Source: Nonlabens ulvanivorans
Lineage (GTDB): Bacteria; Bacteroidota; Bacteroidia; Flavobacteriales; Flavobacteriaceae
Direction of reading: 5' to 3'
Assembly (NCBI RefSeq): GCF_000732625.1
Contig: NZ_JPJI01000032.1
Location: 372,001 to 436,000, forward strand
DNA: 64,000 nt
Shown: positions 1-64,000 of the stretch, piece after piece
Numbering within the stretch: position 1 is the first letter of the stretch
Layout of the letters: each line of letters starts with the position of its first letter
Notes under the pieces: model-generated
The model's input: the letters and a program-made list of their open reading frames with translations, nothing else
What the model was told of the DNA's origin: nothing
Database searches by the model: none
Made by a program: the position numbers and the translations under genes

Positions 1-68
1 GCGTTGAGTATGAAGAAAAAGAAGGAAAAAAAGGAATGAATGCTGTAAACGTAAGAGTTGTACAGTAA
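1..68 (+). CDS. Cold-shock-like protein, C-terminal fragment
   Basis: Reading from base 3, 21 codons end at the TAA at 66-68. The tail contains EGKKGMNAVNV, which resembles the last strand of a CspA-type cold-shock RNA-binding domain, and a strong terminator follows directly. The rest of the gene is outside the window, so the family call rests on about 20 residues only. If right, the product is a small cytoplasmic RNA chaperone. Confidence 0.55.
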   Translation, partial: VEYEEKEGKKGMNAVNVRVVQ

Positions 69-91
69 TAAAGTCATATTTTTTTGTATTC

Positions 92-125
92 AAAAGCCCT
101 TTCAACTTGAAAGGGCTTTTTTATT
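92..125 (+). terminator. Rho-independent terminator
   Basis: An inverted repeat, AAAAGCCCTTTC paired with GAAAGGGCTTTT, is followed by a T run. It sits 24 bases after the stop of the cold-shock-like gene and just before the end of the convergent feo operon (stop at 142), so it may work in both directions. Confidence 0.85.
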
Positions 126-141
126 TCTATTACTGTTTTAA

Positions 142-270
142 TTAATGACAGCCGCAGTTGCCATCACCACAGCCACTCGTTTTTTTAGATGGAAATAATG
201 ATTTTCTAAATAACCAACCTAGTGCTACTAAGACGACAACTGCAACTAATATATATTGTAATAATTCCAT
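142..270 (-). CDS. FeoB-associated Cys-rich membrane protein
   Basis: This 42-residue protein has one N-terminal membrane helix (about residues 4-22) and a short cytosolic tail rich in Cys and Gly that ends CGDGNCGCH. Such proteins commonly follow feoB in Bacteroidota and are thought to help ferrous iron transport, perhaps by handling iron; their biochemical role is not established. I chose the ATG at 268-270, which overlaps the feoB stop codon by one base (TAATG). A longer reading to 348 would lie inside feoB and lacks family resemblance. It is the last gene of the feoA-feoB operon. Confidence 0.8.
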   Translation of the reverse strand: MELLQYILVAVVVLVALGWLFRKSLFPSKKTSGCGDGNCGCH

Positions 271-2381
271 TATTTGAGAATTTGATATGCTGCAAGAGCT
301 GCAAAATAAGCTATAACAGTCATAGCTGTAAATTGTATAGCTGGCCATTTCCAGCTATTAGTTTCTCTTTTTACTATAGCCAGCGTACTCATACATTGCA
401 TAGCAAATGCATAGAATAGCAATAACGATATACCACTAGCAAAATTAAATAACGGTCCGCCTAGAATAGGATTGACCTCGGCTCTCATACGGTTTTTAAT
501 CGTCTCCTCTTCATCACTTCCAACACTATAAATTGTAGCAAGTGTACCCACAAAAACCTCTCTTGCAGCAAATGAGCTTACAATAGCGATACCTATTTTC
601 CAATCATAACCTAGTGGTCTTACTGCCGGCTCTATCCCTTTACCTATATAGCCTATAAAACTGTGCTCTAACTGTTGTGATGCTATCTTATTAGTCAATT
701 CTTCTTCTGATAAATTCTGACTTGCATATTGCTCTTTAACAATCTCTTCTGCATTAGTAAACTGCTCACCGATTCCATGACTAGCTAGCAACCATAAAAT
801 CACTGATATTGCCATAATTATCTTACCTGCACCTAATACAAAACTCTTCGTTTTTTCAAGAACTGTGATACCCACATTTTTTAACATGGGCAACTTATAG
901 GCAGGCATTTCCATTACAAAAAAGGCTTTGCGCTTGATAGGTAATATCTTATTAAGCACCCAAGCAGAGAATATTGCTGCTCCAAATCCTAACATATATA
1001 ATAACATCAAGGTTAACCCTTGCATATTGAAAATCCACCAAACTTCTTGCTCTGGTATTACTAAGGCTATAATTATTAAATAAACCGGTAATCTTGCAGA
1101 ACATGTAGTAAAAGGGACAACTAGGATGGTAATTAAACGTTCTTTCCAGTCCTCTATATTACGTGTTGCCATAACTGCAGGTATGGCACAAGCAGTACCA
1201 GATACCAATGGTACGACACTCTTACCACTCAAGCCAAATTTTTTCATAATGTGATCCATAAGGAACACTACCCTACTCATATAACCACTCTCTTCAAGGA
1301 TGGCAATGAATAAAAACAAAAAGGCTATTTGAGGAATGAATATGACGATACCGCCAAGTCCTGGAATGATTCCTTCAGATATTAAATCAGTAAAAGGACC
1401 TTCAGGAAGCGATGTTTGCGCCCATGAACTTGCTTTTGCAAAAAAGGTATCTATCCAGTCCATAGGATAGGTAGACCAATCATAGATCGCTTGAAATATC
1501 AGTAGTAATATCACAAAGAAAATAAGATAACCCCATACTTTATGAAGTAAAACTCTATCTAATCTAGTCCTTAAATCTTTTGCTTGCGATTTATCTACAT
1601 TCAATACCTTAGTCAATAGACTATTGATAAACTGGTATCTGACGACTGTTTCCTTGTGTTGCATTTTTTTTAAGTCACTTTCAGACTTAACAGCAAATGA
1701 ACTCGATTTTAAATCTTCTAAATCCCTATTCCTATCTATTTTACCAAAATTTACATCTTGAGTAATCACCAACCATAACTTATATATTGACTGTTTAGGA
1801 TAGGCTTTTCTTAAAGTTTCAAAATATTCTGGATCTATAGTAGAGGCGTTTACACAAGGTACAGATTTCAGGTTTTTATATTCTGAAATAGCTTTTTTAA
1901 GGTCATCGACACCTATATTTTTTCTAGCACTCACTAACACTACACGAGTATTGAGTTCTTGCTCCATTAATTCTATATCTAGAGAAATAGCCTTGCGTTG
2001 CATGCGATCAGCCATATTAATAACTAATATGGTAGGTATTTCTAGATCTTTAATCTGTGTAAACAGAAGCAAATTACGTTTAAGATTCTCAATATCAGAA
2101 ACTACCACAGCAACATCTGGATAGTCTTTTGAGTTTTTGTTGAGCAACGTCTCAACGACGACACTTTCATCTAGACTAGAGGTATTGAGACTGTAAGTAC
2201 CAGGTAAATCTAGTATATGAGCTTTTAAACTGCGATCTAGTTTACAAATCCCTTCTTTTTTCTCTACAGTAATACCTGGATAGTTTCCTACCTTTTGGTT
2301 TAAACCAGTAAGTCTGTTAAAAAGGGATGTTTTTCCTGTGTTAGGATTACCTATAAGTGAAACATTAATCGATTTACCCAT
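270..2381 (-). CDS. feoB: Ferrous iron transport protein B
   Basis: FeoB is the inner-membrane Fe(II) transporter with a cytosolic GTPase domain. The 703-residue product has the G1 loop GNPNTGKT at residues 11-18, the DLPG switch II motif near 58-61 and an NMAD base-recognition motif near 122. These are followed by a helical spacer and about ten membrane segments from near residue 280, including the gate region with CAIPAVMATR. The length is normal for the family. It overlaps feoA by 8 bp and is followed by the small Cys-rich gene, forming a compact iron-uptake operon. Confidence 0.97.
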   Translation of the reverse strand: MGKSINVSLIGNPNTGKTSLFNRLTGLNQKVGNYPGITVEKKEGICKLDRSLKAHILDLPGTYSLNTSSLDESVVVETLLNKNSKDYPDVAVVVSDIENLKRNLLLFTQIKDLEIPTILVINMADRMQRKAISLDIELMEQELNTRVVLVSARKNIGVDDLKKAISEYKNLKSVPCVNASTIDPEYFETLRKAYPKQSIYKLWLVITQDVNFGKIDRNRDLEDLKSSSFAVKSESDLKKMQHKETVVRYQFINSLLTKVLNVDKSQAKDLRTRLDRVLLHKVWGYLIFFVILLLIFQAIYDWSTYPMDWIDTFFAKASSWAQTSLPEGPFTDLISEGIIPGLGGIVIFIPQIAFLFLFIAILEESGYMSRVVFLMDHIMKKFGLSGKSVVPLVSGTACAIPAVMATRNIEDWKERLITILVVPFTTCSARLPVYLIIIALVIPEQEVWWIFNMQGLTLMLLYMLGFGAAIFSAWVLNKILPIKRKAFFVMEMPAYKLPMLKNVGITVLEKTKSFVLGAGKIIMAISVILWLLASHGIGEQFTNAEEIVKEQYASQNLSEEELTNKIASQQLEHSFIGYIGKGIEPAVRPLGYDWKIGIAIVSSFAAREVFVGTLATIYSVGSDEEETIKNRMRAEVNPILGGPLFNFASGISLLLFYAFAMQCMSTLAIVKRETNSWKWPAIQFTAMTVIAYFAALAAYQILK

Positions 2382-2604
2382 GACGTTTCACTATTATTTG
2401 CTGAGCAGTTTCACGCCTTATAGCCAGATAAGTACCATTTATATTAAGATAAATTGGATCTTGAAAAGGAGCACTTTCCATCATCATCACTACATTACCC
2501 GGTAAGCAACCCATTTCAAGGAGTTTAAGAGGTACCTGTTCCTCATTAAAGGAAACGATTGTGGCTTGTTCGCCACGTTTTAGATGTGCTATAGTATCGC
2601 TCAA
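2374..2604 (-). CDS. feoA: Ferrous iron transport protein A (FeoA)
   Basis: This 76-residue protein is a single FeoA SH3-like domain, showing the LKRGEQATI start and the LLEMGCLPG turn. FeoA is a small cytosolic partner needed for FeoB-dependent Fe(II) uptake. The start is TTG at 2602-2604: no ATG exists upstream in a sensible position, and the next Met lies inside the domain. A -7 promoter element about 25 bases upstream supports this start. It is the first gene of the feo operon and overlaps feoB by 8 bp. Confidence 0.93.
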   Translation of the reverse strand: MSDTIAHLKRGEQATIVSFNEEQVPLKLLEMGCLPGNVVMMMESAPFQDPIYLNINGTYLAIRRETAQQIIVKRHG

Positions 2605-2631
2605 AGCTTATTTAGAATAAATTTGAATAAG

Positions 2632-2639
2632 CAAAAGTA
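2632..2639 (-). promoter_or_regulatory. Promoter -7 element of the feo operon
   Basis: On the minus strand this reads TACTTTTG, an exact match to the Bacteroidota -7 consensus TAnnTTTG. It would start transcription near 2627, giving a leader of about 23 bases before the TTG start of feoA. I see no convincing -33 element and no Fur-box-like palindrome. Confidence 0.6.
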
Positions 2640-2716
2640 AGTTAAGAAGTAGGAATGAAAAAATTTAGAATCCTAAACTTTTGTTGTCGTCAAAAGAACA
2701 TTTATACTTAGGTAAA

Positions 2717-3868
2717 TTATTTTAATCTATTAATCATGATTTCAAAAGTGGTTCCCTTATCCTTTTTACTCTCTGAAACCCTAATCGTGCCTTTATGATA
2801 ATCTCTTATAATACGATGCGCTAGAGACAGACCTAATCCCCAACCTCTCTTTTTAGTCGTAAATCCTGGAGTAAAAACTTGATTCCATTGATTTTTAGGA
2901 ATACCCTTTCCTGTATCAGTAACCGTTATAAAAACCTTATGAGCATCTGCACGCAGATAAACTTTTATAGCTCCTTTACCTTTCATGGCATCAATACCAT
3001 TTTTTATTAAATTCTCAATAACCCAAGCATATAGTTGCTCATTAAGTTTTACCATAATCGGTTGACTAGGTAAATCAACGTCAAAAACTACCAATTTTGA
3101 GCTGCGTGAAGAAATATAATGAACAGCTTTATCTGTCTGATCTACTATATCCATTTCAGACAATGTAGGGATCGAACCTATTTTAGAAAATCGCTCTGTA
3201 ATGGTTTGCAACCTGACGATATCTTTTTCCATTTCAGCTACATAACTAGGGTCGACATCAGTGTCTTTAAGTAATGTGGTCCAACCTACTAATGATGATA
3301 GCGGTGTTCCTATCTGGTGAGCACTTTCCTTAGCCATACCGGCCCAGAGTTTATTTTGCTCACTTGCTTTTGTAGAGCGATAGAAAAACCAAATAACCGC
3401 ACCGAACAGCACCAATATCAACAACAAAGCCATTGGGAAATACTTCATTTTAGTAATTATAGGACTTTCACCATAGTAAATAGTTTGAAAAGGCGCGCCA
3501 TCATAGTTAATACGAATCGGCTCATTTTCAGAAGCATACTCTGCAATTAAAGATCTTAATTTTATAGTATCGTTCATGATATGCTCTGGTAAATTACGAG
3601 CCTTCATATCGCCCTTATAATTTACCTCTATCATAGGAATTGTCGTGGTGTTTTCTGTCACGGTAGACCCAAGATTTCCCATTTCGGCCTCTAAAGATTG
3701 ATTGACTAAATCATCAATGGCAATCTCGTATTCTTTCATGTTCTTTTGCTCACTTTCTTTGAGTTGTTGAAAAAACTCATACGTATTCCAAAGAATAAGA
3801 GCTGTGATTATCATTGCAAAGGCTATGATCACCCATCTCAACACATTACGGTTTGCTGTAAAATTCAT
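2717..3868 (-). CDS. Membrane sensor histidine kinase
   Basis: This 383-residue kinase has a membrane helix at about 11-30, a periplasmic sensor region to about 142, and a second helix at about 144-163. The dimerisation/phosphoacceptor domain follows with His184 in the atypical H-box SAHQIGTPLSSL. The ATPase domain has an N-box (NLIKNGIDAM), DTGKGI and GWGLGLSL. Kinases with HQIGTP in place of HEIRNP are common in Bacteroidota. No response regulator is adjacent, so the partner and signal are unknown. It is a single gene divergent from the flavin reductase. Confidence 0.9.
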   Translation of the reverse strand: MNFTANRNVLRWVIIAFAMIITALILWNTYEFFQQLKESEQKNMKEYEIAIDDLVNQSLEAEMGNLGSTVTENTTTIPMIEVNYKGDMKARNLPEHIMNDTIKLRSLIAEYASENEPIRINYDGAPFQTIYYGESPIITKMKYFPMALLLILVLFGAVIWFFYRSTKASEQNKLWAGMAKESAHQIGTPLSSLVGWTTLLKDTDVDPSYVAEMEKDIVRLQTITERFSKIGSIPTLSEMDIVDQTDKAVHYISSRSSKLVVFDVDLPSQPIMVKLNEQLYAWVIENLIKNGIDAMKGKGAIKVYLRADAHKVFITVTDTGKGIPKNQWNQVFTPGFTTKKRGWGLGLSLAHRIIRDYHKGTIRVSESKKDKGTTFEIMINRLK

Positions 3869-4019
3869 GAAAGCTTTTAAGAAATTTAAATATAGTATAA
3901 TAAGTCAAACGCGCTTAACATGGTTTTATGATATCAAGGAAAAGGTCTTGTTTAATTCTTATTTCTACTTTACATAAACGCTTTAAAATCCATACCTTTA
4001 CCATCCTTAAAAAATCACG

Positions 4020-4871
4020 GTGAAACTAGATCCAAAAGATACAAAAACAGCTCATTTACACAGCGTTATGCTGGGCGCGGTACAACCTCGACCTATCGCA
4101 TTTGCGAGTACAATTGATGAGGATGGTAATGTAAACTTATCGCCTTATTCTTTTTTCAACGTTTTTAGCGCAAATCCACCTATCATGATTTTTTCACCTG
4201 CACGTCGGGTAAGAGATAATTCTATAAAGCATACGTTAATTAATGCTAGAGCAACAGGTGAGGTCGTTATCAATATAGTAAACTATGATATAGTACAACA
4301 AATGTCGTTGAGTAGTACTGAGTACGGTGCTGATGTTGATGAATTTGTAAAATCTGGCTTAACTGCAGTAGCATCAGACATGATTGCACCACCTCGAGTT
4401 GCAGAAAGTCCTGTTCAATTTGAATGTAAAGTAAAAGAAATTGTAGAGCTAGGACAGGAAGGTGGCGCTGGTAATTTGATTATATGCGAGGTAGTCATGG
4501 TTCACGTTAATGATGAGGTCCTAGATGAAGATGGTAAGATAGACCAAGTTAAAATCGACACGGTTGCCCGTATGGGTGGCAACTGGTATTGCCGTTCTAA
4601 AGACGCGATGTTTGAAGTACCTAAACCATTGGCAACGCTAGGTGTAGGTGTTGACGCACTACCTGATCACGCAAGAAATAGTACCATACTCACAGGTAAC
4701 GATTTAGGAAAATTAGGGAATATTGAGGCTATACCAGATAGAGAATCTGTTATCGCTTACGCGAAAGCGGAAAAATTATCAATTTTAGATAATAAAGAAA
4801 AACATATACGTGCGCAAGAGTTGATCCTAGAAGGCAACATAATCGACGCATGGAAAATTATATTATTATAA
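4020..4871 (+). CDS. Flavin reductase family protein
   Basis: The 283-residue product has an FMN-binding split-barrel (flavin reductase-like) domain over about residues 5-190, seen in HSVMLGAVQPRPIAFAST and the NLSPYSFFN segment. Such proteins bind FMN and reduce it or act as small oxidoreductases; the physiological substrate here is unknown. The start is GTG at 4020-4022. One base separates it from the DUF3127 gene, and an acetyltransferase follows, so the three are probably cotranscribed up to the terminator at 5723. A one-mismatch copy of the genome palindrome lies inside the gene at 4754-4769. Confidence 0.85.
   Translation: MKLDPKDTKTAHLHSVMLGAVQPRPIAFASTIDEDGNVNLSPYSFFNVFSANPPIMIFSPARRVRDNSIKHTLINARATGEVVINIVNYDIVQQMSLSSTEYGADVDEFVKSGLTAVASDMIAPPRVAESPVQFECKVKEIVELGQEGGAGNLIICEVVMVHVNDEVLDEDGKIDQVKIDTVARMGGNWYCRSKDAMFEVPKPLATLGVGVDALPDHARNSTILTGNDLGKLGNIEAIPDRESVIAYAKAEKLSILDNKEKHIRAQELILEGNIIDAWKIILL
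4754..4769. repeat. Palindromic repeat, variant copy (in CDS)
   Basis: The sequence CGCTTACGCGAAAGCG differs at one position from the 16-bp palindrome CGCTTTCGCGAAAGCG. It lies in frame in the flavin reductase gene and encodes AYAKA, the same frame in which other copies encode AFAKA. Confidence 0.7.
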
Positions 4872-4872
4872 C

Positions 4873-5247
4873 ATGGAAGTACAAGGAAAAATTAAAGTAA
4901 TAGGTGAAACCAAATCTTTTGGTGCTAGTGGATTTCAAAAACGTGAACTAGTTATCACTACTGAAGAACAATATCCACAGCATTTAATGTTAGAATTTGT
5001 TCAAGATAAAACTAGCTTATTAGATAGTTTTCAAGTAGGTGAACCAGTAAAAGTAGGTATCAACTTGAGAGGTCGTGAATGGCAAAGCCCACAAGGAGAG
5101 ATTAAATATTTTAACTCTATTGTAGGATGGAGAATAGAACGTGTAGGAGCTACTCCAGCTGCACCATCACAGGAAATACCGCCGTTTGATGAATTTGATC
5201 CTATTTCAAATTCAAAAAATGAAGATCACGACGACCTACCTTTTTAA
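4873..5247 (+). CDS. DUF3127 domain-containing protein
   Basis: This is a 124-residue cytoplasmic protein with one DUF3127 domain over residues 1-95, a family found mainly in Bacteroidota. The beginning, MEVQGKIKVIGETKSFG, and the later GWRIERV are typical. An OB-like fold related to single-strand DNA-binding proteins has been suggested for the family, but no function is established. The tail is acidic and ends EDHDDLPF, similar in style to SSB tails that recruit partner proteins. It sits between the flavin reductase (1-base gap) and an acetyltransferase (11-base gap). Confidence 0.85.
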   Translation: MEVQGKIKVIGETKSFGASGFQKRELVITTEEQYPQHLMLEFVQDKTSLLDSFQVGEPVKVGINLRGREWQSPQGEIKYFNSIVGWRIERVGATPAAPSQEIPPFDEFDPISNSKNEDHDDLPF

Positions 5248-5258
5248 AAAAAAGACAA

Positions 5259-5711
5259 ATGAGATTAGTAAGAACTGATTCTCATAATATCGATTTTAAA
5301 AAGTTAGTTGAAGAATTAGATGCATATCTAGCTATTACTGATGGTGAAGAACATGAATTCTATGACCAGTTTAATAAATTAAACCATATTAAACATGTCG
5401 TTCTCTGTTATTACAGGGATTCTATTCTAGCCGGTTGTGGAGCGATTAAAGAATATGATTCTCAAACCGTAGAGGTTAAAAGAATGTATACAGTCACCGG
5501 TTTCCGTAATATGGGAGTTGCATCTAGTATTTTAAAAGAATTAGAACAATGGACTAAAGAACTGTCCTACAATAGATGTATTTTAGAAACAGGCACACGT
5601 CAGCTGGAAGCTATTGGTTTATATAAAAGTAATGGTTATCAAATTATTGATAATTATGAACTTTATAGAGATGCATTAAACAGTTTATGCTTTGAAAAAA
5701 GAATCAGCTAA
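5259..5711 (+). CDS. GNAT family N-acetyltransferase
   Basis: The 150-residue protein fits the GNAT fold. The acetyl-CoA binding region is at about residues 70-100, where VKRMYTVTGFRNMGVASSIL supplies the beta4 strand and the pyrophosphate-binding loop (the usual RGxGxG/A appears as FRNMGVA). GNAT enzymes transfer an acetyl group from acetyl-CoA to amines; the acceptor cannot be told. It is the third gene of the flavin reductase operon and is followed by a strong terminator. Confidence 0.88.
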   Translation: MRLVRTDSHNIDFKKLVEELDAYLAITDGEEHEFYDQFNKLNHIKHVVLCYYRDSILAGCGAIKEYDSQTVEVKRMYTVTGFRNMGVASSILKELEQWTKELSYNRCILETGTRQLEAIGLYKSNGYQIIDNYELYRDALNSLCFEKRIS

Positions 5712-5722
5712 CTCTATAAATT

Positions 5723-5757
5723 AAAAAATCCCAACCATTACAGTTGGGATTTTCTTT
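5723..5757 (+). terminator. Rho-independent terminator
   Basis: The stem AAAATCCCAAC (5725-5735) pairs with GTTGGGATTTT (5743-5753) around a 7-base loop, with T-rich sequence after it. It closes the flavin reductase/DUF3127/GNAT operon. Confidence 0.9.
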
Positions 5758-5875
5758 CTTAATAGGTTAGCCTTCAAACAAACTCAAAAAAAGCAATGAT
5801 GAAATAAATTAGATAAGAAGGCTTCTCAAAGATTAACATTTTTATCTCAAATTGCAAACTTAATCGTCTAAAATC

Positions 5876-6520
5876 GTGCAAACTCTAGATCATAATCTCA
5901 TTTTTCCGCATCCTAGCAGTGCTCCAGACCATGGCTTACTTGCTATAGGTGGCGATTTAAGTGTAGAAAGACTACTACTGGCATATCAGTCAGGCATTTT
6001 TCCATGGTATAGCGATGGTGACCCTATTTGCTGGTGGAGCCCTGATCCTAGAATGGTATTTGATCTACAAAGTGACGAACCTATGAGAGTCACAAAGTCA
6101 TTAAAACAAAGTCAACGCAACAAAGGTTATATAATTAAAGAAAATACTTGCTTTACAGAAGTGATGCGTCATTGTGCACTAGTAAAGCGTCAGGATGAAG
6201 CTGGAACCTGGATAAATGATGATTTTATAAGTTCATACTCAAGATTACATGAATTAGGTCATGCAAAAAGTATTGAGGTTTTTAAAGAGGACGTATTAGT
6301 AGGAGGTTTATATGGAATTGATTTACCTGAAAAAAAGATTTTTTGTGGAGAATCTATGTTTACTCTAGCAACTGATGCTAGTAAGATTGCTCTATTACAT
6401 TTAGTGAAATCCCTTAAATCTAAAGACTACCATTTCATCGATGCACAGCTATATAATGATCATTTACACAGTTTAGGCGCTATTGAAATAGATCGCGAAG
6501 TTTTTTTAAGCTATTTATAA
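5876..6520 (+). CDS. aat: Leucyl/phenylalanyl-tRNA--protein transferase
   Basis: Aat transfers Leu or Phe from aminoacyl-tRNA to the N-terminus of proteins that begin with Arg or Lys, marking them for ClpAP degradation by the N-end rule. The 214-residue sequence shows the family signatures GLLAIGGDLS, SGIFPWY and WWSPDPRMVF near the N-terminus and GGLYGI with FCGESMF in the second half. The start is GTG at 5876-5878, which gives the normal N-terminus. Its last 6 bases overlap the end of the convergent DUF2490 gene. Confidence 0.95.
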   Translation: MQTLDHNLIFPHPSSAPDHGLLAIGGDLSVERLLLAYQSGIFPWYSDGDPICWWSPDPRMVFDLQSDEPMRVTKSLKQSQRNKGYIIKENTCFTEVMRHCALVKRQDEAGTWINDDFISSYSRLHELGHAKSIEVFKEDVLVGGLYGIDLPEKKIFCGESMFTLATDASKIALLHLVKSLKSKDYHFIDAQLYNDHLHSLGAIEIDREVFLSYL

Positions 6521-7177
6521 AGAATAAAAAACACCCAAGTTTATAAATAAAGAGCGATTTATAAGGTTAGTATAATTTTCCCAGCGATATTCATTTACCA
6601 ACTGTAATTTTATATTATTACTCAGTGCTCTACCTAGGCCTATAGCTACTCTTTGATCATATCCTGGCTTTTCATTTGCCTGTGCAATAAAAATGGTCTC
6701 TATGCTAGATGTTAAGTAAAATTCGGTCGCATCAACGGTTGCACCATTTAGCGGGAAGGATCCAGAAAGTCGATAGCGCCATCGGTAAGTTAGATTTTCG
6801 CCTCTAATGCGTTGATCCCACCGCAAACGATGAGCGATTTTTAGATTATTATATTTCCGTGCATAGACAAACTGCTCTGTAAATCTAAGTTCTTCAGGAC
6901 GTTGATCATCAAAAAGCTCTCGATACATCACGCCCATTCCTATCTGTGAATAGAAACCTACTTCATAGCTGGCAAATTGCACAGCTTGAACATGTAAGGC
7001 GTTCCATCCATTATTAACAACACTACGATGTTCTAAGGCACTATTAAATTTCCACCTACCACTATTATCCCAGCGCACATTTATTGATGGTTGTACAATA
7101 TAATTATTTACAACTTGAGCTGTTGAGATTAACGGCATGAACAAAAAGGCAAAAATCCTAAAATAGTATGAAGTCAT
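6515..7177 (-). CDS. DUF2490 outer-membrane-like protein
   Basis: This 220-residue protein has a signal peptide ending near residue 20 (LISTAQ) and a run of alternating aromatic/polar strands typical of a small beta-barrel. It matches the DUF2490 pattern seen in Bacteroidota (RWDNSGRWKFNSALEHR early, LQLVNEYRW late). It is presumably in the outer membrane; the function is unknown. It overlaps the preceding gene by 20 bp and is the last of a three-gene operon led by tag. Confidence 0.75.
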   Translation of the reverse strand: MTSYYFRIFAFLFMPLISTAQVVNNYIVQPSINVRWDNSGRWKFNSALEHRSVVNNGWNALHVQAVQFASYEVGFYSQIGMGVMYRELFDDQRPEELRFTEQFVYARKYNNLKIAHRLRWDQRIRGENLTYRWRYRLSGSFPLNGATVDATEFYLTSSIETIFIAQANEKPGYDQRVAIGLGRALSNNIKLQLVNEYRWENYTNLINRSLFINLGVFYSL

Positions 7178-7748
7178 ATTTTAGTTTTTTTACTGCGCGT
7201 TGCTTTAGTAATATTCCTTCTTTACTGAAAAGTAATTCTTTACGGTAGATTTTATCATTTTCTTTAAAAGCAACAATCAATTCAAAATTATCAAAATCAT
7301 CATTTTCTAATCGATTAGATATAAGCAAGGCGTCTTGATCATCTATGACGTACTGTTTTTGAATTTTTTCAACTTTAAAACGAGTTGATATTCCCTTAAG
7401 TTTATCAGTAATTATGGTGAATATGCTAGACTCTATTTGTCTTTTTTTAATAAGCACCTCTATATCAATTACATTACCTTTTTGATCACACTCTACACTA
7501 TATCTGTAACCACTTAGTTTGTATTTAGCTTCATAGGTAATTAAAGAGCCATCTGTTTCTTTATAATATTTAATCTTCCTGCGCGCCTTACTAATGGTGT
7601 AAATGAGGTTTCTCGCATCTGCCGGAAAATCGTCAATATCAATTCGTTCCTCTTGCTCAATTTTATAATTATCATCTTGTTGAGCTATTGTAAATTCCGC
7701 TTTCGCGAAAGCGAATACTAAAAAGAGTATAATTTTATACCTCATCAT
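7158..7748 (-). CDS. Hypothetical secreted/periplasmic protein
   Basis: I do not recognise a family in this 196-residue protein. A signal peptide is clear: KIILFLVFAFAKAEFTIAQ, with cleavage likely near residue 22. The mature part is charged, with a PepSY-like feel (KYKLSGYRYSVECDQKGNVIDIEV), and has no membrane helices. The hydrophobic-to-cleavage region is encoded by a copy of the genome palindrome (7698-7713), giving AFAKA. It overlaps tag by 14 bp and the DUF2490 gene by 20 bp, so it is translationally linked to both. Confidence 0.7.
   Translation of the reverse strand: MMRYKIILFLVFAFAKAEFTIAQQDDNYKIEQEERIDIDDFPADARNLIYTISKARRKIKYYKETDGSLITYEAKYKLSGYRYSVECDQKGNVIDIEVLIKKRQIESSIFTIITDKLKGISTRFKVEKIQKQYVIDDQDALLISNRLENDDFDNFELIVAFKENDKIYRKELLFSKEGILLKQRAVKKLKYDFILF
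7698..7713. repeat. Palindromic repeat CGCTTTCGCGAAAGCG (in CDS)
   Basis: Exact copy of the 16-bp palindrome. On the minus strand it is read as AFAKA within the signal peptide of the 196-residue secreted protein. Confidence 0.9.
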
Positions 7749-8298
7749 ATCGATGACAATTTATCTCGTGATCATTTACCATTCCTGTAGCCTGCATAAA
7801 TGCGTACATAATTGTAGAACCTACAAATTTAAAACCTCTCTTTTTTAAATCTTTGGAGATCTGGTCAGAAAGTGCCGTGTTTGCCGGTGCAGTCTTGTAA
7901 TCTAAAACTTGATTTTTAATAGGCTTACCATCAACATAATTCCATATGTATTGAGAAAAACTACCAAATTCTTTTTGAATCTCCATAAAAAGTTGAGCGT
8001 TAGTAATTATAGATTTGATTTTCAATTTATTGCGGATAACCCCAGCATTCTTTAATAATTCATCCTGCTTATTCTGATTATAGTTTGCAATTTTTTGAAC
8101 ATCAAATTGATCTAATGCATCATAGTAATTTGCACGCTTTTTTAAGATAGTAATCCAACTCAAGCCAGCTTGCATAGTTTCGAGAATAAGAAACTCAAAA
8201 AGTGTCTGATCATCATATACTGGTTTTCCCCATTCCAGATCATGATATGCTTCATATAAGTCATCTCCTAAACACCAGCCACATCTATGTTTTTCCAT
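7735..8298 (-). CDS. tag: DNA-3-methyladenine glycosylase I
   Basis: Tag removes 3-methyladenine from alkylated DNA as the first step of base excision repair. The 187-residue sequence is standard: RCGWCLGDDLYEAYHDLEWG at the N-terminus, ETMQAGLSW in the middle and MVNDHEINCHRY at the end. Cys6 and His19, with the His and Cys of the C-terminal DHEINC segment, match the family's zinc-binding residues. It is the first gene of an operon with two exported proteins of unknown function and has its own promoter at 8331-8338. Confidence 0.96.
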   Translation of the reverse strand: MEKHRCGWCLGDDLYEAYHDLEWGKPVYDDQTLFEFLILETMQAGLSWITILKKRANYYDALDQFDVQKIANYNQNKQDELLKNAGVIRNKLKIKSIITNAQLFMEIQKEFGSFSQYIWNYVDGKPIKNQVLDYKTAPANTALSDQISKDLKKRGFKFVGSTIMYAFMQATGMVNDHEINCHRYDEV

Positions 8299-8330
8299 GC
8301 ATCTAATTTAAGAACACTATAGGCATCGAG

Positions 8331-8338
8331 CAAATCTA
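8331..8338 (-). promoter_or_regulatory. Promoter -7 element of the tag operon
   Basis: On the minus strand this is TAGATTTG, an exact match to TAnnTTTG. It predicts a transcript starting near 8326 with a leader of about 28 bases before the tag ATG at 8296-8298. Confidence 0.55.
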
Positions 8339-8384
8339 CTTACATTAGAATCACTTTATTTTTTGTGTTTTACCTTTAGCAACT

Positions 8385-8882
8385 ATGAAAAAAACACTTC
8401 TACTCTTAACCGTTATTATACTTTCTTCTTGCGGTTCTCAAAAAAATATTGGTACTGACCTGTTAGATAGAACAATAGACGACTGGCACGATGCGGCTAC
8501 TACGGCCAGCTATGAAGATTATTTTAGTTTAATGACCAGTGATGCTGTTTTTATTGGAACTGACGCAACTGAAAACTGGCAACTACAAGAGTTTAAAACT
8601 TTTTCAAAACCGTATTTTGACAAAGGCAAGGCTTGGTCTTTTACACCTCTGGAACGTCACATTTATCAACACAATGGTGTGATTTATTTTGACGAATTAT
8701 TAGATACTCAAATGGGAATATGCCGTGGTAGCGGAATTTTAAAAAAGGAAAATGGAGTTTACAAAATTGCACATTATGTCCTTTCTATAGCAGTACCTAA
8801 TGAAAATGTAGCTTCACTTACAGAGCTTAAAAAACAATGGGATAATAATTACAAAAAAGAATTATTAAAAAAGAATTATTAA
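8385..8882 (+). CDS. Lipoprotein with NTF2/SnoaL-like domain
   Basis: The 165-residue protein begins with a lipoprotein signal (LTVIILSSCGS, lipobox Cys16). The mature part looks like a SnoaL/NTF2-like (DUF4440-type) cone fold: TIDDWHDAATTASYEDYFSL followed by a strand-rich half with FTPLERHIYQHNGVIYFDE. These domains bind small molecules or act as structural modules, and no catalytic role can be assigned. Its 3' end and stop codon lie inside a 14-bp tandem repeat (8853-8889). It is a single gene divergent from tag. Confidence 0.75.
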   Translation: MKKTLLLLTVIILSSCGSQKNIGTDLLDRTIDDWHDAATTASYEDYFSLMTSDAVFIGTDATENWQLQEFKTFSKPYFDKGKAWSFTPLERHIYQHNGVIYFDELLDTQMGICRGSGILKKENGVYKIAHYVLSIAVPNENVASLTELKKQWDNNYKKELLKKNY

Positions 8883-8889
8883 AAAAGAA
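8853..8889 (+). repeat. 14-bp tandem repeat across a stop codon
   Basis: The unit AAAAAAGAATTATT occurs twice plus a partial third copy. It covers the last codons and the TAA stop of the lipoprotein gene. Because 14 is not a multiple of three, copy-number change would alter the C-terminus. Confidence 0.85.
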
Positions 8890-8990
8890 GGAGTTTTAAC
8901 CCATATCTTAATAGAAAAATGATCATCATTATTGATTTAAATAACTATAAGAAGAGATTGATTTTTTCTAATAAGCCATAATATCGCACT

Positions 8991-9019
8991 ATTCGTCGAT
9001 TAATTATTCCGATTTATTG
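8991..9019 (+). promoter_or_regulatory. Possible weak copy of the regulon box
   Basis: ATTCGTCGATTA here resembles the inverted form of the regulon box (ATTCGTCGACACTT) found upstream of the sensor operon at 47287-47300. It has the same orientation relative to its gene and lies 120 bp upstream of the T9SS-secreted Asp-box gene. The second half of the box (ACACTT) is not conserved and no consensus -7 element is found at the expected distance, so this is only a candidate. Confidence 0.25.
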
Positions 9020-9110
9020 TCAGCTTTTTAAGAAATTAAGACATAATTAACAAGTTGTTATTGAATCGTGAACTCTGTCCATTATATTGCGGCACCATTA
9101 AAACCATTTT

Positions 9111-12100
9111 ATGAAGTTTTTATCATTACTAATTCTCTTAGGATTCGTATTTACCACAGCACAACCTGGACTCGACAATCCATGGATGGAACAATTAAGA
9201 AAACAGAAATCTGAAAATGAAATCACCTACCAAGACATTAAAGATGCAGGTGAGGCTTACTGGGAAACGCATAATAAAAACGCCAAAGGAAGTGGTTACA
9301 AACCATTCATGCGATGGCTAGATGCTGCAAAGGCTTATGTAAAAGAAGATGGCACAATACAAGGAGCAGAAGAACTGGAAACAATTCTAATCGAAAGAGA
9401 TTTTAGAAAAAGTGGACTTTCTGACAACTCTAACTGGAGTGCAATAGGTCCCTTTTCTATACAAGGTACAGGATCATGGTCTACAGGAACTGGTAGAGCA
9501 AACACGGTGACTATAGATCCTAACAACCCAAATATTTATTACTTAGGTTCACCAAGTGGAGGAATATGGAAATCTACTGATGCTGGAGTTTCATGGACAC
9601 CTATTTCAGATTTCTTATCCCAGATAGGAGTAAGTGCAATAGCCGTAGACCCGACAGATTCTGACATTATTTATATAGGTACAGGTGATGATGACGCTAG
9701 AGACTCAAGCAGTATAGGATTAATGAAATCTGTCGATGGAGGAATTACATGGAATAGTACTGGATTAACATTTATAGGTGCAACTGCAAATATCAGTGAA
9801 GTATACTTAGACCCGAGAGATAGTAACAAAATATTTGTGTCTTCAAATTTTGGTTTCTACAGATCTGTTGATGGTGGTGTGAGCTTTTCAAGAACTTTTC
9901 CCGCAAATGTGAAAGACATCAAATTAAAGCCCGGATCACCAGACACCATATACCTTAGTACAAACAATTCCTTTTTTGTATCAACTGATAATGGTGTCTC
10001 ATTCACTCAGCCATCTACAGGCTTACCTAATGGTATGAGAAGAAGCGTTATAGGTGTTTCTCCTGCTAACCCTAATTATGTTTACTTATTAATTATTGAT
10101 GGCAGTGCTAATTTAATGGGTTTATATCGATCTACTAATAGTGGATTAACTTTTACACGTCGAGATAATGGTACAGACATTCTAGAAAGCGGACAAGGGA
10201 ACTATGATCTTGCCCTAGAAGTATCTACGACTAATGCAGAAATAGTTTACACTGGTTGTTTAAATGTATGGAAATCCTTTAGTGGTGGCAGCTCTTTTAC
10301 AAAAATAAACTCATGGAGCAACCCTACCGGTAGCACTTATACTCATGCAGATATTCATCAAATTAGACAATTTGGTTCTGAACTATTTGTAATGTCGGAT
10401 GGTGGTATTTATAGAAGTAATAATGACGGTGGATCCTTCACTGACCTTACCGCAGGAGCTCAAATAGGTCAATTTTATAGAATTGCCGTTAGCACACAAT
10501 CAAGCGCACAGGTAATAGGTGGATTACAAGATAATGGTGGACAAGCTAGAAGCGGTAATCAATGGAAAAACTTTTATGGTGCCGACGGAATGGATGGTGG
10601 TATAGATCCATTAGATTCAAATATACGTTACGGGTTTACTCAAAATGGTGGTGGGCTTTACTTTACAAATAATGGCGGAAACTCAATTCTTAACTCTATC
10701 AATCGTCCTAATGGTGAAAGTGGTAACTGGATCACGCCATTAAAAGTGGATAGTCAAGGTACAATTTATGTAGGGTATACTGCTTTGTATAAAGTACAAA
10801 ACAACGGTTTTGTTGCTGTTTCCTCTCCATTTAGTTCTAATATCGATTTAATTGAAATAGATCCAAATGACGATAACACAATTTACATAGCCATCAACAA
10901 TCTTCTTTATAGAAGTATAAATGCCGGTTCCAATTTTTCACTGGTTTCTAACTTCCCACAAGACATCGCAGCAATTGAAGTTAGTAATACAGATCATAAT
11001 ATCGTTTACCTTTCGACAGAAGAATCATTTGGTAGCGTTTATAAAAGTTTGAACCAAGGAAGTAGTTTTACCGATATAACTGCTAATCTTCCTAGCCTAG
11101 GTAAAAATACCATTGCAAGTTTGCCGATGAGTGTAGATGGAGAAATATTTTTAGGAACAACCATCGGAGTCTATAAATATGATGACGTAACTGCTCAATG
11201 GTCAACTTTCAATAACAATTTGCCAAATGTAAACATCAGAGACCTTGAAATCAATGGAGTAGACAATGTGCTTACTGCTGGGACTTACGGTAGAGGTATC
11301 TGGCAAACATCCGTGACTGCCGGTCCACCACCTACAGATATTGAATTGGTAAGCATAAACTATTCCAACACTGGTTTTTCTTGTGGAGATACGGACATTG
11401 ATATTGTAATTGAAAATGGAGGAACAACAGCTATAAATAGTTTCAACCTTGATTATACTATTAATGGTGGCTCTTCTGTTAGTAGCACTTACAGCACTGC
11501 AATACCTGCACAAAGTCAAACCACCGTAAGCCTAACAGGATTGTCACTCAATCTAGGTACAAACGACATATCAGTAACGGTGAATACAACAAATGACGCT
11601 TTTGCCAGTAACAATAATGAAACCACAACAATACTTAAAAATAATAGTGGTGTCATTAATGATATTCACCAATTTGAAAATAGGAATCTATTAACCTTTA
11701 ATGAAACTGGCGGAACAAATCAATGGGAACGTGGCATACCAGCAGGACCTATTCTTAATCAAGCCGTAAGTGGTACACAAGTATATGGAACTAATCTAAC
11801 TGGTGAGCACTCAAATGATACAGTAGCATATTTGTATACAGGCTGTTACGATCTCAATGGAGTCATCAATCCTACACTACAATTTGATATGGCATTTGAG
11901 TTAGAACAAGATTGGGATTTGATGTATATCGAATACACCATCAATAGCGGCAGTAACTGGAATGTTTTAGGTAGCGCAACTGATCCTGGCTGGTATAATT
12001 CTAGCAGAAGTCCCAATGGCGTAAATTGCTTTAATTGTGTAGGAGCGCAATGGACAGGAACAGATGCCGTTATGAAAACCTATTCTTATGATTTGAGCCC

Positions 12101-12464
12101 ATTTAATTCAGAGAGTAACATCACTTTTCGATATGTGTTTATTTCTGACCAAGCCGTCACTGAAGAAGGTGTAGTCCTTGATAATGTAGTCGTAACTGGA
12201 ACATTAAGCAACGATAGCAATACACTTTTAGATTCTTATAAAATTTTCCCTAACCCGTCAAAAGGTGACTTCACACTATCATGGAATGGTAAAGACGCTT
12301 TTGATTACAGCATCTATGATGTAACTGGTAAACTGATAAGTTCTAGACTCAACAATACGGGAGAAAGACACTCTATTCATCTTAATAATGTTGCACAAGG
12401 AATGTACTTTTTAAACATTTCTACAGCTACAGGTACTGTAACTGAAAAACTTATCGTTAATTAA
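9111..12464 (+). CDS. Large secreted Asp-box (sortilin-like) protein, T9SS cargo
   Basis: This 1117-residue protein has a signal peptide (cleavage near FTTAQ, residue 18). A long beta-propeller region (about 110-740) is built from Asp-box repeats such as STDAGVSWTP, SVDGGITWN, SVDGGVSFS and STDNGVSFT, as in VPS10/sialidase/xyloglucanase-type propellers. It is followed by a CARDB-like domain (about 745-840), a jelly-roll-like region and a C-terminal T9SS type A sorting domain (FPNPSKGDF... ending EKLIVN). It is therefore exported and probably attached to the surface. Binding or hydrolytic activity cannot be told; I see no clear catalytic dyad. A terminator follows. Confidence 0.88.
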   Translation: MKFLSLLILLGFVFTTAQPGLDNPWMEQLRKQKSENEITYQDIKDAGEAYWETHNKNAKGSGYKPFMRWLDAAKAYVKEDGTIQGAEELETILIERDFRKSGLSDNSNWSAIGPFSIQGTGSWSTGTGRANTVTIDPNNPNIYYLGSPSGGIWKSTDAGVSWTPISDFLSQIGVSAIAVDPTDSDIIYIGTGDDDARDSSSIGLMKSVDGGITWNSTGLTFIGATANISEVYLDPRDSNKIFVSSNFGFYRSVDGGVSFSRTFPANVKDIKLKPGSPDTIYLSTNNSFFVSTDNGVSFTQPSTGLPNGMRRSVIGVSPANPNYVYLLIIDGSANLMGLYRSTNSGLTFTRRDNGTDILESGQGNYDLALEVSTTNAEIVYTGCLNVWKSFSGGSSFTKINSWSNPTGSTYTHADIHQIRQFGSELFVMSDGGIYRSNNDGGSFTDLTAGAQIGQFYRIAVSTQSSAQVIGGLQDNGGQARSGNQWKNFYGADGMDGGIDPLDSNIRYGFTQNGGGLYFTNNGGNSILNSINRPNGESGNWITPLKVDSQGTIYVGYTALYKVQNNGFVAVSSPFSSNIDLIEIDPNDDNTIYIAINNLLYRSINAGSNFSLVSNFPQDIAAIEVSNTDHNIVYLSTEESFGSVYKSLNQGSSFTDITANLPSLGKNTIASLPMSVDGEIFLGTTIGVYKYDDVTAQWSTFNNNLPNVNIRDLEINGVDNVLTAGTYGRGIWQTSVTAGPPPTDIELVSINYSNTGFSCGDTDIDIVIENGGTTAINSFNLDYTINGGSSVSSTYSTAIPAQSQTTVSLTGLSLNLGTNDISVTVNTTNDAFASNNNETTTILKNNSGVINDIHQFENRNLLTFNETGGTNQWERGIPAGPILNQAVSGTQVYGTNLTGEHSNDTVAYLYTGCYDLNGVINPTLQFDMAFELEQDWDLMYIEYTINSGSNWNVLGSATDPGWYNSSRSPNGVNCFNCVGAQWTGTDAVMKTYSYDLSPFNSESNITFRYVFISDQAVTEEGVVLDNVVVTGTLSNDSNTLLDSYKIFPNPSKGDFTLSWNGKDAFDYSIYDVTGKLISSRLNNTGERHSIHLNNVAQGMYFLNISTATGTVTEKLIVN

Positions 12465-12483
12465 ACAGAGTACGTATCATTTT

Positions 12484-12527
12484 TCAATTAAAAAAGCCTG
12501 CAATATTGTAGGCTTTTTTTAATTGAA
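12484..12527 (+). terminator. Rho-independent terminator
   Basis: A long inverted repeat: TTCAATTAAAAAAGCCTGCA pairs with the complementary sequence ending AATTGAA around ATATTG, with internal A and T runs. It closes the Asp-box gene 20 bases after its stop codon. Confidence 0.88.
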
Positions 12528-12630
12528 AACTAGTTAATTATAAACTAAATACTAGAGTTAAAACCCAACAATTATTATCTTGTGTAACATTTATCAAACA
12601 GAGTTTACTAACCTCTCAAACTATATAAAC

Positions 12631-14679
12631 ATGAACTTAAAAAAAACCTTACTTGCTTCTTGCGCGGTGGCTATTGCAGTCACATCTTGTAAAGAACCGG
12701 CAAAAGACTATCCTGGTCTGGACATGACCGCAATGGATACTAGCGTTTCTCCTAAAGACGATTTTTATCGTTATGTAAATGGAAAATGGATAGATTCTAC
12801 TGAGATACCTGCAGATCAAACAGTTTGGGGTGGCTTCAATAAGCTTAGAAAAGATACTGATGCAGACATGCTTGCTATCCTAGACAAAGCCATGAATGAT
12901 AAAAACCTTGATCAATCTTCAGATCAAGCAAAAGCAGTTTTTGTATATCAAAGTATAATGGATACAGAAGCTAGAGATAAAGCTGGTTATGAACCTTTAT
13001 TACCATATCTAGAGCAAATTGAGGCTATTAATTCTGTCGATGAAATACCTGCTTTACTTGCTGAGCTTTCTTCAAAAGGCTTACGTGGCTTTTATGGATT
13101 TGGTGTAGGTCCAGACGCTCAGAACACAGATATAAACGTAGCTCAAATGGGTCCTGGTGCTTTGGGAATGCAGCGTGAATACTATGTAGATCTAGATGAT
13201 GCTGATAATGTTGAAAAACTAGCTGCTTACGAAAAGCACGTTGCACGTATGCTGACATTAACAGGTACTGATGCAGCACAAGCAGCAAATGATGCTAAAA
13301 CGATCATTGCCATAGAAACACAAATGGCACAACCACGTTTAGATAAAGTAGCTCGTAGAAACCCGCAATTAAGCTACAATCCAATGAGTTTAGATGAATT
13401 TAAAACTCTAGTACCATCTATAGACTGGGATGAATATTTTGAAAAATTAGAGGTTAAAGATTTTGATAGAATTATTGTTTCTCAACCAGCATATATGACT
13501 GCATTAAATAATATGTGGGATAATAGTAATCTAGATGCTATGAAAACTTACATGCGCTGGACTATGGTAGATGCAGCAGCTACTATGCTATCTGCAGAAT
13601 TAGAAGATGCTAACTGGGACTTTTACAGTAAAACGATGCGTGGTGCAAAAGAACAACGTCCTAGAGATGAGCGCGCACTAGGAACCGTGAACGGAACTTT
13701 AGGTGAAGCTCTAGGTCAACTATATGTAAGTGAAAAATTTCCTGCAGAGGCTAAAGCCAAAGCCAAAGAGATGATTGAATATGTAAAGAAAGCATATGAA
13801 GTACGCATCAATGGATTAGCCTGGATGAGTCCTGAGACTAAGGTTAAGGCTATTGAAAAACTTAACGGTATGACTATTAAAATAGGTTATCCAGACCAAT
13901 GGAAAGATTATTCAGAAATGGAAATCAAAAGTCCTGCAAACGGAGGTACTTTATTTGATAATATGCTAGCTGTACAATCTTGGAACTACCGCGATAATCT
14001 TAATAAACTGGGAGAAAAAGTAGATAAGACAGAATGGTTCATGTCTCCACAAACTGTGAACGCATACTACAATCCGTACTATAATGAAATTGTTTTCCCA
14101 GCAGCTATTTTACAACCGCCATTTTATAACTATGAAGCAGACGCTGCCTTCAACTTTGGTGGTATGGGAGCTGTAATAGGCCATGAAATTTCTCATGGAT
14201 TTGATGATAGCGGCGCAAAATTTGACGCAAACGGTAATATGACTGACTGGTGGACTGCAAATGATAAAACACAATTTGAAGACTTAGGTAAAGATCTTGC
14301 AAATCAATATAGTGCTATCGAAGTATTACCTGGTGTTAATATCAATGGTGAATTTACATTAGGTGAAAACATTGGTGATTTAGGTGGTGTTAATGCCGCA
14401 TATGATGCTCATCAATTATGGATGAAAGATAAAGGTCGCCCAGAAGCGATTGATGGATTTACACCAGAACAACGTTTCTTTTTAAGTTGGGGAACAGTAT
14501 GGCGCACTAAAATGCGTGAAGAGGCTTTAAAGCAACGTATTAAAGGTGACACACACTCACCTGGTATGTATCGTGGTTATGTACCGCTTCAAAATATCGA
14601 TGCATTTTATGATGCATTTGAAATTACAGAGGCAGATGGTATGTATATCACACCAGAGAACCGTATTAAAATCTGGTAA
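12631..14679 (+). CDS. M13 family zinc metallopeptidase, lipoprotein
   Basis: This is a neprilysin/PepO-type endopeptidase of 682 residues. The zinc site is HEISH in VIGHEISHGFDDSG, with the third ligand Glu in GENIGDLGG; the substrate-binding NAYYNP motif is also present, and the C-terminus ends near the usual MCRVW-type position. I chose the ATG at 12631 because it gives a clean lipoprotein signal (LASCAVAIAVTSCKEP, lipobox Cys); the longer frame from 12580 adds 17 residues with no such sense. The protein is predicted to be membrane-anchored in the envelope, where it would cut peptides. A terminator follows. Confidence 0.94.
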   Translation: MNLKKTLLASCAVAIAVTSCKEPAKDYPGLDMTAMDTSVSPKDDFYRYVNGKWIDSTEIPADQTVWGGFNKLRKDTDADMLAILDKAMNDKNLDQSSDQAKAVFVYQSIMDTEARDKAGYEPLLPYLEQIEAINSVDEIPALLAELSSKGLRGFYGFGVGPDAQNTDINVAQMGPGALGMQREYYVDLDDADNVEKLAAYEKHVARMLTLTGTDAAQAANDAKTIIAIETQMAQPRLDKVARRNPQLSYNPMSLDEFKTLVPSIDWDEYFEKLEVKDFDRIIVSQPAYMTALNNMWDNSNLDAMKTYMRWTMVDAAATMLSAELEDANWDFYSKTMRGAKEQRPRDERALGTVNGTLGEALGQLYVSEKFPAEAKAKAKEMIEYVKKAYEVRINGLAWMSPETKVKAIEKLNGMTIKIGYPDQWKDYSEMEIKSPANGGTLFDNMLAVQSWNYRDNLNKLGEKVDKTEWFMSPQTVNAYYNPYYNEIVFPAAILQPPFYNYEADAAFNFGGMGAVIGHEISHGFDDSGAKFDANGNMTDWWTANDKTQFEDLGKDLANQYSAIEVLPGVNINGEFTLGENIGDLGGVNAAYDAHQLWMKDKGRPEAIDGFTPEQRFFLSWGTVWRTKMREEALKQRIKGDTHSPGMYRGYVPLQNIDAFYDAFEITEADGMYITPENRIKIW

Positions 14680-14698
14680 TAGTATTTTATAAAAAATC

Positions 14699-14729
14699 AA
14701 AAGGCTTTCTTAATAGAGAGCCTTTTTTT
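14699..14729 (+). terminator. Rho-independent terminator
   Basis: The stem AAAAGGCTTTC pairs with GAGAGCCTTTT (one G-U pair) around TTAATA, with a T run. It lies 20 bases after the M13 peptidase stop codon. Confidence 0.85.
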
Positions 14730-14771
14730 ATGTCGTTGAATTATATTTAAGCCAGCATTAAAGCTTTTTTT

Positions 14772-16685
14772 ATGAAACAATTTTTACTAGTTGCGTTAGT
14801 GGTGTTAGGTTCCGCTTTCGCGAAAGCGCAATCCTCATCAAAACAAGAGTATATAAAAGAAAATTATACTAAAACCATCCACCAGATTGAGATGCGTGAT
14901 GGAGTTAAATTATACACTCAAGTTTATAGCCCAAAGGACACCTCTAAGGAATATCCGATAATGATGCAACGCACATGTTATAGTGTACGACCTTATGGAG
15001 AAGACAAGTATCCGAGTAGATTAGGTCCCAATGAAATCCTGATGAAAGAAGGTTACATATTTGTTTATCAAGATGTACGCGGTAGATGGATGAGTGAAGG
15101 AGATTTTGACAACATGCGTCCTAACATACCTGGAAATGACGTGAACAACAAGCAAGATATTGATGAAAGTTCAGACACTTATGATACTGTAGAGTGGTTA
15201 ATAAACAACCTACCTAACAATAATAGAAAAGTAGGTCAATGGGGAATTTCTTATCCAGGATTTTACACCGCAGCAGCTTTACCAGATGCACATCCAGCAC
15301 TTGTAGCTAGCTCGCCACAGGCACCTATAGGAGACTTTTTCTTTGACGACTTTCATCATATGGGAGCTACTTTACAGAGCTATATTTTTGCCTATCCAGT
15401 TTTTGGTCATCAAACTGAACCTACCACCGAAAGCTGGTATAATGATAAATGGGATCAATTGAGAGCAGCAGGTAGTATGGATGATTCTTATGCATTTAAT
15501 ATGGGCATAGGTCCATTGAAGAATGTAACAGAAAATATATATCCTGATAATTTTTTCTGGAAAGACGTTGCCTTGCATCCTAACTATGACGAATTCTGGC
15601 AAAAACGTTCTATTATACCACATTTAAATAATGTTGATCACGCAGTTATGACCGTAGGTGGCTGGTTTGATGCAGAGGATCTTTATGGCCCATTAAATAT
15701 CTATAAAAATGTAGAACGCAACAATCCTAATAATAAGAACAACACCATTGTCATGGGACCATGGAGTCATGGTAACTGGGCGAGAGAACCTGGTCATCAG
15801 ATGGTGAACCATATCCATTTTGGTGATAGTTTATCGACTTTTTATCATAGAGAAATAGAAACTCCTTTCTTTGAACATCACTTAAAAGGAGAAAAAAATC
15901 CGGTTCTACCAGAGGCATATATGTTTGATACTGGATTAAAGCAATGGGAGAAATTTATGCAATGGCCGCCACAGCAAGATGAAATCGTGTTTAGTTTTGG
16001 TAAAAATGGAGAGTTGTTGATTAATAAAAAGGGTGATAAAAAAGATACGTTCTCATACATGAGTGATCCATCAAAACCAGTGCCTTTTAGAAGTGAAATA
16101 ACACCAGTTACATTCACACCACGTGCTTACATGACAGACGACCAGCGTCACGCTTCTAGAAGACCAGACGTACTTACTTTTCAAACAGACATCCTTACTG
16201 ATGACATGACACTTGCTGGAGAGATACAAGCAAACCTAGAAGTAATTCTTAAGGGAATCACTGATGCCGACTTTATCGTTAAGGTTATAGACGTATATCC
16301 AGACGACATGAAAAATGAAGAACATACACCAGAGCATGTAACTCTTGCAGGCTATCAACAATTAGTGCGTGCAGAAACTTTTAGAGGTCGTTTTAGAAAT
16401 GATTTCTCAAAGCCAGAGCCTTTTAAAGAAGGTAAAAAGACTAGTGTAAACTTTCCTTTACAAGATGTGTTACATACCTTTAAAAAAGGTCATAGAGTAA
16501 TGATTCAAATACACAGCACTTGGTTTCCATACATAGACCGCAATCCTCAAAAATATGTAGATAACATATTTGAGGCGACAGAAAGCGACTTCACAACTGG
16601 GCAAGTAACTATTACGGGAGCAAGTTCTGTAAGTGTAGGTGATAACAATGGTATTGAAAAACAATTACCTAAACTGAAGCAATAA
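14772..16685 (+). CDS. CocE/NonD family hydrolase (S15-like), exported
   Basis: This 637-residue alpha/beta hydrolase belongs to the CocE/NonD (X-Pro dipeptidyl-peptidase-like) family, which includes alpha-amino-acid ester hydrolases and some glutaryl acylases. The nucleophile elbow is GISYPG near residue 158; the likely acid is the Asp in GGWFDAEDLYGP and the likely His is in GPWSHGNWAREPGH. A C-terminal jelly-roll domain covers about 430-625. The signal peptide ends GSAFAKAQ, whose AFAKA is encoded by the genome palindrome at 14813-14828. The substrate is unknown. It is a single gene between two terminators. Confidence 0.9.
   Translation: MKQFLLVALVVLGSAFAKAQSSSKQEYIKENYTKTIHQIEMRDGVKLYTQVYSPKDTSKEYPIMMQRTCYSVRPYGEDKYPSRLGPNEILMKEGYIFVYQDVRGRWMSEGDFDNMRPNIPGNDVNNKQDIDESSDTYDTVEWLINNLPNNNRKVGQWGISYPGFYTAAALPDAHPALVASSPQAPIGDFFFDDFHHMGATLQSYIFAYPVFGHQTEPTTESWYNDKWDQLRAAGSMDDSYAFNMGIGPLKNVTENIYPDNFFWKDVALHPNYDEFWQKRSIIPHLNNVDHAVMTVGGWFDAEDLYGPLNIYKNVERNNPNNKNNTIVMGPWSHGNWAREPGHQMVNHIHFGDSLSTFYHREIETPFFEHHLKGEKNPVLPEAYMFDTGLKQWEKFMQWPPQQDEIVFSFGKNGELLINKKGDKKDTFSYMSDPSKPVPFRSEITPVTFTPRAYMTDDQRHASRRPDVLTFQTDILTDDMTLAGEIQANLEVILKGITDADFIVKVIDVYPDDMKNEEHTPEHVTLAGYQQLVRAETFRGRFRNDFSKPEPFKEGKKTSVNFPLQDVLHTFKKGHRVMIQIHSTWFPYIDRNPQKYVDNIFEATESDFTTGQVTITGASSVSVGDNNGIEKQLPKLKQ
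14813..14828. repeat. Palindromic repeat CGCTTTCGCGAAAGCG (in CDS)
   Basis: Exact copy. In frame it encodes AFAKA at the signal peptidase cleavage region of the CocE-type hydrolase, in the same frame as the copy in the 196-residue exported protein. Confidence 0.9.
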
Positions 16686-16713
16686 ATTAACCTTTATAAA
16701 CTTAAAATACAAT

Positions 16714-16760
16714 CCTCAATTTGATAGGACTAAAACCATATCAAATTGAGGGTTTTTTCT
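16714..16760 (+). terminator. Rho-independent terminator
   Basis: The stem CCTCAATTTGATA (16714-16726) pairs perfectly with TATCAAATTGAGG (16739-16751), followed by a T-rich tract. It closes the hydrolase gene and starts a 467-bp stretch without a large gene. Confidence 0.92.
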
Positions 16761-16885
16761 TTTGATCATCATTTAGTTCATGAGAATCAGAAATAATAAT
16801 GCACTTCGTCGAATAATAGATACAGATAGTCTTGATTATTTATGAAAATTTACCATATTCGTCATCCCTAAAACTAACATCAATT

Positions 16886-16993
16886 ATGGATACGACCTAT
16901 ATAGAAAAGCAACAATCTAACAGGTTTGTAGCTACATTTTATTTTATCAAAGGTCTATTTAAATTGATTGTAAAAACGTTCTTTAGTTTTTAA
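16886..16993 (+). CDS. Possible small protein (35 residues)
   Basis: An ATG at 16886 opens 35 codons ending at TAA 16991-16993: MDTTYIEKQQSNRF, then a hydrophobic/basic stretch ending VKTFFSF. It is isolated between two terminators, with a strong one only 30 bases after the stop, so this stretch is probably transcribed on its own, either as a small protein or as a small RNA. I recognise no family, there is no clear -7 promoter match, and short ORFs occur by chance, so the coding call is weak. Confidence 0.35.
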   Translation: MDTTYIEKQQSNRFVATFYFIKGLFKLIVKTFFSF

Positions 16994-17021
16994 AGAACAA
17001 TTTATCTTAATTGACTTGTTT

Positions 17022-17054
17022 AAAAAATCCTCTTCCCTAAAGAGGATTTTTTTA
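17022..17054 (+). terminator. Rho-independent terminator after the small ORF
   Basis: The stem AAAATCCTCTT (17024-17034) pairs with AAGAGGATTTT (17040-17050) around CCCTA, followed by more T. No other gene in this gap needs it, which supports a short transcript over about 16.86-17.05 kb. Confidence 0.85.
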
Positions 17055-17110
17055 CTTAATATATTTAAATCATAGTCAGATAAATGAAGTAAAAGGCGTG
17101 ATAATTTTTG

Positions 17111-17127
17111 TTAGTCATCATGACTAA
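17111..17127. other. Short inverted repeat
   Basis: TTAGTCA and TGACTAA are separated by three bases, 26 bases beyond the end of the minus-strand ABC ATPase gene. It could be part of a weak transcription end signal or a protein-binding site; nothing else in 17.06-17.15 kb is recognisable. Confidence 0.35.
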
Positions 17128-17152
17128 ATTTAATAAAGCAAGTTATGAATGA

Positions 17153-18853
17153 CTAGCCCTTAGGTATTGCAGCAATCAACTTCTTAGTATACTCACTTTG
17201 TGGATTACTATAAAGCACATCAGCTTCATTTTGTTCTTCAACACGACCTTTATTCATCACAATCACTTGATCACAGAAGTACTTCACCACGGCTAAATCG
17301 TGCGAAATAAAAAGATAAGAAAAACCAAAATCTTCTTTAAATTCATTTAATAAATTTAATACTTGTGCTTGTACAGAAATATCTAGAGCACTAACCGACT
17401 CATCACAAACAATTAATTCTGGTTCTAAGGCAACAGTCCTCGCAATACCTATGCGCTGTCGCTGTCCACCACTAAACTCGTGTGGATAACGATTAAATTG
17501 TTCTTGAGTTAAACCTACTCGATCTAGTAATTGCATCACTCGTTTCTTACGGTCTGCATCACTATTACCTATCCCATGCCATTTCATAGGTTCCATAATA
17601 GCCTGTCCGACGGTCAATCTGGGATTAAGTGAAGCAAATGGATCTTGAAATATTATCTGTAATTCCTTTCTTAAAGATCGCATTTTACGACCCTTAAGAT
17701 TTGTGATATCTTCTCCTTTATAAATCAATTGACCACTAGTGATATTTTGTAGTCCTAGTATCATGTTACCTAGTGTACTTTTGCCACAACCACTTTCACC
17801 TACTAATCCCAATGACTCACCAGCATACAACTTGAGGTTCACACGGTTAACGGCGGTAAAAAATTGTTGCTCCTTAAAAAGCTCTTTTTTAAGTGGATAT
17901 TTCTTGACTACATTAATTAATTCTAGTAGAGGCTTTTGAGTATATAAAACGCCATGAGCTTTGGCTCTTTCTTCATCAGCTACTACCTCAGAAGGAACAG
18001 CGTTTGTCATGAAATCGTTTATAGTAGGTAATCTTCTAAGTCTCGATTCGGTATCTGGTCTTGCAGCGATTAAAGCTTTTGTATAAGTTTCTTGCGCATT
18101 TTCAAAAAGTTGATCAGGTGTTCCCATTTCAACAATACGACCTTTGTACATGACAGCAATACGGTCAGCTATTTCGTGGACTAGACCCAAATCATGAGAA
18201 ATAAATAAAACACTCATTCCATACTCTGCCTGTAGTTCTTTAAGCAATAAAATGACCTCTTTTTGGACCGTTACATCTAGTGCTGTTGTAGGCTCGTCTG
18301 CTATTAGGATTTTAGGCTTGCAAGCTATAGCCATTGCAATCATCACACGCTGCATTTGTCCACCACTTATCTCGTGCGGATATTTATTAAAAGTTTGCTC
18401 AGGAATAGGCAGTTTTACCTTTTTAAAAAGTCGCAGTACTTCTGCTTTAATTTCTTTATTAGATAATTTGGTATGAGTTTCCAGTATTTCGGCAACTTGA
18501 TAACCGCATGTGATGGTAGGGTTAAGAGAACTCATAGGTTCTTGAAATATCATACTTATCACGCTTCCGCGAAAGCGTGACCAATCCTTACCATTAAAGA
18601 TTTGCAAATCATTATCGAGTATAGATAGCTCTGTAGCATCAATAATTGCATTTTTAACAGGCAATAGTCCCATCAAAGCTTTAGAAGTAACTGATTTACC
18701 ACTACCCGATTCTCCTACTACAGCAAGAATTTCATTTTCCAAAAGCTCTAAATTAACATCAAATAACACTTGATTTTTTAGATCTCCATTTCTAAAAGAA
18801 ACATTAAGGTTATTGATAATCGCTAATGGCTTATTTTGTGATGATTTGGTCAT
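17153..18853 (-). CDS. Double ABC ATPase, oligopeptide-type importer or exporter
   Basis: The 566-residue protein holds two complete ATPase domains, equivalent to fused DppD and DppF (as in GsiA/YejF). The first (about 8-265) has GESGSGKS, SGGQMQRV and ILIADEPT; the second (about 310-560) has GESGCGKS, SGGQRQRI and a Walker B ending in CDES. The family energises dipeptide or oligopeptide transporters, but no permease or binding protein gene is next to it, so its partners must be elsewhere. It overlaps the exonuclease gene by 23 bp at the end of the ricT-gldH operon. A variant palindrome lies inside it. Confidence 0.92.
   Translation of the reverse strand: MTKSSQNKPLAIINNLNVSFRNGDLKNQVLFDVNLELLENEILAVVGESGSGKSVTSKALMGLLPVKNAIIDATELSILDNDLQIFNGKDWSRFRGSVISMIFQEPMSSLNPTITCGYQVAEILETHTKLSNKEIKAEVLRLFKKVKLPIPEQTFNKYPHEISGGQMQRVMIAMAIACKPKILIADEPTTALDVTVQKEVILLLKELQAEYGMSVLFISHDLGLVHEIADRIAVMYKGRIVEMGTPDQLFENAQETYTKALIAARPDTESRLRRLPTINDFMTNAVPSEVVADEERAKAHGVLYTQKPLLELINVVKKYPLKKELFKEQQFFTAVNRVNLKLYAGESLGLVGESGCGKSTLGNMILGLQNITSGQLIYKGEDITNLKGRKMRSLRKELQIIFQDPFASLNPRLTVGQAIMEPMKWHGIGNSDADRKKRVMQLLDRVGLTQEQFNRYPHEFSGGQRQRIGIARTVALEPELIVCDESVSALDISVQAQVLNLLNEFKEDFGFSYLFISHDLAVVKYFCDQVIVMNKGRVEEQNEADVLYSNPQSEYTKKLIAAIPKG
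18562..18577. repeat. Palindromic repeat, variant copy (in CDS)
   Basis: CGCTTCCGCGAAAGCG differs at one position from the main palindrome. On the minus strand it encodes RFRGS in the first ATPase domain of the ABC protein. Confidence 0.75.
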
Positions 18854-19541
18854 CTTTAAGTATAGGTTCTAATCGCAATTTAAGAAGTATTTGAGCTACA
18901 GCGATAACGTCTTTTTCACAATATCTAGCAATGCGGTTCACATCATTTTCTTCATAATATACATTGCGTACTTGGGATCCGTCTATATCATCTTTAGGAG
19001 ACGGAATACCTAAAACACGTGTCATTAATTTTAAGGATGTGAAATGTTTATAGTCGCCAAATTTCCACAATTCCATAGTGTCTAAATGTGGTACTTCCCA
19101 TGGTTTCTTACCAAAAAGATTAAGCTTTGCAGGTATAGCAATTCCATTAATAATCATGCGACGTGCGATATAAGGAAAGTCAAATTCCTTACCATTATGA
19201 GCACAAAGCAAATGATGTCGCCCAGAGAAATGATCTTTTAAAAGCGTACTAAACTCTTCAAGCAATTCCACCTCAGTTCCTGTAAAGCTACGTACTCTGA
19301 ACTGTCTATATGTACGATCTACAAAATATCCTACAGAAATACATACTATTTTACCAAATTCTGCCCAGATACCAGCACGATCATAAAACTCATCAGGTGT
19401 ATACTCTTCTTTGCGTTGATATTTAGTTTTGTCTGCATAGAGCTGCTGATCTACATGATCCAGTTCATTAAACGATGGGTGTAAAGGAACTGTTTCTATG
19501 TCTAGAAACAGAACATACTCGAGTTTAATGGTATCTAGCAT
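18831..19541 (-). CDS. Predicted 3'-5' exonuclease, DEDD/PolB type
   Basis: This 236-residue protein has the RNase H-like exonuclease fold: LFLDIETVP with Exo I Asp and Glu (about 14-16), HNGKEFDFPYIARR as Exo II (about 115-130) and a C-terminal RYCEKDVIAV with the final Asp. It resembles the PF10108 group related to the exonuclease domain of family B polymerases. The role (DNA or RNA trimming) is not established. It lies between the PBP1A gene (12-base gap) and the ABC ATPase gene (23-bp overlap). Confidence 0.85.
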   Translation of the reverse strand: MLDTIKLEYVLFLDIETVPLHPSFNELDHVDQQLYADKTKYQRKEEYTPDEFYDRAGIWAEFGKIVCISVGYFVDRTYRQFRVRSFTGTEVELLEEFSTLLKDHFSGRHHLLCAHNGKEFDFPYIARRMIINGIAIPAKLNLFGKKPWEVPHLDTMELWKFGDYKHFTSLKLMTRVLGIPSPKDDIDGSQVRNVYYEENDVNRIARYCEKDVIAVAQILLKLRLEPILKDDQIITK

Positions 19542-19553
19542 ATCAGTTACTAT

Positions 19554-21890
19554 TTACATTCCTAATTCATCTCCAGCGTCATCTTCATCTTCTAAACCTT
19601 CATCGCCATTTTTATATTCATCACAGTCTACTATAATAGATAAATTTTCTGGTTCATTGAAATTTGCTTTTGATATGTCCAGATTCTCATCTGCATAAAC
19701 AGCTTTCATGTAAGAACCCCATATAGGTAATGCCATAGTCGCTCCTTGACCATAACGAGTGCTAGAAAAATGAACGGATCGATCTTCTCCACCTACCCAT
19801 ACACCAGACACTAAATTAGGAACAATACCCATAAACCATCCATCAGAGTTATTTTGAGTTGTCCCAGTCTTACCAGCTATTTCATTTTTAAAATCATAAG
19901 GATAACCTGTCACAACACTCTTATAGAATTTATTATTTTTTGCCCAACTACCTCTCAGGCGTTTACCACTACCCGATTGTGTAACACCTTGCATTAACTT
20001 AAGTGTCGTATAAGCAGTTTCTGGATTCATTACATCCCGTGTTTCTGGAACATACTGAAAAAGTACTGTACCATTTTTATCCTGTATGCTAGTAACAAGT
20101 ACAGGCGTATTATAGATACCTTCATTTGCAAAAACGCCATATGCGCCTACCATTTCAAAAAGACTCACATCTGCAGTACCCAATGCTAGTGACGGCACTG
20201 GCGCCATATCTTTAGTATTTATACCTAGACGACCTGCAAGATCTATAACTGGCTGTGGTCCTACATCATCCATCAATCGTGCAGATATTGTATTTACAGA
20301 ATGAGCTAAAGCATCTTTTAAAGTTCTGATTTTACCATACTTCCCATCGGAGTTACTAGGTGTCCAGTCCTTTGTGTTTCCATGTTTACCTGCTGGTATC
20401 GTATATTCTCCATCTGGTAATTCTTTACATGGTGAGTATTTTAATAAGTCTATTGCAGTCGCATACAAAAAAGGCTTAAAGGTTGAACCAGCCTGACGCA
20501 CTCCTTTTTTAACATGATCAAATTTAAAATGCTTGTGATTAATACCACCTACCCAAGCTTTTACATAACCTGTTTGTGGCTCCATAGACATCATACCGAC
20601 TTGTAAGAATTTTTTGTAATAATAGATGGAATCGCGAGGTGTCATTACTGTGTCACGCTCGCGACCAGGAGCCTGCCAGTCAAAGACAGTCATCTCTGTT
20701 TCTTTATCAAAACTAGCAAGAATCTCTGTTTCTGACTTACCTTCTTTCTTCATTAACTTCCATCGTTCAGAAACTTTAATCGCGCGATTAATAGAAGATT
20801 CTACTTGCTTTGCTGTGATGTCTCTAAAAGGAGCCGTTTTCAATTTCTCGTTTTGGGAATCAAACTCTTTTTGAAGATTTGCCATATGTGCTACCATAGC
20901 GTCTTCTGCATATTCTTGCATGCGACTATCGATAGTTACATTGATTTTTAATCCATCATTATAGAGGTTATAATTCTCTCCAGTCTCTGGATTAGTATTA
21001 CTAGCTGCCCAATCCTTTAACCAGTCTCTTAAGTACTCACGGAAATAAGTCCCCATACCGTCGTTGTGACCTTCTGGAGAGAAGTTTAATTTAATAGGTT
21101 GTTCTCTAAGGCTGTCTTTAGTAGCCTCAGTCATTTTTCCATTGCGCACCATTTGAACAAAAACCTGGTTACGACGACCTAATGATTTTTCTTTAGATAT
21201 TTCTCTATAAGGATTGTATTGTCTTGGATTTTTGAGCATGGCTACAAAAACCGCACTTTCTTCTACAGTTAATTCCTTAGGCTCTTTACCGAAATAAATG
21301 TTAGATGCTGATCGTATACCTATGGCTTGTTTTAAAAAATCAAACTGATTTAAATACTGCGTGATTATCTCTTCTTTAGTATACTGTTTTTCAAGACGTG
21401 TAGCGATAATCCATTCCCGGATTTTCTGAATTCCACGTTCAATTTTATTACTACTGCGCTGCTCAGTAAAATACAGTTTTGCGAGCTGTTGCGTGATGGT
21501 ACTTGCACCACCTTTCTGTCCTAAAAAGGCAAATGCTCTAGCCGTACCATATCCATCAATACCACTATGATCCCAGAAGCGCTCATCTTCTGTAGAGACT
21601 AATGCATCGATAAGATTTTGTGGTAAGTCGTCGTATTTTACTGGTTTACGATTATCTGTATAGAAGCTACCTAGCGTTTTACCATCTGCCGTAACGATTT
21701 CTGTTGCCAGTTCAGATTGTGGGTTTTCTAATATGGTGTGATCTGGTAAAGAACCGAAGATTCCCCAGGCGGTAAGTAAAAACAATAGAATTACCATTCC
21801 TATACCTACAAATACTAGTTTCCAGAATAGTTTAACATTCTTCTTAGTCTCTTGCTCTTTTTGAGCTTTTTGTGCTTTAGTTGCTGCCAT
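19554..21890 (-). CDS. Penicillin-binding protein 1A
   Basis: A class A PBP of 778 residues that polymerises and cross-links peptidoglycan. One N-terminal membrane helix (about 26-46) is followed by a GT51 glycosyltransferase domain with the catalytic Glu in EDERFWDHSG and the KGGASTITQQLAK motif. The transpeptidase domain has SxxK in AGSTFKPF, SVN in AHSVNT, and KTGTT. The tail is acidic. It overlaps gldH by 14 bp in the ricT-gldH operon, an arrangement I recall as usual in Flavobacteriia. Confidence 0.95.
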   Translation of the reverse strand: MAATKAQKAQKEQETKKNVKLFWKLVFVGIGMVILLFLLTAWGIFGSLPDHTILENPQSELATEIVTADGKTLGSFYTDNRKPVKYDDLPQNLIDALVSTEDERFWDHSGIDGYGTARAFAFLGQKGGASTITQQLAKLYFTEQRSSNKIERGIQKIREWIIATRLEKQYTKEEIITQYLNQFDFLKQAIGIRSASNIYFGKEPKELTVEESAVFVAMLKNPRQYNPYREISKEKSLGRRNQVFVQMVRNGKMTEATKDSLREQPIKLNFSPEGHNDGMGTYFREYLRDWLKDWAASNTNPETGENYNLYNDGLKINVTIDSRMQEYAEDAMVAHMANLQKEFDSQNEKLKTAPFRDITAKQVESSINRAIKVSERWKLMKKEGKSETEILASFDKETEMTVFDWQAPGRERDTVMTPRDSIYYYKKFLQVGMMSMEPQTGYVKAWVGGINHKHFKFDHVKKGVRQAGSTFKPFLYATAIDLLKYSPCKELPDGEYTIPAGKHGNTKDWTPSNSDGKYGKIRTLKDALAHSVNTISARLMDDVGPQPVIDLAGRLGINTKDMAPVPSLALGTADVSLFEMVGAYGVFANEGIYNTPVLVTSIQDKNGTVLFQYVPETRDVMNPETAYTTLKLMQGVTQSGSGKRLRGSWAKNNKFYKSVVTGYPYDFKNEIAGKTGTTQNNSDGWFMGIVPNLVSGVWVGGEDRSVHFSSTRYGQGATMALPIWGSYMKAVYADENLDISKANFNEPENLSIIVDCDEYKNGDEGLEDEDDAGDELGM

Positions 21891-22374
21891 GTTGCACTTG
21901 TTTTTCTATACTATAACCTATATCGAGTACTCCTTCTAACTGAGCAATACCGTCTACAGAACCATTTTTTCTCATTGCATGACGTAAGGTGAGAAGATAT
22001 GTTCCGCTTTCGCGAAAGCGTACTCCTTCCTTATACCATAATTTATTTTCATAAACATCACTATAGCCTGTGCCTAGGAACTGCCCTTGCGGTGTGGCCA
22101 TGTCGTACTCTAATGTGTCTGTAACGATTTTTCCTTGTGGAAATTTCATTTCAGCTATTAAATACAAATTGCTATATGCATAATCGTGATTATTTCTCAT
22201 ATTAAGAAACATATCATATGTGTTAACCGTATCTATAGACTCAATTTTAAAAACAGGCGCTTCTGTAAGGCTCCATTGAGCGTCACTAAAAGCTACCGAT
22301 TGCGTTTTTACAATATTGTGATCGCAAGATATTAAGGTTATACAGCTTAAAATTAAAAGTAAAGTGATTCTCAT
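21877..22374 (-). CDS. gldH: Gliding motility lipoprotein GldH
   Basis: GldH is one of the Gld proteins needed for gliding in Flavobacterium johnsoniae and is found throughout the flavobacteria, including non-gliders. The 165-residue sequence has a lipoprotein signal (LSCITLISCDH) and the characteristic mature region with YAYSNLYLIAEMKFP and YDMATPQGQFLGTG. Its ATG overlaps the ricT stop codon by one base, and it overlaps the PBP gene by 14 bp. A palindrome copy at 22005-22020 encodes RFRES within it. Confidence 0.92.
   Translation of the reverse strand: MRITLLLILSCITLISCDHNIVKTQSVAFSDAQWSLTEAPVFKIESIDTVNTYDMFLNMRNNHDYAYSNLYLIAEMKFPQGKIVTDTLEYDMATPQGQFLGTGYSDVYENKLWYKEGVRFRESGTYLLTLRHAMRKNGSVDGIAQLEGVLDIGYSIEKQVQHGSN
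22005..22020. repeat. Palindromic repeat CGCTTTCGCGAAAGCG (in CDS)
   Basis: Exact copy inside gldH, read on the minus strand as RFRES, a different frame from the AFAKA copies. Confidence 0.9.
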
Positions 22375-23795
22375 TACTCGCTTTTCTTTGGTGGTCTATT
22401 GCGATTATTAGGTCTTTTTTTGCGCGGTTTATTAGCAGTACCGTCACTTGCTGGTTTAGGTTTTGCTTGCTTATTGTCAGCCCCATTTTTGGACTTATTT
22501 TGATTTGCAGGCTTTCTTCTAGGCTTAGGCTTTGGTTTTTGACCTTTTGCTTCTGGTTTTGCATCTTTAGAATGAGATGCCTTAGACGGTGTCTGTTTAT
22601 TTTGAGAAGTTTTTTTGTTATTGCTCTGAGTATTTTTTTGATTAGCACCAGCTGGTCTAGGACCGCGATTATTACGACGCTTTTTGCGTTTTTTATTTTT
22701 AGTGGTGGTTTGATCAAAACGAGTTAAACTATCCTGACCTACTACATTCTCAAAATTAACCTCTTCAATGACAACATGCTCTGCTGCATATTCTTCTATA
22801 CTAGCTACTTTTTCTTTGGCCTTATTTTTAGAAACAATTTCATGTACTTGTGTTGTAGTTAATGTATGCCAGTTCATCCATTCTCCTTCATAACAATACC
22901 ACATCAGTCCTTTAAAAATATCTATTTTCTGACAGACAGCTGTTCCTTTTTCAGTGTATAATTTCTGGTTTTGTTTGGGAAAGTCTTTAAGTGCGTCCAT
23001 GTATGAATCTAATTCATAATTTAAACAACACTTCAATTTCCCACATTGTCCAGCAAGTTTTTGTGGGTTTAAAGATAGATTTTGATAACGTGCAGCACTA
23101 GTAGTTACTGAACGGAAATCTGTTAACCAAGTTGAACAACATAGCTCGCGACCACAAGACCCTATACCACCTAATCTAGCGGCTTCTTGACGCAAACCTA
23201 TCTGACGCATTTCAATTCGTGTCTTAAACTCTGTAGCGTATTCCCTGATTAGTTGACGGAAATCAACGCGTTCCTCTGCCGTGTAATAAAAAGTAGCCTT
23301 AGACCCATCTCCTTGAAATTCTATGTCAGAAATCTTCATTTGAAGGTTTAAACGTATTGCTATCTCACGAGCACGCACCTTCATAGGCTCTTCTCTTTCT
23401 CGAGCTGCTTTCCATTTATCTACATCTGTCTGTGATGCAATACGATATACTTTAGGTATATCATCTGTTTCATAACGTATCTTCTTTTTCTTCAACTGTA
23501 CACGTACTAACTCACCAGTAAGTGTAACTATACCTATGTCGTGACCTGTCTCAGTTTGTGTGGCAACGATGTCACCTATTTTTAATTGTAAATTTTCAGA
23601 ATTAACAAAATATTCTTTACGGCTATTTTTAAACCTTACTTCTACATAATTAAAAGGTGCCTGACCGTCTGGCAATTCCATATTTGCTAACCAGTCAAAA
23701 ACCGTTAACTTATTACATCCACTAGTACCACAAGTACCATGATTTTTACAACCGCCTGGAGTTCCTCCACCGGTTCCACAACTATTACAGCTCAT
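22374..23795 (-). CDS. ricT: RicT family (PSP1 domain) protein
   Basis: The 473-residue protein has a PSP1/YaaT domain over about residues 30-290, with the Cys motifs GSCGRELCCSTWL and GQCGKLKCCLNYE that in RicT-type proteins help bind iron-sulfur clusters. RicT of Bacillus works with RicA and RicF on RNA processing; the role in Bacteroidota is not established. The first 28 residues are a Cys/Gly-rich leader and the last 115 are a low-complexity Lys/Asn/Pro/Gln tail that is probably disordered and may bind nucleic acid. It is the first gene of a five-gene overlapping operon. Confidence 0.9.
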   Translation of the reverse strand: MSCNSCGTGGGTPGGCKNHGTCGTSGCNKLTVFDWLANMELPDGQAPFNYVEVRFKNSRKEYFVNSENLQLKIGDIVATQTETGHDIGIVTLTGELVRVQLKKKKIRYETDDIPKVYRIASQTDVDKWKAAREREEPMKVRAREIAIRLNLQMKISDIEFQGDGSKATFYYTAEERVDFRQLIREYATEFKTRIEMRQIGLRQEAARLGGIGSCGRELCCSTWLTDFRSVTTSAARYQNLSLNPQKLAGQCGKLKCCLNYELDSYMDALKDFPKQNQKLYTEKGTAVCQKIDIFKGLMWYCYEGEWMNWHTLTTTQVHEIVSKNKAKEKVASIEEYAAEHVVIEEVNFENVVGQDSLTRFDQTTTKNKKRKKRRNNRGPRPAGANQKNTQSNNKKTSQNKQTPSKASHSKDAKPEAKGQKPKPKPRRKPANQNKSKNGADNKQAKPKPASDGTANKPRKKRPNNRNRPPKKSE

Positions 23796-23866
23796 TAATC
23801 CTACGTATATATATTGAAATCCAAGCGATTAACTCACTGGATTGAATCATTGTTATTAAACGTAAA

Positions 23867-23894
23867 TATAGGGAAATAAGTATAGGGAAATAAG
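23867..23894. repeat. 14-bp perfect tandem duplication
   Basis: TATAGGGAAATAAG is repeated twice without a gap in the intergenic region upstream of ricT, about 72 bp before its start. It probably arose by slippage and may alter promoter spacing. Confidence 0.85.
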
Positions 23895-23964
23895 CTGCTT
23901 TTAAGGAAGTGATTTAATGACATCGTGTAAAAGTATCAAACTCTTATGGTTAACTATACAACAT

Positions 23965-23995
23965 AAAAAAAAGCCGCTCATTGCTGAACGGCTTT
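23965..23995 (-). terminator. Terminator of the tRNA-Asn gene
   Basis: On the minus strand, AAGCCGTTCA pairs with TGAGCGGCTT (one G-U pair) around a 4-base loop and is followed by eight T. It begins 4 bases after the tRNA. Confidence 0.9.
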
Positions 23996-23998
23996 CTG

Positions 23999-24072
23999 CT
24001 CCTCTTCTTGGGCTCGAACCAAGGACCCTCTGATTAACAGTCAGATGCTCTAACCAACTGAGCTAAAGAGGA
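23999..24072 (-). tRNA. tRNA-Asn (anticodon GTT)
   Basis: A complete cloverleaf is visible: acceptor TCCTCTT with AAGAGGA, D-arm with AGCTCAGTTGGTTAGAGC, anticodon stem TCTGA with TCAGA around CTGTTAA, and T-arm CTTGG-TTCGAGC-CCAAG. The anticodon GTT reads Asn codons. The discriminator base is G, and the CCA end is not encoded (the genome continues CAG). Confidence 0.97.
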
Positions 24073-24088
24073 ATGTGATATACACAAC

Positions 24089-24122
24089 ACTAAAGCTATT
24101 TGCTTTAGCGAGCGCAAATATA
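24089..24122 (-). promoter_or_regulatory. tRNA-Asn promoter and leader hairpin
   Basis: The -7 element TATATTTG is at 24115-24122 on the minus strand, with a TTG about 21 bases upstream. Between it and the tRNA is an inverted repeat, CTAAAGC/GCTTTAG (24090-24108), which would form a hairpin in the precursor RNA. Confidence 0.6.
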
Positions 24123-24173
24123 AAACGTTTTTTTATTTGCCGCCAAGTTTTTTAGCGAATAATTGAAAATACT

Positions 24174-25520
24174 TTAAAAGAAATTTTCAGAAATCGCCTT
24201 ATACAGGTCATTTCCATTTGCATAGAGCATTAAAGCGAGTAAAATAAATATCCCTATTAATTGTGCACGCTCTAAAAATTTATCTCCTGGTTTGCGCCCA
24301 GTGACCATCTCATACAGTAAAAACATCACATGTCCACCATCTAAAGCTGGTATAGGTAAAATATTCATTATAGCAAGTACAAAAGAAATCCATGCCGTAC
24401 GTTCCCAGAATTTACGCCAGTCCCAAGTATCTGGATACAATTTTGCAATGGTTCCAAAACCACCTAGTTGACTAGCTCCTTTTTTAGTGAAAACGTATTT
24501 AAATTGTTTTACATAATCCTGCATGGTCCAGTATCCATGAGAAATCCCTTTATTAATACTTTCCCCAAAACTATAATCCAGTTGGGTTGCACTCGCATAA
24601 TCAACCGTAGGCTTTTTTCTGAAGCCTATTATACGTCTCTTATTATTTTTAAAATCGATAGTTTTAGTTTGTACCATTCCATTTTCATTCTGAATTTTTA
24701 ATTCAAATGGAGTACTATCATTAACCACATGATTGATTGCATAGGTATAATCTGTATTATAAGAAATAGGATAACCTGCCATCTCTACGATAGTCATACC
24801 TTCTTTAAGACCTATAGAGTCCGCAATGGTACCTGGCTCAACATCACCTACCTCAAATGGGAATCTAGCCTCTAACGGCCCCATGATGTCTGCATAAAAA
24901 ACACGTTTACCGATATCTTCTGGTATACCTATATTTACTGGACTTCCATCTCTGATAACGGTGACTGTCTCTACGTCTCTAAAAACAAGTCTATTCACAA
25001 GATTATCTGCGATTTGTAAAGTATCACCATCAACAAGCAATATTTGATCTCCATTCTTAAAACCTATTTCTTGTAATACAGGCGGCATTCCAAAACCAAA
25101 CTTATAATCTGTTCCCGTTGCTTGCTGTCCACCATAAGTGAAAAAAATCATGATATAAATAAAAAACCCTACAACCACGTTAACAACGACGCCACCCAGC
25201 ATTATAATTAATCGTTGCCATGCTGGCTTTGAACGGAATTCCCAAGGCTTAGGCTCTTCGGCCATTTGCTCTTTATCCATACTCTCATCGATCATTCCCG
25301 CTATTTTTACATAACCACCTAATGGTAACCATCCAATACCGTATTCAGTTTCGCCTATTTTTTTCTTAAACAAAGAGTATTTAATATCAAAAAACAAAAA
25401 GAATTTCTCAACTCTCGTTTTAAATAGACGTGCCGGAATAAAATGTCCTAACTCGTGTAAAACGATAAGTAATGAAAGACTCAGTAAAAAATTTATGGCT
25501 ATTACCAGATATGGATGCAT
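24174..25520 (-). CDS. rseP: RIP metalloprotease RseP (site-2 protease)
   Basis: RseP cuts transmembrane anti-sigma factors and remnant signal peptides inside the inner membrane. The 448-residue sequence has the zinc motif HELGH at about 22-26 in the first helix and the LDGGH motif in the C-terminal part (NILPIPALDGGH). Two central PDZ-like regions (about 120-310) lie between the helices. Length and topology are normal. It is a single gene with its own promoter at 25543-25550. Confidence 0.95.
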   Translation of the reverse strand: MHPYLVIAINFLLSLSLLIVLHELGHFIPARLFKTRVEKFFLFFDIKYSLFKKKIGETEYGIGWLPLGGYVKIAGMIDESMDKEQMAEEPKPWEFRSKPAWQRLIIMLGGVVVNVVVGFFIYIMIFFTYGGQQATGTDYKFGFGMPPVLQEIGFKNGDQILLVDGDTLQIADNLVNRLVFRDVETVTVIRDGSPVNIGIPEDIGKRVFYADIMGPLEARFPFEVGDVEPGTIADSIGLKEGMTIVEMAGYPISYNTDYTYAINHVVNDSTPFELKIQNENGMVQTKTIDFKNNKRRIIGFRKKPTVDYASATQLDYSFGESINKGISHGYWTMQDYVKQFKYVFTKKGASQLGGFGTIAKLYPDTWDWRKFWERTAWISFVLAIMNILPIPALDGGHVMFLLYEMVTGRKPGDKFLERAQLIGIFILLALMLYANGNDLYKAISENFF

Positions 25521-25542
25521 TGCTGTTCTAATTTAACGAGCG

Positions 25543-25550
25543 CAAAAATA
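25543..25550 (-). promoter_or_regulatory. Promoter -7 element of rseP
   Basis: Minus strand TATTTTTG matches TAnnTTTG exactly and lies 22 bases upstream of the rseP ATG. The rest of the 303-bp gap to 25823 holds one palindrome copy and the divergent SCO promoter; I see nothing else in it. Confidence 0.55.
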
Positions 25551-25677
25551 GGCCTTTGCACTCATTTTACACAATCTATAAGGTTAATTGGTAAAGCAAT
25601 TGCAGCGTTCAACATATAAGTAATACTGTTGTTGTGAATAACTACTGAATAGGAAAGGTTGTGATTTTTTGAGAATA

Positions 25678-25693
25678 CGCTTTCGCGAAAGCG
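25678..25693. repeat. Palindromic repeat CGCTTTCGCGAAAGCG (intergenic)
   Basis: Exact copy in the divergent intergenic region between rseP and the SCO gene, not adjacent to either promoter. Confidence 0.9.
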
Positions 25694-25799
25694 AGAACTA
25701 AAACACCTTAACTTTAAAAAAGCTTTATAAATAATGTAATAATTTTTAAGCCTTTACGAAAGTGTCCGACAAAGACTAGAACAGCTCACAATTAGGTCG

Positions 25800-25807
25800 T
25801 AATTTTG
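25800..25807 (+). promoter_or_regulatory. Promoter -7 element of the SCO gene
   Basis: TAATTTTG matches TAnnTTTG exactly, with a predicted start near 25812 and a leader of about 12 bases before the ATG at 25824. Confidence 0.55.
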
Positions 25808-25823
25808 TAAAAAAGTATTACTA

Positions 25824-26501
25824 ATGCTTGAATTTCTGAATAAAAATAAATGGCGAGCACTATTCATGCTCGTATTGAGTACGGTTATTTTTCTGGCTAT
25901 CCAGCATGCCTTGACTCCTAAAAAAACACTTGCAATATTACAACCAGACCAGTTTGACCCAACGCTGGTAGACGACAGCATGCTTTTTGTGAAAAAATAT
26001 CATAAAGTCGCTCCATTTAAGTTGATTAATCAAAATGGTGACACGATTACAGAAGAAAATTATAAGAACAAAATCTATGTAGCAGATTTCTTTTTTACCA
26101 CTTGCCCTACCATTTGCCCTACCATGACTAAAAACATGACCGTATTGCAAGAAGAGTTTAAAGATGATGAAGAGGTCGTTTTTCTTTCCCATAGTGTAAC
26201 GCCTGAGTATGACACTCCTGCTATTTTAAAAGCCTATGCAATTGAAAAAGGAGTACTGGATTATAAATGGAATCTTGTAACTGGTGAAAAAGAACAAATT
26301 TATAATCTAGCACGCAAATCTTATCTAGCCGTAAAGGACGCTCCTTATGGTGGTAAGTATGACATGGTACATACCGAGAACTTTTTATTAGTCGACAAAG
26401 AAGGTAGACTGCGCAGCCGCTCTTATGATGGCACTAAAATGGAAGAAATTGAAGCTCTCATTGAGGATATATACATTCTTAAAGCTAGTTATGAGGAGTA
26501 A
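25824..26501 (+). CDS. SCO1/SenC family protein
   Basis: SCO proteins are membrane-anchored thioredoxin-fold proteins that bind copper and help build the CuA site of cytochrome oxidase, or act in thiol redox control. The 225-residue sequence has an N-terminal membrane anchor (about 10-28), the copper-binding CPTICP motif in FFTTCPTICPTMT (about 93-105), and a later conserved His in DMVHTENFLLVD. All copper ligands are present. It ends exactly where the convergent GT2 gene ends, with no gap. Confidence 0.92.
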   Translation: MLEFLNKNKWRALFMLVLSTVIFLAIQHALTPKKTLAILQPDQFDPTLVDDSMLFVKKYHKVAPFKLINQNGDTITEENYKNKIYVADFFFTTCPTICPTMTKNMTVLQEEFKDDEEVVFLSHSVTPEYDTPAILKAYAIEKGVLDYKWNLVTGEKEQIYNLARKSYLAVKDAPYGGKYDMVHTENFLLVDKEGRLRSRSYDGTKMEEIEALIEDIYILKASYEE

Positions 26502-27335
26502 TTATGCTGCCATACGACCTTCCCAATTTACGTCTCCTGCATATACTTCAAAACCATCATTGACTGCTAATTGAAATTGTGGTGCCGTAGCTGCAAATTG
26601 TGCGGTTAAATTATAAGAATACCAGATACTCATTAACATTAACGGGATTTGAATTGCGTCTTTGAATCCTAATTTTGAATCATCCACATGTACCCATCTT
26701 TCTAATGGCTGCTCATACATTTTATTCATAATTGCTTTTCTACCAAAATGCTTCTTCATTCTCAAGAAAATCTCTACATCAAACAACCATCTCGTTAAAA
26801 ACTGCTTATCATATGCTAGTGGAATGATGTCTCTCTTAAACACTTTTGCTCCACATTGCGTATCCTCAATAGGTAATCCTAAAATCATGAAAATGAATAG
26901 CTTTACGATTTGAGAAAATAGTTTTCTCAATACGTTACGCTCTATCTGACCTTCACCTTTACCTCTAGATCCATATACCATTGTTAACTCATCATTATTG
27001 TGAAGAGTATCTACCAACTTTTTAAAATCTTTAAAGTCGGTAGATAAATCTGCATCGATAAAGCCTATGTAATCGATATCTTCACGATTAAATAAGTATC
27101 TAGCACCAGATCTTACCGCTGCCGCTTTACCTGCATTTTTTTTCACATCCACAATACTTACTCTATTAGGAGTTTCTCTTTGCATTGTATTTAATACGTC
27201 TAGAGTATTATCTTTACTTCCATCATTTACAAAACATAAATGATAGTCTTCATGAGATTGAATAAAGGCGTTAAACGCAGCTGTATCTATTCTTTTTTCT
27301 TCGTTGTAGCAAGGGATGATTATTCCAGTTTTCAT
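26502..27335 (-). CDS. Family 2 glycosyltransferase (dolichyl/polyprenyl-phosphate type)
   Basis: The 277-residue protein is a GT-A fold GT2 enzyme of the DPM1/ALG5 type. It begins IIPCYNEEKRI, has FVNDGSKDNT for nucleotide binding and a DAD motif in GFIDADLSTD, and keeps the acceptor-side DTQCGAKVF motif. Members transfer a hexose from a nucleotide sugar to a polyprenyl phosphate carrier. One hydrophobic stretch lies in the middle (about 136-150), but there are no long C-terminal membrane helices, so it is not a processive synthase. It is a single gene controlled by the regulon box at 27414-27427, divergent from the 1029-residue membrane protein. Confidence 0.9.
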   Translation of the reverse strand: MKTGIIIPCYNEEKRIDTAAFNAFIQSHEDYHLCFVNDGSKDNTLDVLNTMQRETPNRVSIVDVKKNAGKAAAVRSGARYLFNREDIDYIGFIDADLSTDFKDFKKLVDTLHNNDELTMVYGSRGKGEGQIERNVLRKLFSQIVKLFIFMILGLPIEDTQCGAKVFKRDIIPLAYDKQFLTRWLFDVEIFLRMKKHFGRKAIMNKMYEQPLERWVHVDDSKLGFKDAIQIPLMLMSIWYSYNLTAQFAATAPQFQLAVNDGFEVYAGDVNWEGRMAA

Positions 27336-27359
27336 AATAATTGATGTTTAATTATGACC

Positions 27360-27429
27360 CAAAATTACTTGTAGAAGAGGCCTCAAATCGGCTATTTTCG
27401 TTAGGTACGAAAGAAGTGTAGACGAATAG
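27360..27429 (-). promoter_or_regulatory. Regulon box and promoter of the GT2 gene
   Basis: The box AAGTGTAGACGAAT (27414-27427, plus-strand reading) is one of five copies in the window. On the minus strand it precedes a -33-like TTTG (27384-27387) and an exact -7 element TAATTTTG (27360-27367), with a 16-bp spacer. Box to -7 spans 68 nt. The predicted leader is about 20 bases. The box also lies 77 bp upstream of the divergent 27506 gene and could serve both. The binding protein is inferred to be the LytTR regulator at 41031-41738. Confidence 0.7.
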
Positions 27430-27505
27430 TAATTTACTGTAGTTCAATGCCAGTGAACGGATGCTGCGGTTGTCATATCTTTATCACATCATTAATTGAG
27501 TAATA

Positions 27506-30500
27506 TTGAAATTGAAAAAAACCACTAATAAACTTTTAATCGCAGCCTTATTTATAGGGATTGCTTTTCATGGTAGTGCTATATTTTTCACATTAGAGAC
27601 CACCTATGATGCTTTAATACATTTGTTCTTTGCAGAACATTATGCGACCAGCTGGTTTGAACCATGGAATTATAAATGGTATACCGGCTTTACAGTGATG
27701 AGCTATCCACCGCTAGTACATCAATGTATAGGATTACTAAGCTATGTAGGTGGATTAAAGTTTGGAATGTTTACCGTTGCTATTATTGCCATCATACTTT
27801 TTATTACTGGAGTTTATCGATTTTCTTTACTCATAACCTCTAGCAGAACGGCTGCTGGGTATGCAGCATTACTAGCGGTATTCTCATCTTCATTTGTAGA
27901 GACGCTTCACATATTTGGTCAATTACCTAGTATAATTGGGATTTCTATTTTAATGCATTCTTTGCCTGAAATATACTTATGGCTCAAAACAGGTAGTTAT
28001 AGATATTACTTTACCTCACTTTCTCTTATCGCTGTAACAGTAACTTCACATCATGTCACTCCTATATTTGGGATGGTATTTTTTATTTTCCCACTAATAG
28101 GTATGGTTATTATGGACCATGCTAGAGAACAAGTTGATTCTATTAAGGAGATTACCTTTAGCGTTTTTTTAAAAAGCTTCTTAAAACTCTTTAAACGTAT
28201 AGTAGGATTTGGGATGTCATCTCTAGTCATTATTATAGGATGTATTTTACCTTATTGGATTAATACCAAGAATAACCCTATAACTCAAGTTCCTATACCA
28301 CACGGCTCTAGAGATAATTTTTTAGAAGTCACTTCATCGGGATTAGTGTTCTTCTTAATCCCTTGGGGTATTCTATTAATTATCTTGCCTTATATATTTT
28401 ATAGGTATTATAGTAAACGATATTTGTTTTTTGGCTTATCGATAACTATACTCACTGTGCTAGGTACTGGAGGAACCACACCTATTCCTAAGATGTTTTT
28501 AGGTGAAAATGCCTTTAATATACTAACCCTAGATCGCTTTACATTATGGGCTTCTATAATGTCTTTACCTATGTTAGGTGAGTTTGCCTATCGTTTTATT
28601 CAAGGAGATATTAAGATTTTAATACAAGAAAAAATAGGTGCCGTTTATCATAGACTCGCTGGCGCTGTTCTGGCTGGTCTATTTATTTTTATGACTATCT
28701 TTACAATGACCTTGGGTTATTTTAGGCCATCGCAACCAGCAAAAATAAAAATGCTTCCTATTGTTAATTTCTTAAGTCAGGACCAGCATGATCACTGGCG
28801 ATACTTAACACTAGGATTTGGAGATCAAATGGCGTGGCTCGCAGCACAAACTAAGGCATTGAGTGTAGATGGTAACTACCATTCTGCTAGAAGGCTACCA
28901 GAACTAACAACTAGACCTATAGAAAGACTAGAAAACTCAAAATTTAAAGGTGTTGAAGGCATAGGTTCGTTACAGCAATTTTTAACCGTTCCAGAAAAAT
29001 ATAATCTCAAATACATTTTTTCAAATGATAAGTTCTATGATCCCATGCTATATTTCTGTGGCTGGCAGCGACTAGAACAATTAGAAAATGGAATCATGGT
29101 ATGGGAAAAAATGAACGTCCCACCATTATCTAACATCTTGCCGCTAGTTGATGTAGCACAGTGGCAAAAAATATTATGGGGAACTATACCTATACTTACC
29201 ATTTTAGTAGCGTTTATTTTAAATATTCAGCTCTTAATTACTAGGATGCTTAAATATAAAGAAACAGCACCGGCAGCATATCTTAAAATTCCAGATCCAT
29301 ACACGCCATTTAAAAGTAATCTACTCCACGTCATTCATGCCTGGTCATTATTACTATTAACCATTACTTGTTATGGAATGTATATTTTTTATCTTAAAAA
29401 TAATACGCAACACAGTCCAGATAATGTAGTACTTGCTTATTACGATGCCATAGATTTTAAAGAATTTGAAAAAGCTCATAGCTTCATTAATCCTGAAAGC
29501 GATCTTCCTTTAGACCAGTACATGTTACAAATATCTGTAACAGATGGCCTATTAAGCTCTTATGCAAAGCTAGACAACATAGAAACTATCACATTAAAAT
29601 CAACAGAAAATACTGTAAGTCTTAAAGTAGATACAGAATGGATTACACCACTTGAAAAAGTAGAGAAAACAGATTATCTTACTGCTATAAAACATAATGG
29701 TAAATGGTATATTGAACCAGAAGAAGTTGAAACCGACCTACCACCTGACCAGCTTTTTACAGAAAATAAAACAGTGTTTTTTAATCAAGGTAGAAGACGC
29801 ATCAGCACAGAGCAAACTTATCATGAAGATATTCTGAAACAACCATCTTTAGAAATCTTAAACGCACGACTAGTAGAGTTTGATCATCATTATTATATCA
29901 TAGGAGAAGTTCAAAATATCGATACCGTTCCGGCAGACGTAGTATTAAATGGCTCTCTTTATGATAATCAAAATAACCTATTAGCCAGCCATAATGCAAA
30001 ATTTGTGGTAAAACATAAGTTAATGCCCAAAGAAATAAGTAGTTTTAAAATCAATTTTGAAGGTATAGCATGGACCAGTATTAACGATTCTATACCTAAA
30101 TCTTTTGATCCCGATCAATATACACCTGTCGATTTTAAAAACAAACCTGCCATTTTCAATATTCAAGCAGCTGGGAATGTAGCAAACACAGACCTCTACA
30201 AAGGCCTATCGATTAGTGACCTTAATATAGATAACGGGAAAATAAAAGGACAACTATTCAATTCTGGTACACAAGAATTGACGATACCTCAACTTATCAT
30301 TTCCTACTTTGACCAAAATAAAAATTTAGTTTGGGTAGATTATAATTTTGTAAAAGATGCAGTAAGACCACAACGCAAACAAAATTTTGAATTCAACCTG
30401 CTTACCGATGCAGAGATTAATGTGCTCAATAATGACATGAGCAACTGCTATGTAAATGGATTACCTAATCAAGACGTTGCAAAAAAAGTAGTCCCAACTA

Positions 30501-30595
30501 GAAATGCCACATTTAGTGCTTTTCAAAAAACGGACAACGCTCTTTATCCTTATATCAAATTAGAAACTAACGCTTATATAGGGAACCCGAAATAA
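27506..30595 (+). CDS. Large polytopic membrane protein, possible GT-C-like enzyme
   Basis: The 1029-residue protein has about 11 membrane helices over residues 8-405 and two more near 560 and 615, then a soluble C-terminal part of about 400 residues. The membrane half begins with a loop carrying YDALIHLFFAEHY and PWNYKWYTGFT, similar to 6-pyruvoyl-tetrahydropterin-synthase-related membrane proteins (PF10131) and GT-C transferases, whose acidic loop residues use lipid-linked sugars. The soluble part contains an NTF2-like segment (about 635-750) and an Ig-like region. The start is TTG at 27506, because an in-frame TGA lies just upstream (27497) and no ATG is near. I infer a polymerase or sugar-transfer role, unproven. 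Confidence 0.65.
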   Translation: MKLKKTTNKLLIAALFIGIAFHGSAIFFTLETTYDALIHLFFAEHYATSWFEPWNYKWYTGFTVMSYPPLVHQCIGLLSYVGGLKFGMFTVAIIAIILFITGVYRFSLLITSSRTAAGYAALLAVFSSSFVETLHIFGQLPSIIGISILMHSLPEIYLWLKTGSYRYYFTSLSLIAVTVTSHHVTPIFGMVFFIFPLIGMVIMDHAREQVDSIKEITFSVFLKSFLKLFKRIVGFGMSSLVIIIGCILPYWINTKNNPITQVPIPHGSRDNFLEVTSSGLVFFLIPWGILLIILPYIFYRYYSKRYLFFGLSITILTVLGTGGTTPIPKMFLGENAFNILTLDRFTLWASIMSLPMLGEFAYRFIQGDIKILIQEKIGAVYHRLAGAVLAGLFIFMTIFTMTLGYFRPSQPAKIKMLPIVNFLSQDQHDHWRYLTLGFGDQMAWLAAQTKALSVDGNYHSARRLPELTTRPIERLENSKFKGVEGIGSLQQFLTVPEKYNLKYIFSNDKFYDPMLYFCGWQRLEQLENGIMVWEKMNVPPLSNILPLVDVAQWQKILWGTIPILTILVAFILNIQLLITRMLKYKETAPAAYLKIPDPYTPFKSNLLHVIHAWSLLLLTITCYGMYIFYLKNNTQHSPDNVVLAYYDAIDFKEFEKAHSFINPESDLPLDQYMLQISVTDGLLSSYAKLDNIETITLKSTENTVSLKVDTEWITPLEKVEKTDYLTAIKHNGKWYIEPEEVETDLPPDQLFTENKTVFFNQGRRRISTEQTYHEDILKQPSLEILNARLVEFDHHYYIIGEVQNIDTVPADVVLNGSLYDNQNNLLASHNAKFVVKHKLMPKEISSFKINFEGIAWTSINDSIPKSFDPDQYTPVDFKNKPAIFNIQAAGNVANTDLYKGLSISDLNIDNGKIKGQLFNSGTQELTIPQLIISYFDQNKNLVWVDYNFVKDAVRPQRKQNFEFNLLTDAEINVLNNDMSNCYVNGLPNQDVAKKVVPTRNATFSAFQKTDNALYPYIKLETNAYIGNPK

Positions 30596-31800
30596 TGAGA
30601 ATTAAAGCTACATCTCTGCTAATAATCATGCTGTTGATTTTATCAAACAGCATGATACAGGATGCCGCTACTCCAGAATTGGGTATATCACCTTTAAATC
30701 ATAAGCTTACCTATACAGCAGGTCATAAAATCAACTTGAAGTTTAAGGGAAATAATACCAGTGCACATGACTTATTATTATCTTACAATCTAGGTAGTAC
30801 AATAGTAAATCCGCAGATGAAAGGCAGCTTTGTTAATTATAAAATCCCTCAGTTTATAAGCAATATGTCTGGTATGGTTAAGTGGCAGTTAGTGAACACC
30901 ACACAACGTGGCCGTTTTACCATCACACCTGTATCCCAAACTGTAAAAATGGAGACCTACATAGGTCCACCTAGCATCATAGCCGGTAATTCTGATTATA
31001 GTATGGCAGTTTCTATACCATTAGACTCACTAGATAATGTTCAAAAAGATGACACCGCAGTTTTATTCAATTATAATAAAGAAACTACTCGCACACAAAA
31101 CCTATCCACAGTGGATAATCTAATCGCCTTCGATTATATATACAGCACAGAAAAGACAGGAAACATTTTATTTGCTGCAAACGTTGATGAACAGTTCAGT
31201 AAAGAATTTACGGTAGAAATTAAAGCCGGATTGCCAGTAGATTTTACGCTTTCGCGAAAGCGTAATCACCCATATGCAGACGGAAATCAACTAGTTACTT
31301 TTTATACTTCGATTCTCAAGGATCGTTATAACAATATCGCAAGTGATGAAACTTTAGTTACATTTTACATAACTAATAGTTCAGGTGCCGTGTTACAAAC
31401 GACTGGAACAACCATTAAAGGCATCGCAACGGCTAGTATGATTCATCCTGAAAAGGCTGAAAAATGGTCTGTAACCGCAGCAGTTGCTGGTATAGCGAGT
31501 AGCGATACGATAACCATGGAATTTGAACAGGTGTTTGATAATTATGATATTCAACTTAATGATGGTAATAGAACCATTACCGTAGGACCCTTAAAAAGTT
31601 TTATGGGACAAATCATACCTGATGGTGTGACCGTAGAATTAAAGATTAAAGGTAAAAACATCAATGAGAATTACTTGAAACAATCTTACAATGGTCAGGT
31701 ACAATTTAAATTAAATCCAGATTTGATACCGAACGGTATTTACAATATTGAAGTTATCACTGGTGGTATCTCACGCAAAATTAAAAATGTAAAACTGTGA
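30595..31800 (+). CDS. Hypothetical secreted Ig-like protein
   Basis: This 401-residue protein has an N-terminal signal peptide or anchor (about 5-22) and a strand-rich mature part that looks like three or four Ig/Big-type domains, including a segment with DRYNNIASDETLVTFYITN typical of bacterial Ig-like domains. I recognise no catalytic motif. Its ATG overlaps the stop of the 1029-residue gene by one base and its stop overlaps the next gene by 4 bp, so the three are one operon. A palindrome copy encodes LSRKR within it. It may be a periplasmic scaffold or glycan-binding partner of the polysaccharide machinery. Confidence 0.7.
   Translation: MRIKATSLLIIMLLILSNSMIQDAATPELGISPLNHKLTYTAGHKINLKFKGNNTSAHDLLLSYNLGSTIVNPQMKGSFVNYKIPQFISNMSGMVKWQLVNTTQRGRFTITPVSQTVKMETYIGPPSIIAGNSDYSMAVSIPLDSLDNVQKDDTAVLFNYNKETTRTQNLSTVDNLIAFDYIYSTEKTGNILFAANVDEQFSKEFTVEIKAGLPVDFTLSRKRNHPYADGNQLVTFYTSILKDRYNNIASDETLVTFYITNSSGAVLQTTGTTIKGIATASMIHPEKAEKWSVTAAVAGIASSDTITMEFEQVFDNYDIQLNDGNRTITVGPLKSFMGQIIPDGVTVELKIKGKNINENYLKQSYNGQVQFKLNPDLIPNGIYNIEVITGGISRKIKNVKL
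31247..31262. repeat. Palindromic repeat CGCTTTCGCGAAAGCG (in CDS)
   Basis: Exact copy, extended to a 22-bp palindrome (31244-31265). It is read as LSRKR, a third reading frame compared with the AFAKA and RFRES copies. Confidence 0.9.
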
Positions 31801-33311
31801 ATAGAACCAATAAAAACATATTGCGTGGTGGGCTTATTGCATTTTATATACTCATAATCGCCTTAATTACACTAGGTATAAGTAGTCTATACAGCTATCT
31901 GAATACTGGAGCAGATCGCAGTACAATGTTACATACCGAGCAAATACAAGAGCGGTATTATATTCCCATTATAGAATGGGACACTACAAGTATTAAAGGA
32001 AGGCCACTAGATGCTACCACCTTAAAGTCTATTGAAGAAGATTATTTAAATGCATGGTACGTAAGAGCGAGAGCATTAAAAAATAATACACTTACTGGTA
32101 TTGAAGATTATTATACCGCAAGTGCTACTACAAAAGTGACTGAACTTATAAATTTCAACTTAAGTAATCAAATAACTGTAGCGATGACTTCTCTAGAGCA
32201 TCATCCCAAGGTGGAATTTTTTAGTGAAGATGGCCAGTTAATCGTACTTACTGACACAGATGTACTCGAGCATGAACAACTTTATAAGGAAGGAGTCTTT
32301 TTAAATAAAACCAGCAGCTTAAACACTTACAAAATCATTTTACTGTTAGAAGATGGATACTGGCGCATCAGACAATTTGTAAAAGTATCTTCACAAGATA
32401 GACTTAAGGAACTTTCTTCAAACCCTTTAAATTTAAATTTAAAAGGCATCAATTATTATCCGAAAAGTTCACCTTGGGACACTTTTGGTACTCAGTTTAA
32501 TAAAGACACTATAGCAACAGATTTTAAAATTATTAAGAACGCTGGTCTTAATAGTATTAGAATATTTGTAGGATATGAGGATTTTGGGAAAGAGCATGTT
32601 TCTGCAGACAAGCTTGAGAAGTTGCGTGTATTATTAGATCAAGCACAACTAGCAGATTTAAAGGTGTTAGTCACACTTTTTGACTTTTATGGCAACTATT
32701 CAGTAAGCGATTGGACTATGACACAACAGCATTTATTACAGATAGTACAAACGGTTAAGGATCATGATGCACTTCTAGGTTGGGATATAAAAAATGAACC
32801 TGACCTAGATTATAGCTCTAGAAATAAAGATGTTGTGGAATCGTGGCTAGAGCATATGATTTATAGAATCAAATTGATCGACGACGCGCATCCCATAACT
32901 ATCGGATGGTCCAACACTTCCAGTGCAGCCGCTCTAGTTGATCAAGTAGATTTTGTCACCTTTCATTATTACGAGCCATTAAATGAGCTTGAAACTGCTC
33001 TAACTGAATTAAAAACAGTTACTGGTCTTAAAAAAATAGCCGTTACGGAGTATGGTGTAAGCTCTTACTCGGGCATATGGAACCTAATGGGATCAAGTGA
33101 AGAAGATCAAGCAAATTATCACAAAGAAGCCCAAGAACTACTCGATAAGAATAAACTTGCGTTCATGTCTTGGACTCTTTATGACTTTGAATCTGTACCA
33201 GAAAATGTTACAGGAACATATCCATGGCGTAGAAACCCACAAAAATTTTATGGATTTCTAGATTCCAGGGGAAAGAAAAAATCTTCTTTTAAATATATCA
33301 GCCAGCATTAA
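31797..33311 (+). CDS. Membrane-anchored GH5-like glycosidase
   Basis: The 504-residue protein has an N-terminal membrane helix (about 11-34), an NTF2-like segment (about 75-200) and a TIM-barrel cellulase-like domain (about 213-500). Likely catalytic residues are the acid/base Glu334 in WDIKNEPD and the nucleophile Glu418 in AVTEYG, as in clan GH-A enzymes; FHYYEP fits the active-site His/Tyr strand. The start is GTG at 31797, overlapping the previous stop as GTGA. It probably works in the periplasm on the polymer made by the locus, as glycosidases do in the Pel and alginate systems; that role is inferred. It converges with the GT4 gene with a 14-bp overlap. Confidence 0.85.
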   Translation: MNRTNKNILRGGLIAFYILIIALITLGISSLYSYLNTGADRSTMLHTEQIQERYYIPIIEWDTTSIKGRPLDATTLKSIEEDYLNAWYVRARALKNNTLTGIEDYYTASATTKVTELINFNLSNQITVAMTSLEHHPKVEFFSEDGQLIVLTDTDVLEHEQLYKEGVFLNKTSSLNTYKIILLLEDGYWRIRQFVKVSSQDRLKELSSNPLNLNLKGINYYPKSSPWDTFGTQFNKDTIATDFKIIKNAGLNSIRIFVGYEDFGKEHVSADKLEKLRVLLDQAQLADLKVLVTLFDFYGNYSVSDWTMTQQHLLQIVQTVKDHDALLGWDIKNEPDLDYSSRNKDVVESWLEHMIYRIKLIDDAHPITIGWSNTSSAAALVDQVDFVTFHYYEPLNELETALTELKTVTGLKKIAVTEYGVSSYSGIWNLMGSSEEDQANYHKEAQELLDKNKLAFMSWTLYDFESVPENVTGTYPWRRNPQKFYGFLDSRGKKKSSFKYISQH

Positions 33312-34509
33312 AAGACATCGCTGTTTTATTTTTACGTTGATTGATTTGCTCAAACGTAGTTAAGTACATTTCAGCTATTCTACTCATAGGATGAGATGTT
33401 GCTGCTTTGAAATTAGCTTTGGCTATAGCTATTCTATGAGCTTCATTAGTTAAGATTGCTTCTATGGAAAGCGCTAGGCTTTCAACACTTGTAGGATCAA
33501 AAAATTCACCTCTATAACCTTCATCTTGTGTCAGTAATGCAAGATCTCCTAAATCTGGCATCACAACAGCTTTACCATAACTACCGGCTTGATGTAAAAC
33601 TCCTGAACTACCTGTTGTAGATGTATAAGGAAAAACAACTACTGCACTTTCGTTGAATAAAACCGGAACCTCAACTTCTTCTACATAACCAGTAAATCTC
33701 AATTGACTCACATTAGCATATTGTTTTTTCACTTGATCTAAATATCCTGGAACATTTGGATTATCCGTTCCTGCAATTACAATTTCTATATTAAGACTTG
33801 TTCTTTTTCTTACTAATTCAACAGCCTCAATCATTGATTCTACCTTTTTATAAGTACCGAATTTTCCGAAAGTCATTACCTGTAAAGGTCCATCTGGAAT
33901 TGTATATGAAGGTTCTTCAGTAGCCACTTCAAAAGTTCCATGAGGTATGAGAACCACATTTTTTGCATTGTACTTTTTTTCTAAGATCTTCACATACTTA
34001 TTCATCGTCACTGCAACGATATCTGCTTGTAAGATAAGCTTAGTCAGCATGGTTCCCACCATACCGTATAATGTCGTTAAAATTTTATTATTAGTAAATC
34101 CAGCACTTCCTAAATCTACTTCTTCTAGAATATTATGTAGTAAAACTATAGTTGGTATTTTTTTTATCTTACATATTAACGGAAGCATAAGACCTAAAGC
34201 TGCTGCCACTTTCTTATCTCCAAACTTCATGAATTGAAGATTAAAAAGAATATTATCAGGTTGAGTTTCATTAATTGCTGCAGTTACATTTTTGATATTC
34301 CAGTAACTATTAAATGACCAACATTCTTTTACAGATATCTTACAACCATTAGCCTCAAAACTTAAATCTTTAGCGTCTTCAGTTTTATCTGTAAGTAACA
34401 CTATTTCCGTAATCTCTTCTTTCAATCTAAAGCTTTTAACTAAATGAAAAGCGTACTCATTTAAAGTTACTTTACTAGGTGGATATGCTGTTACAATGGC
34501 TAATTTCAT
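33298..34509 (-). CDS. Family 4 glycosyltransferase
   Basis: The 403-residue GT-B protein has an N-terminal Rossmann half (MKLAIVTAYPPS) and a C-terminal GT4 half with TFGKFGTYKK, RFTGYVEE and a donor-binding segment around FPYTSTTGSSGVLHQAGSYG. It is soluble and would use a nucleotide sugar in the cytoplasm. With the flippase and the TPR outer-membrane protein it resembles the PelF/PelG/PelB set in role. It is transcribed alone from a promoter carrying the regulon box (34586-34599). The flippase gene upstream ends 116 bp away. Confidence 0.88.
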   Translation of the reverse strand: MKLAIVTAYPPSKVTLNEYAFHLVKSFRLKEEITEIVLLTDKTEDAKDLSFEANGCKISVKECWSFNSYWNIKNVTAAINETQPDNILFNLQFMKFGDKKVAAALGLMLPLICKIKKIPTIVLLHNILEEVDLGSAGFTNNKILTTLYGMVGTMLTKLILQADIVAVTMNKYVKILEKKYNAKNVVLIPHGTFEVATEEPSYTIPDGPLQVMTFGKFGTYKKVESMIEAVELVRKRTSLNIEIVIAGTDNPNVPGYLDQVKKQYANVSQLRFTGYVEEVEVPVLFNESAVVVFPYTSTTGSSGVLHQAGSYGKAVVMPDLGDLALLTQDEGYRGEFFDPTSVESLALSIEAILTNEAHRIAIAKANFKAATSHPMSRIAEMYLTTFEQINQRKNKTAMSFNAG

Positions 34510-34532
34510 GATTGTTGTTTTTAATTACAATG

Positions 34533-34600
34533 CAAATTTGGTAAATATTAAAGCTGTTTTAGAGATATTAAGATTGACCGTTATTAAGTGTAGATGAATG
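34533..34600 (-). promoter_or_regulatory. Regulon box and promoter of the GT4 gene
   Basis: The box AAGTGTAGATGAAT (34586-34599, plus-strand reading) lies 77 bp upstream of the GT4 ATG. The -7-like element is CAAATTTG (34533-34540), followed by TGTAATTAAAA, as in the STAS promoter. Box to -7 spans 67 nt. In place of a -33 TTTG there is AAAACAGC (34553-34560), shared with the promoter of the DUF4114 gene. Confidence 0.65.
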
Positions 34601-34624
34601 GCAATTATCTGTAGATAATTGGTT

Positions 34625-35863
34625 TTATGATTTTTTACTAGCTATAAAATATACAACCTGCATAATCATAAGAATAGTCATAGCTAATATTTGAACGAGC
34701 ACTACTTGTTCCAAGTTTTTATGATAAAAGATGATAAGAACAACTTGTGCTAGTCCCATAACACCAGATATAATTACTGGCTTATATTTTCCTAAAGACA
34801 AGAAGTAATAAGAAAAGATATTTGCAATGGCAAATAAAGAGGTTGCTATAGCATACTTCCATAATAGTGGTGCGATGTCTGTATAAGCATTACCAAAAAG
34901 TATCTCTACTACTAGCTCAGGAAACAAAGCAGTACCTGCAATGATAAAAGCACATAATAAAGTGATATACCCTACGTATTTAAAAAGTAATGACTGAGTC
35001 TCTTTTCCTTCTTTTTGTAGTGTAATAACCTTAGGCAATAACAACATTACAAACATCCAAGCCATAAAATATACCACTCTTCCTATAAGGGCAAGTGAGG
35101 CATATAATCCAGCCTCTGTGTCCTCAAAATAATGCTTGACTAATAATATGTCACTGTTGTTAATGATGATTTGCGTTAGTTCATAGAAGAGAGTAACTAA
35201 GAAAAAACGTTTGATTTGTTTAGATAAATGATTATCGATGTTACCAGATGGTAACTGAATAATTGATGACATTTTAAAGGGAAATAATCCTAATATTAAA
35301 GATACCAGAATCCCAATGGCTACTATAAGAATAGGATCTATTTTTAAGACAAAAAGCAATAATAAAGTAAGACCTAATCTGACTAGCATTTCAGATTGAT
35401 ATGTAAGAGCTAGTCCTTTAAAATCATTCTTACCTTGTAGAAATCCACGATTCACACTCATTAAAAAATAAAAAGGAACTGCCACTCCAAAAATGACAAA
35501 CATATTCTTACTTGTAGTGTGAAAAATTTCTTGTAATTGACCTGAAAATAAAATCAACATAAGACCTGCTATAATACCTACGAGGAGTGATGATTTTAGA
35601 ATACTTTTCAAAAAAGAAGGAAGTTGTGTGTTTTCTAAAAGCACAGCATATTTTGCTGTTACTAGTTGAAAAGTCATCGCTAGAAAAGATAGAACTAGCA
35701 AAAAGGTTATTAAAATAGCAGCATCTGCAAATTGTGCTGGTCCTAACAATCTACCAAGAACCAAATTATAGATATAATTACCACCATTAACTACCAAAAC
35801 GCTTAACATAAAAAGCTGCTCTGGGGATATTTTTTTTCTCGTCAATGAAGTAATAAATTGCAT
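34625..35863 (-). CDS. MOP-superfamily polysaccharide flippase (Wzx/PelG-like)
   Basis: The 412-residue protein has about 12 membrane helices and no large soluble domain. It shows the N-terminal pattern of oligosaccharide flippases (YIYNLVLGRLLGPAQFADAAI) and a helix with SVNRGFLQGKNDF. Such proteins move lipid-linked sugars or growing polymers across the inner membrane. It lies 21 bases after the STAS gene and shares its promoter. Within this locus it is the only visible candidate for moving polymer across the membrane. Confidence 0.88.
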   Translation of the reverse strand: MQFITSLTRKKISPEQLFMLSVLVVNGGNYIYNLVLGRLLGPAQFADAAILITFLLVLSFLAMTFQLVTAKYAVLLENTQLPSFLKSILKSSLLVGIIAGLMLILFSGQLQEIFHTTSKNMFVIFGVAVPFYFLMSVNRGFLQGKNDFKGLALTYQSEMLVRLGLTLLLLFVLKIDPILIVAIGILVSLILGLFPFKMSSIIQLPSGNIDNHLSKQIKRFFLVTLFYELTQIIINNSDILLVKHYFEDTEAGLYASLALIGRVVYFMAWMFVMLLLPKVITLQKEGKETQSLLFKYVGYITLLCAFIIAGTALFPELVVEILFGNAYTDIAPLLWKYAIATSLFAIANIFSYYFLSLGKYKPVIISGVMGLAQVVLIIFYHKNLEQVVLVQILAMTILMIMQVVYFIASKKS

Positions 35864-35884
35864 AACTGTATTTTAAAAGCTTGA

Positions 35885-36163
35885 TTAAGCTATTGATCTA
35901 AATCTGTATTCATTGTAAATATCTTTATATCCTTTACCAGAAATATAAATATTTTTATCTGGACGTAAAGAATAAGACATTATAGTCATAAAAGCCGCTA
36001 CTCCATTTTGATCTATTAATTTTAATCCATCGATATTGATATTAACTTCTGCTTCTTCATCTAGAAGAAAGTGAATATGGTTAATTAAGCAATTAGATGT
36101 GGTAGCATTTAAAACTCCTGATAATTGATATACTCCTTCTGTTTTTTTAATCGTAAGTGACAT
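35885..36163 (-). CDS. STAS-domain protein
   Basis: The 92-residue protein is a single STAS-like domain: strand, helix, then VNINIDGLKLIDQNGVAAFM and NIYISGKGY. STAS proteins act in partner-switching control (SpoIIAA type) or bind small molecules. The loop that carries the phosphorylated Ser in SpoIIAA (DSSG) reads DQNG here, so it probably cannot be regulated by that phosphorylation. No kinase of the RsbW type is nearby. It is the first gene of a two-gene operon with the flippase, so it may regulate export or biosynthesis. Confidence 0.7.
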   Translation of the reverse strand: MSLTIKKTEGVYQLSGVLNATTSNCLINHIHFLLDEEAEVNINIDGLKLIDQNGVAAFMTIMSYSLRPDKNIYISGKGYKDIYNEYRFRSIA

Positions 36164-36203
36164 AACTTTATATTTAGATTGTTAGTTGATTTTAATTACA
36201 TTG

Positions 36204-36272
36204 CAAATATGCCTCTGAACTTGAGGTCAAAACCGCATATTTCGTTTAGTAGCAATTAAGTGTAGACGAATG
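36204..36272 (-). promoter_or_regulatory. Regulon box and promoter of the STAS/flippase operon
   Basis: The box AAGTGTAGACGAAT (36258-36271, plus-strand reading) is identical to the GT2 copy. The minus-strand promoter has TTTG (36228-36231), a 16-bp spacer and the -7-like CATATTTG (36204-36211). Box to -7 spans 68 nt, the same as for GT2. The neighbouring sequence also matches GT2: CGTT plus GT at equal distance on the inner side of the box. The box ends 12 bp before the ATG of the divergent TPR gene. Confidence 0.7.
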
Positions 36273-36283
36273 AATAATATCTT

Positions 36284-38389
36284 ATGATGAAACCTTTTCA
36301 ACCTTATTTACAAAAAGCGCTTAAGAAGACTTATGTAGCCATCATCGTCTTATTGGCGGCACATTATGGATATAGTCAAAACATGAATGCAGGTTTTGAA
36401 CTACTTGAAAAAGGTGATTTTAAACAGGCAAAAGTTTTTTTTAAAGACATTCTTAAAGATTATCCAGATAACAAAACAGCTCAACTATGTCTAGGAAGAG
36501 CTACCGGATTAAGTGGTAATCCCGATGAAGCGACGACCATATTTGAAGAACTTTTAGAGCAATATCCGCAAGATTTTGAAATCAAATTAAACTATGCCGA
36601 ATCGCTTTTATGGAACAAAAAGTATATTGCTGCAAAGTCTTATTATCAAGGTTTATTAAAAGAAAATGATCAAAGTTTTCCAGCGGTTTTGGGATATGCA
36701 AATACGTTATCTAACCTTAAAGAATATCCACAAGCTCAAGATTATATTAATAAAGCGCTTGTAATTGATCCAGGAAATCCTAATGCATTAACATCAAAAA
36801 AATACATCAATCTAGGCTATTCAAATCAACTAGTACAAGCACAATCTTATGAGTCTGCAACTCAATTATTAAAAGATAATTTAGAGTTTCTAGAATACGA
36901 TACAGAAACGCTACAGGTTCTAGCAAACACCTACTTAATAGCTACACAAGTAGACAGTGCTTTAATCACCTATCAAAAAATTAATAAATCTCAAACAGAT
37001 AGTATTTTATCATTAAATGGGATTTCTCTAGTACAACATTTAAAAGGCAAAGAAAAGACAGCATTGCAATACTCAAAAAAATCAATGTCTATTCTAAACA
37101 CAACTACACCTAAAAACATTGAGCAGCAAACTATAGAGCGCAACATTCAAGCACTAATATGGAATGGCAAGTACAAAGAAGCAGAAGCTAAATTAAGTGA
37201 TCAAATAGAACAATCTGGTCCTGAAAACTGGTTGCTAGCATTAAGAGCTACCTTAAATATTTATAAAAGTAATTTTAAGAATAGTATCAATGATTATAAT
37301 CAGATTCTTATGACAGACAGCACCTCATTTGATGGGAATTTGGGTAAGTCAAACGCTCAAAAAGCAATGGGGAATTATAAAGATGCTTATACATCTGCTA
37401 GTAAGACATTAGAAATTTATAAGGACCAGAAAGATGCACTTCAATTTATTAAAAACCTAGATCAGCAATTTACACCAGTGGCGACGGTAAAACCTAGTTA
37501 TAGCTTTGATAACGGAGACAACGAGGCTTACAATCTAGATGTTAACCTAACAGTTCCGTTAAATACAAAATTTGCGCTTTTAGGAAGCTACAATTATAGA
37601 GATACTTTTAATGATCAACTCTCTTCTCAAGCGACAACACAACTTTTTCAAATAGGTGCGGCTTATGAGTTTTTACCCAACATCAAGCTTAAAGGAATAG
37701 CTGGTATTAATAGCATTAATGCAGATAATAATAGCTATGAAGAATTAACAACTGATATCTCACTTCAAATTAAATCTATTAAACTACAATCCATAGATAT
37801 AGGATTTAAGAGAAATGTAGAGAGTTTTAATACCGCATTATTAGAGCGCCAACTAGTGCAAAGCAATTATTACATCAATTATAACTTGAGTACTAATTTT
37901 AATCTAGGATGGTTCACTCAATATTTTTATACGTCTCAAAATGATGGTAATTCAAGGAACCTTTTGTTTACATCACTATATTATAATTTATTAAAAAAAC
38001 CATCACTTAAAGCTGGATTGAACTATCAATATATCACGTTTGAGAATCAAGTTCCAACGGTATACTTTAGTCCTAGTAGATTTAATGCCATTGAAATTTT
38101 CTTTAACCTTAATAGAAGTATAGATAGCATCAAAAAAGATCAATGGTATTATGATTTAAGCGCTGCAACCGGTTACCAATTTATAGAGGACAACGGCAGA
38201 CAATCTACCTATCGATTACAAGCATCCTTGGGCTATAAATTTTCAGATCGCACGGCGCTTGACATTTATGGACAGCAAAGTAATATTGCTTCTACAACAG
38301 CAGCTGGATTTACATTTACAGAGGTTGGTTTCAGATTTAAATGGTTGTTATCTAATAAACCTTTGTTTGAAACGATTAGAGTTAAATAA
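36284..38389 (+). CDS. TPR plus outer-membrane beta-barrel protein (YaiO/PelB-like)
   Basis: The 701-residue protein has a signal peptide (cleavage near GYSQ, residue 32). A TPR solenoid covers about 35-390, with repeats such as AKVFFKDILKDYPDNKTAQL and ALVIDPGNPNALTSKKYI. A C-terminal region of about 300 residues has alternating strands and ends FRFKWLLSNK, like a YaiO-type barrel. Proteins with periplasmic TPRs and an outer-membrane barrel export polysaccharides such as Pel, PNAG, alginate and cellulose. I infer the export pore of this locus. It is divergent from the STAS/flippase operon and ends at a palindromic terminator. Confidence 0.82.
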   Translation: MMKPFQPYLQKALKKTYVAIIVLLAAHYGYSQNMNAGFELLEKGDFKQAKVFFKDILKDYPDNKTAQLCLGRATGLSGNPDEATTIFEELLEQYPQDFEIKLNYAESLLWNKKYIAAKSYYQGLLKENDQSFPAVLGYANTLSNLKEYPQAQDYINKALVIDPGNPNALTSKKYINLGYSNQLVQAQSYESATQLLKDNLEFLEYDTETLQVLANTYLIATQVDSALITYQKINKSQTDSILSLNGISLVQHLKGKEKTALQYSKKSMSILNTTTPKNIEQQTIERNIQALIWNGKYKEAEAKLSDQIEQSGPENWLLALRATLNIYKSNFKNSINDYNQILMTDSTSFDGNLGKSNAQKAMGNYKDAYTSASKTLEIYKDQKDALQFIKNLDQQFTPVATVKPSYSFDNGDNEAYNLDVNLTVPLNTKFALLGSYNYRDTFNDQLSSQATTQLFQIGAAYEFLPNIKLKGIAGINSINADNNSYEELTTDISLQIKSIKLQSIDIGFKRNVESFNTALLERQLVQSNYYINYNLSTNFNLGWFTQYFYTSQNDGNSRNLLFTSLYYNLLKKPSLKAGLNYQYITFENQVPTVYFSPSRFNAIEIFFNLNRSIDSIKKDQWYYDLSAATGYQFIEDNGRQSTYRLQASLGYKFSDRTALDIYGQQSNIASTTAAGFTFTEVGFRFKWLLSNKPLFETIRVK

Positions 38390-38394
38390 AAAAA

Positions 38395-38436
38395 GGGAGT
38401 TTTGATACGCTTTCGCGAAAGCGTATCAAAACAACC
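38395..38436. terminator. Bidirectional terminator built on the genome palindrome
   Basis: The 16-bp palindrome (38408-38423) is extended to a perfect 34-bp inverted repeat (38399-38432) with GGG/CCC pairs just outside. It lies between two convergent genes (TPR protein, DUF4114 protein) and has a T/A-rich flank on each side, so it probably ends transcription from both. Confidence 0.8.
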
Positions 38437-38467
38437 CTACTACTCCTACTCTTTTCTACTCTAATAT

Positions 38468-40906
38468 TTAATTAATCAGGAATTTACCTGTGAATTTCCT
38501 ACCTTGATCTGTTATCACATTAAAGTGATACAGACCTGTTTTAAGGTCAGGAGAATGGTATTGAAACTCTACATTACCATTTGTGGTTTTAATGCTCTTA
38601 TAGTCTACGGTACGACCATATAAGTCATAAACGCTTATTTCAATTACTGCGCTCTCAACCGGTAATTGAAAAGTCGTTGTGTTTGTAAATGGATTAGGCG
38701 CATTGTTAAGAGTTAACACCTCATCTTCAACATTTTCTATGGAAAGTGTAGACTGATAATCACCTAGTCTTACATCATTTAAATCGATAGAAAAAGGAAT
38801 TGTATTTGAATAGTCACTAATAACTGAGAATACAATCGTCTTAATATCTGTGTGCGCAAAGGATGCCCCATTAGAGTTTACAAAATCAACAAACGCAATA
38901 TCATAAGTTGTATTAGAGGTGTTTACTGGTATTGTAAATTTAAAGCGGTCACTCCATGGAATTGATGTTTCTGGCACCAAAATGATTTCTACTGGTTGAT
39001 CATTTATAATGTCAAATTGTAGTGCTGTATAAGTAGATACATCTAACGTTTGCTCACCAGGTAATAAATGTCTGAATAAATTCAAGTTTCCTTTTACCGT
39101 TCCCTGAACAGATGGATTACGTTCAATATTATGAACGTTTCCTATCGTGCTAGGCTGTGCATTTTGAACGTTAAAACTAGAAACACTAGCATAATCAGTC
39201 AGGTAATCCATTCCCCATGGGCCGTCTGCTAGATATAAAGCATCTTGTTGTTGATTGCTTATCGATAAGGAGAATCCTATGTCAAATAAATTTCCTGTCT
39301 GAATACTTATCGTCTCATGTAAATTACCAGATAGATTAATGGATTGACTGATTGCCTGTCGTCCAGAAACTTCTGTGGTTGCAAGATCTCCATTGAAGTT
39401 AATACTAGTTGCGCCCGTTTTATTAGTTAACTCTAAATGTAACTGTCCATCCTGGTAATAGCCTGAACTTACAAAAACAGGAGGAATATTGTTTGCAACT
39501 GGTGTACTGATTACCGGTGTCGCTTGATTTAAGTTAGCTAAAATACTGTTCGTTAACGCAAATACTTGAGAATAAGAACTACCCCAAATTTGAAAATTGT
39601 AAAAGTCACCTGATGGATATTGACCTATTTCCCAAAAACTGAAAAGCTCATTTTGATTAACTCCTAATTTTACTGAAAACCCTAGAGCATATTCTGTCTC
39701 ACCAGAAGCTCTAACCAGTTTAGAGCTAATTATTTTATGGCCATTTACAGTAACTGATCTTATATCTTCTAGTACAGAATTATTAAGTCTGTCACAAATA
39801 GCTTTAGAATGATCATAAATAGAACCTGTTGAAGCTGTTGCTAGAACCGCAGCAATTCTATTATTTTGTTCATAATAATCTACTGAAAAAACTTCGGTTG
39901 CATTCGTAACATTAACAAGGTCTTGTGGTGTTGAAACATAAGCTGTTTCAGTACCATACATACCTGTAAGTGGTAAGTAACTGTCTAATTGAGCTGCGTT
40001 AGTACCAGATTTTAATAGCACTTCTGACTGATTAAATTCAGTTTGAGTTTCTTTATTAGATATGAAGTTTCTTTTAGTTCGTTCAAAATTTCTTTTTGCA
40101 ATAAGGCTAGCTAGATCACCATTACTTTCTAGACCACCTGTATTACCAGAACTTACGGTAGATGATTTACTAATGTCTGCATAATTTGAAGTTTTAAGTG
40201 CAGTATATGGATTTGCCGTTACATAAAAGATAGCGTCATTAAAATCGTTATCACAGGATCCATAATCTCTTCTAATATCTTCGAAGCCTAGAATAATTCT
40301 TTCATTTTCTGGATCTTGCAATAGTACATTATGATACTGTAAATCTGCTTGAGCTTCTGGATTAAAGCTAGGATTAGAAAAGAGGTCCCATTGGGCAGTT
40401 CCAACTGCAGCAGTAGATGAATTCCATGCATTTGCTAGAAGTACCCAGCCTATACCTGTTCCAGCGGGAAAAGTTCCGATTTTAACTTTATCTCCTGTTT
40501 GTAAACCACCACCACTATATAACGCTGACACATTAGGGAAGATAATAGTAATTTCTGAGGCAGTAGGTCTGGTCGTTGGTGGATTTGTAATATCATAAGT
40601 GTAGAAACCTAGCACATTTTTGTAACCAGCACCTTCACTAACAAATGTCACCCAAACATCTGCAAGGCTTTCAACGATTATGTCTGTTTCATATCCAGAA
40701 GTGATATAATGTGGATTATATGTAGGTACTGGATATCCTTCTGGTAAGGAGTAACCTATCATATCCATCGTAGCAGTATCAACTACATCACTAGGATTTA
40801 CCAGGTATTGAGGTGTTCCCATAGAATCATAAGTACCTAAGTATTGATAACTCTGACTAAGAACTATATTAGCTAAGAAAAAGACACCGAGTAATAATTT
40901 TTTCAT
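38468..40906 (-). CDS. Secreted DUF4114 protein with T9SS sorting domain
   Basis: The 812-residue protein has a signal peptide (cleavage near VLSQS, residue 18). The DUF4114 domain (about 130-235) ends with GFEDIRRDYGSCDNDFNDA, which has the acidic calcium-site character of the family. A long middle region follows with no motif I recognise, and a C-terminal T9SS type A domain (APNPFTNTTTF... ending GKFLIN). It is exported and probably surface-attached or released. It shares the regulon box with the polysaccharide genes, which suggests a matrix or adhesin protein. Function is inferred only from location and domains. Confidence 0.85.
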   Translation of the reverse strand: MKKLLLGVFFLANIVLSQSYQYLGTYDSMGTPQYLVNPSDVVDTATMDMIGYSLPEGYPVPTYNPHYITSGYETDIIVESLADVWVTFVSEGAGYKNVLGFYTYDITNPPTTRPTASEITIIFPNVSALYSGGGLQTGDKVKIGTFPAGTGIGWVLLANAWNSSTAAVGTAQWDLFSNPSFNPEAQADLQYHNVLLQDPENERIILGFEDIRRDYGSCDNDFNDAIFYVTANPYTALKTSNYADISKSSTVSSGNTGGLESNGDLASLIAKRNFERTKRNFISNKETQTEFNQSEVLLKSGTNAAQLDSYLPLTGMYGTETAYVSTPQDLVNVTNATEVFSVDYYEQNNRIAAVLATASTGSIYDHSKAICDRLNNSVLEDIRSVTVNGHKIISSKLVRASGETEYALGFSVKLGVNQNELFSFWEIGQYPSGDFYNFQIWGSSYSQVFALTNSILANLNQATPVISTPVANNIPPVFVSSGYYQDGQLHLELTNKTGATSINFNGDLATTEVSGRQAISQSINLSGNLHETISIQTGNLFDIGFSLSISNQQQDALYLADGPWGMDYLTDYASVSSFNVQNAQPSTIGNVHNIERNPSVQGTVKGNLNLFRHLLPGEQTLDVSTYTALQFDIINDQPVEIILVPETSIPWSDRFKFTIPVNTSNTTYDIAFVDFVNSNGASFAHTDIKTIVFSVISDYSNTIPFSIDLNDVRLGDYQSTLSIENVEDEVLTLNNAPNPFTNTTTFQLPVESAVIEISVYDLYGRTVDYKSIKTTNGNVEFQYHSPDLKTGLYHFNVITDQGRKFTGKFLIN

Positions 40907-40930
40907 CTTGACAATTGTTTAATTTCATGT

Positions 40931-40998
40931 CAAAACTAAAGGAGATTCAAGGCTGTTTTAATTTAAAACGATGAATCAAAGAGAAGTGTAGATGAGTG
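40931..40998 (-). promoter_or_regulatory. Regulon box and promoter of the DUF4114 gene
   Basis: The box AAGTGTAGATGAGT (40984-40997, plus-strand reading) has a second half-site, GATGAAT (40970-40976), exactly 21 bp from GATGAGT (40991-40997), the spacing expected of LytTR direct repeats. The -7 element TAGTTTTG (40931-40938, minus strand) is an exact consensus match. Box to -7 spans 67 nt. AAAACAGC (minus strand, 40952-40959) is shared with the GT4 promoter. Confidence 0.7.
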
Positions 40999-41030
40999 GT
41001 GTTATTATGAAGTTTAGTGTTTATACCACA

Positions 41031-41738
41031 CTACAGTAAATTTAACCTTTTCATTAATATTGGGCGGTTAGATCTACTGACTGGGATGATGTCTTTTTTA
41101 ATTAAAACACAGTTATCTTCTATATCAATTATCTTACTAACATTAATCACATAAGAACGATGTACTTTTAGAAAAGTATGGTCAGGTAATTTTCCCTCAA
41201 TCTTTTTAAGTGTGGAATGGACTATATAATTTTTAGTTTCTGTTTTAATCATAATATAATCTCCCTTTGCTTCTACGAGATAAATGCTGGGCATATCAAT
41301 CTTAATAAGACGTCTATCGATGTTTACATAAAGTACATCCTCTGTCGACTCCTTCTTAGAAGAATTTGTTTCTTTTTGAGTTGCACTTATACTATTAGAA
41401 GCCTTATTGATAGCCTTGATAAAACGATCTTCAGTAAGTGGCTTTATCAAATAATCTACAATACATTCATATTCAAACGCCTCAATTGCAAAATTAGGAT
41501 CTGAGGTAGTCAAAATAACATTAGGTGGATCTTTAATCGTTTGTATGAAATCTATACCGTTAAAGCCTGGCATATGAATGTCTAGAAAAATTAAGTCTAC
41601 AGTATTTTGATTCAAATATTTCATAGCATCTATCGCATTAGAGAATTCCTCTAATACGTTAAGGCCTTTCACATCACTACAATACTTTGATATAATTAGT
41701 CGAGCCGTAGCTTCATCATCTATAATAATGCATTTCAT
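41031..41738 (-). CDS. LytTR-family response regulator
   Basis: The 235-residue protein has a receiver domain (1-118) with acidic pocket Asp7/Asp8, phospho-acceptor Asp53 in FLDIHMPG and Lys in IKPL. A linker leads to a LytTR DNA-binding domain (about 135-232) with VEAKGDYIMI, HSTLKKIEGKLP and FLKVHRSYVIN. LytTR domains bind pairs of about 9-bp direct repeats about 21 bp apart. It is the last gene of the sensor operon, 10 bases after the Hpt gene, and is the natural output for the box found upstream of five transcription units nearby. Confidence 0.95.
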   Translation of the reverse strand: MKCIIIDDEATARLIISKYCSDVKGLNVLEEFSNAIDAMKYLNQNTVDLIFLDIHMPGFNGIDFIQTIKDPPNVILTTSDPNFAIEAFEYECIVDYLIKPLTEDRFIKAINKASNSISATQKETNSSKKESTEDVLYVNIDRRLIKIDMPSIYLVEAKGDYIMIKTETKNYIVHSTLKKIEGKLPDHTFLKVHRSYVINVSKIIDIEDNCVLIKKDIIPVSRSNRPILMKRLNLL

Positions 41739-41748
41739 TCTTTACCTG

Positions 41749-42066
41749 CTATAAAGTTTTAAGATACTCTGTCATACTATCTAATATTTTTTCAAAAGAT
41801 TGAGAATGATCAAAATTTTCATCAAGAATCTCATTTTCATATTGTGCAGCCAGTGCGTATCCTTTCTCAAGTCCCAAGATACTTATTTTGTGCTTTAATT
41901 TGTGAACTGCTTCAGCAATTTCTTCAAGATTTTTTGCTTTTAGAGCATTATAATAAACCTCTTTTTCTGATGGGAACTCTGTTTTAATAACAGTTAACAA
42001 CCTCTCTTCAAAAGCTTTATCTCCACGACACAAACTATCAATATATGACCTATTTGGTAATTCCAT
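41749..42066 (-). CDS. Histidine phosphotransfer (Hpt) domain protein
   Basis: The 105-residue protein is a stand-alone Hpt four-helix bundle. The phospho-accepting His is probably His55 in AVHKLKHKISILGL, where the usual HxLKG reads HKLKH. Such proteins pass phosphate between receiver domains in phosphorelays. Its ATG overlaps the stop codon of the kinase gene upstream by one base, and the LytTR gene follows after 10 bases, so it likely sits between the stand-alone receiver (46779-47195) and the LytTR receiver. Confidence 0.88.
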   Translation of the reverse strand: MELPNRSYIDSLCRGDKAFEERLLTVIKTEFPSEKEVYYNALKAKNLEEIAEAVHKLKHKISILGLEKGYALAAQYENEILDENFDHSQSFEKILDSMTEYLKTL

Positions 42067-43118
42067 TATTTCTTTGGTAAAGTAAAATAAAATGTAGTTC
42101 CTAGATTTAATTGAGATTCAACCCAAATCTCTCCTTGATATAATTCTACAACTTTTTTAACAATTGAAAGTCCTATACCAGAAGAGTTTACATTGTTTTC
42201 AAGTTTTTGAAAGACATTGAATATTTTTTCAAAATACGGCTTATCAATTCCTAATCCATTGTCTTTAATTGAAAACTGCCAATGACTGGATAATTCCTCA
42301 ACATTTATTTCTATTAAACCATTCTCTTTGTCATTGTATTTAATTGCATTATCAATTAAATTTTGAAATAATTGCTGTAGTCGGTATTTATCACCTTGTA
42401 CTACAGGTAATGGATTTAATAGAACAATTTCCACATGGTCTGGAACGTATACAATACTAAGGATTGTGTCAATTAACACCTGTAAGTCTACATCGTATAA
42501 CAACACCTTTGTTTTTCCAATTGTTGAATACTCTAAAATACCATTGATTAAAGTATCCATTTTTTGAACATTACTTCTTATCAACTCTAGATTATCAATG
42601 CCTTTCTTATCTAGCGTGGCTGAATAATCTTCACTGATCCATGATGCTAAAGCATCAATACTACGTAAAGGGGATTTCAAATCATGAGAAACCATATGTG
42701 CATAATCGCTCAGTTCCTGATTTTGATGTGAGAGTTCACTTAATAACTCTTCTCGTTGTTGGTTAAATGCAAGTATTTCTTTCGTTTGCCTGTCTATTAA
42801 ATTAACTAGACCAAAGCTGTCGGAGGTATCATCACTTGAGCGCCCATCGTCTGTTAAATCATAACTTTTCAATGTGTTAATGACATTATTAAGCTTATCA
42901 ATAACTAAGGTTTGAGAATCTGCTCTTTCTTTTAATTCTTTATTTGCTTCAAACAGTTCTTGCGAACTTATAGACATCGCTCTTTGCAGCATAGCAAATT
43001 GATCATCATGCGTATTGTAAGAACTATTAATCGCGTCAAAGAAAAGTTTAAAATCTGGGTGTTGGGCTAACTCTTCACCTAGATACTTCCTAATTTGACG
43101 TTTAAGTAAAGAGTTCAT
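42066..43118 (-). CDS. Soluble histidine kinase, FIST/NosP-associated
   Basis: The 350-residue kinase has no membrane helix. An N-terminal helical region (1-140), beginning LLKRQIRKYLG, is followed by the phospho-acceptor His145 in MVSHDLKSPLRSI and an ATPase domain with NLIDNAIKYN, KDNGLGID and GIGLSIVKK. The gene overlaps the FIST gene by one base upstream and the Hpt gene by one base downstream. The N-terminal region is of the kind I associate with kinases next to FIST proteins and would be the contact site for the sensor. No receiver domain is attached. Confidence 0.92.
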   Translation of the reverse strand: MNSLLKRQIRKYLGEELAQHPDFKLFFDAINSSYNTHDDQFAMLQRAMSISSQELFEANKELKERADSQTLVIDKLNNVINTLKSYDLTDDGRSSDDTSDSFGLVNLIDRQTKEILAFNQQREELLSELSHQNQELSDYAHMVSHDLKSPLRSIDALASWISEDYSATLDKKGIDNLELIRSNVQKMDTLINGILEYSTIGKTKVLLYDVDLQVLIDTILSIVYVPDHVEIVLLNPLPVVQGDKYRLQQLFQNLIDNAIKYNDKENGLIEINVEELSSHWQFSIKDNGLGIDKPYFEKIFNVFQKLENNVNSSGIGLSIVKKVVELYQGEIWVESQLNLGTTFYFTLPKK

Positions 43119-44251
43119 TATTCGCTTAATAAAGTAATCGTCATGGTCTGATTATGTAATTGACATTTCATTTCTTCATGAAAAGGAGCAATCTCTCCAT
43201 AAGAGTAAAATCCAGAAATCACAACATCTTGACCTAATACATTGCGCACTTCTTCAATCTCTTCCTCTACTCTTTGATCAAGAACTAATTTTCTACCAAT
43301 ACAACTTACTAAAAGCGCTAATTGAGAAGTGTTTTCTCTAACATCATCTGCCTGCCTAGCAGCTCTTTCTGCCGCATTTGCTATTTGATCGACGTTAGTC
43401 ATCATTAATTGAACTTTAGAGTTTTCAGGAATATCGCCAGCTAAAACCATGGCATTGTCATCTTCTTCTATATTCAAAATGGATCTAACTATAGATTGAT
43501 TTTGATTTTCAATTTTCACGTTGAGAGGATATAGTAAAGCTGCTCCTGGGAGTTCTTTTGATTTTTCCCCTAAATATTTTTTATATAAATCTAGCGCAGG
43601 CATATCATCTAACTCGTATAGTATATTGCCTTTAGATTTAGTAACAATTCTTTCTGGCCCAAATGGAATCCATCCACCATGTATAGAGAATGTAGCTTCA
43701 AAACTTTCTCCATAAAACCCTATGGCCACTATTTCTCCTGATTTTGGATTACAGTTATATCCACAAATCGTTTTTTCAAATCTAGCATCATCTGCACATA
43801 AGCCACCTGTAATCAATAAGTCATCTCCATGAACAGAATTCATTCCTAATGTGAGTTGAGTTCCATTAATGAAACTTCCTTCAGATATAATAAAAACATG
43901 TTTTAAATCTTTTGCATCAAATTGTTCTATAAGATGTTTTCCTGTTTTAAAACTGTCTTTTTGCTCATTGAGCACATTTGCCGTTTTAATCGAGAAACGA
44001 CTTTTCTCGAACTCAATAGCAGTTATAGAGATTGATTCATCATTAACATTATCATCCATGATATCACCACTAGTAGAACCAAGTACGATATGAGCATCAG
44101 GATACATCGATTGTACTTCTTCAAATATAGTAGGTGATTCTAGTAGGAATCTATTTCCAAAAGCTAACACCAAAGGATTGTTTAAAGTCTTTTGATCACC
44201 TATATTTTTCCAAGGTTGATTTTTTAATTTTAAATGCTGATTAATAATCAT
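43118..44251 (-). CDS. FIST-domain sensor protein (NosP-type candidate)
   Basis: The 377-residue protein carries an N-terminal FIST domain (about 28-220, with VLGSTSGDIMDD and GGLCADDARF) and a FIST_C domain (about 225-360, ending GFYSYGEIAPF and CQLHNQTMTITLL). FIST proteins are signal-input proteins; the NosP group binds heme and senses nitric oxide through an associated histidine kinase. I cannot tell from the sequence whether this one binds heme, but its neighbours (H-NOX, kinases, Hpt) are those of NosP loci. It overlaps the kinase gene by one base. Confidence 0.88.
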   Translation of the reverse strand: MIINQHLKLKNQPWKNIGDQKTLNNPLVLAFGNRFLLESPTIFEEVQSMYPDAHIVLGSTSGDIMDDNVNDESISITAIEFEKSRFSIKTANVLNEQKDSFKTGKHLIEQFDAKDLKHVFIISEGSFINGTQLTLGMNSVHGDDLLITGGLCADDARFEKTICGYNCNPKSGEIVAIGFYGESFEATFSIHGGWIPFGPERIVTKSKGNILYELDDMPALDLYKKYLGEKSKELPGAALLYPLNVKIENQNQSIVRSILNIEEDDNAMVLAGDIPENSKVQLMMTNVDQIANAAERAARQADDVRENTSQLALLVSCIGRKLVLDQRVEEEIEEVRNVLGQDVVISGFYSYGEIAPFHEEMKCQLHNQTMTITLLSE

Positions 44252-44254
44252 TTG

Positions 44255-46234
44255 TTATTTTTTTATTGTGAAAAAGAATGTTGTTCCTTCTCCAACCTTA
44301 CTTTCTAACCAAATTTTACCTTGATGTAAATCGACAATTTTCTTAACAATTGACAACCCTATACCTGTTGAATCTTTGTTTTTATTTAAAGCGTGAAATA
44401 TTTTGAATATTTTATCATGGAATGCTGGGTCAATACCTATACCATTATCTTTAATCTTAAATTTATAATGAGTAGTAAGCTCCTCAAAACTTACCTCAAT
44501 AAGACCTTTATCCTTATCAATAAATTTAACGGCATTACTTAATAAATTTTGAAAAAGTTGATTAATCTTAGTTCTATCTCCATTAATTTCTGGTAGCTCA
44601 CCATTCAATTTGATTTCAATATGACTGGGCACATAAATCACTTTAATTAAATCAATTAATAATTCATTACAATTAATTTTAGTAAACTCTTTATTAGTTG
44701 AATTGAGACTAGAGTAATCTAGAATATCTCCGATAAGCTGTTCCATTTTCTCTAAAGTTTCTTCTATTAGAGAAATATTTGTTAGGCTAGTATCATCATA
44801 TTTATCAAGATTATCCTCCTTTAACCAGTTCACTAGGGCATATATACTACGTAATGGACTCTTTAAATCATGAGATACGATATGAGCGTACTCATGTAAC
44901 TCATCATTACTCCTTGCTAATTGTTTGAGTAACAACTCTTTCTGAATCTCTAAACTTTTTAAATCTGTTATGTCTAAGTGAATCCCTATAGAGCCAGTCA
45001 CATTACCTTCAATATCATAGTTGGGAGCACCACTAATCAACCAGTGGCGTTCTTCATTATTTTTAATTCTTACAGCAATCTCATAAGAACTAGATTCTCC
45101 TTTAATTCTTTTTCTAGTTTGCTCTTTAAAAACATGGATATTTTCTTCTTCTAGAAAAAGAGATGACGCTTTTTTTCCTAATACTTCCTCCTCAGAATAG
45201 CCACTCATCTCAGTAAAACTTTGATTGACCATCAAAATATTCTCATTAGTATCTACCTCTACCAGCCCTAAATTCATATTAGCAATAATGCTACTATACT
45301 TTTGCTTTTGAGTCTCTAGACTTTTACGGTAAGAACGTTTTAAAGTAACATCTTTATAAGACCATAGATGTCCTTTATAAGAACCACTCTCAATAATTGG
45401 AATAAAATCCCTTTCAAGAATCCTACCGTTCACCATAATCAACTCATCACCGGTCACCATTTCCTTTCTACTTAACACTTCGTCAACCCTTTTAATAAAA
45501 TCCTGAGAATTAACAAATAACTCCTTTGAATTTTCAGCTGCTTCAGAACAGTCAATACCAACCATTTGCTCTGGTGTCATAGGAATCTCAAAAAACTCAC
45601 AAAATCTATTATTTGTTAAAACGATCTTGCGATTTTCGTCTTCTAATAAAACAGCATTTTCAAGATTTAAAATTAATGTAGAAAGTCTGTTTTCAGACTC
45701 AATGAGTCTCTTCTCATCTTCATTGCTTTTGGTAATATCACGCACAATACCTTGAGCAGCCTTAGCTTTACCTTGAGCATCGTAAATGATGCTACAGTTA
45801 ATATGAACTAGTTTTGTTTGATTATTTTTGGTTCTTATTTTAACGTGTACATCTGTTAAGGAGCCATGTTTTATCAATTCTTGAAAACTGGCCATCACGT
45901 TATCATACTCTGTAGGATGAATAAGATTCATGATGTTAATGGACTCTTTTTCAAAGTCTGCTTCAAGTAATCCTATTGCAGGCTCATTCATCTTTAACAC
46001 ATTACCTATCAAGTCAGTAACCACATAAGCATCAACAATATTTTCAAAAACACCATTTAATTCTGATGTTTTTTCATCTATTAATGATTCTAATTGCTGG
46101 TTGGAGTGCTGTAACTTTTGAGTAAGCTCATATAATTCTGCTGCCTTTTGTTCCAGGATTTTTTCAGCCTGTTTACGAGCAGCTTTTTCCCTATCGAGCG
46201 CACGTTTTAATATTTCGACATCAGAACTACTCAT
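44255..46234 (-). CDS. Multi-PAS soluble histidine kinase (H-NOX-associated)
   Basis: The 659-residue kinase starts with a coiled coil (about 5-60, DREKAARKQAEKILEQKAAE). Three PAS-like domains follow (about 62-170, 182-300 and 312-430), then His455 in IVSHDLKSPLRSI, and an ATPase domain with NLLSNAVKFI, KDNGIGID and GIGLSIVKK. It has no membrane helix. Its ATG overlaps the H-NOX stop codon by one base, the usual arrangement for an H-NOX and the kinase it controls. The last two domains are close in sequence to the kinase at 42066-43118, suggesting duplication. Confidence 0.93.
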   Translation of the reverse strand: MSSSDVEILKRALDREKAARKQAEKILEQKAAELYELTQKLQHSNQQLESLIDEKTSELNGVFENIVDAYVVTDLIGNVLKMNEPAIGLLEADFEKESINIMNLIHPTEYDNVMASFQELIKHGSLTDVHVKIRTKNNQTKLVHINCSIIYDAQGKAKAAQGIVRDITKSNEDEKRLIESENRLSTLILNLENAVLLEDENRKIVLTNNRFCEFFEIPMTPEQMVGIDCSEAAENSKELFVNSQDFIKRVDEVLSRKEMVTGDELIMVNGRILERDFIPIIESGSYKGHLWSYKDVTLKRSYRKSLETQKQKYSSIIANMNLGLVEVDTNENILMVNQSFTEMSGYSEEEVLGKKASSLFLEEENIHVFKEQTRKRIKGESSSYEIAVRIKNNEERHWLISGAPNYDIEGNVTGSIGIHLDITDLKSLEIQKELLLKQLARSNDELHEYAHIVSHDLKSPLRSIYALVNWLKEDNLDKYDDTSLTNISLIEETLEKMEQLIGDILDYSSLNSTNKEFTKINCNELLIDLIKVIYVPSHIEIKLNGELPEINGDRTKINQLFQNLLSNAVKFIDKDKGLIEVSFEELTTHYKFKIKDNGIGIDPAFHDKIFKIFHALNKNKDSTGIGLSIVKKIVDLHQGKIWLESKVGEGTTFFFTIKK

Positions 46235-46773
46235 TAAGTTTTATGGATAGTAAATTTCACTTCAGTTCCATCTTCCTTAATTTTCTCTATTTGAATGTTA
46301 GAAGTCATTTCAAAGTGTGCAAATGTTCTATTCATTAATCCCAAACCAAAATGATGCATTGCTCGGCTAGACATATAAATCATAACAAGATGTTGATCAG
46401 ATTTTTCAAGAACCTCAAATGTTGGTAATTCGGCATCTGGATATATCTTTCTTACCTCTATATGAATATGATTTTCTATAGAAGAAAGCATCTCAATAGG
46501 ATCTTTATAAGTAGCTAAAAGTCCAGGATAACTATTTTCAATAACATTAAAAAAATGTTCTCCATAAGCTAGCAGTAATTGATCAATACTTAATCCAGTA
46601 TTTGCACTCAAATTCTGGATGAGTTGCAGCATCTCAGCAAAGCTATACGTACCTATAGACGTGTAGACACCATTAGAAGGCAGCTCTGATTGTTCAATAA
46701 TTTGATCAACCATCCCTAACCCAAATTTCTCTTCAACAAGATCAAGAAACTCTGTAAAAACTATTCCTTTCAT
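46234..46773 (-). CDS. H-NOX heme nitric oxide sensor
   Basis: The 179-residue protein is a complete H-NOX domain. The proximal heme ligand is His104 (by alignment with His102 of the Caldanaerobacter protein) and the heme-propionate motif YxSxR is present as Tyr133, Ser135, Arg137. The distal Tyr140 that stabilises oxygen in some members corresponds to Phe142 here, and Trp9 to Phe9, so the pocket lacks a hydrogen-bond donor and should prefer NO over oxygen. It would inhibit or activate the kinase encoded directly downstream (one-base overlap). Five bases separate it from the receiver gene upstream. Confidence 0.95.
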   Translation of the reverse strand: MKGIVFTEFLDLVEEKFGLGMVDQIIEQSELPSNGVYTSIGTYSFAEMLQLIQNLSANTGLSIDQLLLAYGEHFFNVIENSYPGLLATYKDPIEMLSSIENHIHIEVRKIYPDAELPTFEVLEKSDQHLVMIYMSSRAMHHFGLGLMNRTFAHFEMTSNIQIEKIKEDGTEVKFTIHKT

Positions 46774-46778
46774 ATTAC

Positions 46779-47195
46779 TTAGGCAATAAATAATTCATTA
46801 ATACTCCAGTATGACATTAATCTAGAGATCTTCTCTACATACTCTTCATACTTCAAAGGTTTCAATACATATCCAGCAATACCTAAATTATAACAAGCTA
46901 GTAAATCTCTCTGATTATTTGACGTTGTTAAGATAATTGTTGGTATATATTTTAACCTATCATCCTTTTTTAGGATAGATAGAAATTCTATCCCGTTGAT
47001 TTTAGGCATGTTTAAATCTAGCAAAATTATATCAGGAAGCTGATCTTTTTTTTCTAAAATTGATAAGGCCGTCTCCCCATTATTAGCTTCAACAATACTA
47101 TGTTTCTCATTTAAAGTTGATAACGCTCTATGCATTTTCATTACTTCAATAGTATCATCTTCAATGAGTAAAACCTTTAATCTACGTGCTTTCAT
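46779..47195 (-). CDS. Stand-alone receiver (CheY/Rcp1-like) response regulator
   Basis: The 138-residue protein is a single receiver domain: acidic pocket Glu12/Asp13/Asp14 (LLIEDD), phospho-acceptor Asp60 in LLDLNMPKING, Thr/Ser in LTTSNNQRD and Lys in LKPLKY. It lacks an output domain. It is the first gene of the operon, so it is transcribed together with the H-NOX, both kinases, FIST, Hpt and LytTR genes. As neither kinase carries a receiver, this protein can supply the intermediate receiver step before Hpt. Confidence 0.93.
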   Translation of the reverse strand: MKARRLKVLLIEDDTIEVMKMHRALSTLNEKHSIVEANNGETALSILEKKDQLPDIILLDLNMPKINGIEFLSILKKDDRLKYIPTIILTTSNNQRDLLACYNLGIAGYVLKPLKYEEYVEKISRLMSYWSINELFIA

Positions 47196-47212
47196 GTCTC
47201 TTAATATAATAG

Positions 47213-47302
47213 CAAATTAATGTGAATAATAAATTTGCTCAGATTATATCGATGACTCCACGTGTATCTATCGACGGATGACGTTTAAGTGTCGACGAAT
47301 GG
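47213..47302 (-). promoter_or_regulatory. Regulon box upstream of the sensor operon
   Basis: The box AAGTGTCGACGAAT (47287-47300, plus-strand reading) lies 92 bp upstream of the receiver gene start. A second half-site, TCGACGGATG (47271-47280), lies exactly 21 bp from TCGACGAATG (47292-47301), the clearest direct repeat of the five sites. The -7 element is less clear: TTAATTTG (47213-47220, minus strand) is a near match but farther from the box than at the other sites. The site suggests autoregulation. Confidence 0.6.
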
Positions 47303-47399
47303 AACGCCTTTAAAGTCAACTTGTCATATCTCACAATTGGCACAAGGATTGACTATAAAGTAAATACAAATTCTTATTTTTCACCGCTCAACTCAGTTA

Positions 47400-48104
47400 A
47401 TGTCATTTTTAGGTTATATAGTTCTTTTCTTTGTTTTACGATTATTGTTTAATGCCTTTACCTCTAGTAATAGCTCACAAAGAAATGCAAATCCATATCG
47501 AGGTCAGAGACAATCTGTAAGCCCACAAGATTTTGAATTACATTTATTATCACTTACCTCTATAGTTATAAAGGCAGATGGACAGGTAAGCGACAGTGAA
47601 TTAAGATATGTGCGCAATTATTTCATACAGAGCTATGGAGAGCAGCGTGCCTCTCAGATTTTTAGAGTATTTAATGAAGTTGTTAAAAAGCGAGAGTTAA
47701 ACGCAGCTCGTATTTGTCAATTTTTAAATGCCCGTACGAGAATTGAATCACGTATTCAAATCCTTCATTTTCTTTTTGGCATTGCTCAGGCAGACGGTAA
47801 CATAAGTGACTCAGAACTAAGAGTTCTAGAACAAATAGCAGGCTATCTTAGGTTAACACAACGTGACTTCATATCTATTAAAGCTATGTTTGTTAAAGAT
47901 AGAGATAACGCATATAAGATTCTCGAGATTGATAAAAGTGTACCAGATCACGAGGTTAAAAAAGCGTACCGCACCATGGCCAAAAGATATCATCCAGATA
48001 AATTAATGGATATGGATGAAGCCTACCGTAAAGGTGCCGAAGAAAAATTCCGTAAAGTACAAGAAGCTTATGAAACCGTTCGTAAAGAGCGCGGTATGGC
48101 ATAA
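47400..48104 (+). CDS. TerB-like and DnaJ-domain membrane protein (DjlA-like)
   Basis: The 234-residue protein has one N-terminal membrane helix (about 3-19), a central TerB-like helical domain (about 45-160, with IVIKADGQVSDSELRYVRNYF and FGIAQADGNISDSELRVLEQ), and a C-terminal J domain (about 168-230, YKILEIDKSVPDHEVKKAYR, with the HPD motif at RYHPDK). This is the layout of DjlA, a membrane-bound DnaK co-chaperone. It is a single gene divergent from the sensor operon, whose box lies about 100 bp upstream. Confidence 0.88.
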   Translation: MSFLGYIVLFFVLRLLFNAFTSSNSSQRNANPYRGQRQSVSPQDFELHLLSLTSIVIKADGQVSDSELRYVRNYFIQSYGEQRASQIFRVFNEVVKKRELNAARICQFLNARTRIESRIQILHFLFGIAQADGNISDSELRVLEQIAGYLRLTQRDFISIKAMFVKDRDNAYKILEIDKSVPDHEVKKAYRTMAKRYHPDKLMDMDEAYRKGAEEKFRKVQEAYETVRKERGMA

Positions 48105-48268
48105 CGCTCATCCATCACATCTCTAATTCAATTCCCGTTGAACTATTTATAAGACATCCTATCTTATAAACTCTTCTATTATAAATTCTATATGGTATTC
48201 ATCGATTCATAATAATTACATTTTTAGACAAGGCTAAAATTTAATTTACTCTTAACAAATAAATACTT

Positions 48269-48276
48269 TACCTTTG
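48269..48276 (+). promoter_or_regulatory. Promoter -7 element of the DtxR/Mn operon
   Basis: TACCTTTG matches TAnnTTTG exactly, and only four bases separate it from the ATG at 48281. Transcription would start at or next to the start codon, so the mRNA is predicted to be leaderless. Confidence 0.6.
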
Positions 48277-48280
48277 CCTT

Positions 48281-48934
48281 ATGCATTCGGTCTCAGAAGA
48301 AAATTATATTAAAACGATTTATCACCTTCAAGATGGTAAAAGTCTAGTTTCCACTAACGATATTGCTGGTGGGATGAATACAAAAGCATCATCAGTTACT
48401 GATATGCTTAAGAAATTAGCAGATAAAAATCTAGCAGAGTATATCCCTTATAAAGGAACCAGACTAACACAGAATGGTATCAACTGTGCGACCCAAATCA
48501 TCAGAAAACACAGATTATGGGAAGTATTTTTGGTTGAAAAACTTGATTTTTCTTGGGATGAAGTGCATGAAGTGGCAGAACAATTAGAACATATCCAGTC
48601 TCGCAAACTTATAGATGAGCTAGATAAACTTCTAGAATACCCTAAATATGATCCTCATGGAGATCCCATTCCAGACGCTCAAGGTAATTATGAAAAGACA
48701 GCAAAAACCGCTATTTCAAAATTAGAAAAAGGCCAATCAGGTGTTCTCGCTGGTGTGCATGACACCTCGACCCGTTTTTTACAATATTTAGATAAACATC
48801 AAATTGAATTAGGTACTCAAATTCAGCTTCTAGAATTAGAGGCCTTTGATGGATCATGTCTTATCAAGACAGATTTAAAAGAGTTACATATCTCAAAAAC
48901 AATTGCAGACAACCTTTATTTAAAAGTTTTATGA
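48281..48934 (+). CDS. DtxR/MntR family metal-dependent regulator
   Basis: The 217-residue protein has the N-terminal winged helix (EENYIKTIYHL, then IAGGMNTKASSVTDMLKKLADK), the metal-binding dimerisation domain (EVHEVAEQLEHIQS, with the ligand residues Glu and His) and a C-terminal SH3/FeoA-like domain (about 145-217). These regulators sense Mn(II) or Fe(II) and repress or control metal uptake genes. It shares 4 bp with the next gene and leads an operon containing a metal ABC importer, so manganese (or zinc) control is the likely role. Confidence 0.93.
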   Translation: MHSVSEENYIKTIYHLQDGKSLVSTNDIAGGMNTKASSVTDMLKKLADKNLAEYIPYKGTRLTQNGINCATQIIRKHRLWEVFLVEKLDFSWDEVHEVAEQLEHIQSRKLIDELDKLLEYPKYDPHGDPIPDAQGNYEKTAKTAISKLEKGQSGVLAGVHDTSTRFLQYLDKHQIELGTQIQLLELEAFDGSCLIKTDLKELHISKTIADNLYLKVL

Positions 48935-49725
48935 TGAAAAAAGTTTTACTATTTATCAATCTATTAATAATCGCCGTAACAACTGCACAAACCAGTGATG
49001 ACAATCAGGATGCCCTTATAACAGACAGACCAGATGTCACAGAATCTCCATTTACCGTTGGTAAAGGCAATTTTCAAATAGAAACTGGTGCCACGTTTGT
49101 AGATAATAGCGAAAATGGATTAAAAATTACAGAGACCGTTTATAATACCACACTTTTAAGATATGGGCTCTCAAATAATTTTGAATTACGTTTAGGCTGG
49201 GATTTTTTAAATTCAAACACAAAAGATGGATCACAAGAGCTTTTTGACGTTACGGGCTTTAATCCTCTTTTAATCGGTGCAAAAATTGAAATTACAGATG
49301 AAAAAGATTGGATACCACAAATAGGTTTATTAACCCATTTACGTCTTCCTTTCACGGCGGTAAGCGAGTTTAAACCAGAAGACACAGGCATGGAGCTTAT
49401 TTTTGCGTTTAATCATACATTAACAGATCAGTCTGGACTAGGTTACAATCTAGGAACTCGTATAGGCGATAATCGTTCACTAGAATATATTTATAGTGTA
49501 TCATATGGACATTCTATTACAGATAAAATAGGCGTTTATGGAGAACTTTATGGAGATTTCCCAGAAGAAGGCAAATCTGCACATCTATGGGACGCAGGAA
49601 TAACATATTTGGTTAACAACAACTTCCAGCTCGATGCCACAGTAGGAACTGGTTTTCAAGACAGTAATACTCAACAAGATTTATTATTCAGTATTGGCTT
49701 GAGTTATAGAATCTTAAAAAAGTAA
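48931..49725 (+). CDS. Outer-membrane transporter-like protein (PF13557 type)
   Basis: The 264-residue protein has a signal peptide (LLIIAVTTAQ) and a barrel-like mature part that begins TDRPDVTESPFTVGKGNFQIETG, the hallmark of the MetA-pathway/transporter family (PF13557). I chose the ATG at 48931 (ATGATGA overlapping the regulator stop) because the signal peptide begins there; the longer frame from 48856 is inside the regulator gene. In this operon it may help metal cross the outer membrane, which is only an inference. Confidence 0.85.
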   Translation: MMKKVLLFINLLIIAVTTAQTSDDNQDALITDRPDVTESPFTVGKGNFQIETGATFVDNSENGLKITETVYNTTLLRYGLSNNFELRLGWDFLNSNTKDGSQELFDVTGFNPLLIGAKIEITDEKDWIPQIGLLTHLRLPFTAVSEFKPEDTGMELIFAFNHTLTDQSGLGYNLGTRIGDNRSLEYIYSVSYGHSITDKIGVYGELYGDFPEEGKSAHLWDAGITYLVNNNFQLDATVGTGFQDSNTQQDLLFSIGLSYRILKK

Positions 49726-49731
49726 AAATCA

Positions 49732-49747
49732 CGCTTTCGCGAAAGCG
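49732..49747. repeat. Palindromic repeat CGCTTTCGCGAAAGCG (intergenic, in operon)
   Basis: Exact copy in the 40-bp gap between the outer-membrane gene and the binding-protein gene of the Mn/Zn operon. As RNA it would form a hairpin 19 bases before the ATG, without a T run, so it could alter stability or translation. Confidence 0.9.
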
Positions 49748-49765
49748 TAATCACAATACACAATT

Positions 49766-50674
49766 ATGAAAAACACTTTTTACATACTACTATCCATACT
49801 GCTTATAAGCTGTGGAACACAAAAGGAAGATAATGGTAAATTAAAAGTCGTTACCACCACAACAATGATTACAGATCTAGTAGAAAATATAGGTGGTGAT
49901 CTAATCGAGGTTGAAGGTATGATGGGTAGCGGTGTAGATCCTCATCTTTATAAACCTAGTGAAGGTGACATGACCAAACTAGCAAATGCAGATATTATTT
50001 TTTACAATGGGCTGCATCTAGAAGGCAAGCTAGTAGATGTATTTGAAAAAATGAATGCACGCGGTAAAGCTACTATTGCTATCAGTAATGCACTAGATAA
50101 GTCAACTCTTATAGGTAGTGATTATTTTGCTAGTAATTATGATCCACACATCTGGTTTGACATCAATTACTGGACACAAATGAGTCATTATGTAACTGAA
50201 ACATTAGTTAAAAACAATCCAGAAAACAAAGTTGCCTTTGAAAAAAACAGGGATTTATATCTTGAAAAAATTTCTGCTCTTAAAACAGAACTAAGCGATA
50301 AAATTAATGAGTTATCACAAGAGAAGCGTATTCTAGTTACAGCACATGATGCTTTCAATTATTATGGTCGTTCTTTTAAATTTGAGGTGGTAGGTCTACA
50401 AGGGCTTTCTACGGCTACAGAAGCTGGAGTAAAAGACGTGCAACGCATTACAAAATTTATCATTGAACATAAAATTAAAGCTGTTTTTGTTGAAAGTAGT
50501 GTGCCACGACGCACTGTAGAAGCTTTACAAGCTGCTGTTAGAGCACAAAATCATGAAGTTCAAATAGGTGGAGAGCTTTTTAGTGATGCCTTAGGTAGCG
50601 CAGGTACTGAAGAAGGTACCTATATAGGAATGTATAGACATAATGTCAACACCATCGTTAATGCACTTAAATAA
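49766..50674 (+). CDS. Mn/Zn ABC transporter substrate-binding lipoprotein
   Basis: The 302-residue cluster A-I solute-binding protein has a lipobox (SILLISCGT, Cys16) and the fold of TroA/MntC/PsaA. Metal ligands are His60 in DPHLYKP, His128 in YDPHIWFD, a Glu in [10 protein letters not shown] and an Asp in ELFSDALG; the Glu and Asp set is more common in Mn than in Zn binders. There is no long His-rich loop, which also favours manganese. It overlaps the ATPase gene by one base. Confidence 0.92.
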
Positions 50675-51411
50675 TGAAAACTAAAATAGCTGTAGCTGTA
50701 GATGATTTAACGGTCGCTTATAATTATAAGCCAGTACTATGGGATATAGATTTATCTATTCCTGAAGGAGTTTTAATGGCTATAGTCGGTCCTAATGGTG
50801 CAGGAAAATCTACCTTAATAAAATCTATATTAGGAATTATAGACCCTATCGCGGGATCTGTTGCAATCTATGGTAAACCTTATACAAAGCAACGTGATAA
50901 AGTAGCATATGTACCTCAAAAAGGTAGTGTAGACTGGGATTTCCCAACTACCGCACTAGATGTGGTTATGATGGGTACATATGGCTCATTGGGATGGATT
51001 AAAAGACCTGGTGCAAAGGAAAAGAAACTATCTCTAGAAGCTCTTGAAAAAGTAGGTATGCTTGCCTTTAAAAACAGACAGATAAGCCAGCTTTCTGGAG
51101 GACAACAACAACGTATTTTTCTAGCTCGTGCATTAGTTCAAAATGCTGCTATCTATTTTATGGACGAACCTTTTCAAGGTGTAGATGCGACAACAGAAAT
51201 TGCTATTATTAATATTTTAAAAGAACTGCGTAAAGCTGGTAAAACAGTTATAGTCGTTCATCACGATTTACAGACAGTACCCGAATATTTTGATTGGGTA
51301 ACCTTTTTAAATGTGAAACATATCGCAACAGGTCCTGTAAAGGATATTTTTAATGATGACAACCTGACTAAAACCTATGGTATTAATTATAAAGTAGCGG
51401 TTCAACAATAA
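50674..51411 (+). CDS. Mn/Zn ABC transporter ATP-binding protein
   Basis: The 245-residue ATPase has Walker [10 protein letters not shown], the Q-loop region [12 protein letters not shown], the signature LSGGQQQR and Walker B YFMDEP. The WDFP sequence after the Q-loop is typical of TroB/MntB/ZnuC-type metal importers. The ATG shares one base with the stop codon of the binding-protein gene, and the first permease gene follows after one base. Confidence 0.94.
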
Positions 51412-51412
51412 T

Positions 51413-52525
51413 ATGGACATCACCCAATACTTTACCGACTATACTTTGCGTACGATTACGTTAGGAACTGCAGTTCTAGGCGCTATATGCGGTATGCTAG
51501 GAAGCTTTGCTGTATTGCGCAAGCAAAGCCTATTAGGAGATGCCATTTCACATGCTGCATTACCAGGTATAGCGGTTGCTTTTTTGATTACTGGCGCAAA
51601 AGATTCTAATGTTTTACTATTAGGTGCTTTAGTAAGTGGCCTAATAGGCGTTTTCTGGATACGAGGCATTACCACTAAGACTCATTTAAAAACTGATACC
51701 GCTTTGGGACTTATCTTAAGCTTGTTCTTTGGTTTTGGGATGTTGTTGTTAACCTATATTCAAAAACAGCCTAATGCAAATCAAGCAGGATTAGATAAAT
51801 ATCTTTTTGGTCAAGCAGCAACCTTAGTAGAAAGTGATGTATTATTAATGGTCATAGTTACTGGGATTAGCCTCTTAGTGATGCTATTATTCTGGAAAGA
51901 ATTTAAGCTACTATTATTTGACAAAAACTATGCAATGACTTTAGGGTTTAATACTAAATTCATTGATGGCTTGATAAGCTTTTTTATCGTTCTCGCTATT
52001 GTAATAGGACTACAAACGGTTGGAGTTGTTTTAATGAGTGCAATGTTACTCGCACCTGCTGCCGCTGCAAGACAATGGACTAATAGCCTGAGTACCATGG
52101 TTATACTTGCAGCTATATTTGGGGCTTTTTCTGGTGTATTTGGTACTGCTATCAGTGCAAGTCAAAACAATTTATCTACAGGTCCAGTAATCGTATTAGT
52201 AGCAGCCATATTTGTTATAGTTTCCTTCTTATTTTCTCCAGAAAGAGGTATCATTTTTAAACAAATTAGGTTGATCAAAAACAGACGTGATCTTCAGCTC
52301 AAGAAAACACTGTACTTTATGTATGATATTGTGCGCGATCATGATGATATATCACGACCGCACGCCATTAGGATTTTAAATAGCTTTCAAGGGTTTACTA
52401 AAAAAACACTGTCTAAATTAGAAGAGAAAAACTGGATTACTATTCAAGGCCAAAACTGGTCCATGACTGAAGACGGTTTTGAGACTGCAGCAAATTTATA
52501 CAACAATAATCTACCAGAGTCATGA
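51413..52525 (+). CDS. Mn/Zn ABC permease with C-terminal winged helix (first)
   Basis: The 370-residue protein is an ABC-3 family permease with about eight membrane helices over residues 12-280 (GDAISHAALPGIAVAF and MLLAPAAAARQW motifs). About 85 cytosolic residues follow (KKTLYFMYDIVRDHDDISRPH... SMTEDGFETA), which look like a DtxR-type winged helix. This fusion is known in TroC-like permeases of Bacteroidota and others. The added domain may sense metal or bind the regulator. It overlaps the next gene by 4 bp. Confidence 0.9.
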   Translation: MDITQYFTDYTLRTITLGTAVLGAICGMLGSFAVLRKQSLLGDAISHAALPGIAVAFLITGAKDSNVLLLGALVSGLIGVFWIRGITTKTHLKTDTALGLILSLFFGFGMLLLTYIQKQPNANQAGLDKYLFGQAATLVESDVLLMVIVTGISLLVMLLFWKEFKLLLFDKNYAMTLGFNTKFIDGLISFFIVLAIVIGLQTVGVVLMSAMLLAPAAAARQWTNSLSTMVILAAIFGAFSGVFGTAISASQNNLSTGPVIVLVAAIFVIVSFLFSPERGIIFKQIRLIKNRRDLQLKKTLYFMYDIVRDHDDISRPHAIRILNSFQGFTKKTLSKLEEKNWITIQGQNWSMTEDGFETAANLYNNNLPES

Positions 52526-53679
52526 GTCCTATGATTGACATACAGCTTATAGCTGCCGTAACTGCTGCTGCCTGTGCTATTCCAGGTGTTTTTCTTGTGT
52601 TGCGCAAGATGGCATTAATAAGTGATGCCATTAGTCATTCTATTTTACCAGGAATTGTAATTGGTTTTTTTATAACTCATGACCTAGCATCTCCATGGTT
52701 AATTATTTTTGCCGCTTTTAGTGGTATCATCACTGTAGTTCTCGTAGAGCTAATTCAAAAAACAGGTCTCGTTAAAGAAGATACCGCAATAGGATTAGTT
52801 TTTCCAGCACTGTTTAGTATAGGTGTTATATTAATTGCCCAGAATGCAAACGATGTGCATCTAGATGTAGACGCTGTCTTATTAGGTGATCTGGTTTACG
52901 CACCATTTGATAGACTTATTATCGATAATGCCGATTTTGGACCTAAAGGATTATGGACTATTTCAGTGATTCTAGTGATTACACTTGTATTATTGTTCGC
53001 CTTCTATAAAGAATTAAAAATCAGCACATTTGATGTTGGTTTATCTAGTGCCTTAGGGTTCTCACCTGTTATTTTACATTACGGGTTAATGAGTGTTGCC
53101 TCTGTAACTACAGTAGCAGCTTTTGACGCCGTAGGTGCCATTCTTGTAGTTGCAATGATGATAACTCCAGCAGCTGCGGCATATCTTCTAACTACTGACT
53201 TACGTAAAATGCTAATACTTTCCGTTCTTTTTGGAGTAGGAAGTGCGATAGGTGGATATTGGTTTGCTCGCTGGCTAGACGCTTCTATTTCAGGTTCTAT
53301 TACAACGGTATTAGGGCTTTTATTTTTACTAATATATCTATTTGCACCTAGTAAAGGATTAATTGCAGTACTGTTTAGACAAAGTAGGCAACGTATAGAG
53401 GTTTCATTACTTACTTTTTTATTACACCTGAACAATCACGATAGTGAAAACGAGCGACGTGTAGCACATCTTCAAGAACATATCAACTGGCGTAAAGTAA
53501 AGGCAAATTCTGTGTTGCAACTTGCCGAAAAGAACAATATGATTACCATCGACAATCAAATTGTTTCTCTCACAGATAAAGGATTAGAATTTACGGAAAA
53601 AGCACTCGACTACATCATCACCAATAAGGATGAAAAAATTGAGGATATGAAAGACGACTTTTTCTTATTTAGAGGATAA
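52522..53679 (+). CDS. Mn/Zn ABC permease with C-terminal winged helix (second)
   Basis: The 385-residue permease is paralogous to the first one: ABC-3 helices over about 5-280 (SDAISHSILPGIVIGFF, MMITPAAAAYLL) and a C-terminal winged-helix-like part (about 295-370, with HINWRKVKANSVLQLAEKN and IVSLTDKGLEFTE), then an acidic tail. The two permeases would form the heterodimeric channel of the importer. It is the last gene of the six-gene operon, followed by a strong terminator. Confidence 0.9.
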   Translation: MSPMIDIQLIAAVTAAACAIPGVFLVLRKMALISDAISHSILPGIVIGFFITHDLASPWLIIFAAFSGIITVVLVELIQKTGLVKEDTAIGLVFPALFSIGVILIAQNANDVHLDVDAVLLGDLVYAPFDRLIIDNADFGPKGLWTISVILVITLVLLFAFYKELKISTFDVGLSSALGFSPVILHYGLMSVASVTTVAAFDAVGAILVVAMMITPAAAAYLLTTDLRKMLILSVLFGVGSAIGGYWFARWLDASISGSITTVLGLLFLLIYLFAPSKGLIAVLFRQSRQRIEVSLLTFLLHLNNHDSENERRVAHLQEHINWRKVKANSVLQLAEKNNMITIDNQIVSLTDKGLEFTEKALDYIITNKDEKIEDMKDDFFLFRG

Positions 53680-53716
53680 ATCCAACTTATTTAAAGATCA
53701 TACAACAAAAAGTAAA

Positions 53717-53752
53717 TCAAAAAAGGGCGGAAATAAATCCGCCCTTTTTTGA
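53717..53752. terminator. Rho-independent terminator (bidirectional)
   Basis: AAAAAAGGGCGGA (53719-53731) pairs with TCCGCCCTTTTTT (53738-53750) around AATAAA, and one further TC/GA pair extends each side. It separates the Mn/Zn operon from the convergent enoyl-CoA hydratase gene and has T runs in both directions. Confidence 0.93.
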
Positions 53753-53770
53753 CTTTTAAAAGTTTTATTT

Positions 53771-54538
53771 CTAAAACTCAGCTTTTCTCTTTTCTAAAAA
53801 CGCAGTCGTTCCTTCTTTAAAGTCGTCTGTTCCAAAAGATGCACCAAAGCAGTCAATTTCTGCCTGATAACCATCGACTCCATCAATATAACCTGCATTT
53901 ACCGCGTCAATAGCAGCACCTATTGCTACTGGACTATTGCGCATTATTTTTCCAGCGATTTTCTCGCAAGTAGAAATCAATTCATCTTGTGTCACAACGT
54001 GGTTTACTAATCCATAAGAATGTGCCGTCGCAGCATCTATCATTCCTGCAGTCATAATCATTTCCATAGCACGTCCTTTACCTACTAATTGTGGTAAACG
54101 CTGTGTACCACCATATCCTGGTATGACTCCTAGAGAGACTTCTGGCAATCCTACTCTAGCATTATCACTTGCTATTCTAAAATGAGCAGACATTGCAAGT
54201 TCAAGTCCACCACCTAGAGCAAATCCATTTACTGCAGCGATAACAGGCTTAGAACAGTTCTCAACTTTATTAAAAAGTATTTCTTGTCCATGAGCGGCAA
54301 GCTCTTTACCTTGTTCTGGAGAGAAGTCTGCAAACTCTGCAATATCTGCACCAGCGACAAAAGCTTTTTCCCCACTACCGGTTAGAATAATCACCCTTGT
54401 ATTTTCATTATCCTCGGCAGTATCTATTGCCTGACTTAATTCTGCAATGGTTTCTTTATTTAACGCATTGAGTTTATTAGGTCTGTTGATCGTAATGGTT
54501 GTGATTTTATTTTCTGTAGCAACTAGAATATTGTTCAT
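53771..54538 (-). CDS. Enoyl-CoA hydratase/isomerase family protein
   Basis: The 255-residue crotonase-fold protein shows the oxyanion-hole segments GSGEKAFVAGADIAEF and VNGFALGGGLELAMS, with catalytic Glu residues in GGGLELA (position of Glu144 in rat hydratase) and LPEVSLGVIPGYGG (Glu164). Both Glu are present, so hydratase activity on short-chain enoyl-CoA in beta-oxidation is likely. The length is normal. It is a single gene between the Mn/Zn operon terminator and a sensor kinase. Confidence 0.93.
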   Translation of the reverse strand: MNNILVATENKITTITINRPNKLNALNKETIAELSQAIDTAEDNENTRVIILTGSGEKAFVAGADIAEFADFSPEQGKELAAHGQEILFNKVENCSKPVIAAVNGFALGGGLELAMSAHFRIASDNARVGLPEVSLGVIPGYGGTQRLPQLVGKGRAMEMIMTAGMIDAATAHSYGLVNHVVTQDELISTCEKIAGKIMRNSPVAIGAAIDAVNAGYIDGVDGYQAEIDCFGASFGTDDFKEGTTAFLEKRKAEF

Positions 54539-54629
54539 GATCTATTATTTTTTACTGTTGTAAAAATAGACATAACCGCAGTGAAGTAAGAATTTGAATC
54601 TTTAAAAAAATGATAAGAATTCCTAGTAT

Positions 54630-54645
54630 CGCTTTCGCGAAAGCG
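54630..54645. repeat. Palindromic repeat CGCTTTCGCGAAAGCG (intergenic)
   Basis: Exact copy three bases past the stop codon of the minus-strand sensor kinase. It may form a hairpin at the 3' end of that transcript. Confidence 0.9.
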
Positions 54646-54648
54646 GAT

Positions 54649-56106
54649 TTATCGAGATCTAGGTATTTGAACCGTAAATTCAGTCCCTACATTTACTTCA
54701 GTAGTCATGGTAATCGTGCCCTTAAAGTTCTCTACGATTTGCTTTACCATCGCAAGACCTAGTCCCATACCACTGTTTTTTGTGGTAAACTTAGGTTCAA
54801 AAATTTTAGTTTGATGATCTTCATGAACACCAGTTCCATTATCCTTTACTTTTAAGTAAACATTGTATTCATCATGTGTGACAGATACTTTAATCTCTGG
54901 AGACCTATCGGTATCTAACGCCTGTATAGCATTCTTTATCAAATTAGTAACCACCCTTATAAGCTGTGTGCGATCAAAGATGGCAAACAGTGAAGCCGCA
55001 TCTTCTTCATAAGTGATATACGACTCATTAAAAATATCTAGCGCAAGCTGTGTCACCATAGGTACATCAGTCTCTTCACTTTTTTGCGCTGGCATGGTCG
55101 CATAGGTAGAAAATGCACTGGCGATATTACTCATCACGTCTATTTGCTCAATAAGTGAGTTGCTATATTCTTTGAGTTTTTCTTGTGAATCAGGATCTGC
55201 TGGATCAAAACGACGTTGAAAACTTTGCACCGTTAACCTCATAGGCGTCAACGGATTTTTAATCTCATGCGCCACCTGTTTTGCCATTTCTCGCCAAGCT
55301 TGCTCACGCTCGCTTGTAGCCAGTTTTACGGCACTTTCCTCTAGTTGGTCGACCATATTGTTATAAGACATTACCAGCGCGTTTAACTCGCCAGCATCAG
55401 ACTCATCTATTACAATTTTATCATTACGTTGTGCGATATTAATCTCTTTAAAACGATCGCTGATGCGGCTTATAGATTTGGTAATATATTTAGACAAGAA
55501 GTAAGCTAACCCTATAGAGAATAAGAACATCAAAACATAAATCCCAGAAAGTCTAGTGAGAAATTCCTTGAGTTCGTAATTCATAAAATCATCATTCTCA
55601 AGGTAAGGCAAATTGAGAATCGCTATATTTTTAAACTGATTATCAGTTAGATAAGAATAACTAGACAGGTATTTCTTCCCATCTTCTTCAAATTCAATAA
55701 CATATCGCCTGGTGTCAGAGGTCTTCAAACCTTCTAAAATGATATGATTGATCTGTAGTTCTAGACTATCGGCTTTAAGTTTAGGTTTTGAAGTTTTTAT
55801 TAAACGACCTTGTAAATCGTACATGTTTACAGGCATACCATGGATATCGCTTATCCCATAAATTTCTTCTCTGAAAATGAATTGAAGATTTTCTGTGACT
55901 ACTTCAAAGTCGGTCTTGCGCAGTTCGTAGGCAATTTGTTCTTTAATGGCCTGTTCTTTACGTTGTAATCTTTTAGAATGGTAATCTTTAGCCTGTTCTC
56001 TTGATTGATAAATAGACATTCCAGCGATCAATAGACTGGAGATAAGTGTCAATAAAATCATCGCTATAAAAATGCGATTGCGCAGACTGTTTTGGTAGAT
56101 TTTCAT
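54649..56106 (-). CDS. NtrY-like membrane sensor histidine kinase
   Basis: The 485-residue kinase has a membrane helix at about 8-30, a periplasmic sensor part to about 180, and a second helix near 190-210. A HAMP domain (about 212-265) and the HisKA domain follow, with the phospho-acceptor His in AKQVAHEIKNPLTPM. The ATPase domain has NLIKNAIQAL, KDNGTGV and GMGLGLAMVKQ. The HEIKNPLTPM form is typical of NtrY-type kinases. I chose the ATG at 56106, since the longer frame to 56175 adds 23 residues with no role. No response regulator is adjacent. Confidence 0.92.
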   Translation of the reverse strand: MKIYQNSLRNRIFIAMILLTLISSLLIAGMSIYQSREQAKDYHSKRLQRKEQAIKEQIAYELRKTDFEVVTENLQFIFREEIYGISDIHGMPVNMYDLQGRLIKTSKPKLKADSLELQINHIILEGLKTSDTRRYVIEFEEDGKKYLSSYSYLTDNQFKNIAILNLPYLENDDFMNYELKEFLTRLSGIYVLMFLFSIGLAYFLSKYITKSISRISDRFKEINIAQRNDKIVIDESDAGELNALVMSYNNMVDQLEESAVKLATSEREQAWREMAKQVAHEIKNPLTPMRLTVQSFQRRFDPADPDSQEKLKEYSNSLIEQIDVMSNIASAFSTYATMPAQKSEETDVPMVTQLALDIFNESYITYEEDAASLFAIFDRTQLIRVVTNLIKNAIQALDTDRSPEIKVSVTHDEYNVYLKVKDNGTGVHEDHQTKIFEPKFTTKNSGMGLGLAMVKQIVENFKGTITMTTEVNVGTEFTVQIPRSR

Positions 56107-56187
56107 GATACGTAAATGTAATAACTTAATAAGACATTGTAAGGAATTAACAATAATCAAGCCGAAGTCCTTCAATACCTTGTAAAC

Positions 56188-56221
56188 AAAAAATCCCTAG
56201 ATGAGATCTAAGGATTTTTAA
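56188..56221 (-). terminator. Terminator of the desaturase gene
   Basis: On the minus strand, AAAAATCCTTAGAT pairs with ATCTAGGGATTTTT with one mismatch around a 3-base loop, with T-rich sequence after it. It lies 20 bases after the stop codon of the acyl-ACP desaturase. Confidence 0.78.
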
Positions 56222-56240
56222 TTAATTTACAACTTTGTGT

Positions 56241-57245
56241 TTAAGTAGTCATGGCTGGGTTTACCCATGTGAAACGAGTGATTTCTTCTGGTATTTTTAT
56301 ACGTTGAGAAACACGCTCCATACGTGCAGGAAGCTTCATTAAATAATCGCGTGCTTTTTCTGCCTCTTCATTCAATCCTTTCATATTTGCGATATCCCAC
56401 ATATCAATCAACTTTTGCATGATATCAATATAATCTTGTGCTGTGTAGACACCGATACGTTGTGCACTGTTTGAGAAATCCTCAAAAGCAGATCCCATTG
56501 ATTGTCCTGCTTCTCTTAAAAACATAGCAGGCATAACGATTTTATTAACCATCATATCTTTAAAAGCAACCATCATATTATTAGGGTCTACTTTAAAAAT
56601 CTCAGTAACAAACATGCTGTATGCTTTGTGATGACGCATCTCATCACCAGATATCATACGACACATTTTAGATAGCGCACTATTACCATAACCACGTGCG
56701 AGTTTTGCGACACGATTGTGTGATATATATGTGGCTAATTCTTGAAAACTAGTATAAATAAAGTTTTTATAAGGATCACGATCTGTTCCTATATCAAAAC
56801 CGTCTGCAATTAAATGTTGTGTGGTAATCTCTATCTCGCGCATGTTCACACGACCAGATAAGTAAAGATACTTGTTCAACACATCGCCATGACGATTCTC
56901 TTCACCAGTCCACTGGCGTACCCATTTAGACCATATATTACCTTTTCCTTCTACCTGATTAATACCTTCTACATCCATAAGCCAGGACTCATAGGTAGGT
57001 AATGCTTCTTCAGTAATGGTATCTCCGACTAGAGCTACCCAAAAATCATAAGGTAGTTCCTTTGCCAGCTCTCTTAATTCTGTAACCTCATCAAAAAAAG
57101 TATCTTCTTGAGAGTTAGGTAAAAAGTCTGTAGGCTGCCATATCTTGTCGACCGGAATCAAGTACTCATCCATAAAGGACTGCACCTTACTTTCTAGCGA
57201 TTGCATCACCTCGATGCGTATATTTTTTAGGGGCTTGATATTCAT
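56241..57245 (-). CDS. Acyl-ACP desaturase
   Basis: The 334-residue soluble di-iron enzyme introduces a double bond into acyl chains bound to acyl carrier protein (stearoyl-ACP desaturase family). The two iron-binding motifs are EENRHGDVLNKYLYLSG and DEMRHHKAYSMF, with the EExxH and DExxH patterns intact. Length and order match bacterial members. In a marine flavobacterium it would adjust membrane fluidity. It is a single gene with a palindrome copy just upstream (57291-57306). Confidence 0.93.
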   Translation of the reverse strand: MNIKPLKNIRIEVMQSLESKVQSFMDEYLIPVDKIWQPTDFLPNSQEDTFFDEVTELRELAKELPYDFWVALVGDTITEEALPTYESWLMDVEGINQVEGKGNIWSKWVRQWTGEENRHGDVLNKYLYLSGRVNMREIEITTQHLIADGFDIGTDRDPYKNFIYTSFQELATYISHNRVAKLARGYGNSALSKMCRMISGDEMRHHKAYSMFVTEIFKVDPNNMMVAFKDMMVNKIVMPAMFLREAGQSMGSAFEDFSNSAQRIGVYTAQDYIDIMQKLIDMWDIANMKGLNEEAEKARDYLMKLPARMERVSQRIKIPEEITRFTWVNPAMTT

Positions 57246-57290
57246 AAATATATTAATAGACTTTAAAAGTACGTGTTTTAATGTTTAGTT

Positions 57291-57306
57291 CGCTTTCGCG
57301 AAAGCG
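57291..57306. repeat. Palindromic repeat CGCTTTCGCGAAAGCG (intergenic)
   Basis: Exact copy between the acyltransferase stop (57347) and the desaturase start (57245), both on the minus strand. Confidence 0.9.
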
Positions 57307-57346
57307 TAATTACAATAATAATCAGTTATTTACAGCATTTCTTAAC

Positions 57347-58096
57347 CTAAGAATCTATTGCTGTACTGGTTACCGCACCATGTACTACTGATTCTGCCTG
57401 TGCTATAACTTCTTCTCCATCACGACCAGCGATAGGTATAGGCTCATGTACCAAAACAGAAATCTTATTACCGATACCGTAAGGGAATTTCCCATAGCGA
57501 TCCACTTTCCATGAGTTGTTTACCGTTACTGGTACAACGACAGCATCTGGTATATATTTAAAAAGCGTTAATAAACCTTTAGTTTTAAAAGGTTTAGGCA
57601 CACCAGTGCGGCTTCTAGAACCTTCGGCAAAAATCACAACGCTGCGTTTCTTTTCATAAACGTTTTTTGCAAATTTTATTAATGCCGCAATAGATTGTCT
57701 TGCGTCCTTGCGATCGATGGCACAGTTCTCACCGATGCGCAGGTTAAGAGATATACTAGGTATTCCTTTTGCTAGTTCTTTTTTTGCAATAAACTTTGCG
57801 TGATAATGACGCAAGTGATAAATCAATGGTGGTATATCAAACATGCTCTGGTGATTACTCACAAATATATATGATGGCCCTACAGGCAATTCTTCTTTAA
57901 ACTTAAAGTCAAAGGTGTTGAAAAGCGGCAGCTGGGTTTGCATTAAAAACCAGTTTAAAATGGCAACACTTTTTCTATGGGCGTCATATCCCCATATTTT
58001 ATGACATATCAACTGGATAGGATGAAAGATCACCAGCATCAAAAAAAAGAGTATAAAATGTAGTATCGTTAAAGGATACGAGATAATTTTTTGCAT
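57347..58096 (-). CDS. 1-acyl-sn-glycerol-3-phosphate acyltransferase (PlsC-like)
   Basis: The 249-residue enzyme has an N-terminal membrane helix (about 8-30), the catalytic NHQSMFD motif (HX4D form) near 78-84, and FAEGSRSRTG as the phosphate-binding motif. It would add an acyl chain to lysophosphatidate in phospholipid synthesis. I chose the ATG at 58094-58096, because the longer frame to 58213 adds 39 unrelated residues and a -7 promoter element lies only four bases upstream of this ATG, which predicts a leaderless transcript. Confidence 0.92.
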   Translation of the reverse strand: MQKIISYPLTILHFILFFLMLVIFHPIQLICHKIWGYDAHRKSVAILNWFLMQTQLPLFNTFDFKFKEELPVGPSYIFVSNHQSMFDIPPLIYHLRHYHAKFIAKKELAKGIPSISLNLRIGENCAIDRKDARQSIAALIKFAKNVYEKKRSVVIFAEGSRSRTGVPKPFKTKGLLTLFKYIPDAVVVPVTVNNSWKVDRYGKFPYGIGNKISVLVHEPIPIAGRDGEEVIAQAESVVHGAVTSTAIDS

Positions 58097-58100
58097 AGCA

Positions 58101-58108
58101 CAAATATA
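58101..58108 (-). promoter_or_regulatory. Promoter -7 element of the acyltransferase gene
   Basis: On the minus strand, TATATTTG matches TAnnTTTG exactly and is separated from the ATG by TGCT only. The spacing of four bases is identical to that at the DtxR gene, so transcription should start at the start codon. Confidence 0.6.
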
Positions 58109-58187
58109 TAATGCAAAAAGTGCATATCCATCGATGTTTGAATCAATTGATATGCACGCATAGTAAAAGGAATGGTGCTGTATAAAT

Positions 58188-58221
58188 AAAAAAGGTTGTG
58201 TATTTCTACACAACCTTTTTT
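58188..58221. terminator. Rho-independent terminator
   Basis: AAAAAAGGTTGTGT (58188-58201) pairs perfectly with ACACAACCTTTTTT (58208-58221) around ATTTCT. On the minus strand it closes the bacilliredoxin gene 21 bases after its stop codon. Confidence 0.92.
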
Positions 58222-58242
58222 ATTTCTTAAACTAGAAATGTA

Positions 58243-58653
58243 TTAGCAATTCTCGTTGTAAGCTTCTTTAAGATTTTCAGCAATCATCTCTGCTGGGCGA
58301 CCTTCAATGTGGTGACGCTCTAACATGTGCACTAACTCACCATTTTTAAATAATGCCATACTAGGTGAACTAGGTGGAAAAGGAATCATAGCTGCTCTTG
58401 CTGCATCTACTGCCTCACGATCTACACCTGCAAATACCGTCACGATATGATCTGGTTTTTTGGCGTTTTCTAAAGACATTTTTGCTCCAGGACGCGCATT
58501 TGCAGCAGCACATCCACATACTGAATTTACTACTACTAGTGTTGTTCCTTCTTTACTAATTGCGCTATTTACAGCGTCTGCGGTATATAAGTGTTCAAAA
58601 CCTGCGTTTCCTAAATCATCGCGCATCGGTTGAACTAATTCTGCTGGGTACAT
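58243..58653 (-). CDS. BrxA/BrxB family bacilliredoxin
   Basis: The 136-residue thioredoxin-fold protein belongs to the YphP/YqiW (BrxA/BrxB) family with the CGC active site in NSVCGCAAANARPG. In Bacillus these proteins remove bacillithiol from mixed disulfides on proteins. Whether this organism makes bacillithiol cannot be seen here, though several Bacteroidota do. Length and the N-terminal MYPAELVQPMRDDL are typical. It is a single gene with an exact -7 element upstream. Confidence 0.92.
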   Translation of the reverse strand: MYPAELVQPMRDDLGNAGFEHLYTADAVNSAISKEGTTLVVVNSVCGCAAANARPGAKMSLENAKKPDHIVTVFAGVDREAVDAARAAMIPFPPSSPSMALFKNGELVHMLERHHIEGRPAEMIAENLKEAYNENC

Positions 58654-58668
58654 AATATTAATTTTTTA

Positions 58669-58676
58669 CAAAGGTA
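58669..58676 (-). promoter_or_regulatory. Promoter -7 element of the bacilliredoxin gene
   Basis: On the minus strand, TACCTTTG matches TAnnTTTG exactly, 15 bases upstream of the ATG. Confidence 0.55.
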
Positions 58677-58777
58677 AAACCTATCTCGTTAATCTACCTG
58701 TTAATGATATCATTAAATCTTATGATGTTATTAATCTATACCTTACAGGTCTTAATGATCGATGTGGTTTTTAATAC

Positions 58778-59170
58778 TTAATTGTCAAATCGCGCCTTAA
58801 CTCTCGTAGCGATGTCTTGCATTTCTTCATCAGTTAGTGATACTTTATTTGAAAAACGCATGTCTTCCATATCACGTAGTGGTATTAAATGTACATGTAC
58901 ATGAGGAACTTCTAGTCCTATAACGCTCATCCCGATTCTTAAACAGGTTACTTCTTCTCTCAACGCCAGTGCAACTTCTCTAGAGAAATCCATTAGGTCA
59001 AAGTAAGTCTCGCTATCTAGGTCAAAGATTTTATTGACCTCTTTTTTAGGAACACATAAGGTATGTCCTGGAGCATTAGGATTAACATCTAAAAAAGCGA
59101 TAAAGTCCTCATTTTCTGCTACTTTGTAACATGGGATTTCTCCGTTAATGATTTTTGTGAATATGCTCAT
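58778..59170 (-). CDS. HIT family protein
   Basis: The 130-residue histidine triad protein has the catalytic motif HVHVHLIPL near residues 93-101 (HxHxHxx form) and the N-terminal IFTKIINGEIPCYKVAEN signature. HIT proteins hydrolyse purine nucleoside phosphoramidates or adenylated sugars. It lies two bases downstream of greA, an arrangement I recall as usual in Flavobacteriia. Confidence 0.94.
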   Translation of the reverse strand: MSIFTKIINGEIPCYKVAENEDFIAFLDVNPNAPGHTLCVPKKEVNKIFDLDSETYFDLMDFSREVALALREEVTCLRIGMSVIGLEVPHVHVHLIPLRDMEDMRFSNKVSLTDEEMQDIATRVKARFDN

Positions 59171-59172
59171 AA

Positions 59173-59649
59173 CTATCCTCTTGAGATTTCCATGATTTCT
59201 AGCTTAATGGTTCCTACTGGCACAACAGCCTCGGCAACTTCACCTACTTCTTTACCTAATAAGGCTTTCCCTATAGGAGAATCGACAGATATTAAACCTT
59301 TAGTAATATCAGACTCACTTTGTGCCACGAGCTTATAGTTCATGACCATTTTATTATTCAGGTTTTTGATTTTTACATTGCTATGGATAAGGACTTTAGA
59401 TAGATCTAAATCACTCTCATCAATAATACGAGCGTTAGAGACTACTGCTTCTAGCTTAGAAATACGCATTTCCAGCATTCCTTGAGCTTCTTTGGCAGCA
59501 TCATATTCTGCATTTTCACTTAAATCACCTTTGTCTCTTGCTTCAGCGATGGCCTGTGATGCTCTAGGGCGCTCAATGTCTTTAAGCTGTTTTAGCTCAT
59601 CTTTTAATTTTTTAAACCCTTCTTCTGTATAGTACGATACGTTACTCAT
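59173..59649 (-). CDS. greA: Transcription elongation factor GreA
   Basis: GreA binds the secondary channel of RNA polymerase and stimulates cleavage of backtracked RNA. The 158-residue sequence has the N-terminal coiled coil (YYTEEGFKKLKDELKQLKD, with the acidic tip ARDKGDLSENAEYDAAKE) and a C-terminal FKBP-like domain (ending GTIKLEIMEI). All usual features are present. It forms an operon with the HIT gene, and a variant palindrome lies about 40 bp upstream. Confidence 0.96.
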   Translation of the reverse strand: MSNVSYYTEEGFKKLKDELKQLKDIERPRASQAIAEARDKGDLSENAEYDAAKEAQGMLEMRISKLEAVVSNARIIDESDLDLSKVLIHSNVKIKNLNNKMVMNYKLVAQSESDITKGLISVDSPIGKALLGKEVGEVAEAVVPVGTIKLEIMEISRG

Positions 59650-59690
59650 AGTTTTGCTGTTTTAATTATTCACGTTGGCTGTTTTAAGAC

Positions 59691-59706
59691 AGCTTCCGCG
59701 AAAGCG
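59691..59706. repeat. Palindromic repeat, variant copy (intergenic)
   Basis: AGCTTCCGCGAAAGCG has two changes from the main palindrome and lies upstream of greA. Just beside it (59679-59694) is a second imperfect inverted repeat, GCTGTTTTAAGACAGC. Confidence 0.7.
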
Positions 59707-59757
59707 TATTCTCTAATTCACTCCTACATTTACCAGTAATTGAGAATATAAATAACA

Positions 59758-59782
59758 AAATCCCATCATTGCTGCGGGATTT
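59758..59782. other. Hairpin in the divergent greA/lipoprotein gap
   Basis: AAATCCC (59758-59764) pairs with GGGATTT (59776-59782). On the minus strand it is followed by a T-rich tract, so it resembles a weak terminator, but no minus-strand gene precedes it. Its role is unclear. Confidence 0.4.
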
Positions 59783-59818
59783 CAAAAACAAATATACTAA
59801 ATATCAATATCATCGTTA

Positions 59819-59826
59819 TACATTTG
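59819..59826 (+). promoter_or_regulatory. Promoter -7 element of the small lipoprotein gene
   Basis: TACATTTG matches TAnnTTTG exactly and lies 23 bases before the ATG at 59850. It would start transcription downstream of 59769 and so argues against the longer reading frame from there. Confidence 0.6.
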
Positions 59827-59849
59827 AAGTCTTTAAAAGAAACTTAATT

Positions 59850-60278
59850 ATGCGTAAAGCGTTTATTATTAGTGTGCTGTTTATCGTATTATCATGCGCA
59901 AGTGATGATGACGCTCGCAACAATCCTTTTCTGGTTAACCTTGCCTTTCAGGTAGATTTAAACACCAATTTACCACAGTATGGTGCTTTAAACTTTCCTG
60001 GCAATTTTGTAGTGGTTAATAGTGGTGGCTTGCGTGGTTTTGTTATATACCATCCCGGTAACTCACAATATTTTGCCTATGAATTAAGTGACCCTAATCA
60101 CTCGCCTAATGAGTGTTCTAAAATGACAGTTTCTGGTATCACGGCATCTTGTCCGTGTACAGATGATAATAATGAGTACAGTATCTTTAATGGCCAGCCT
60201 ACACAAGGTGGCGGACAATATGGTTTAAAAGCTTATCGTGTAGAACGTAGTGGTAATATTATTAGAGTCTTTAATTAA
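59850..60278 (+). CDS. Small lipoprotein, Rieske-like fold without ligands
   Basis: The 142-residue protein has a lipoprotein signal (SVLFIVLSCASDD, Cys14). The mature part (NLAFQVDLNTNLPQYGALNF, then CSKMTVSGITASCPC and a final YRVERSGNIIRVFN) resembles a group of flavobacterial lipoproteins described as having a Rieske-like fold. The iron-sulfur ligand pattern CxH...CxxH is missing: the Cys residues are there but the His are not, so it probably does not hold a Rieske cluster. The start at 59850 is supported by the promoter and the signal peptide. Function unknown. Confidence 0.75.
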   Translation: MRKAFIISVLFIVLSCASDDDARNNPFLVNLAFQVDLNTNLPQYGALNFPGNFVVVNSGGLRGFVIYHPGNSQYFAYELSDPNHSPNECSKMTVSGITASCPCTDDNNEYSIFNGQPTQGGGQYGLKAYRVERSGNIIRVFN

Positions 60279-60282
60279 AAAA

Positions 60283-60329
60283 GGCTCTAATCTAGCGTGA
60301 TATTTAAAATCACTTCTAGATTAGAACCT
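60283..60329. terminator. Inverted repeat, probable bidirectional terminator
   Basis: TCTAATCTAG and CTAGATTAGA, with an inner GTGA/TCAC pair, form a long hairpin between the convergent lipoprotein and TonB receptor genes. T runs are weak, so strength is uncertain. Confidence 0.65.
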
Positions 60330-60350
60330 GAATGAAGTTTTATTATACTT

Positions 60351-62540
60351 TTAAAAAGTAAGTGTTACTCCAGTTAAGAAGTTAATACCTGCCTGAGGAT
60401 AGAATCCATTACCTTCTACAGTTGTGATGGTGCCTGGATTAGAGAAATCGTCATCATAGGTAAAGTAATAACCGTTAGACTCATATTTCTCATCAAAGAT
60501 GTTATTTACTAGTGCAGTAAGCACAATAGTTTTAAAAACTGATCGTGGCTTAATGGTGTAAATTAAATTGATGTCATTTGTAAAATAGCTGTCTAATTTA
60601 GATTCTTGCGCCTCAGTATTACTCATAAACTGCTCACCAACAAACTTACTAAGTAAAGAAACTTGTAGATTTTTTATAGGTTGAAAAACGATAGCATTTG
60701 CGGCTACTACTTCTGGTGAAAAAGCGATATCAGTACTGCCTAGATTTTGCAATTCACCATCAAATGATCTTATGGTTTCTTTATTCTTATTGCTGCTTAA
60801 AGCTAGATTAGGCTGGATCGTAAGTTTACTATTAACTGGTATTACAGCTTCTAATTCTAGACCTAAACGATAGCTTTCACCACTATTAGTTCTTAATGGT
60901 GCACCTACATCATTTAACTCACCACTTAACACTAATTGCTCATTATATAACATTAAGTAACCGTTTGCATTGAAGGAGAAGTTGCCTTCTTTGTGACGCC
61001 ATCCTAGTTCAAAGTCATTCAACTGTTCTGGTCTGATAGAAGAGTCACTTTCAAAATCGTTCCTATTAGGCTCTCTATTTGCTCTTGCATACGATAGGTA
61101 TAAATCATTATTATCATTATACCTATACGTTACACCAGCCTTAGGATTAAAGAATGTGTAATTCTCATCAACTAACAATTCTACAAGATCTGATGTAATC
61201 CCAGACGTAGAATAATTTACGTTTCTTACCTGTAAGTCACCATACAATTGAACTTTATCATTAAGCTTATAAGTAGCTTTTGAGAACACAGAGAAGTCAT
61301 TCTTTTTACCATTACCATCATAATATCGGTCTCTAATATTGCTTTGACTTGCAAATCTTGCCCATATCACTTCACCATAATGATCACCGTCATAATGACT
61401 GATGGATGTCCCGAAAATCATGTCTAGATTTCTATTTTTATAATTTGCGCTCGCATTAAAAACATAATAATCGTTATCTAACCAGCGACGACGTATTACA
61501 TCTGTTGTATTTACGGTCTGTCCATCAACTGTTAGTTCATCAAATCCATAGGTAGAAAAGTCATCATCTTCTTTAAACTGCTCAAAGAATCCACGTCCGT
61601 AAGTATAGTTCAATCCTATGTTAGTAGACCAGTTTCTATTATAACGCTGGTTCCAGTGTAATTGATAGTGATCTTGTCTATAATCATCTACCTCGTTATC
61701 ATAAAATTGAGTGACACCATTTTCATCTTCATATTGACCAGCTGGATTAAAGGTTCTGTTTTCTCTAAGCGTTGCCTTATCGATACCAAACCAAGATTGA
61801 TAAGTGACATTATTACCACCAAAAGTCACCGCTTTAATTAAGGTATTATCATCTACATAAGCACCTTGTAAGAAATACGATTTTAAGTCTGAGGTCGCTC
61901 TGTCGATATAACCATCAGATTGTATGTTAGACAATCTACCTGCAATCTCAAAGTGATCATTCATGAGACCTGTTGAGAACTTTACAGTGTGTTTTCTACT
62001 ATTAAAACTACCTATAGAATTAGAGATTTCACCGCTGGATTCTTTAGAAACTGCATCAGTTAATACATTAATACTTGCTCCAAAGGCACCACTACCATTA
62101 GTACTAGTTCCTACTCCACGCTGTAGTTGTAAACTCTCTACAGAAGAAGAAAAGTCTCCTAGATTTACCCAAAATGTACCTAGCGATTCTGCATCTGTAT
62201 AAGGAATACCATTGATGGTCACGTTAGTAGATTGTGAACTTACACCACGTACTCTTAATCCTGTATAACCTATACCAGCACCAGCATCAGTGGTGGTAAC
62301 CACAGATGGTAAAAAATTAAGTAGCATAGGAATGTCTTGTCCTAAGTTACGTTTTGCAATTTCCTCTTTAGTAAGGTTACTGTGTGTGATAGGCGATTTT
62401 GCATTTACACGTACAGCTTTTACAAGCACCGCATCTAGTTTTTCAGATTTTGTGGTGTCTGCTTCTTGTGTTGTTTGCGCTGTTGCTAGGCCGGTTACTG
62501 TTAATGCCATAGCAATTACAACGCGAGATAAATGTTTCAT
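60351..62540 (-). CDS. TonB-dependent receptor, probably for thiamine
   Basis: The 729-residue outer-membrane receptor has a signal peptide (ALTVTGLATAQ), a plug domain (about 60-170, with VRGVSSQSTNVTINGIPYTDAE) and a 22-strand-type barrel ending in a C-terminal strand LTGVTLTF. I chose the ATG at 62538-62540, because the longer frame to 62669 adds 43 residues upstream of the signal. A TPP riboswitch precedes the gene, and TPP-regulated TonB receptors in Bacteroidota are predicted thiamine or thiamine-precursor receptors. It is a single gene. Confidence 0.92.
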   Translation of the reverse strand: MKHLSRVVIAMALTVTGLATAQTTQEADTTKSEKLDAVLVKAVRVNAKSPITHSNLTKEEIAKRNLGQDIPMLLNFLPSVVTTTDAGAGIGYTGLRVRGVSSQSTNVTINGIPYTDAESLGTFWVNLGDFSSSVESLQLQRGVGTSTNGSGAFGASINVLTDAVSKESSGEISNSIGSFNSRKHTVKFSTGLMNDHFEIAGRLSNIQSDGYIDRATSDLKSYFLQGAYVDDNTLIKAVTFGGNNVTYQSWFGIDKATLRENRTFNPAGQYEDENGVTQFYDNEVDDYRQDHYQLHWNQRYNRNWSTNIGLNYTYGRGFFEQFKEDDDFSTYGFDELTVDGQTVNTTDVIRRRWLDNDYYVFNASANYKNRNLDMIFGTSISHYDGDHYGEVIWARFASQSNIRDRYYDGNGKKNDFSVFSKATYKLNDKVQLYGDLQVRNVNYSTSGITSDLVELLVDENYTFFNPKAGVTYRYNDNNDLYLSYARANREPNRNDFESDSSIRPEQLNDFELGWRHKEGNFSFNANGYLMLYNEQLVLSGELNDVGAPLRTNSGESYRLGLELEAVIPVNSKLTIQPNLALSSNKNKETIRSFDGELQNLGSTDIAFSPEVVAANAIVFQPIKNLQVSLLSKFVGEQFMSNTEAQESKLDSYFTNDINLIYTIKPRSVFKTIVLTALVNNIFDEKYESNGYYFTYDDDFSNPGTITTVEGNGFYPQAGINFLTGVTLTF

Positions 62541-62542
62541 TA

Positions 62543-62559
62543 GAACTTTTTTTAAGTTC
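62543..62559 (-). other. Hairpin directly before the receptor start codon
   Basis: On the minus strand, GAACTT and AAGTTC are separated by five A and end two bases before the ATG at 62540. The hairpin could cover the ribosome entry site and may be part of riboswitch control, but this is an inference. Confidence 0.4.
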
Positions 62560-62637
62560 AAATAAAAGGGGCATTTATTCGGTTTGATTAAAATAAAATG
62601 TTTGAAGGATTCTCTTGATAAAGATAGTTGCGAAGCC

Positions 62638-62653
62638 TGCTTCCGCGAAAGCG
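62638..62653. repeat. Palindromic repeat, variant copy (riboswitch leader)
   Basis: TGCTTCCGCGAAAGCG has two changes from the main palindrome. It lies in the leader RNA between the TPP riboswitch and the receptor gene, where with the neighbouring GCTTC it could form alternative hairpins. Confidence 0.7.
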
Positions 62654-62686
62654 AAATTATAGCACACAAATCAACTAACTTAAATC

Positions 62687-62765
62687 TTTTCCCTTAGCGA
62701 CATTACTCGCCCAGGTTCCTTGGGTATTATCTCAGCCTTTATTTCTAAAAGCACCCCTTGAGATT
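62687..62765 (-). ncRNA. TPP riboswitch (THI element)
   Basis: Read on the minus strand, the leader contains GGGGTGC, then GGCTGAGATAATACCC, GGAACCTG and finally GTAATGTCGCTAAGGGAA. These are the conserved parts of the thiamine pyrophosphate riboswitch: CUGAGA, ACCC, GAACCUG and the GCGxAGGGA end (here GCTAAGGGA). Spacing and order fit. It lies about 150 bases upstream of the TonB receptor start, so receptor synthesis is predicted to fall when TPP is abundant. There is no clear terminator hairpin with a T run between it and the gene. Confidence 0.93.
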
Positions 62766-62862
62766 GGGTGCAAAAGTAGTCTGAAAATGTAAATAGAAAA
62801 ACAAAAAGAGAATTAAATTTAAACGAGACTAGAAACGCTCAATCTCTAAATAATTCATAAGC

Positions 62863-64000
62863 CTAAAACTCAATCTCTTTCTCCACCATTTTACCATCAC
62901 GATCAACGGTTACCATAGTCTTATCACCATTATCAAATGTTGCTAATGTGCGCATGTAACTCATCATATCTACTATAGTACTATCACCTAGTTTTACAAC
63001 GACATCACCTTTCAACAATCCTGCTTTTTGTGCTGGTTTCTCTTCGCTTACTCCATCGATACGCATTCCTTTTCCGGTAAATAAATAATCTGGCACGACT
63101 CCTAGACCTACCTTAAAACGCGGCACTTCTTCGCTCTCGTTTTTTGTTTTTCTAAAGGCTAGTTTTCCAGCGTTATCAAACTCTGCAGTGATTCTTAAGA
63201 TATAATCAGAGATTTTTTGCATCCCATCATAATTCAATTTCTCGGCATCGTCGCCTGGTTTGTGGTAATCTTCATGTTGACCAGTGAAGAAATGTAAAAC
63301 TGGTATATCATTTAAGTAAAACGATGTATGATCGCTAGGTCCTACTCCACTTTCACTTAATGCCAGTTCAAAATCTTTATTAACTGCGTTAATGATTTGG
63401 TTCCATCGCGGCGAAGTTCCTGTTCCATAAACTGCTAAAGTGTTTTCTTCATTTAGCCTGCCCACCATATCCATGTTAATCATGTAGGTAATAGAATCCA
63501 GAGCAATTGTCGAGTTTTTAGTGAAGTAATTAGAACCTAATAATCCCATTTCTTCACCAGAAAATGCCATGAATAAGTAGTTATTCCCTTTTTTATCGCT
63601 CGTTTTCAATTCGTAAGCTAGATCTAACATAACCGCAACACCACTCGCATTATCATCTGCTCCGTTATGAATAGCTTCTCCTTCACGATGTAAAGAACCT
63701 TCGCCGCCCATTCCTAAATGATCATAGTGCGCACCTATTACTACTGTTTGTGCAGCGCCATTATCAATATAACCTAGAACGTTAGTTCCTGTAAGAAATG
63801 CATCGCCTTTCTCATCTGTAAAGGCAGCTTCTTGATGTGGATCGCTTGAAGGTTTAAAAGAAAAAGTCTGGAAATAAGTTCCTTCATTACCTTTAGGTTC
63901 TAGACCAGATTCTTTCATGCGTTTTGCAATATAATCTGCTGCTTGTAATTCATAAGAAGTACCAGTCTCACGACCTTGCAAGTCGTCTGATGCTAGATAA
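62863..64000 (-). CDS. M28 family aminopeptidase with PDZ domain, N-terminus cut by window
   Basis: At least 379 residues are visible, and the reading frame stays open to the window end. The first visible residues, YLASDDLQGRETGT, are the usual internal M28 motif, so the real start lies beyond 64000. Zinc ligands are seen in GAHYDHLG (His, Asp), NGADDNASG (Asp), FSGEEMGLLGS (catalytic Glu and ligand), NMDMVGR (Asp) and the last His in GQHEDYHKPGDD. A PDZ domain ends the protein (about the last 85 residues). It is probably an exported aminopeptidase. Confidence 0.9.
   Translation of the reverse strand, partial: YLASDDLQGRETGTSYELQAADYIAKRMKESGLEPKGNEGTYFQTFSFKPSSDPHQEAAFTDEKGDAFLTGTNVLGYIDNGAAQTVVIGAHYDHLGMGGEGSLHREGEAIHNGADDNASGVAVMLDLAYELKTSDKKGNNYLFMAFSGEEMGLLGSNYFTKNSTIALDSITYMINMDMVGRLNEENTLAVYGTGTSPRWNQIINAVNKDFELALSESGVGPSDHTSFYLNDIPVLHFFTGQHEDYHKPGDDAEKLNYDGMQKISDYILRITAEFDNAGKLAFRKTKNESEEVPRFKVGLGVVPDYLFTGKGMRIDGVSEEKPAQKAGLLKGDVVVKLGDSTIVDMMSYMRTLATFDNGDKTMVTVDRDGKMVEKEIEF

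Follow-up and report, generated by a model that had tools for sequence, protein, structure and literature searches.

What reads the 14-bp box that recurs along a polysaccharide locus of Nonlabens ulvanivorans, and to what effect? The window, that is, the whole 64-kb stretch analysed here (GCF_000732625.1, NZ_JPJI01000032.1, positions 372,001-436,000, forward strand), was searched again, and all five copies listed in a first-pass annotation were re-found: AAGTGTAGACGAAT at 27414 and 36258 without mismatch, 34586 and 47287 with one, and 40984 with two. As that annotation had it, they share one orientation (plus strand as written, ATTCRTCKACACTT on the coding minus strand) and are all intergenic in the open reading frame list. 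The boxes end 76-94 nt ahead of minus-strand starts; the genes behind them (GT2, GT4, STAS/flippase, a T9SS DUF4114 protein and the sensor operon) are also those it named. We give a probability of about 0.83 to the reading that the boxes are the strongest arm of the operator of the LytTR regulator encoded at 41031-41738, and that this regulator, fed by a phosphorelay, activates exopolysaccharide genes, a surface protein and its own operon. The genes concerned are:

26502..27335, minus strand, GT2 glycosyltransferase (Pfam)
27506..33311, plus strand, unboxed divergent genes: a 1029-aa protein without family match, a Big_1-like protein and a GH5-like hydrolase
33298..34509, minus strand, GT4 glycosyltransferase (Pfam)
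34625..36163, minus strand, flippase (Polysacc_synt_3) and STAS protein (STAS 22.1 bits, just under the cut-off of 22.6)
36284..38389, plus strand, unboxed divergent TPR protein, weakly PgaA-like (domain search)
38468..40906, minus strand, DUF4114 protein with T9SS sorting tail (domain search)
41031..41738, minus strand, LytTR response regulator (REC and LytTR; PF00072 1.7e-18, PF04397 2.8e-18), the proposed binder
41749..42066, minus strand, Hpt phosphotransfer protein (PF01627)
42066..43118, minus strand, histidine kinase (domain search)
43118..44251, minus strand, FIST-domain protein, NosP-like (PF08495 5.3e-41)
44255..46234, minus strand, PAS histidine kinase (domain search)
46234..46773, minus strand, H-NOX (PF07700 7.4e-40; PDB 6bde/6bdd)
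46779..47195, minus strand, single-domain receiver (domain search)

Chance does not account for the boxes in the window. At up to one mismatch four copies are observed against 0.03 expected, and at up to two mismatches six against 0.6, counts that none of 300 first-order Markov sequences of 64 kb reaches; at up to three mismatches the 13 copies are not significant (7.7 expected; reached by 15/300 Markov sequences and 7/100 shuffles). The claim that the window holds no other full copy stands at up to one mismatch, but a two-mismatch copy at 38744, counted among the six, had not been listed; it lies in coding sequence within the DUF4114 gene and was dismissed. In the whole genome, ATTCRTCTACACTT at up to one mismatch gives seven matches, five of them the known boxes (reversed control, 2), and the box at up to two mismatches gives 77 against 73 for the control, so the loose box alone is uninformative. 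The box followed by N42-50 and YANNTTTR matches the 3.2-Mb genome five times, exactly at the five sites (control, 0); this pattern was designed after viewing those sites, and therefore only the absence of further matches counts. The hundreds of equal copies in coding DNA that would have spoken against the annotation are thus not there. At 47287 the composite pattern used CAAATTTA, which on later inspection is not taken as the -7 element. The profile R1, trained on relatives' sites, matches the 47287 site only partially in the own genome (2.1e-4); a sixth match there (C23:109431, 3.1e-4) covers model positions 25-78 only, lies antisense in an open reading frame and was rejected. Recent duplication of one promoter fits poorly as the source of the boxes, since in relatives' promoters little is conserved apart from the repeats, the CC preceding the box and the AA following it; these sites were picked by the profile, which inflates the conservation of the box itself.

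A close examination of the five promoters indicated that the 14-bp box is real as an element, but forms a single arm of a longer operator, whose repeats are spaced by 21 bp. The sites are, promoter by promoter:

27435..27448, minus strand, GT2, upstream repeat -21 ATTGAACTACAGTA, 12/14 allowed letters (offset scan)
27414..27427, minus strand, GT2, central repeat ATTCGTCTACACTT (box search)
27393..27406, minus strand, GT2, downstream repeat position +21 ACCTAACGAAAATA, 9/14 (offset scan)
27360..27367, minus strand, GT2, -7 element TAATTTTG (composite pattern)
34607..34620, minus strand, GT4, upstream repeat -21 AATTATCTACAGAT, 11/14 (offset scan)
34586..34599, minus strand, GT4, central repeat ATTCATCTACACTT (box search)
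34565..34578, minus strand, GT4, downstream repeat position +21, degenerate, 7/14 (offset scan)
34533..34540, minus strand, GT4, -7 element CAAATTTG (composite pattern)
36279..36292, minus strand, STAS-flippase, upstream repeat position -21 TTTCATCATAAGAT, 9/14, overlapping the divergent TPR start at 36284
36258..36271, minus strand, STAS-flippase, central repeat ATTCGTCTACACTT (box search, relatives)
36237..36250, minus strand, STAS-flippase, downstream repeat position +21 ACTAAACGAAATAT, 9/14 (offset scan)
36204..36211, minus strand, STAS-flippase, -7 element CATATTTG (composite pattern)
41005..41018, minus strand, DUF4114 T9SS protein, upstream repeat position -21 ACTAAACTTCATAA, 9/14 (offset scan)
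40984..40997, minus strand, DUF4114 T9SS protein, central repeat ACTCATCTACACTT (box search)
40963..40976, minus strand, DUF4114 T9SS protein, downstream repeat +21 ATTCATCGTTTTAA, 9/14 (offset scan)
40931..40938, minus strand, DUF4114 T9SS protein, -7 element TAGTTTTG (composite pattern)
47287..47300, minus strand, sensor operon, box ATTCGTCGACACTT as distal repeat (box search)
47266..47279, minus strand, sensor operon, next repeat +21 ATCCGTCGATAGAT, 11/14, corresponding in the alignment to the other promoters' central repeat
47245..47258, minus strand, sensor operon, weak candidate for a third repeat, with TCATCG displaced by one base
47213..47220, minus strand, sensor operon, probable -7 element TTAATTTG (position aligned with relatives)

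In the window alone, a scan of 126 offsets (8-70 bp to each side) puts -21 and +21 on top: summed over the five promoters they reach 47 and 45 matches, against a mean of 25.3 and sd of 5.6. Of 210 anchored promoters of relatives, 37 have a second copy of at least 6 bits at -21 and 29 have one at +21 (mean of 0.03 at other offsets); the profile that picked the promoters includes the +21 repeat but lacks the -21 repeat, and anchor pairs spaced by 21 bp number only 7. The motif TTNRTC occurs at the -21 repeat in 68 of the 210 (elsewhere mean 0.56, max 4), and the G017 promoter reads ATTCGTCGACACTT-N7-ATCCGTCGACACTT. There are usually three repeat positions of unequal strength with a period of 21 bp, two helical turns, and at several window promoters the outer ones match poorly (7-9 of 14 allowed letters). 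Downstream, YANNTTTG follows 45-47 bp past the box in 94 of the 210 promoters and one repeat further (66-68 bp) in 18; the exact motif is missing at both distances in 98. The consensus of the -33 element is TTG. A TTG at a spacing of 17-23 from the -7 element was found in 0 of 40 promoter rows, as a raw count. The five promoters probably need an activator, since they combine a good -7 element with the lack of a -33 TTG.

Counted from the predicted transcription start, the central repeat occupies about -72/-59 and the one after it -51/-38, the region bound by most LytTR activators, and the array stops about 10 bp short of the expected -33 position. The available text of PMC11347149 describes LytTR operators as 9-bp direct repeats 10-13 bp apart, with three repeats for RcoM1 and CoxC, and places LytTR sites in activated promoters mostly upstream of -35. 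Here, the direct repeats are imperfect, are separated by about 12 bp (period about 21 bp) and stand at a fixed distance upstream of the core promoter, and a candidate cognate LytTR protein is encoded in the same genome; as judged from sequence, the geometry is that of a LytTR operator of activator type. The same regulator could instead bind the boxes and mainly repress, or at 36258 also block the divergent TPR/outer-membrane gene. Between this box and the divergent start at 36284 are 12 bp, the upstream repeat position overlaps that start, the -26 spacing recurs in G001, G003, G016, G021 and G012, and CoxC is itself a LytTR-type repressor in the portion of PMC11347149 available. However, CoxC sites overlap -35, whereas here the repeats end upstream and the -33 TTG is missing, as in activated promoters, and we consider repression unlikely.

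The element recurs ahead of the same genes in Flavobacteriaceae relatives, which supports the proposed regulon joining polysaccharide genes, a surface protein and the sensor operon. At E ≤ 0.01 the profile, run on 77 further LytTR loci of Flavobacteriaceae, gives 217 matches on the LytTR strand and 0 on the other; these form 208 groups in 73 of the 77 loci, and no group falls within a region that matches a window protein. (A run of R1 on L108-L187 served only to see that sites exist; the counts are from the 77-locus search.) The LytTR gene is present in 85 of 199 sampled Flavobacteriaceae genomes, many of them marine. The gene and site searches ran on the same settings and are taken as covering the same 199 genomes; dropping four training genomes leaves 81 with and 114 without the gene. 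Sites occur in 74/81 against 6/114 at E ≤ 1e-3, 66/81 against 1/114 at E ≤ 1e-4, 63/81 against 0/114 at E ≤ 5e-5 and 57/81 against 0/114 at E ≤ 1e-5; exceptions at E ≤ 1e-3 are 7 of all 85 genomes with the gene and without a site, and the 6 of 114 with a site and without the gene. Part of this co-occurrence is joint loss, because gene and site travel in one cluster; the 1029-aa gene was found in 0 of 7 LytTR-minus Nonlabens. The polysaccharide cluster of G002 keeps its sites although it is distant from the regulator; the regulon described as local is so in the own genome, but in G002 and G010 sites lie at a distance from the regulator gene. The 199-genome sample without the four training genomes is a fairer test than a set of 23 relatives, in which 16 LytTR-plus genomes have a best E ≤ 2.2e-6 and 7 LytTR-minus genomes a best E ≥ 0.0019 or none, a comparison circular on the LytTR-plus side because those sites trained the profile.

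The only DNA-binding domain match in the sensor operon is that of the LytTR protein (Pfam); in a solved-structure search its receiver domain accounts for matches in the best 60 of 138. The 21-bp direct repeats, the co-occurrence in 199 genomes and this sole domain support the annotation's choice of the LytTR protein as candidate binder, and in relatives, too, the LytTR regulator encoded with the recurring site probably binds it. Another transcription factor, encoded elsewhere, might bind the repeats and have the LytTR operon as one target, given that the sensor operon is itself boxed and that the 12 further matches to the LytTR protein in the own genome may include binders of similar sites. 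The site tracks this particular LytTR gene, however, and LytTR-minus Nonlabens hold other matches (33-36% identity, nearly full length) without good sites; with the LytTR-like geometry and the sensor operon's single DNA-binding domain, this leaves another factor decidedly improbable.

Two further readings do without an operator. The CGTCTA-like box might belong, as its -10, to a promoter of an alternative (ECF-type) sigma factor: CGTCTA resembles ECF -10 elements, and by eye TGAAC, TAAAC or TTGAC, ECF -35-like, stands 17 bp before CRTC at 27414, 40984 and 47287 (3 of 5). Over the 210 promoters, however, that place holds AAC in only 31 and TTGAC in 0, against TTNRTC, an upstream-repeat arm, in 68, so the AAC forms are read as repeat variants. 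With repeats on both sides of the box and the -7 element a fixed 45-47 bp downstream, a sigma factor promoter is very hard to sustain. A transcribed leader element resembling ops/JUMPstart, an antitermination signal, would suit polysaccharide genes and a box 76-94 nt before their starts, but the conserved -7 element sits between box and gene, so the box would not be transcribed from that promoter, and a NusG-like protein is absent among 19 window proteins scanned with Pfam; we dismiss it.

How the LytTR activator would be fed is suggested by its operon, which encodes H-NOX, a FIST protein, two kinases, a lone receiver, Hpt and LytTR, with their domains and phospho-residues in place. The YxSxR motif is typical of H-NOX. 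The operon's H-NOX has the HNOB domain, the haem His (His104) and YMSSR at 133, and is closely related to the Kordia algicida H-NOX of solved structure. The FIST domains are clear, and the protein scores 59.7 bits against the NosP model NF041558, far below the cut-off of 450; FIST matches occur in 52 of the 77 LytTR loci and were not found in G006 and G021. H-NOX and FIST would control the two kinases, and phosphate would pass from the kinases to the lone receiver, Hpt and LytTR, a relay perhaps tuned by nitric oxide. Phosphorylated LytTR would then switch on GT2, GT4 and STAS-flippase, the T9SS surface protein and, as positive feedback, its own operon. We see about even odds for the broader proposal that across Flavobacteriaceae H-NOX and, in most loci, FIST, both haem-type sensors, feed one phosphorelay whose LytTR output directly activates the exopolysaccharide cluster, T9SS surface proteins and its own expression by way of the triple direct repeat, a nitric-oxide-to-matrix switch with no c-di-GMP step in its output. 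Our literature search found neither target genes of a Kordia-type H-NOX nor a described Bacteroidota LytTR operator. The analysis offers a testable candidate operator, regulator and target set for a widespread Flavobacteriaceae signalling operon, and the profile lets the regulon be read from many genomes.

Several known systems resemble parts of this arrangement. AlgZR of Pseudomonas aeruginosa has, as is proposed here, a LytTR-family response regulator controlling exopolysaccharide (alginate) genes, with different sensor proteins. The AlgR core CCGTTCGTC (in the available part of PMC4064291) agrees with CCATTCGTC here at 8/9 positions, a resemblance only and not membership of the AlgR regulon; as described there, AlgR sites need not be direct repeats in an ordered array, whereas here they are 21-bp tandem repeats at a fixed distance to -7. 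AgrA, RcoM1 and CoxC also use direct repeats close to the promoter with a spacing of two helical turns, and the latter two respond to the gas CO (PMC11347149, in the part available), but the repeat sequence is another and a separate phosphorelay replaces the fused sensor. The H-NOX/HahK-SypF-syp system of Vibrio fischeri also links H-NOX and a kinase to transcription of exopolysaccharide genes, likely via an Hpt domain (PMC8738867, available portion), with a different regulator, whereas here FIST and a second kinase are in the same operon and the output is LytTR. Finally, H-NOX/NosP systems with c-di-GMP output, as far as the accessible sections of PMC8738867 and PMC12570481 describe them, place H-NOX and FIST proteins beside histidine kinases as here, but this operon ends in LytTR and not in a c-di-GMP enzyme.

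The first-pass annotation had reported five copies of a 14-bp box (coding-strand sequence ATTCRTCKACACTT), and their positions, intergenic location and common strand were all borne out, with each copy placed 76-94 nt before a minus-strand start. Four copies with at most one mismatch and six with at most two (38744 included) occur in the window; neither number was reached in any of 300 simulated windows. In the whole genome (3,211,390 bases, 45 contigs) the box has seven matches at up to one mismatch, five being the window sites, versus two for a reversed-pattern control, and at up to two mismatches it equals the control (77 versus 73). A genome-wide search for further good copies, using the box followed after 42-50 bp by YANNTTTR, a composite pattern derived from the five sites themselves, returned exactly the five window sites (control 0), in agreement with the description of a local set. 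The sixth, two-mismatch box (38744-38757) is within the DUF4114 coding region; G001, G003, G016 and G021, all related genomes, have similar matches at the same position of this gene, and it is probably conserved as coding sequence.

Each of the five boxes was scanned at offsets of 8-70 bp on either side for matches to the box consensus, observed alternatives being allowed. Among the 126 offsets, -21 and +21 score highest (summed matches 47 and 45; mean 25.3, sd 5.6), and the arms are distributed as follows.

Repeat arms at the five window promoters (consensus matches of 14)
27414, minus strand, before GT2: upstream arm (-21) 12/14, strong; downstream arm (+21) 9/14
34586, minus strand, before GT4: upstream 11/14, strong; downstream 7/14, weak
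36258, minus strand, before STAS-flippase: upstream 9/14, weaker than at 27414 and 34586; downstream 9/14
40984, minus strand, before the DUF4114 T9SS protein: upstream 9/14, likewise weaker; downstream 9/14
47287, minus strand, before the sensor operon: upstream 6/14, absent; downstream 11/14, strong

Four promoters thus have the box as their middle arm; at 47287 it forms the distal arm, and the promoter there is situated one repeat further downstream than at the other four. The Bacteroidota -7 element, given for Flavobacterium psychrophilum as TAnnTTTG at positions -12 to -5 (PMC9723704), was found downstream of the repeats at the window promoters. At the sensor operon one possible reading of it (47212-47219) is TAATTTGC. 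This reading agrees less well with TAnnTTTG than with TAnnTTGY, the F. psychrophilum motif SM5 (PMC9723704), so this promoter may use an alternative sigma factor. The 36258 box and its upstream arm (36258-36292) extend to the start (36284) of the divergent TPR/outer-membrane gene, and since this spacing is kept in five relatives, the site may act on that gene too.

The same geometry recurs among 210 anchored promoters of relatives, whose consensus is CC-ATTCGTCTACACTA-AA. A second copy scoring 6 bits or more is present at offset -21 in 37 promoters and at +21 in 29, against an average of 0.03 for the other offsets. The -21 arm reads TTNRTC in 68 promoters (mean 0.56 and maximum 4 at other positions), and only seven anchor pairs are separated by 21 bp. 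YANNTTTG follows the box by 45-47 bp in 94 promoters and by one additional repeat length in 18; the other 98 have it at neither distance.

G023 has the LytTR protein, as do 15 of the 22 genomes from the same genus (identity 96 to 61%); G012 is counted on the basis of a 44-aa fragment where a contig ends. Gene order is largely conserved in these relatives, with no FIST match in G006 and G021. The box precedes the sensor operon in 16 of 17 rows examined (score at least 12.8), and is missing there in G025, from another family of the same order. A promoter alignment (A1) and a profile (R1) were built from 40 promoters. R1, trained on a set that contained four of the window promoters plus the proximal portion of the fifth, ranks the five window sites top in their own genome; the fifth is a partial match (2.1e-4), and the next match (3.1e-4) was dismissed.

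Site and regulator co-occur across 199 family genomes from 185 genera: LytTR (E<=1e-60) is present in 85 and an R1 site (E<=1e-3) in 84, with 78 having both, seven LytTR only and six the site only. When the four training genomes are removed, sites occur in 74/81 LytTR-positive versus 6/114 LytTR-negative genomes at E<=1e-3, 66/81 versus 1/114 at 1e-4, 63/81 versus 0/114 at 5e-5, and 57/81 versus 0/114 at 1e-5. Two genera (g19, g27) each include one genome with both and another with neither. LytTR-minus Nonlabens retain other matches to the LytTR protein but have no good site. The gene for a 1029-aa protein (27506-30595), which has no match in Pfam or NCBIfam, accompanies the polysaccharide cluster in relatives; because it is present in 0/7 LytTR-minus Nonlabens, joint cluster loss contributes to the co-occurrence. 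On the single 3.9-Mb contig of G002, the sensor operon lies at ~20 kb and the polysaccharide cluster at ~2.98 Mb, with sites before the distant flippase and ~370 bp before GT4; none was found before GT2. Far from the regulator in G010, a partial site (L258 3276-3308, E 3.4e-6) precedes a separate surface protein of the T9SS type that carries ice-binding-like as well as DUF6923 domains.

Among the best 80 contig matches, the closest named record is Nonlabens ulvanivorans (96% LytTR identity). The 77 Flavobacteriaceae loci analysed (L111-L187, each spanning at most ~10 kb per side) contain Hpt (77), H-NOX (74), DUF4114-like (65), TPR (56), FIST (52), flippase (45) and GT4 (39) genes. An A1 nucleotide profile gave 217 matches on the LytTR strand and 0 on the opposite strand at E<=0.01 (317 and 1 at E<=1); sites are absent from four loci (L112, L159, L180, L183). 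None of the 208 site groups (E<=0.01) falls within stretches matching window proteins, and the next match within 400 bp downstream is the receiver gene (59), DUF4114-like (36), GT4 (30), STAS (20), flippase (19), GT2 (1), another ORF (37) or none (6). A domain scan of ten such other proteins identified two CAP-domain and two STAS proteins, one each of UDP-glucose/GDP-mannose dehydrogenase, outer-membrane efflux, Wzy_C and DUF6923+DUF4114+T9SS tail, and two with no domain match. A small CAP-domain protein with a box in front follows LytTR in L122 (11041-11622) and L158 (10986-11567); in a dozen further loci this position is taken by boxed ORFs 163-165 aa long.

The sensor operon encodes a receiver, H-NOX, PAS kinase, FIST, kinase, Hpt and LytTR. 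The phospho-residue motifs are present (receivers LDIHMP at 52 and LDLNMP at 59, kinases SHDL, Hpt HKLKH), and H-NOX carries His104 and YMSSR. Kinase, receiver, Hpt and regulator would form the usual four-step relay order; phosphate would pass from kinase to lone receiver, Hpt and then LytTR. Among solved structures, H-NOX matches 6bde (6.8e-90) and 6bdd (4.6e-89), the latter being Kordia algicida H-NOX (PMC7356049). We infer nitric oxide (NO) as the signal.

Among the literature matches listed, mostly from outside subscription journals, a description of this regulon is absent. TTG at a spacing of 17-23 from the -7 element occurs in 0/40 A1 rows, which are related and so not 40 independent cases. 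The repeat geometry, the spacing and the missing TTG are marks of a LytTR operator at an activator-dependent promoter (PMC11347149). The core here, CCATTCGTC, and that of AlgR, CCGTTCGTC (PMC4064291), differ at a single base; this is a resemblance, not membership.
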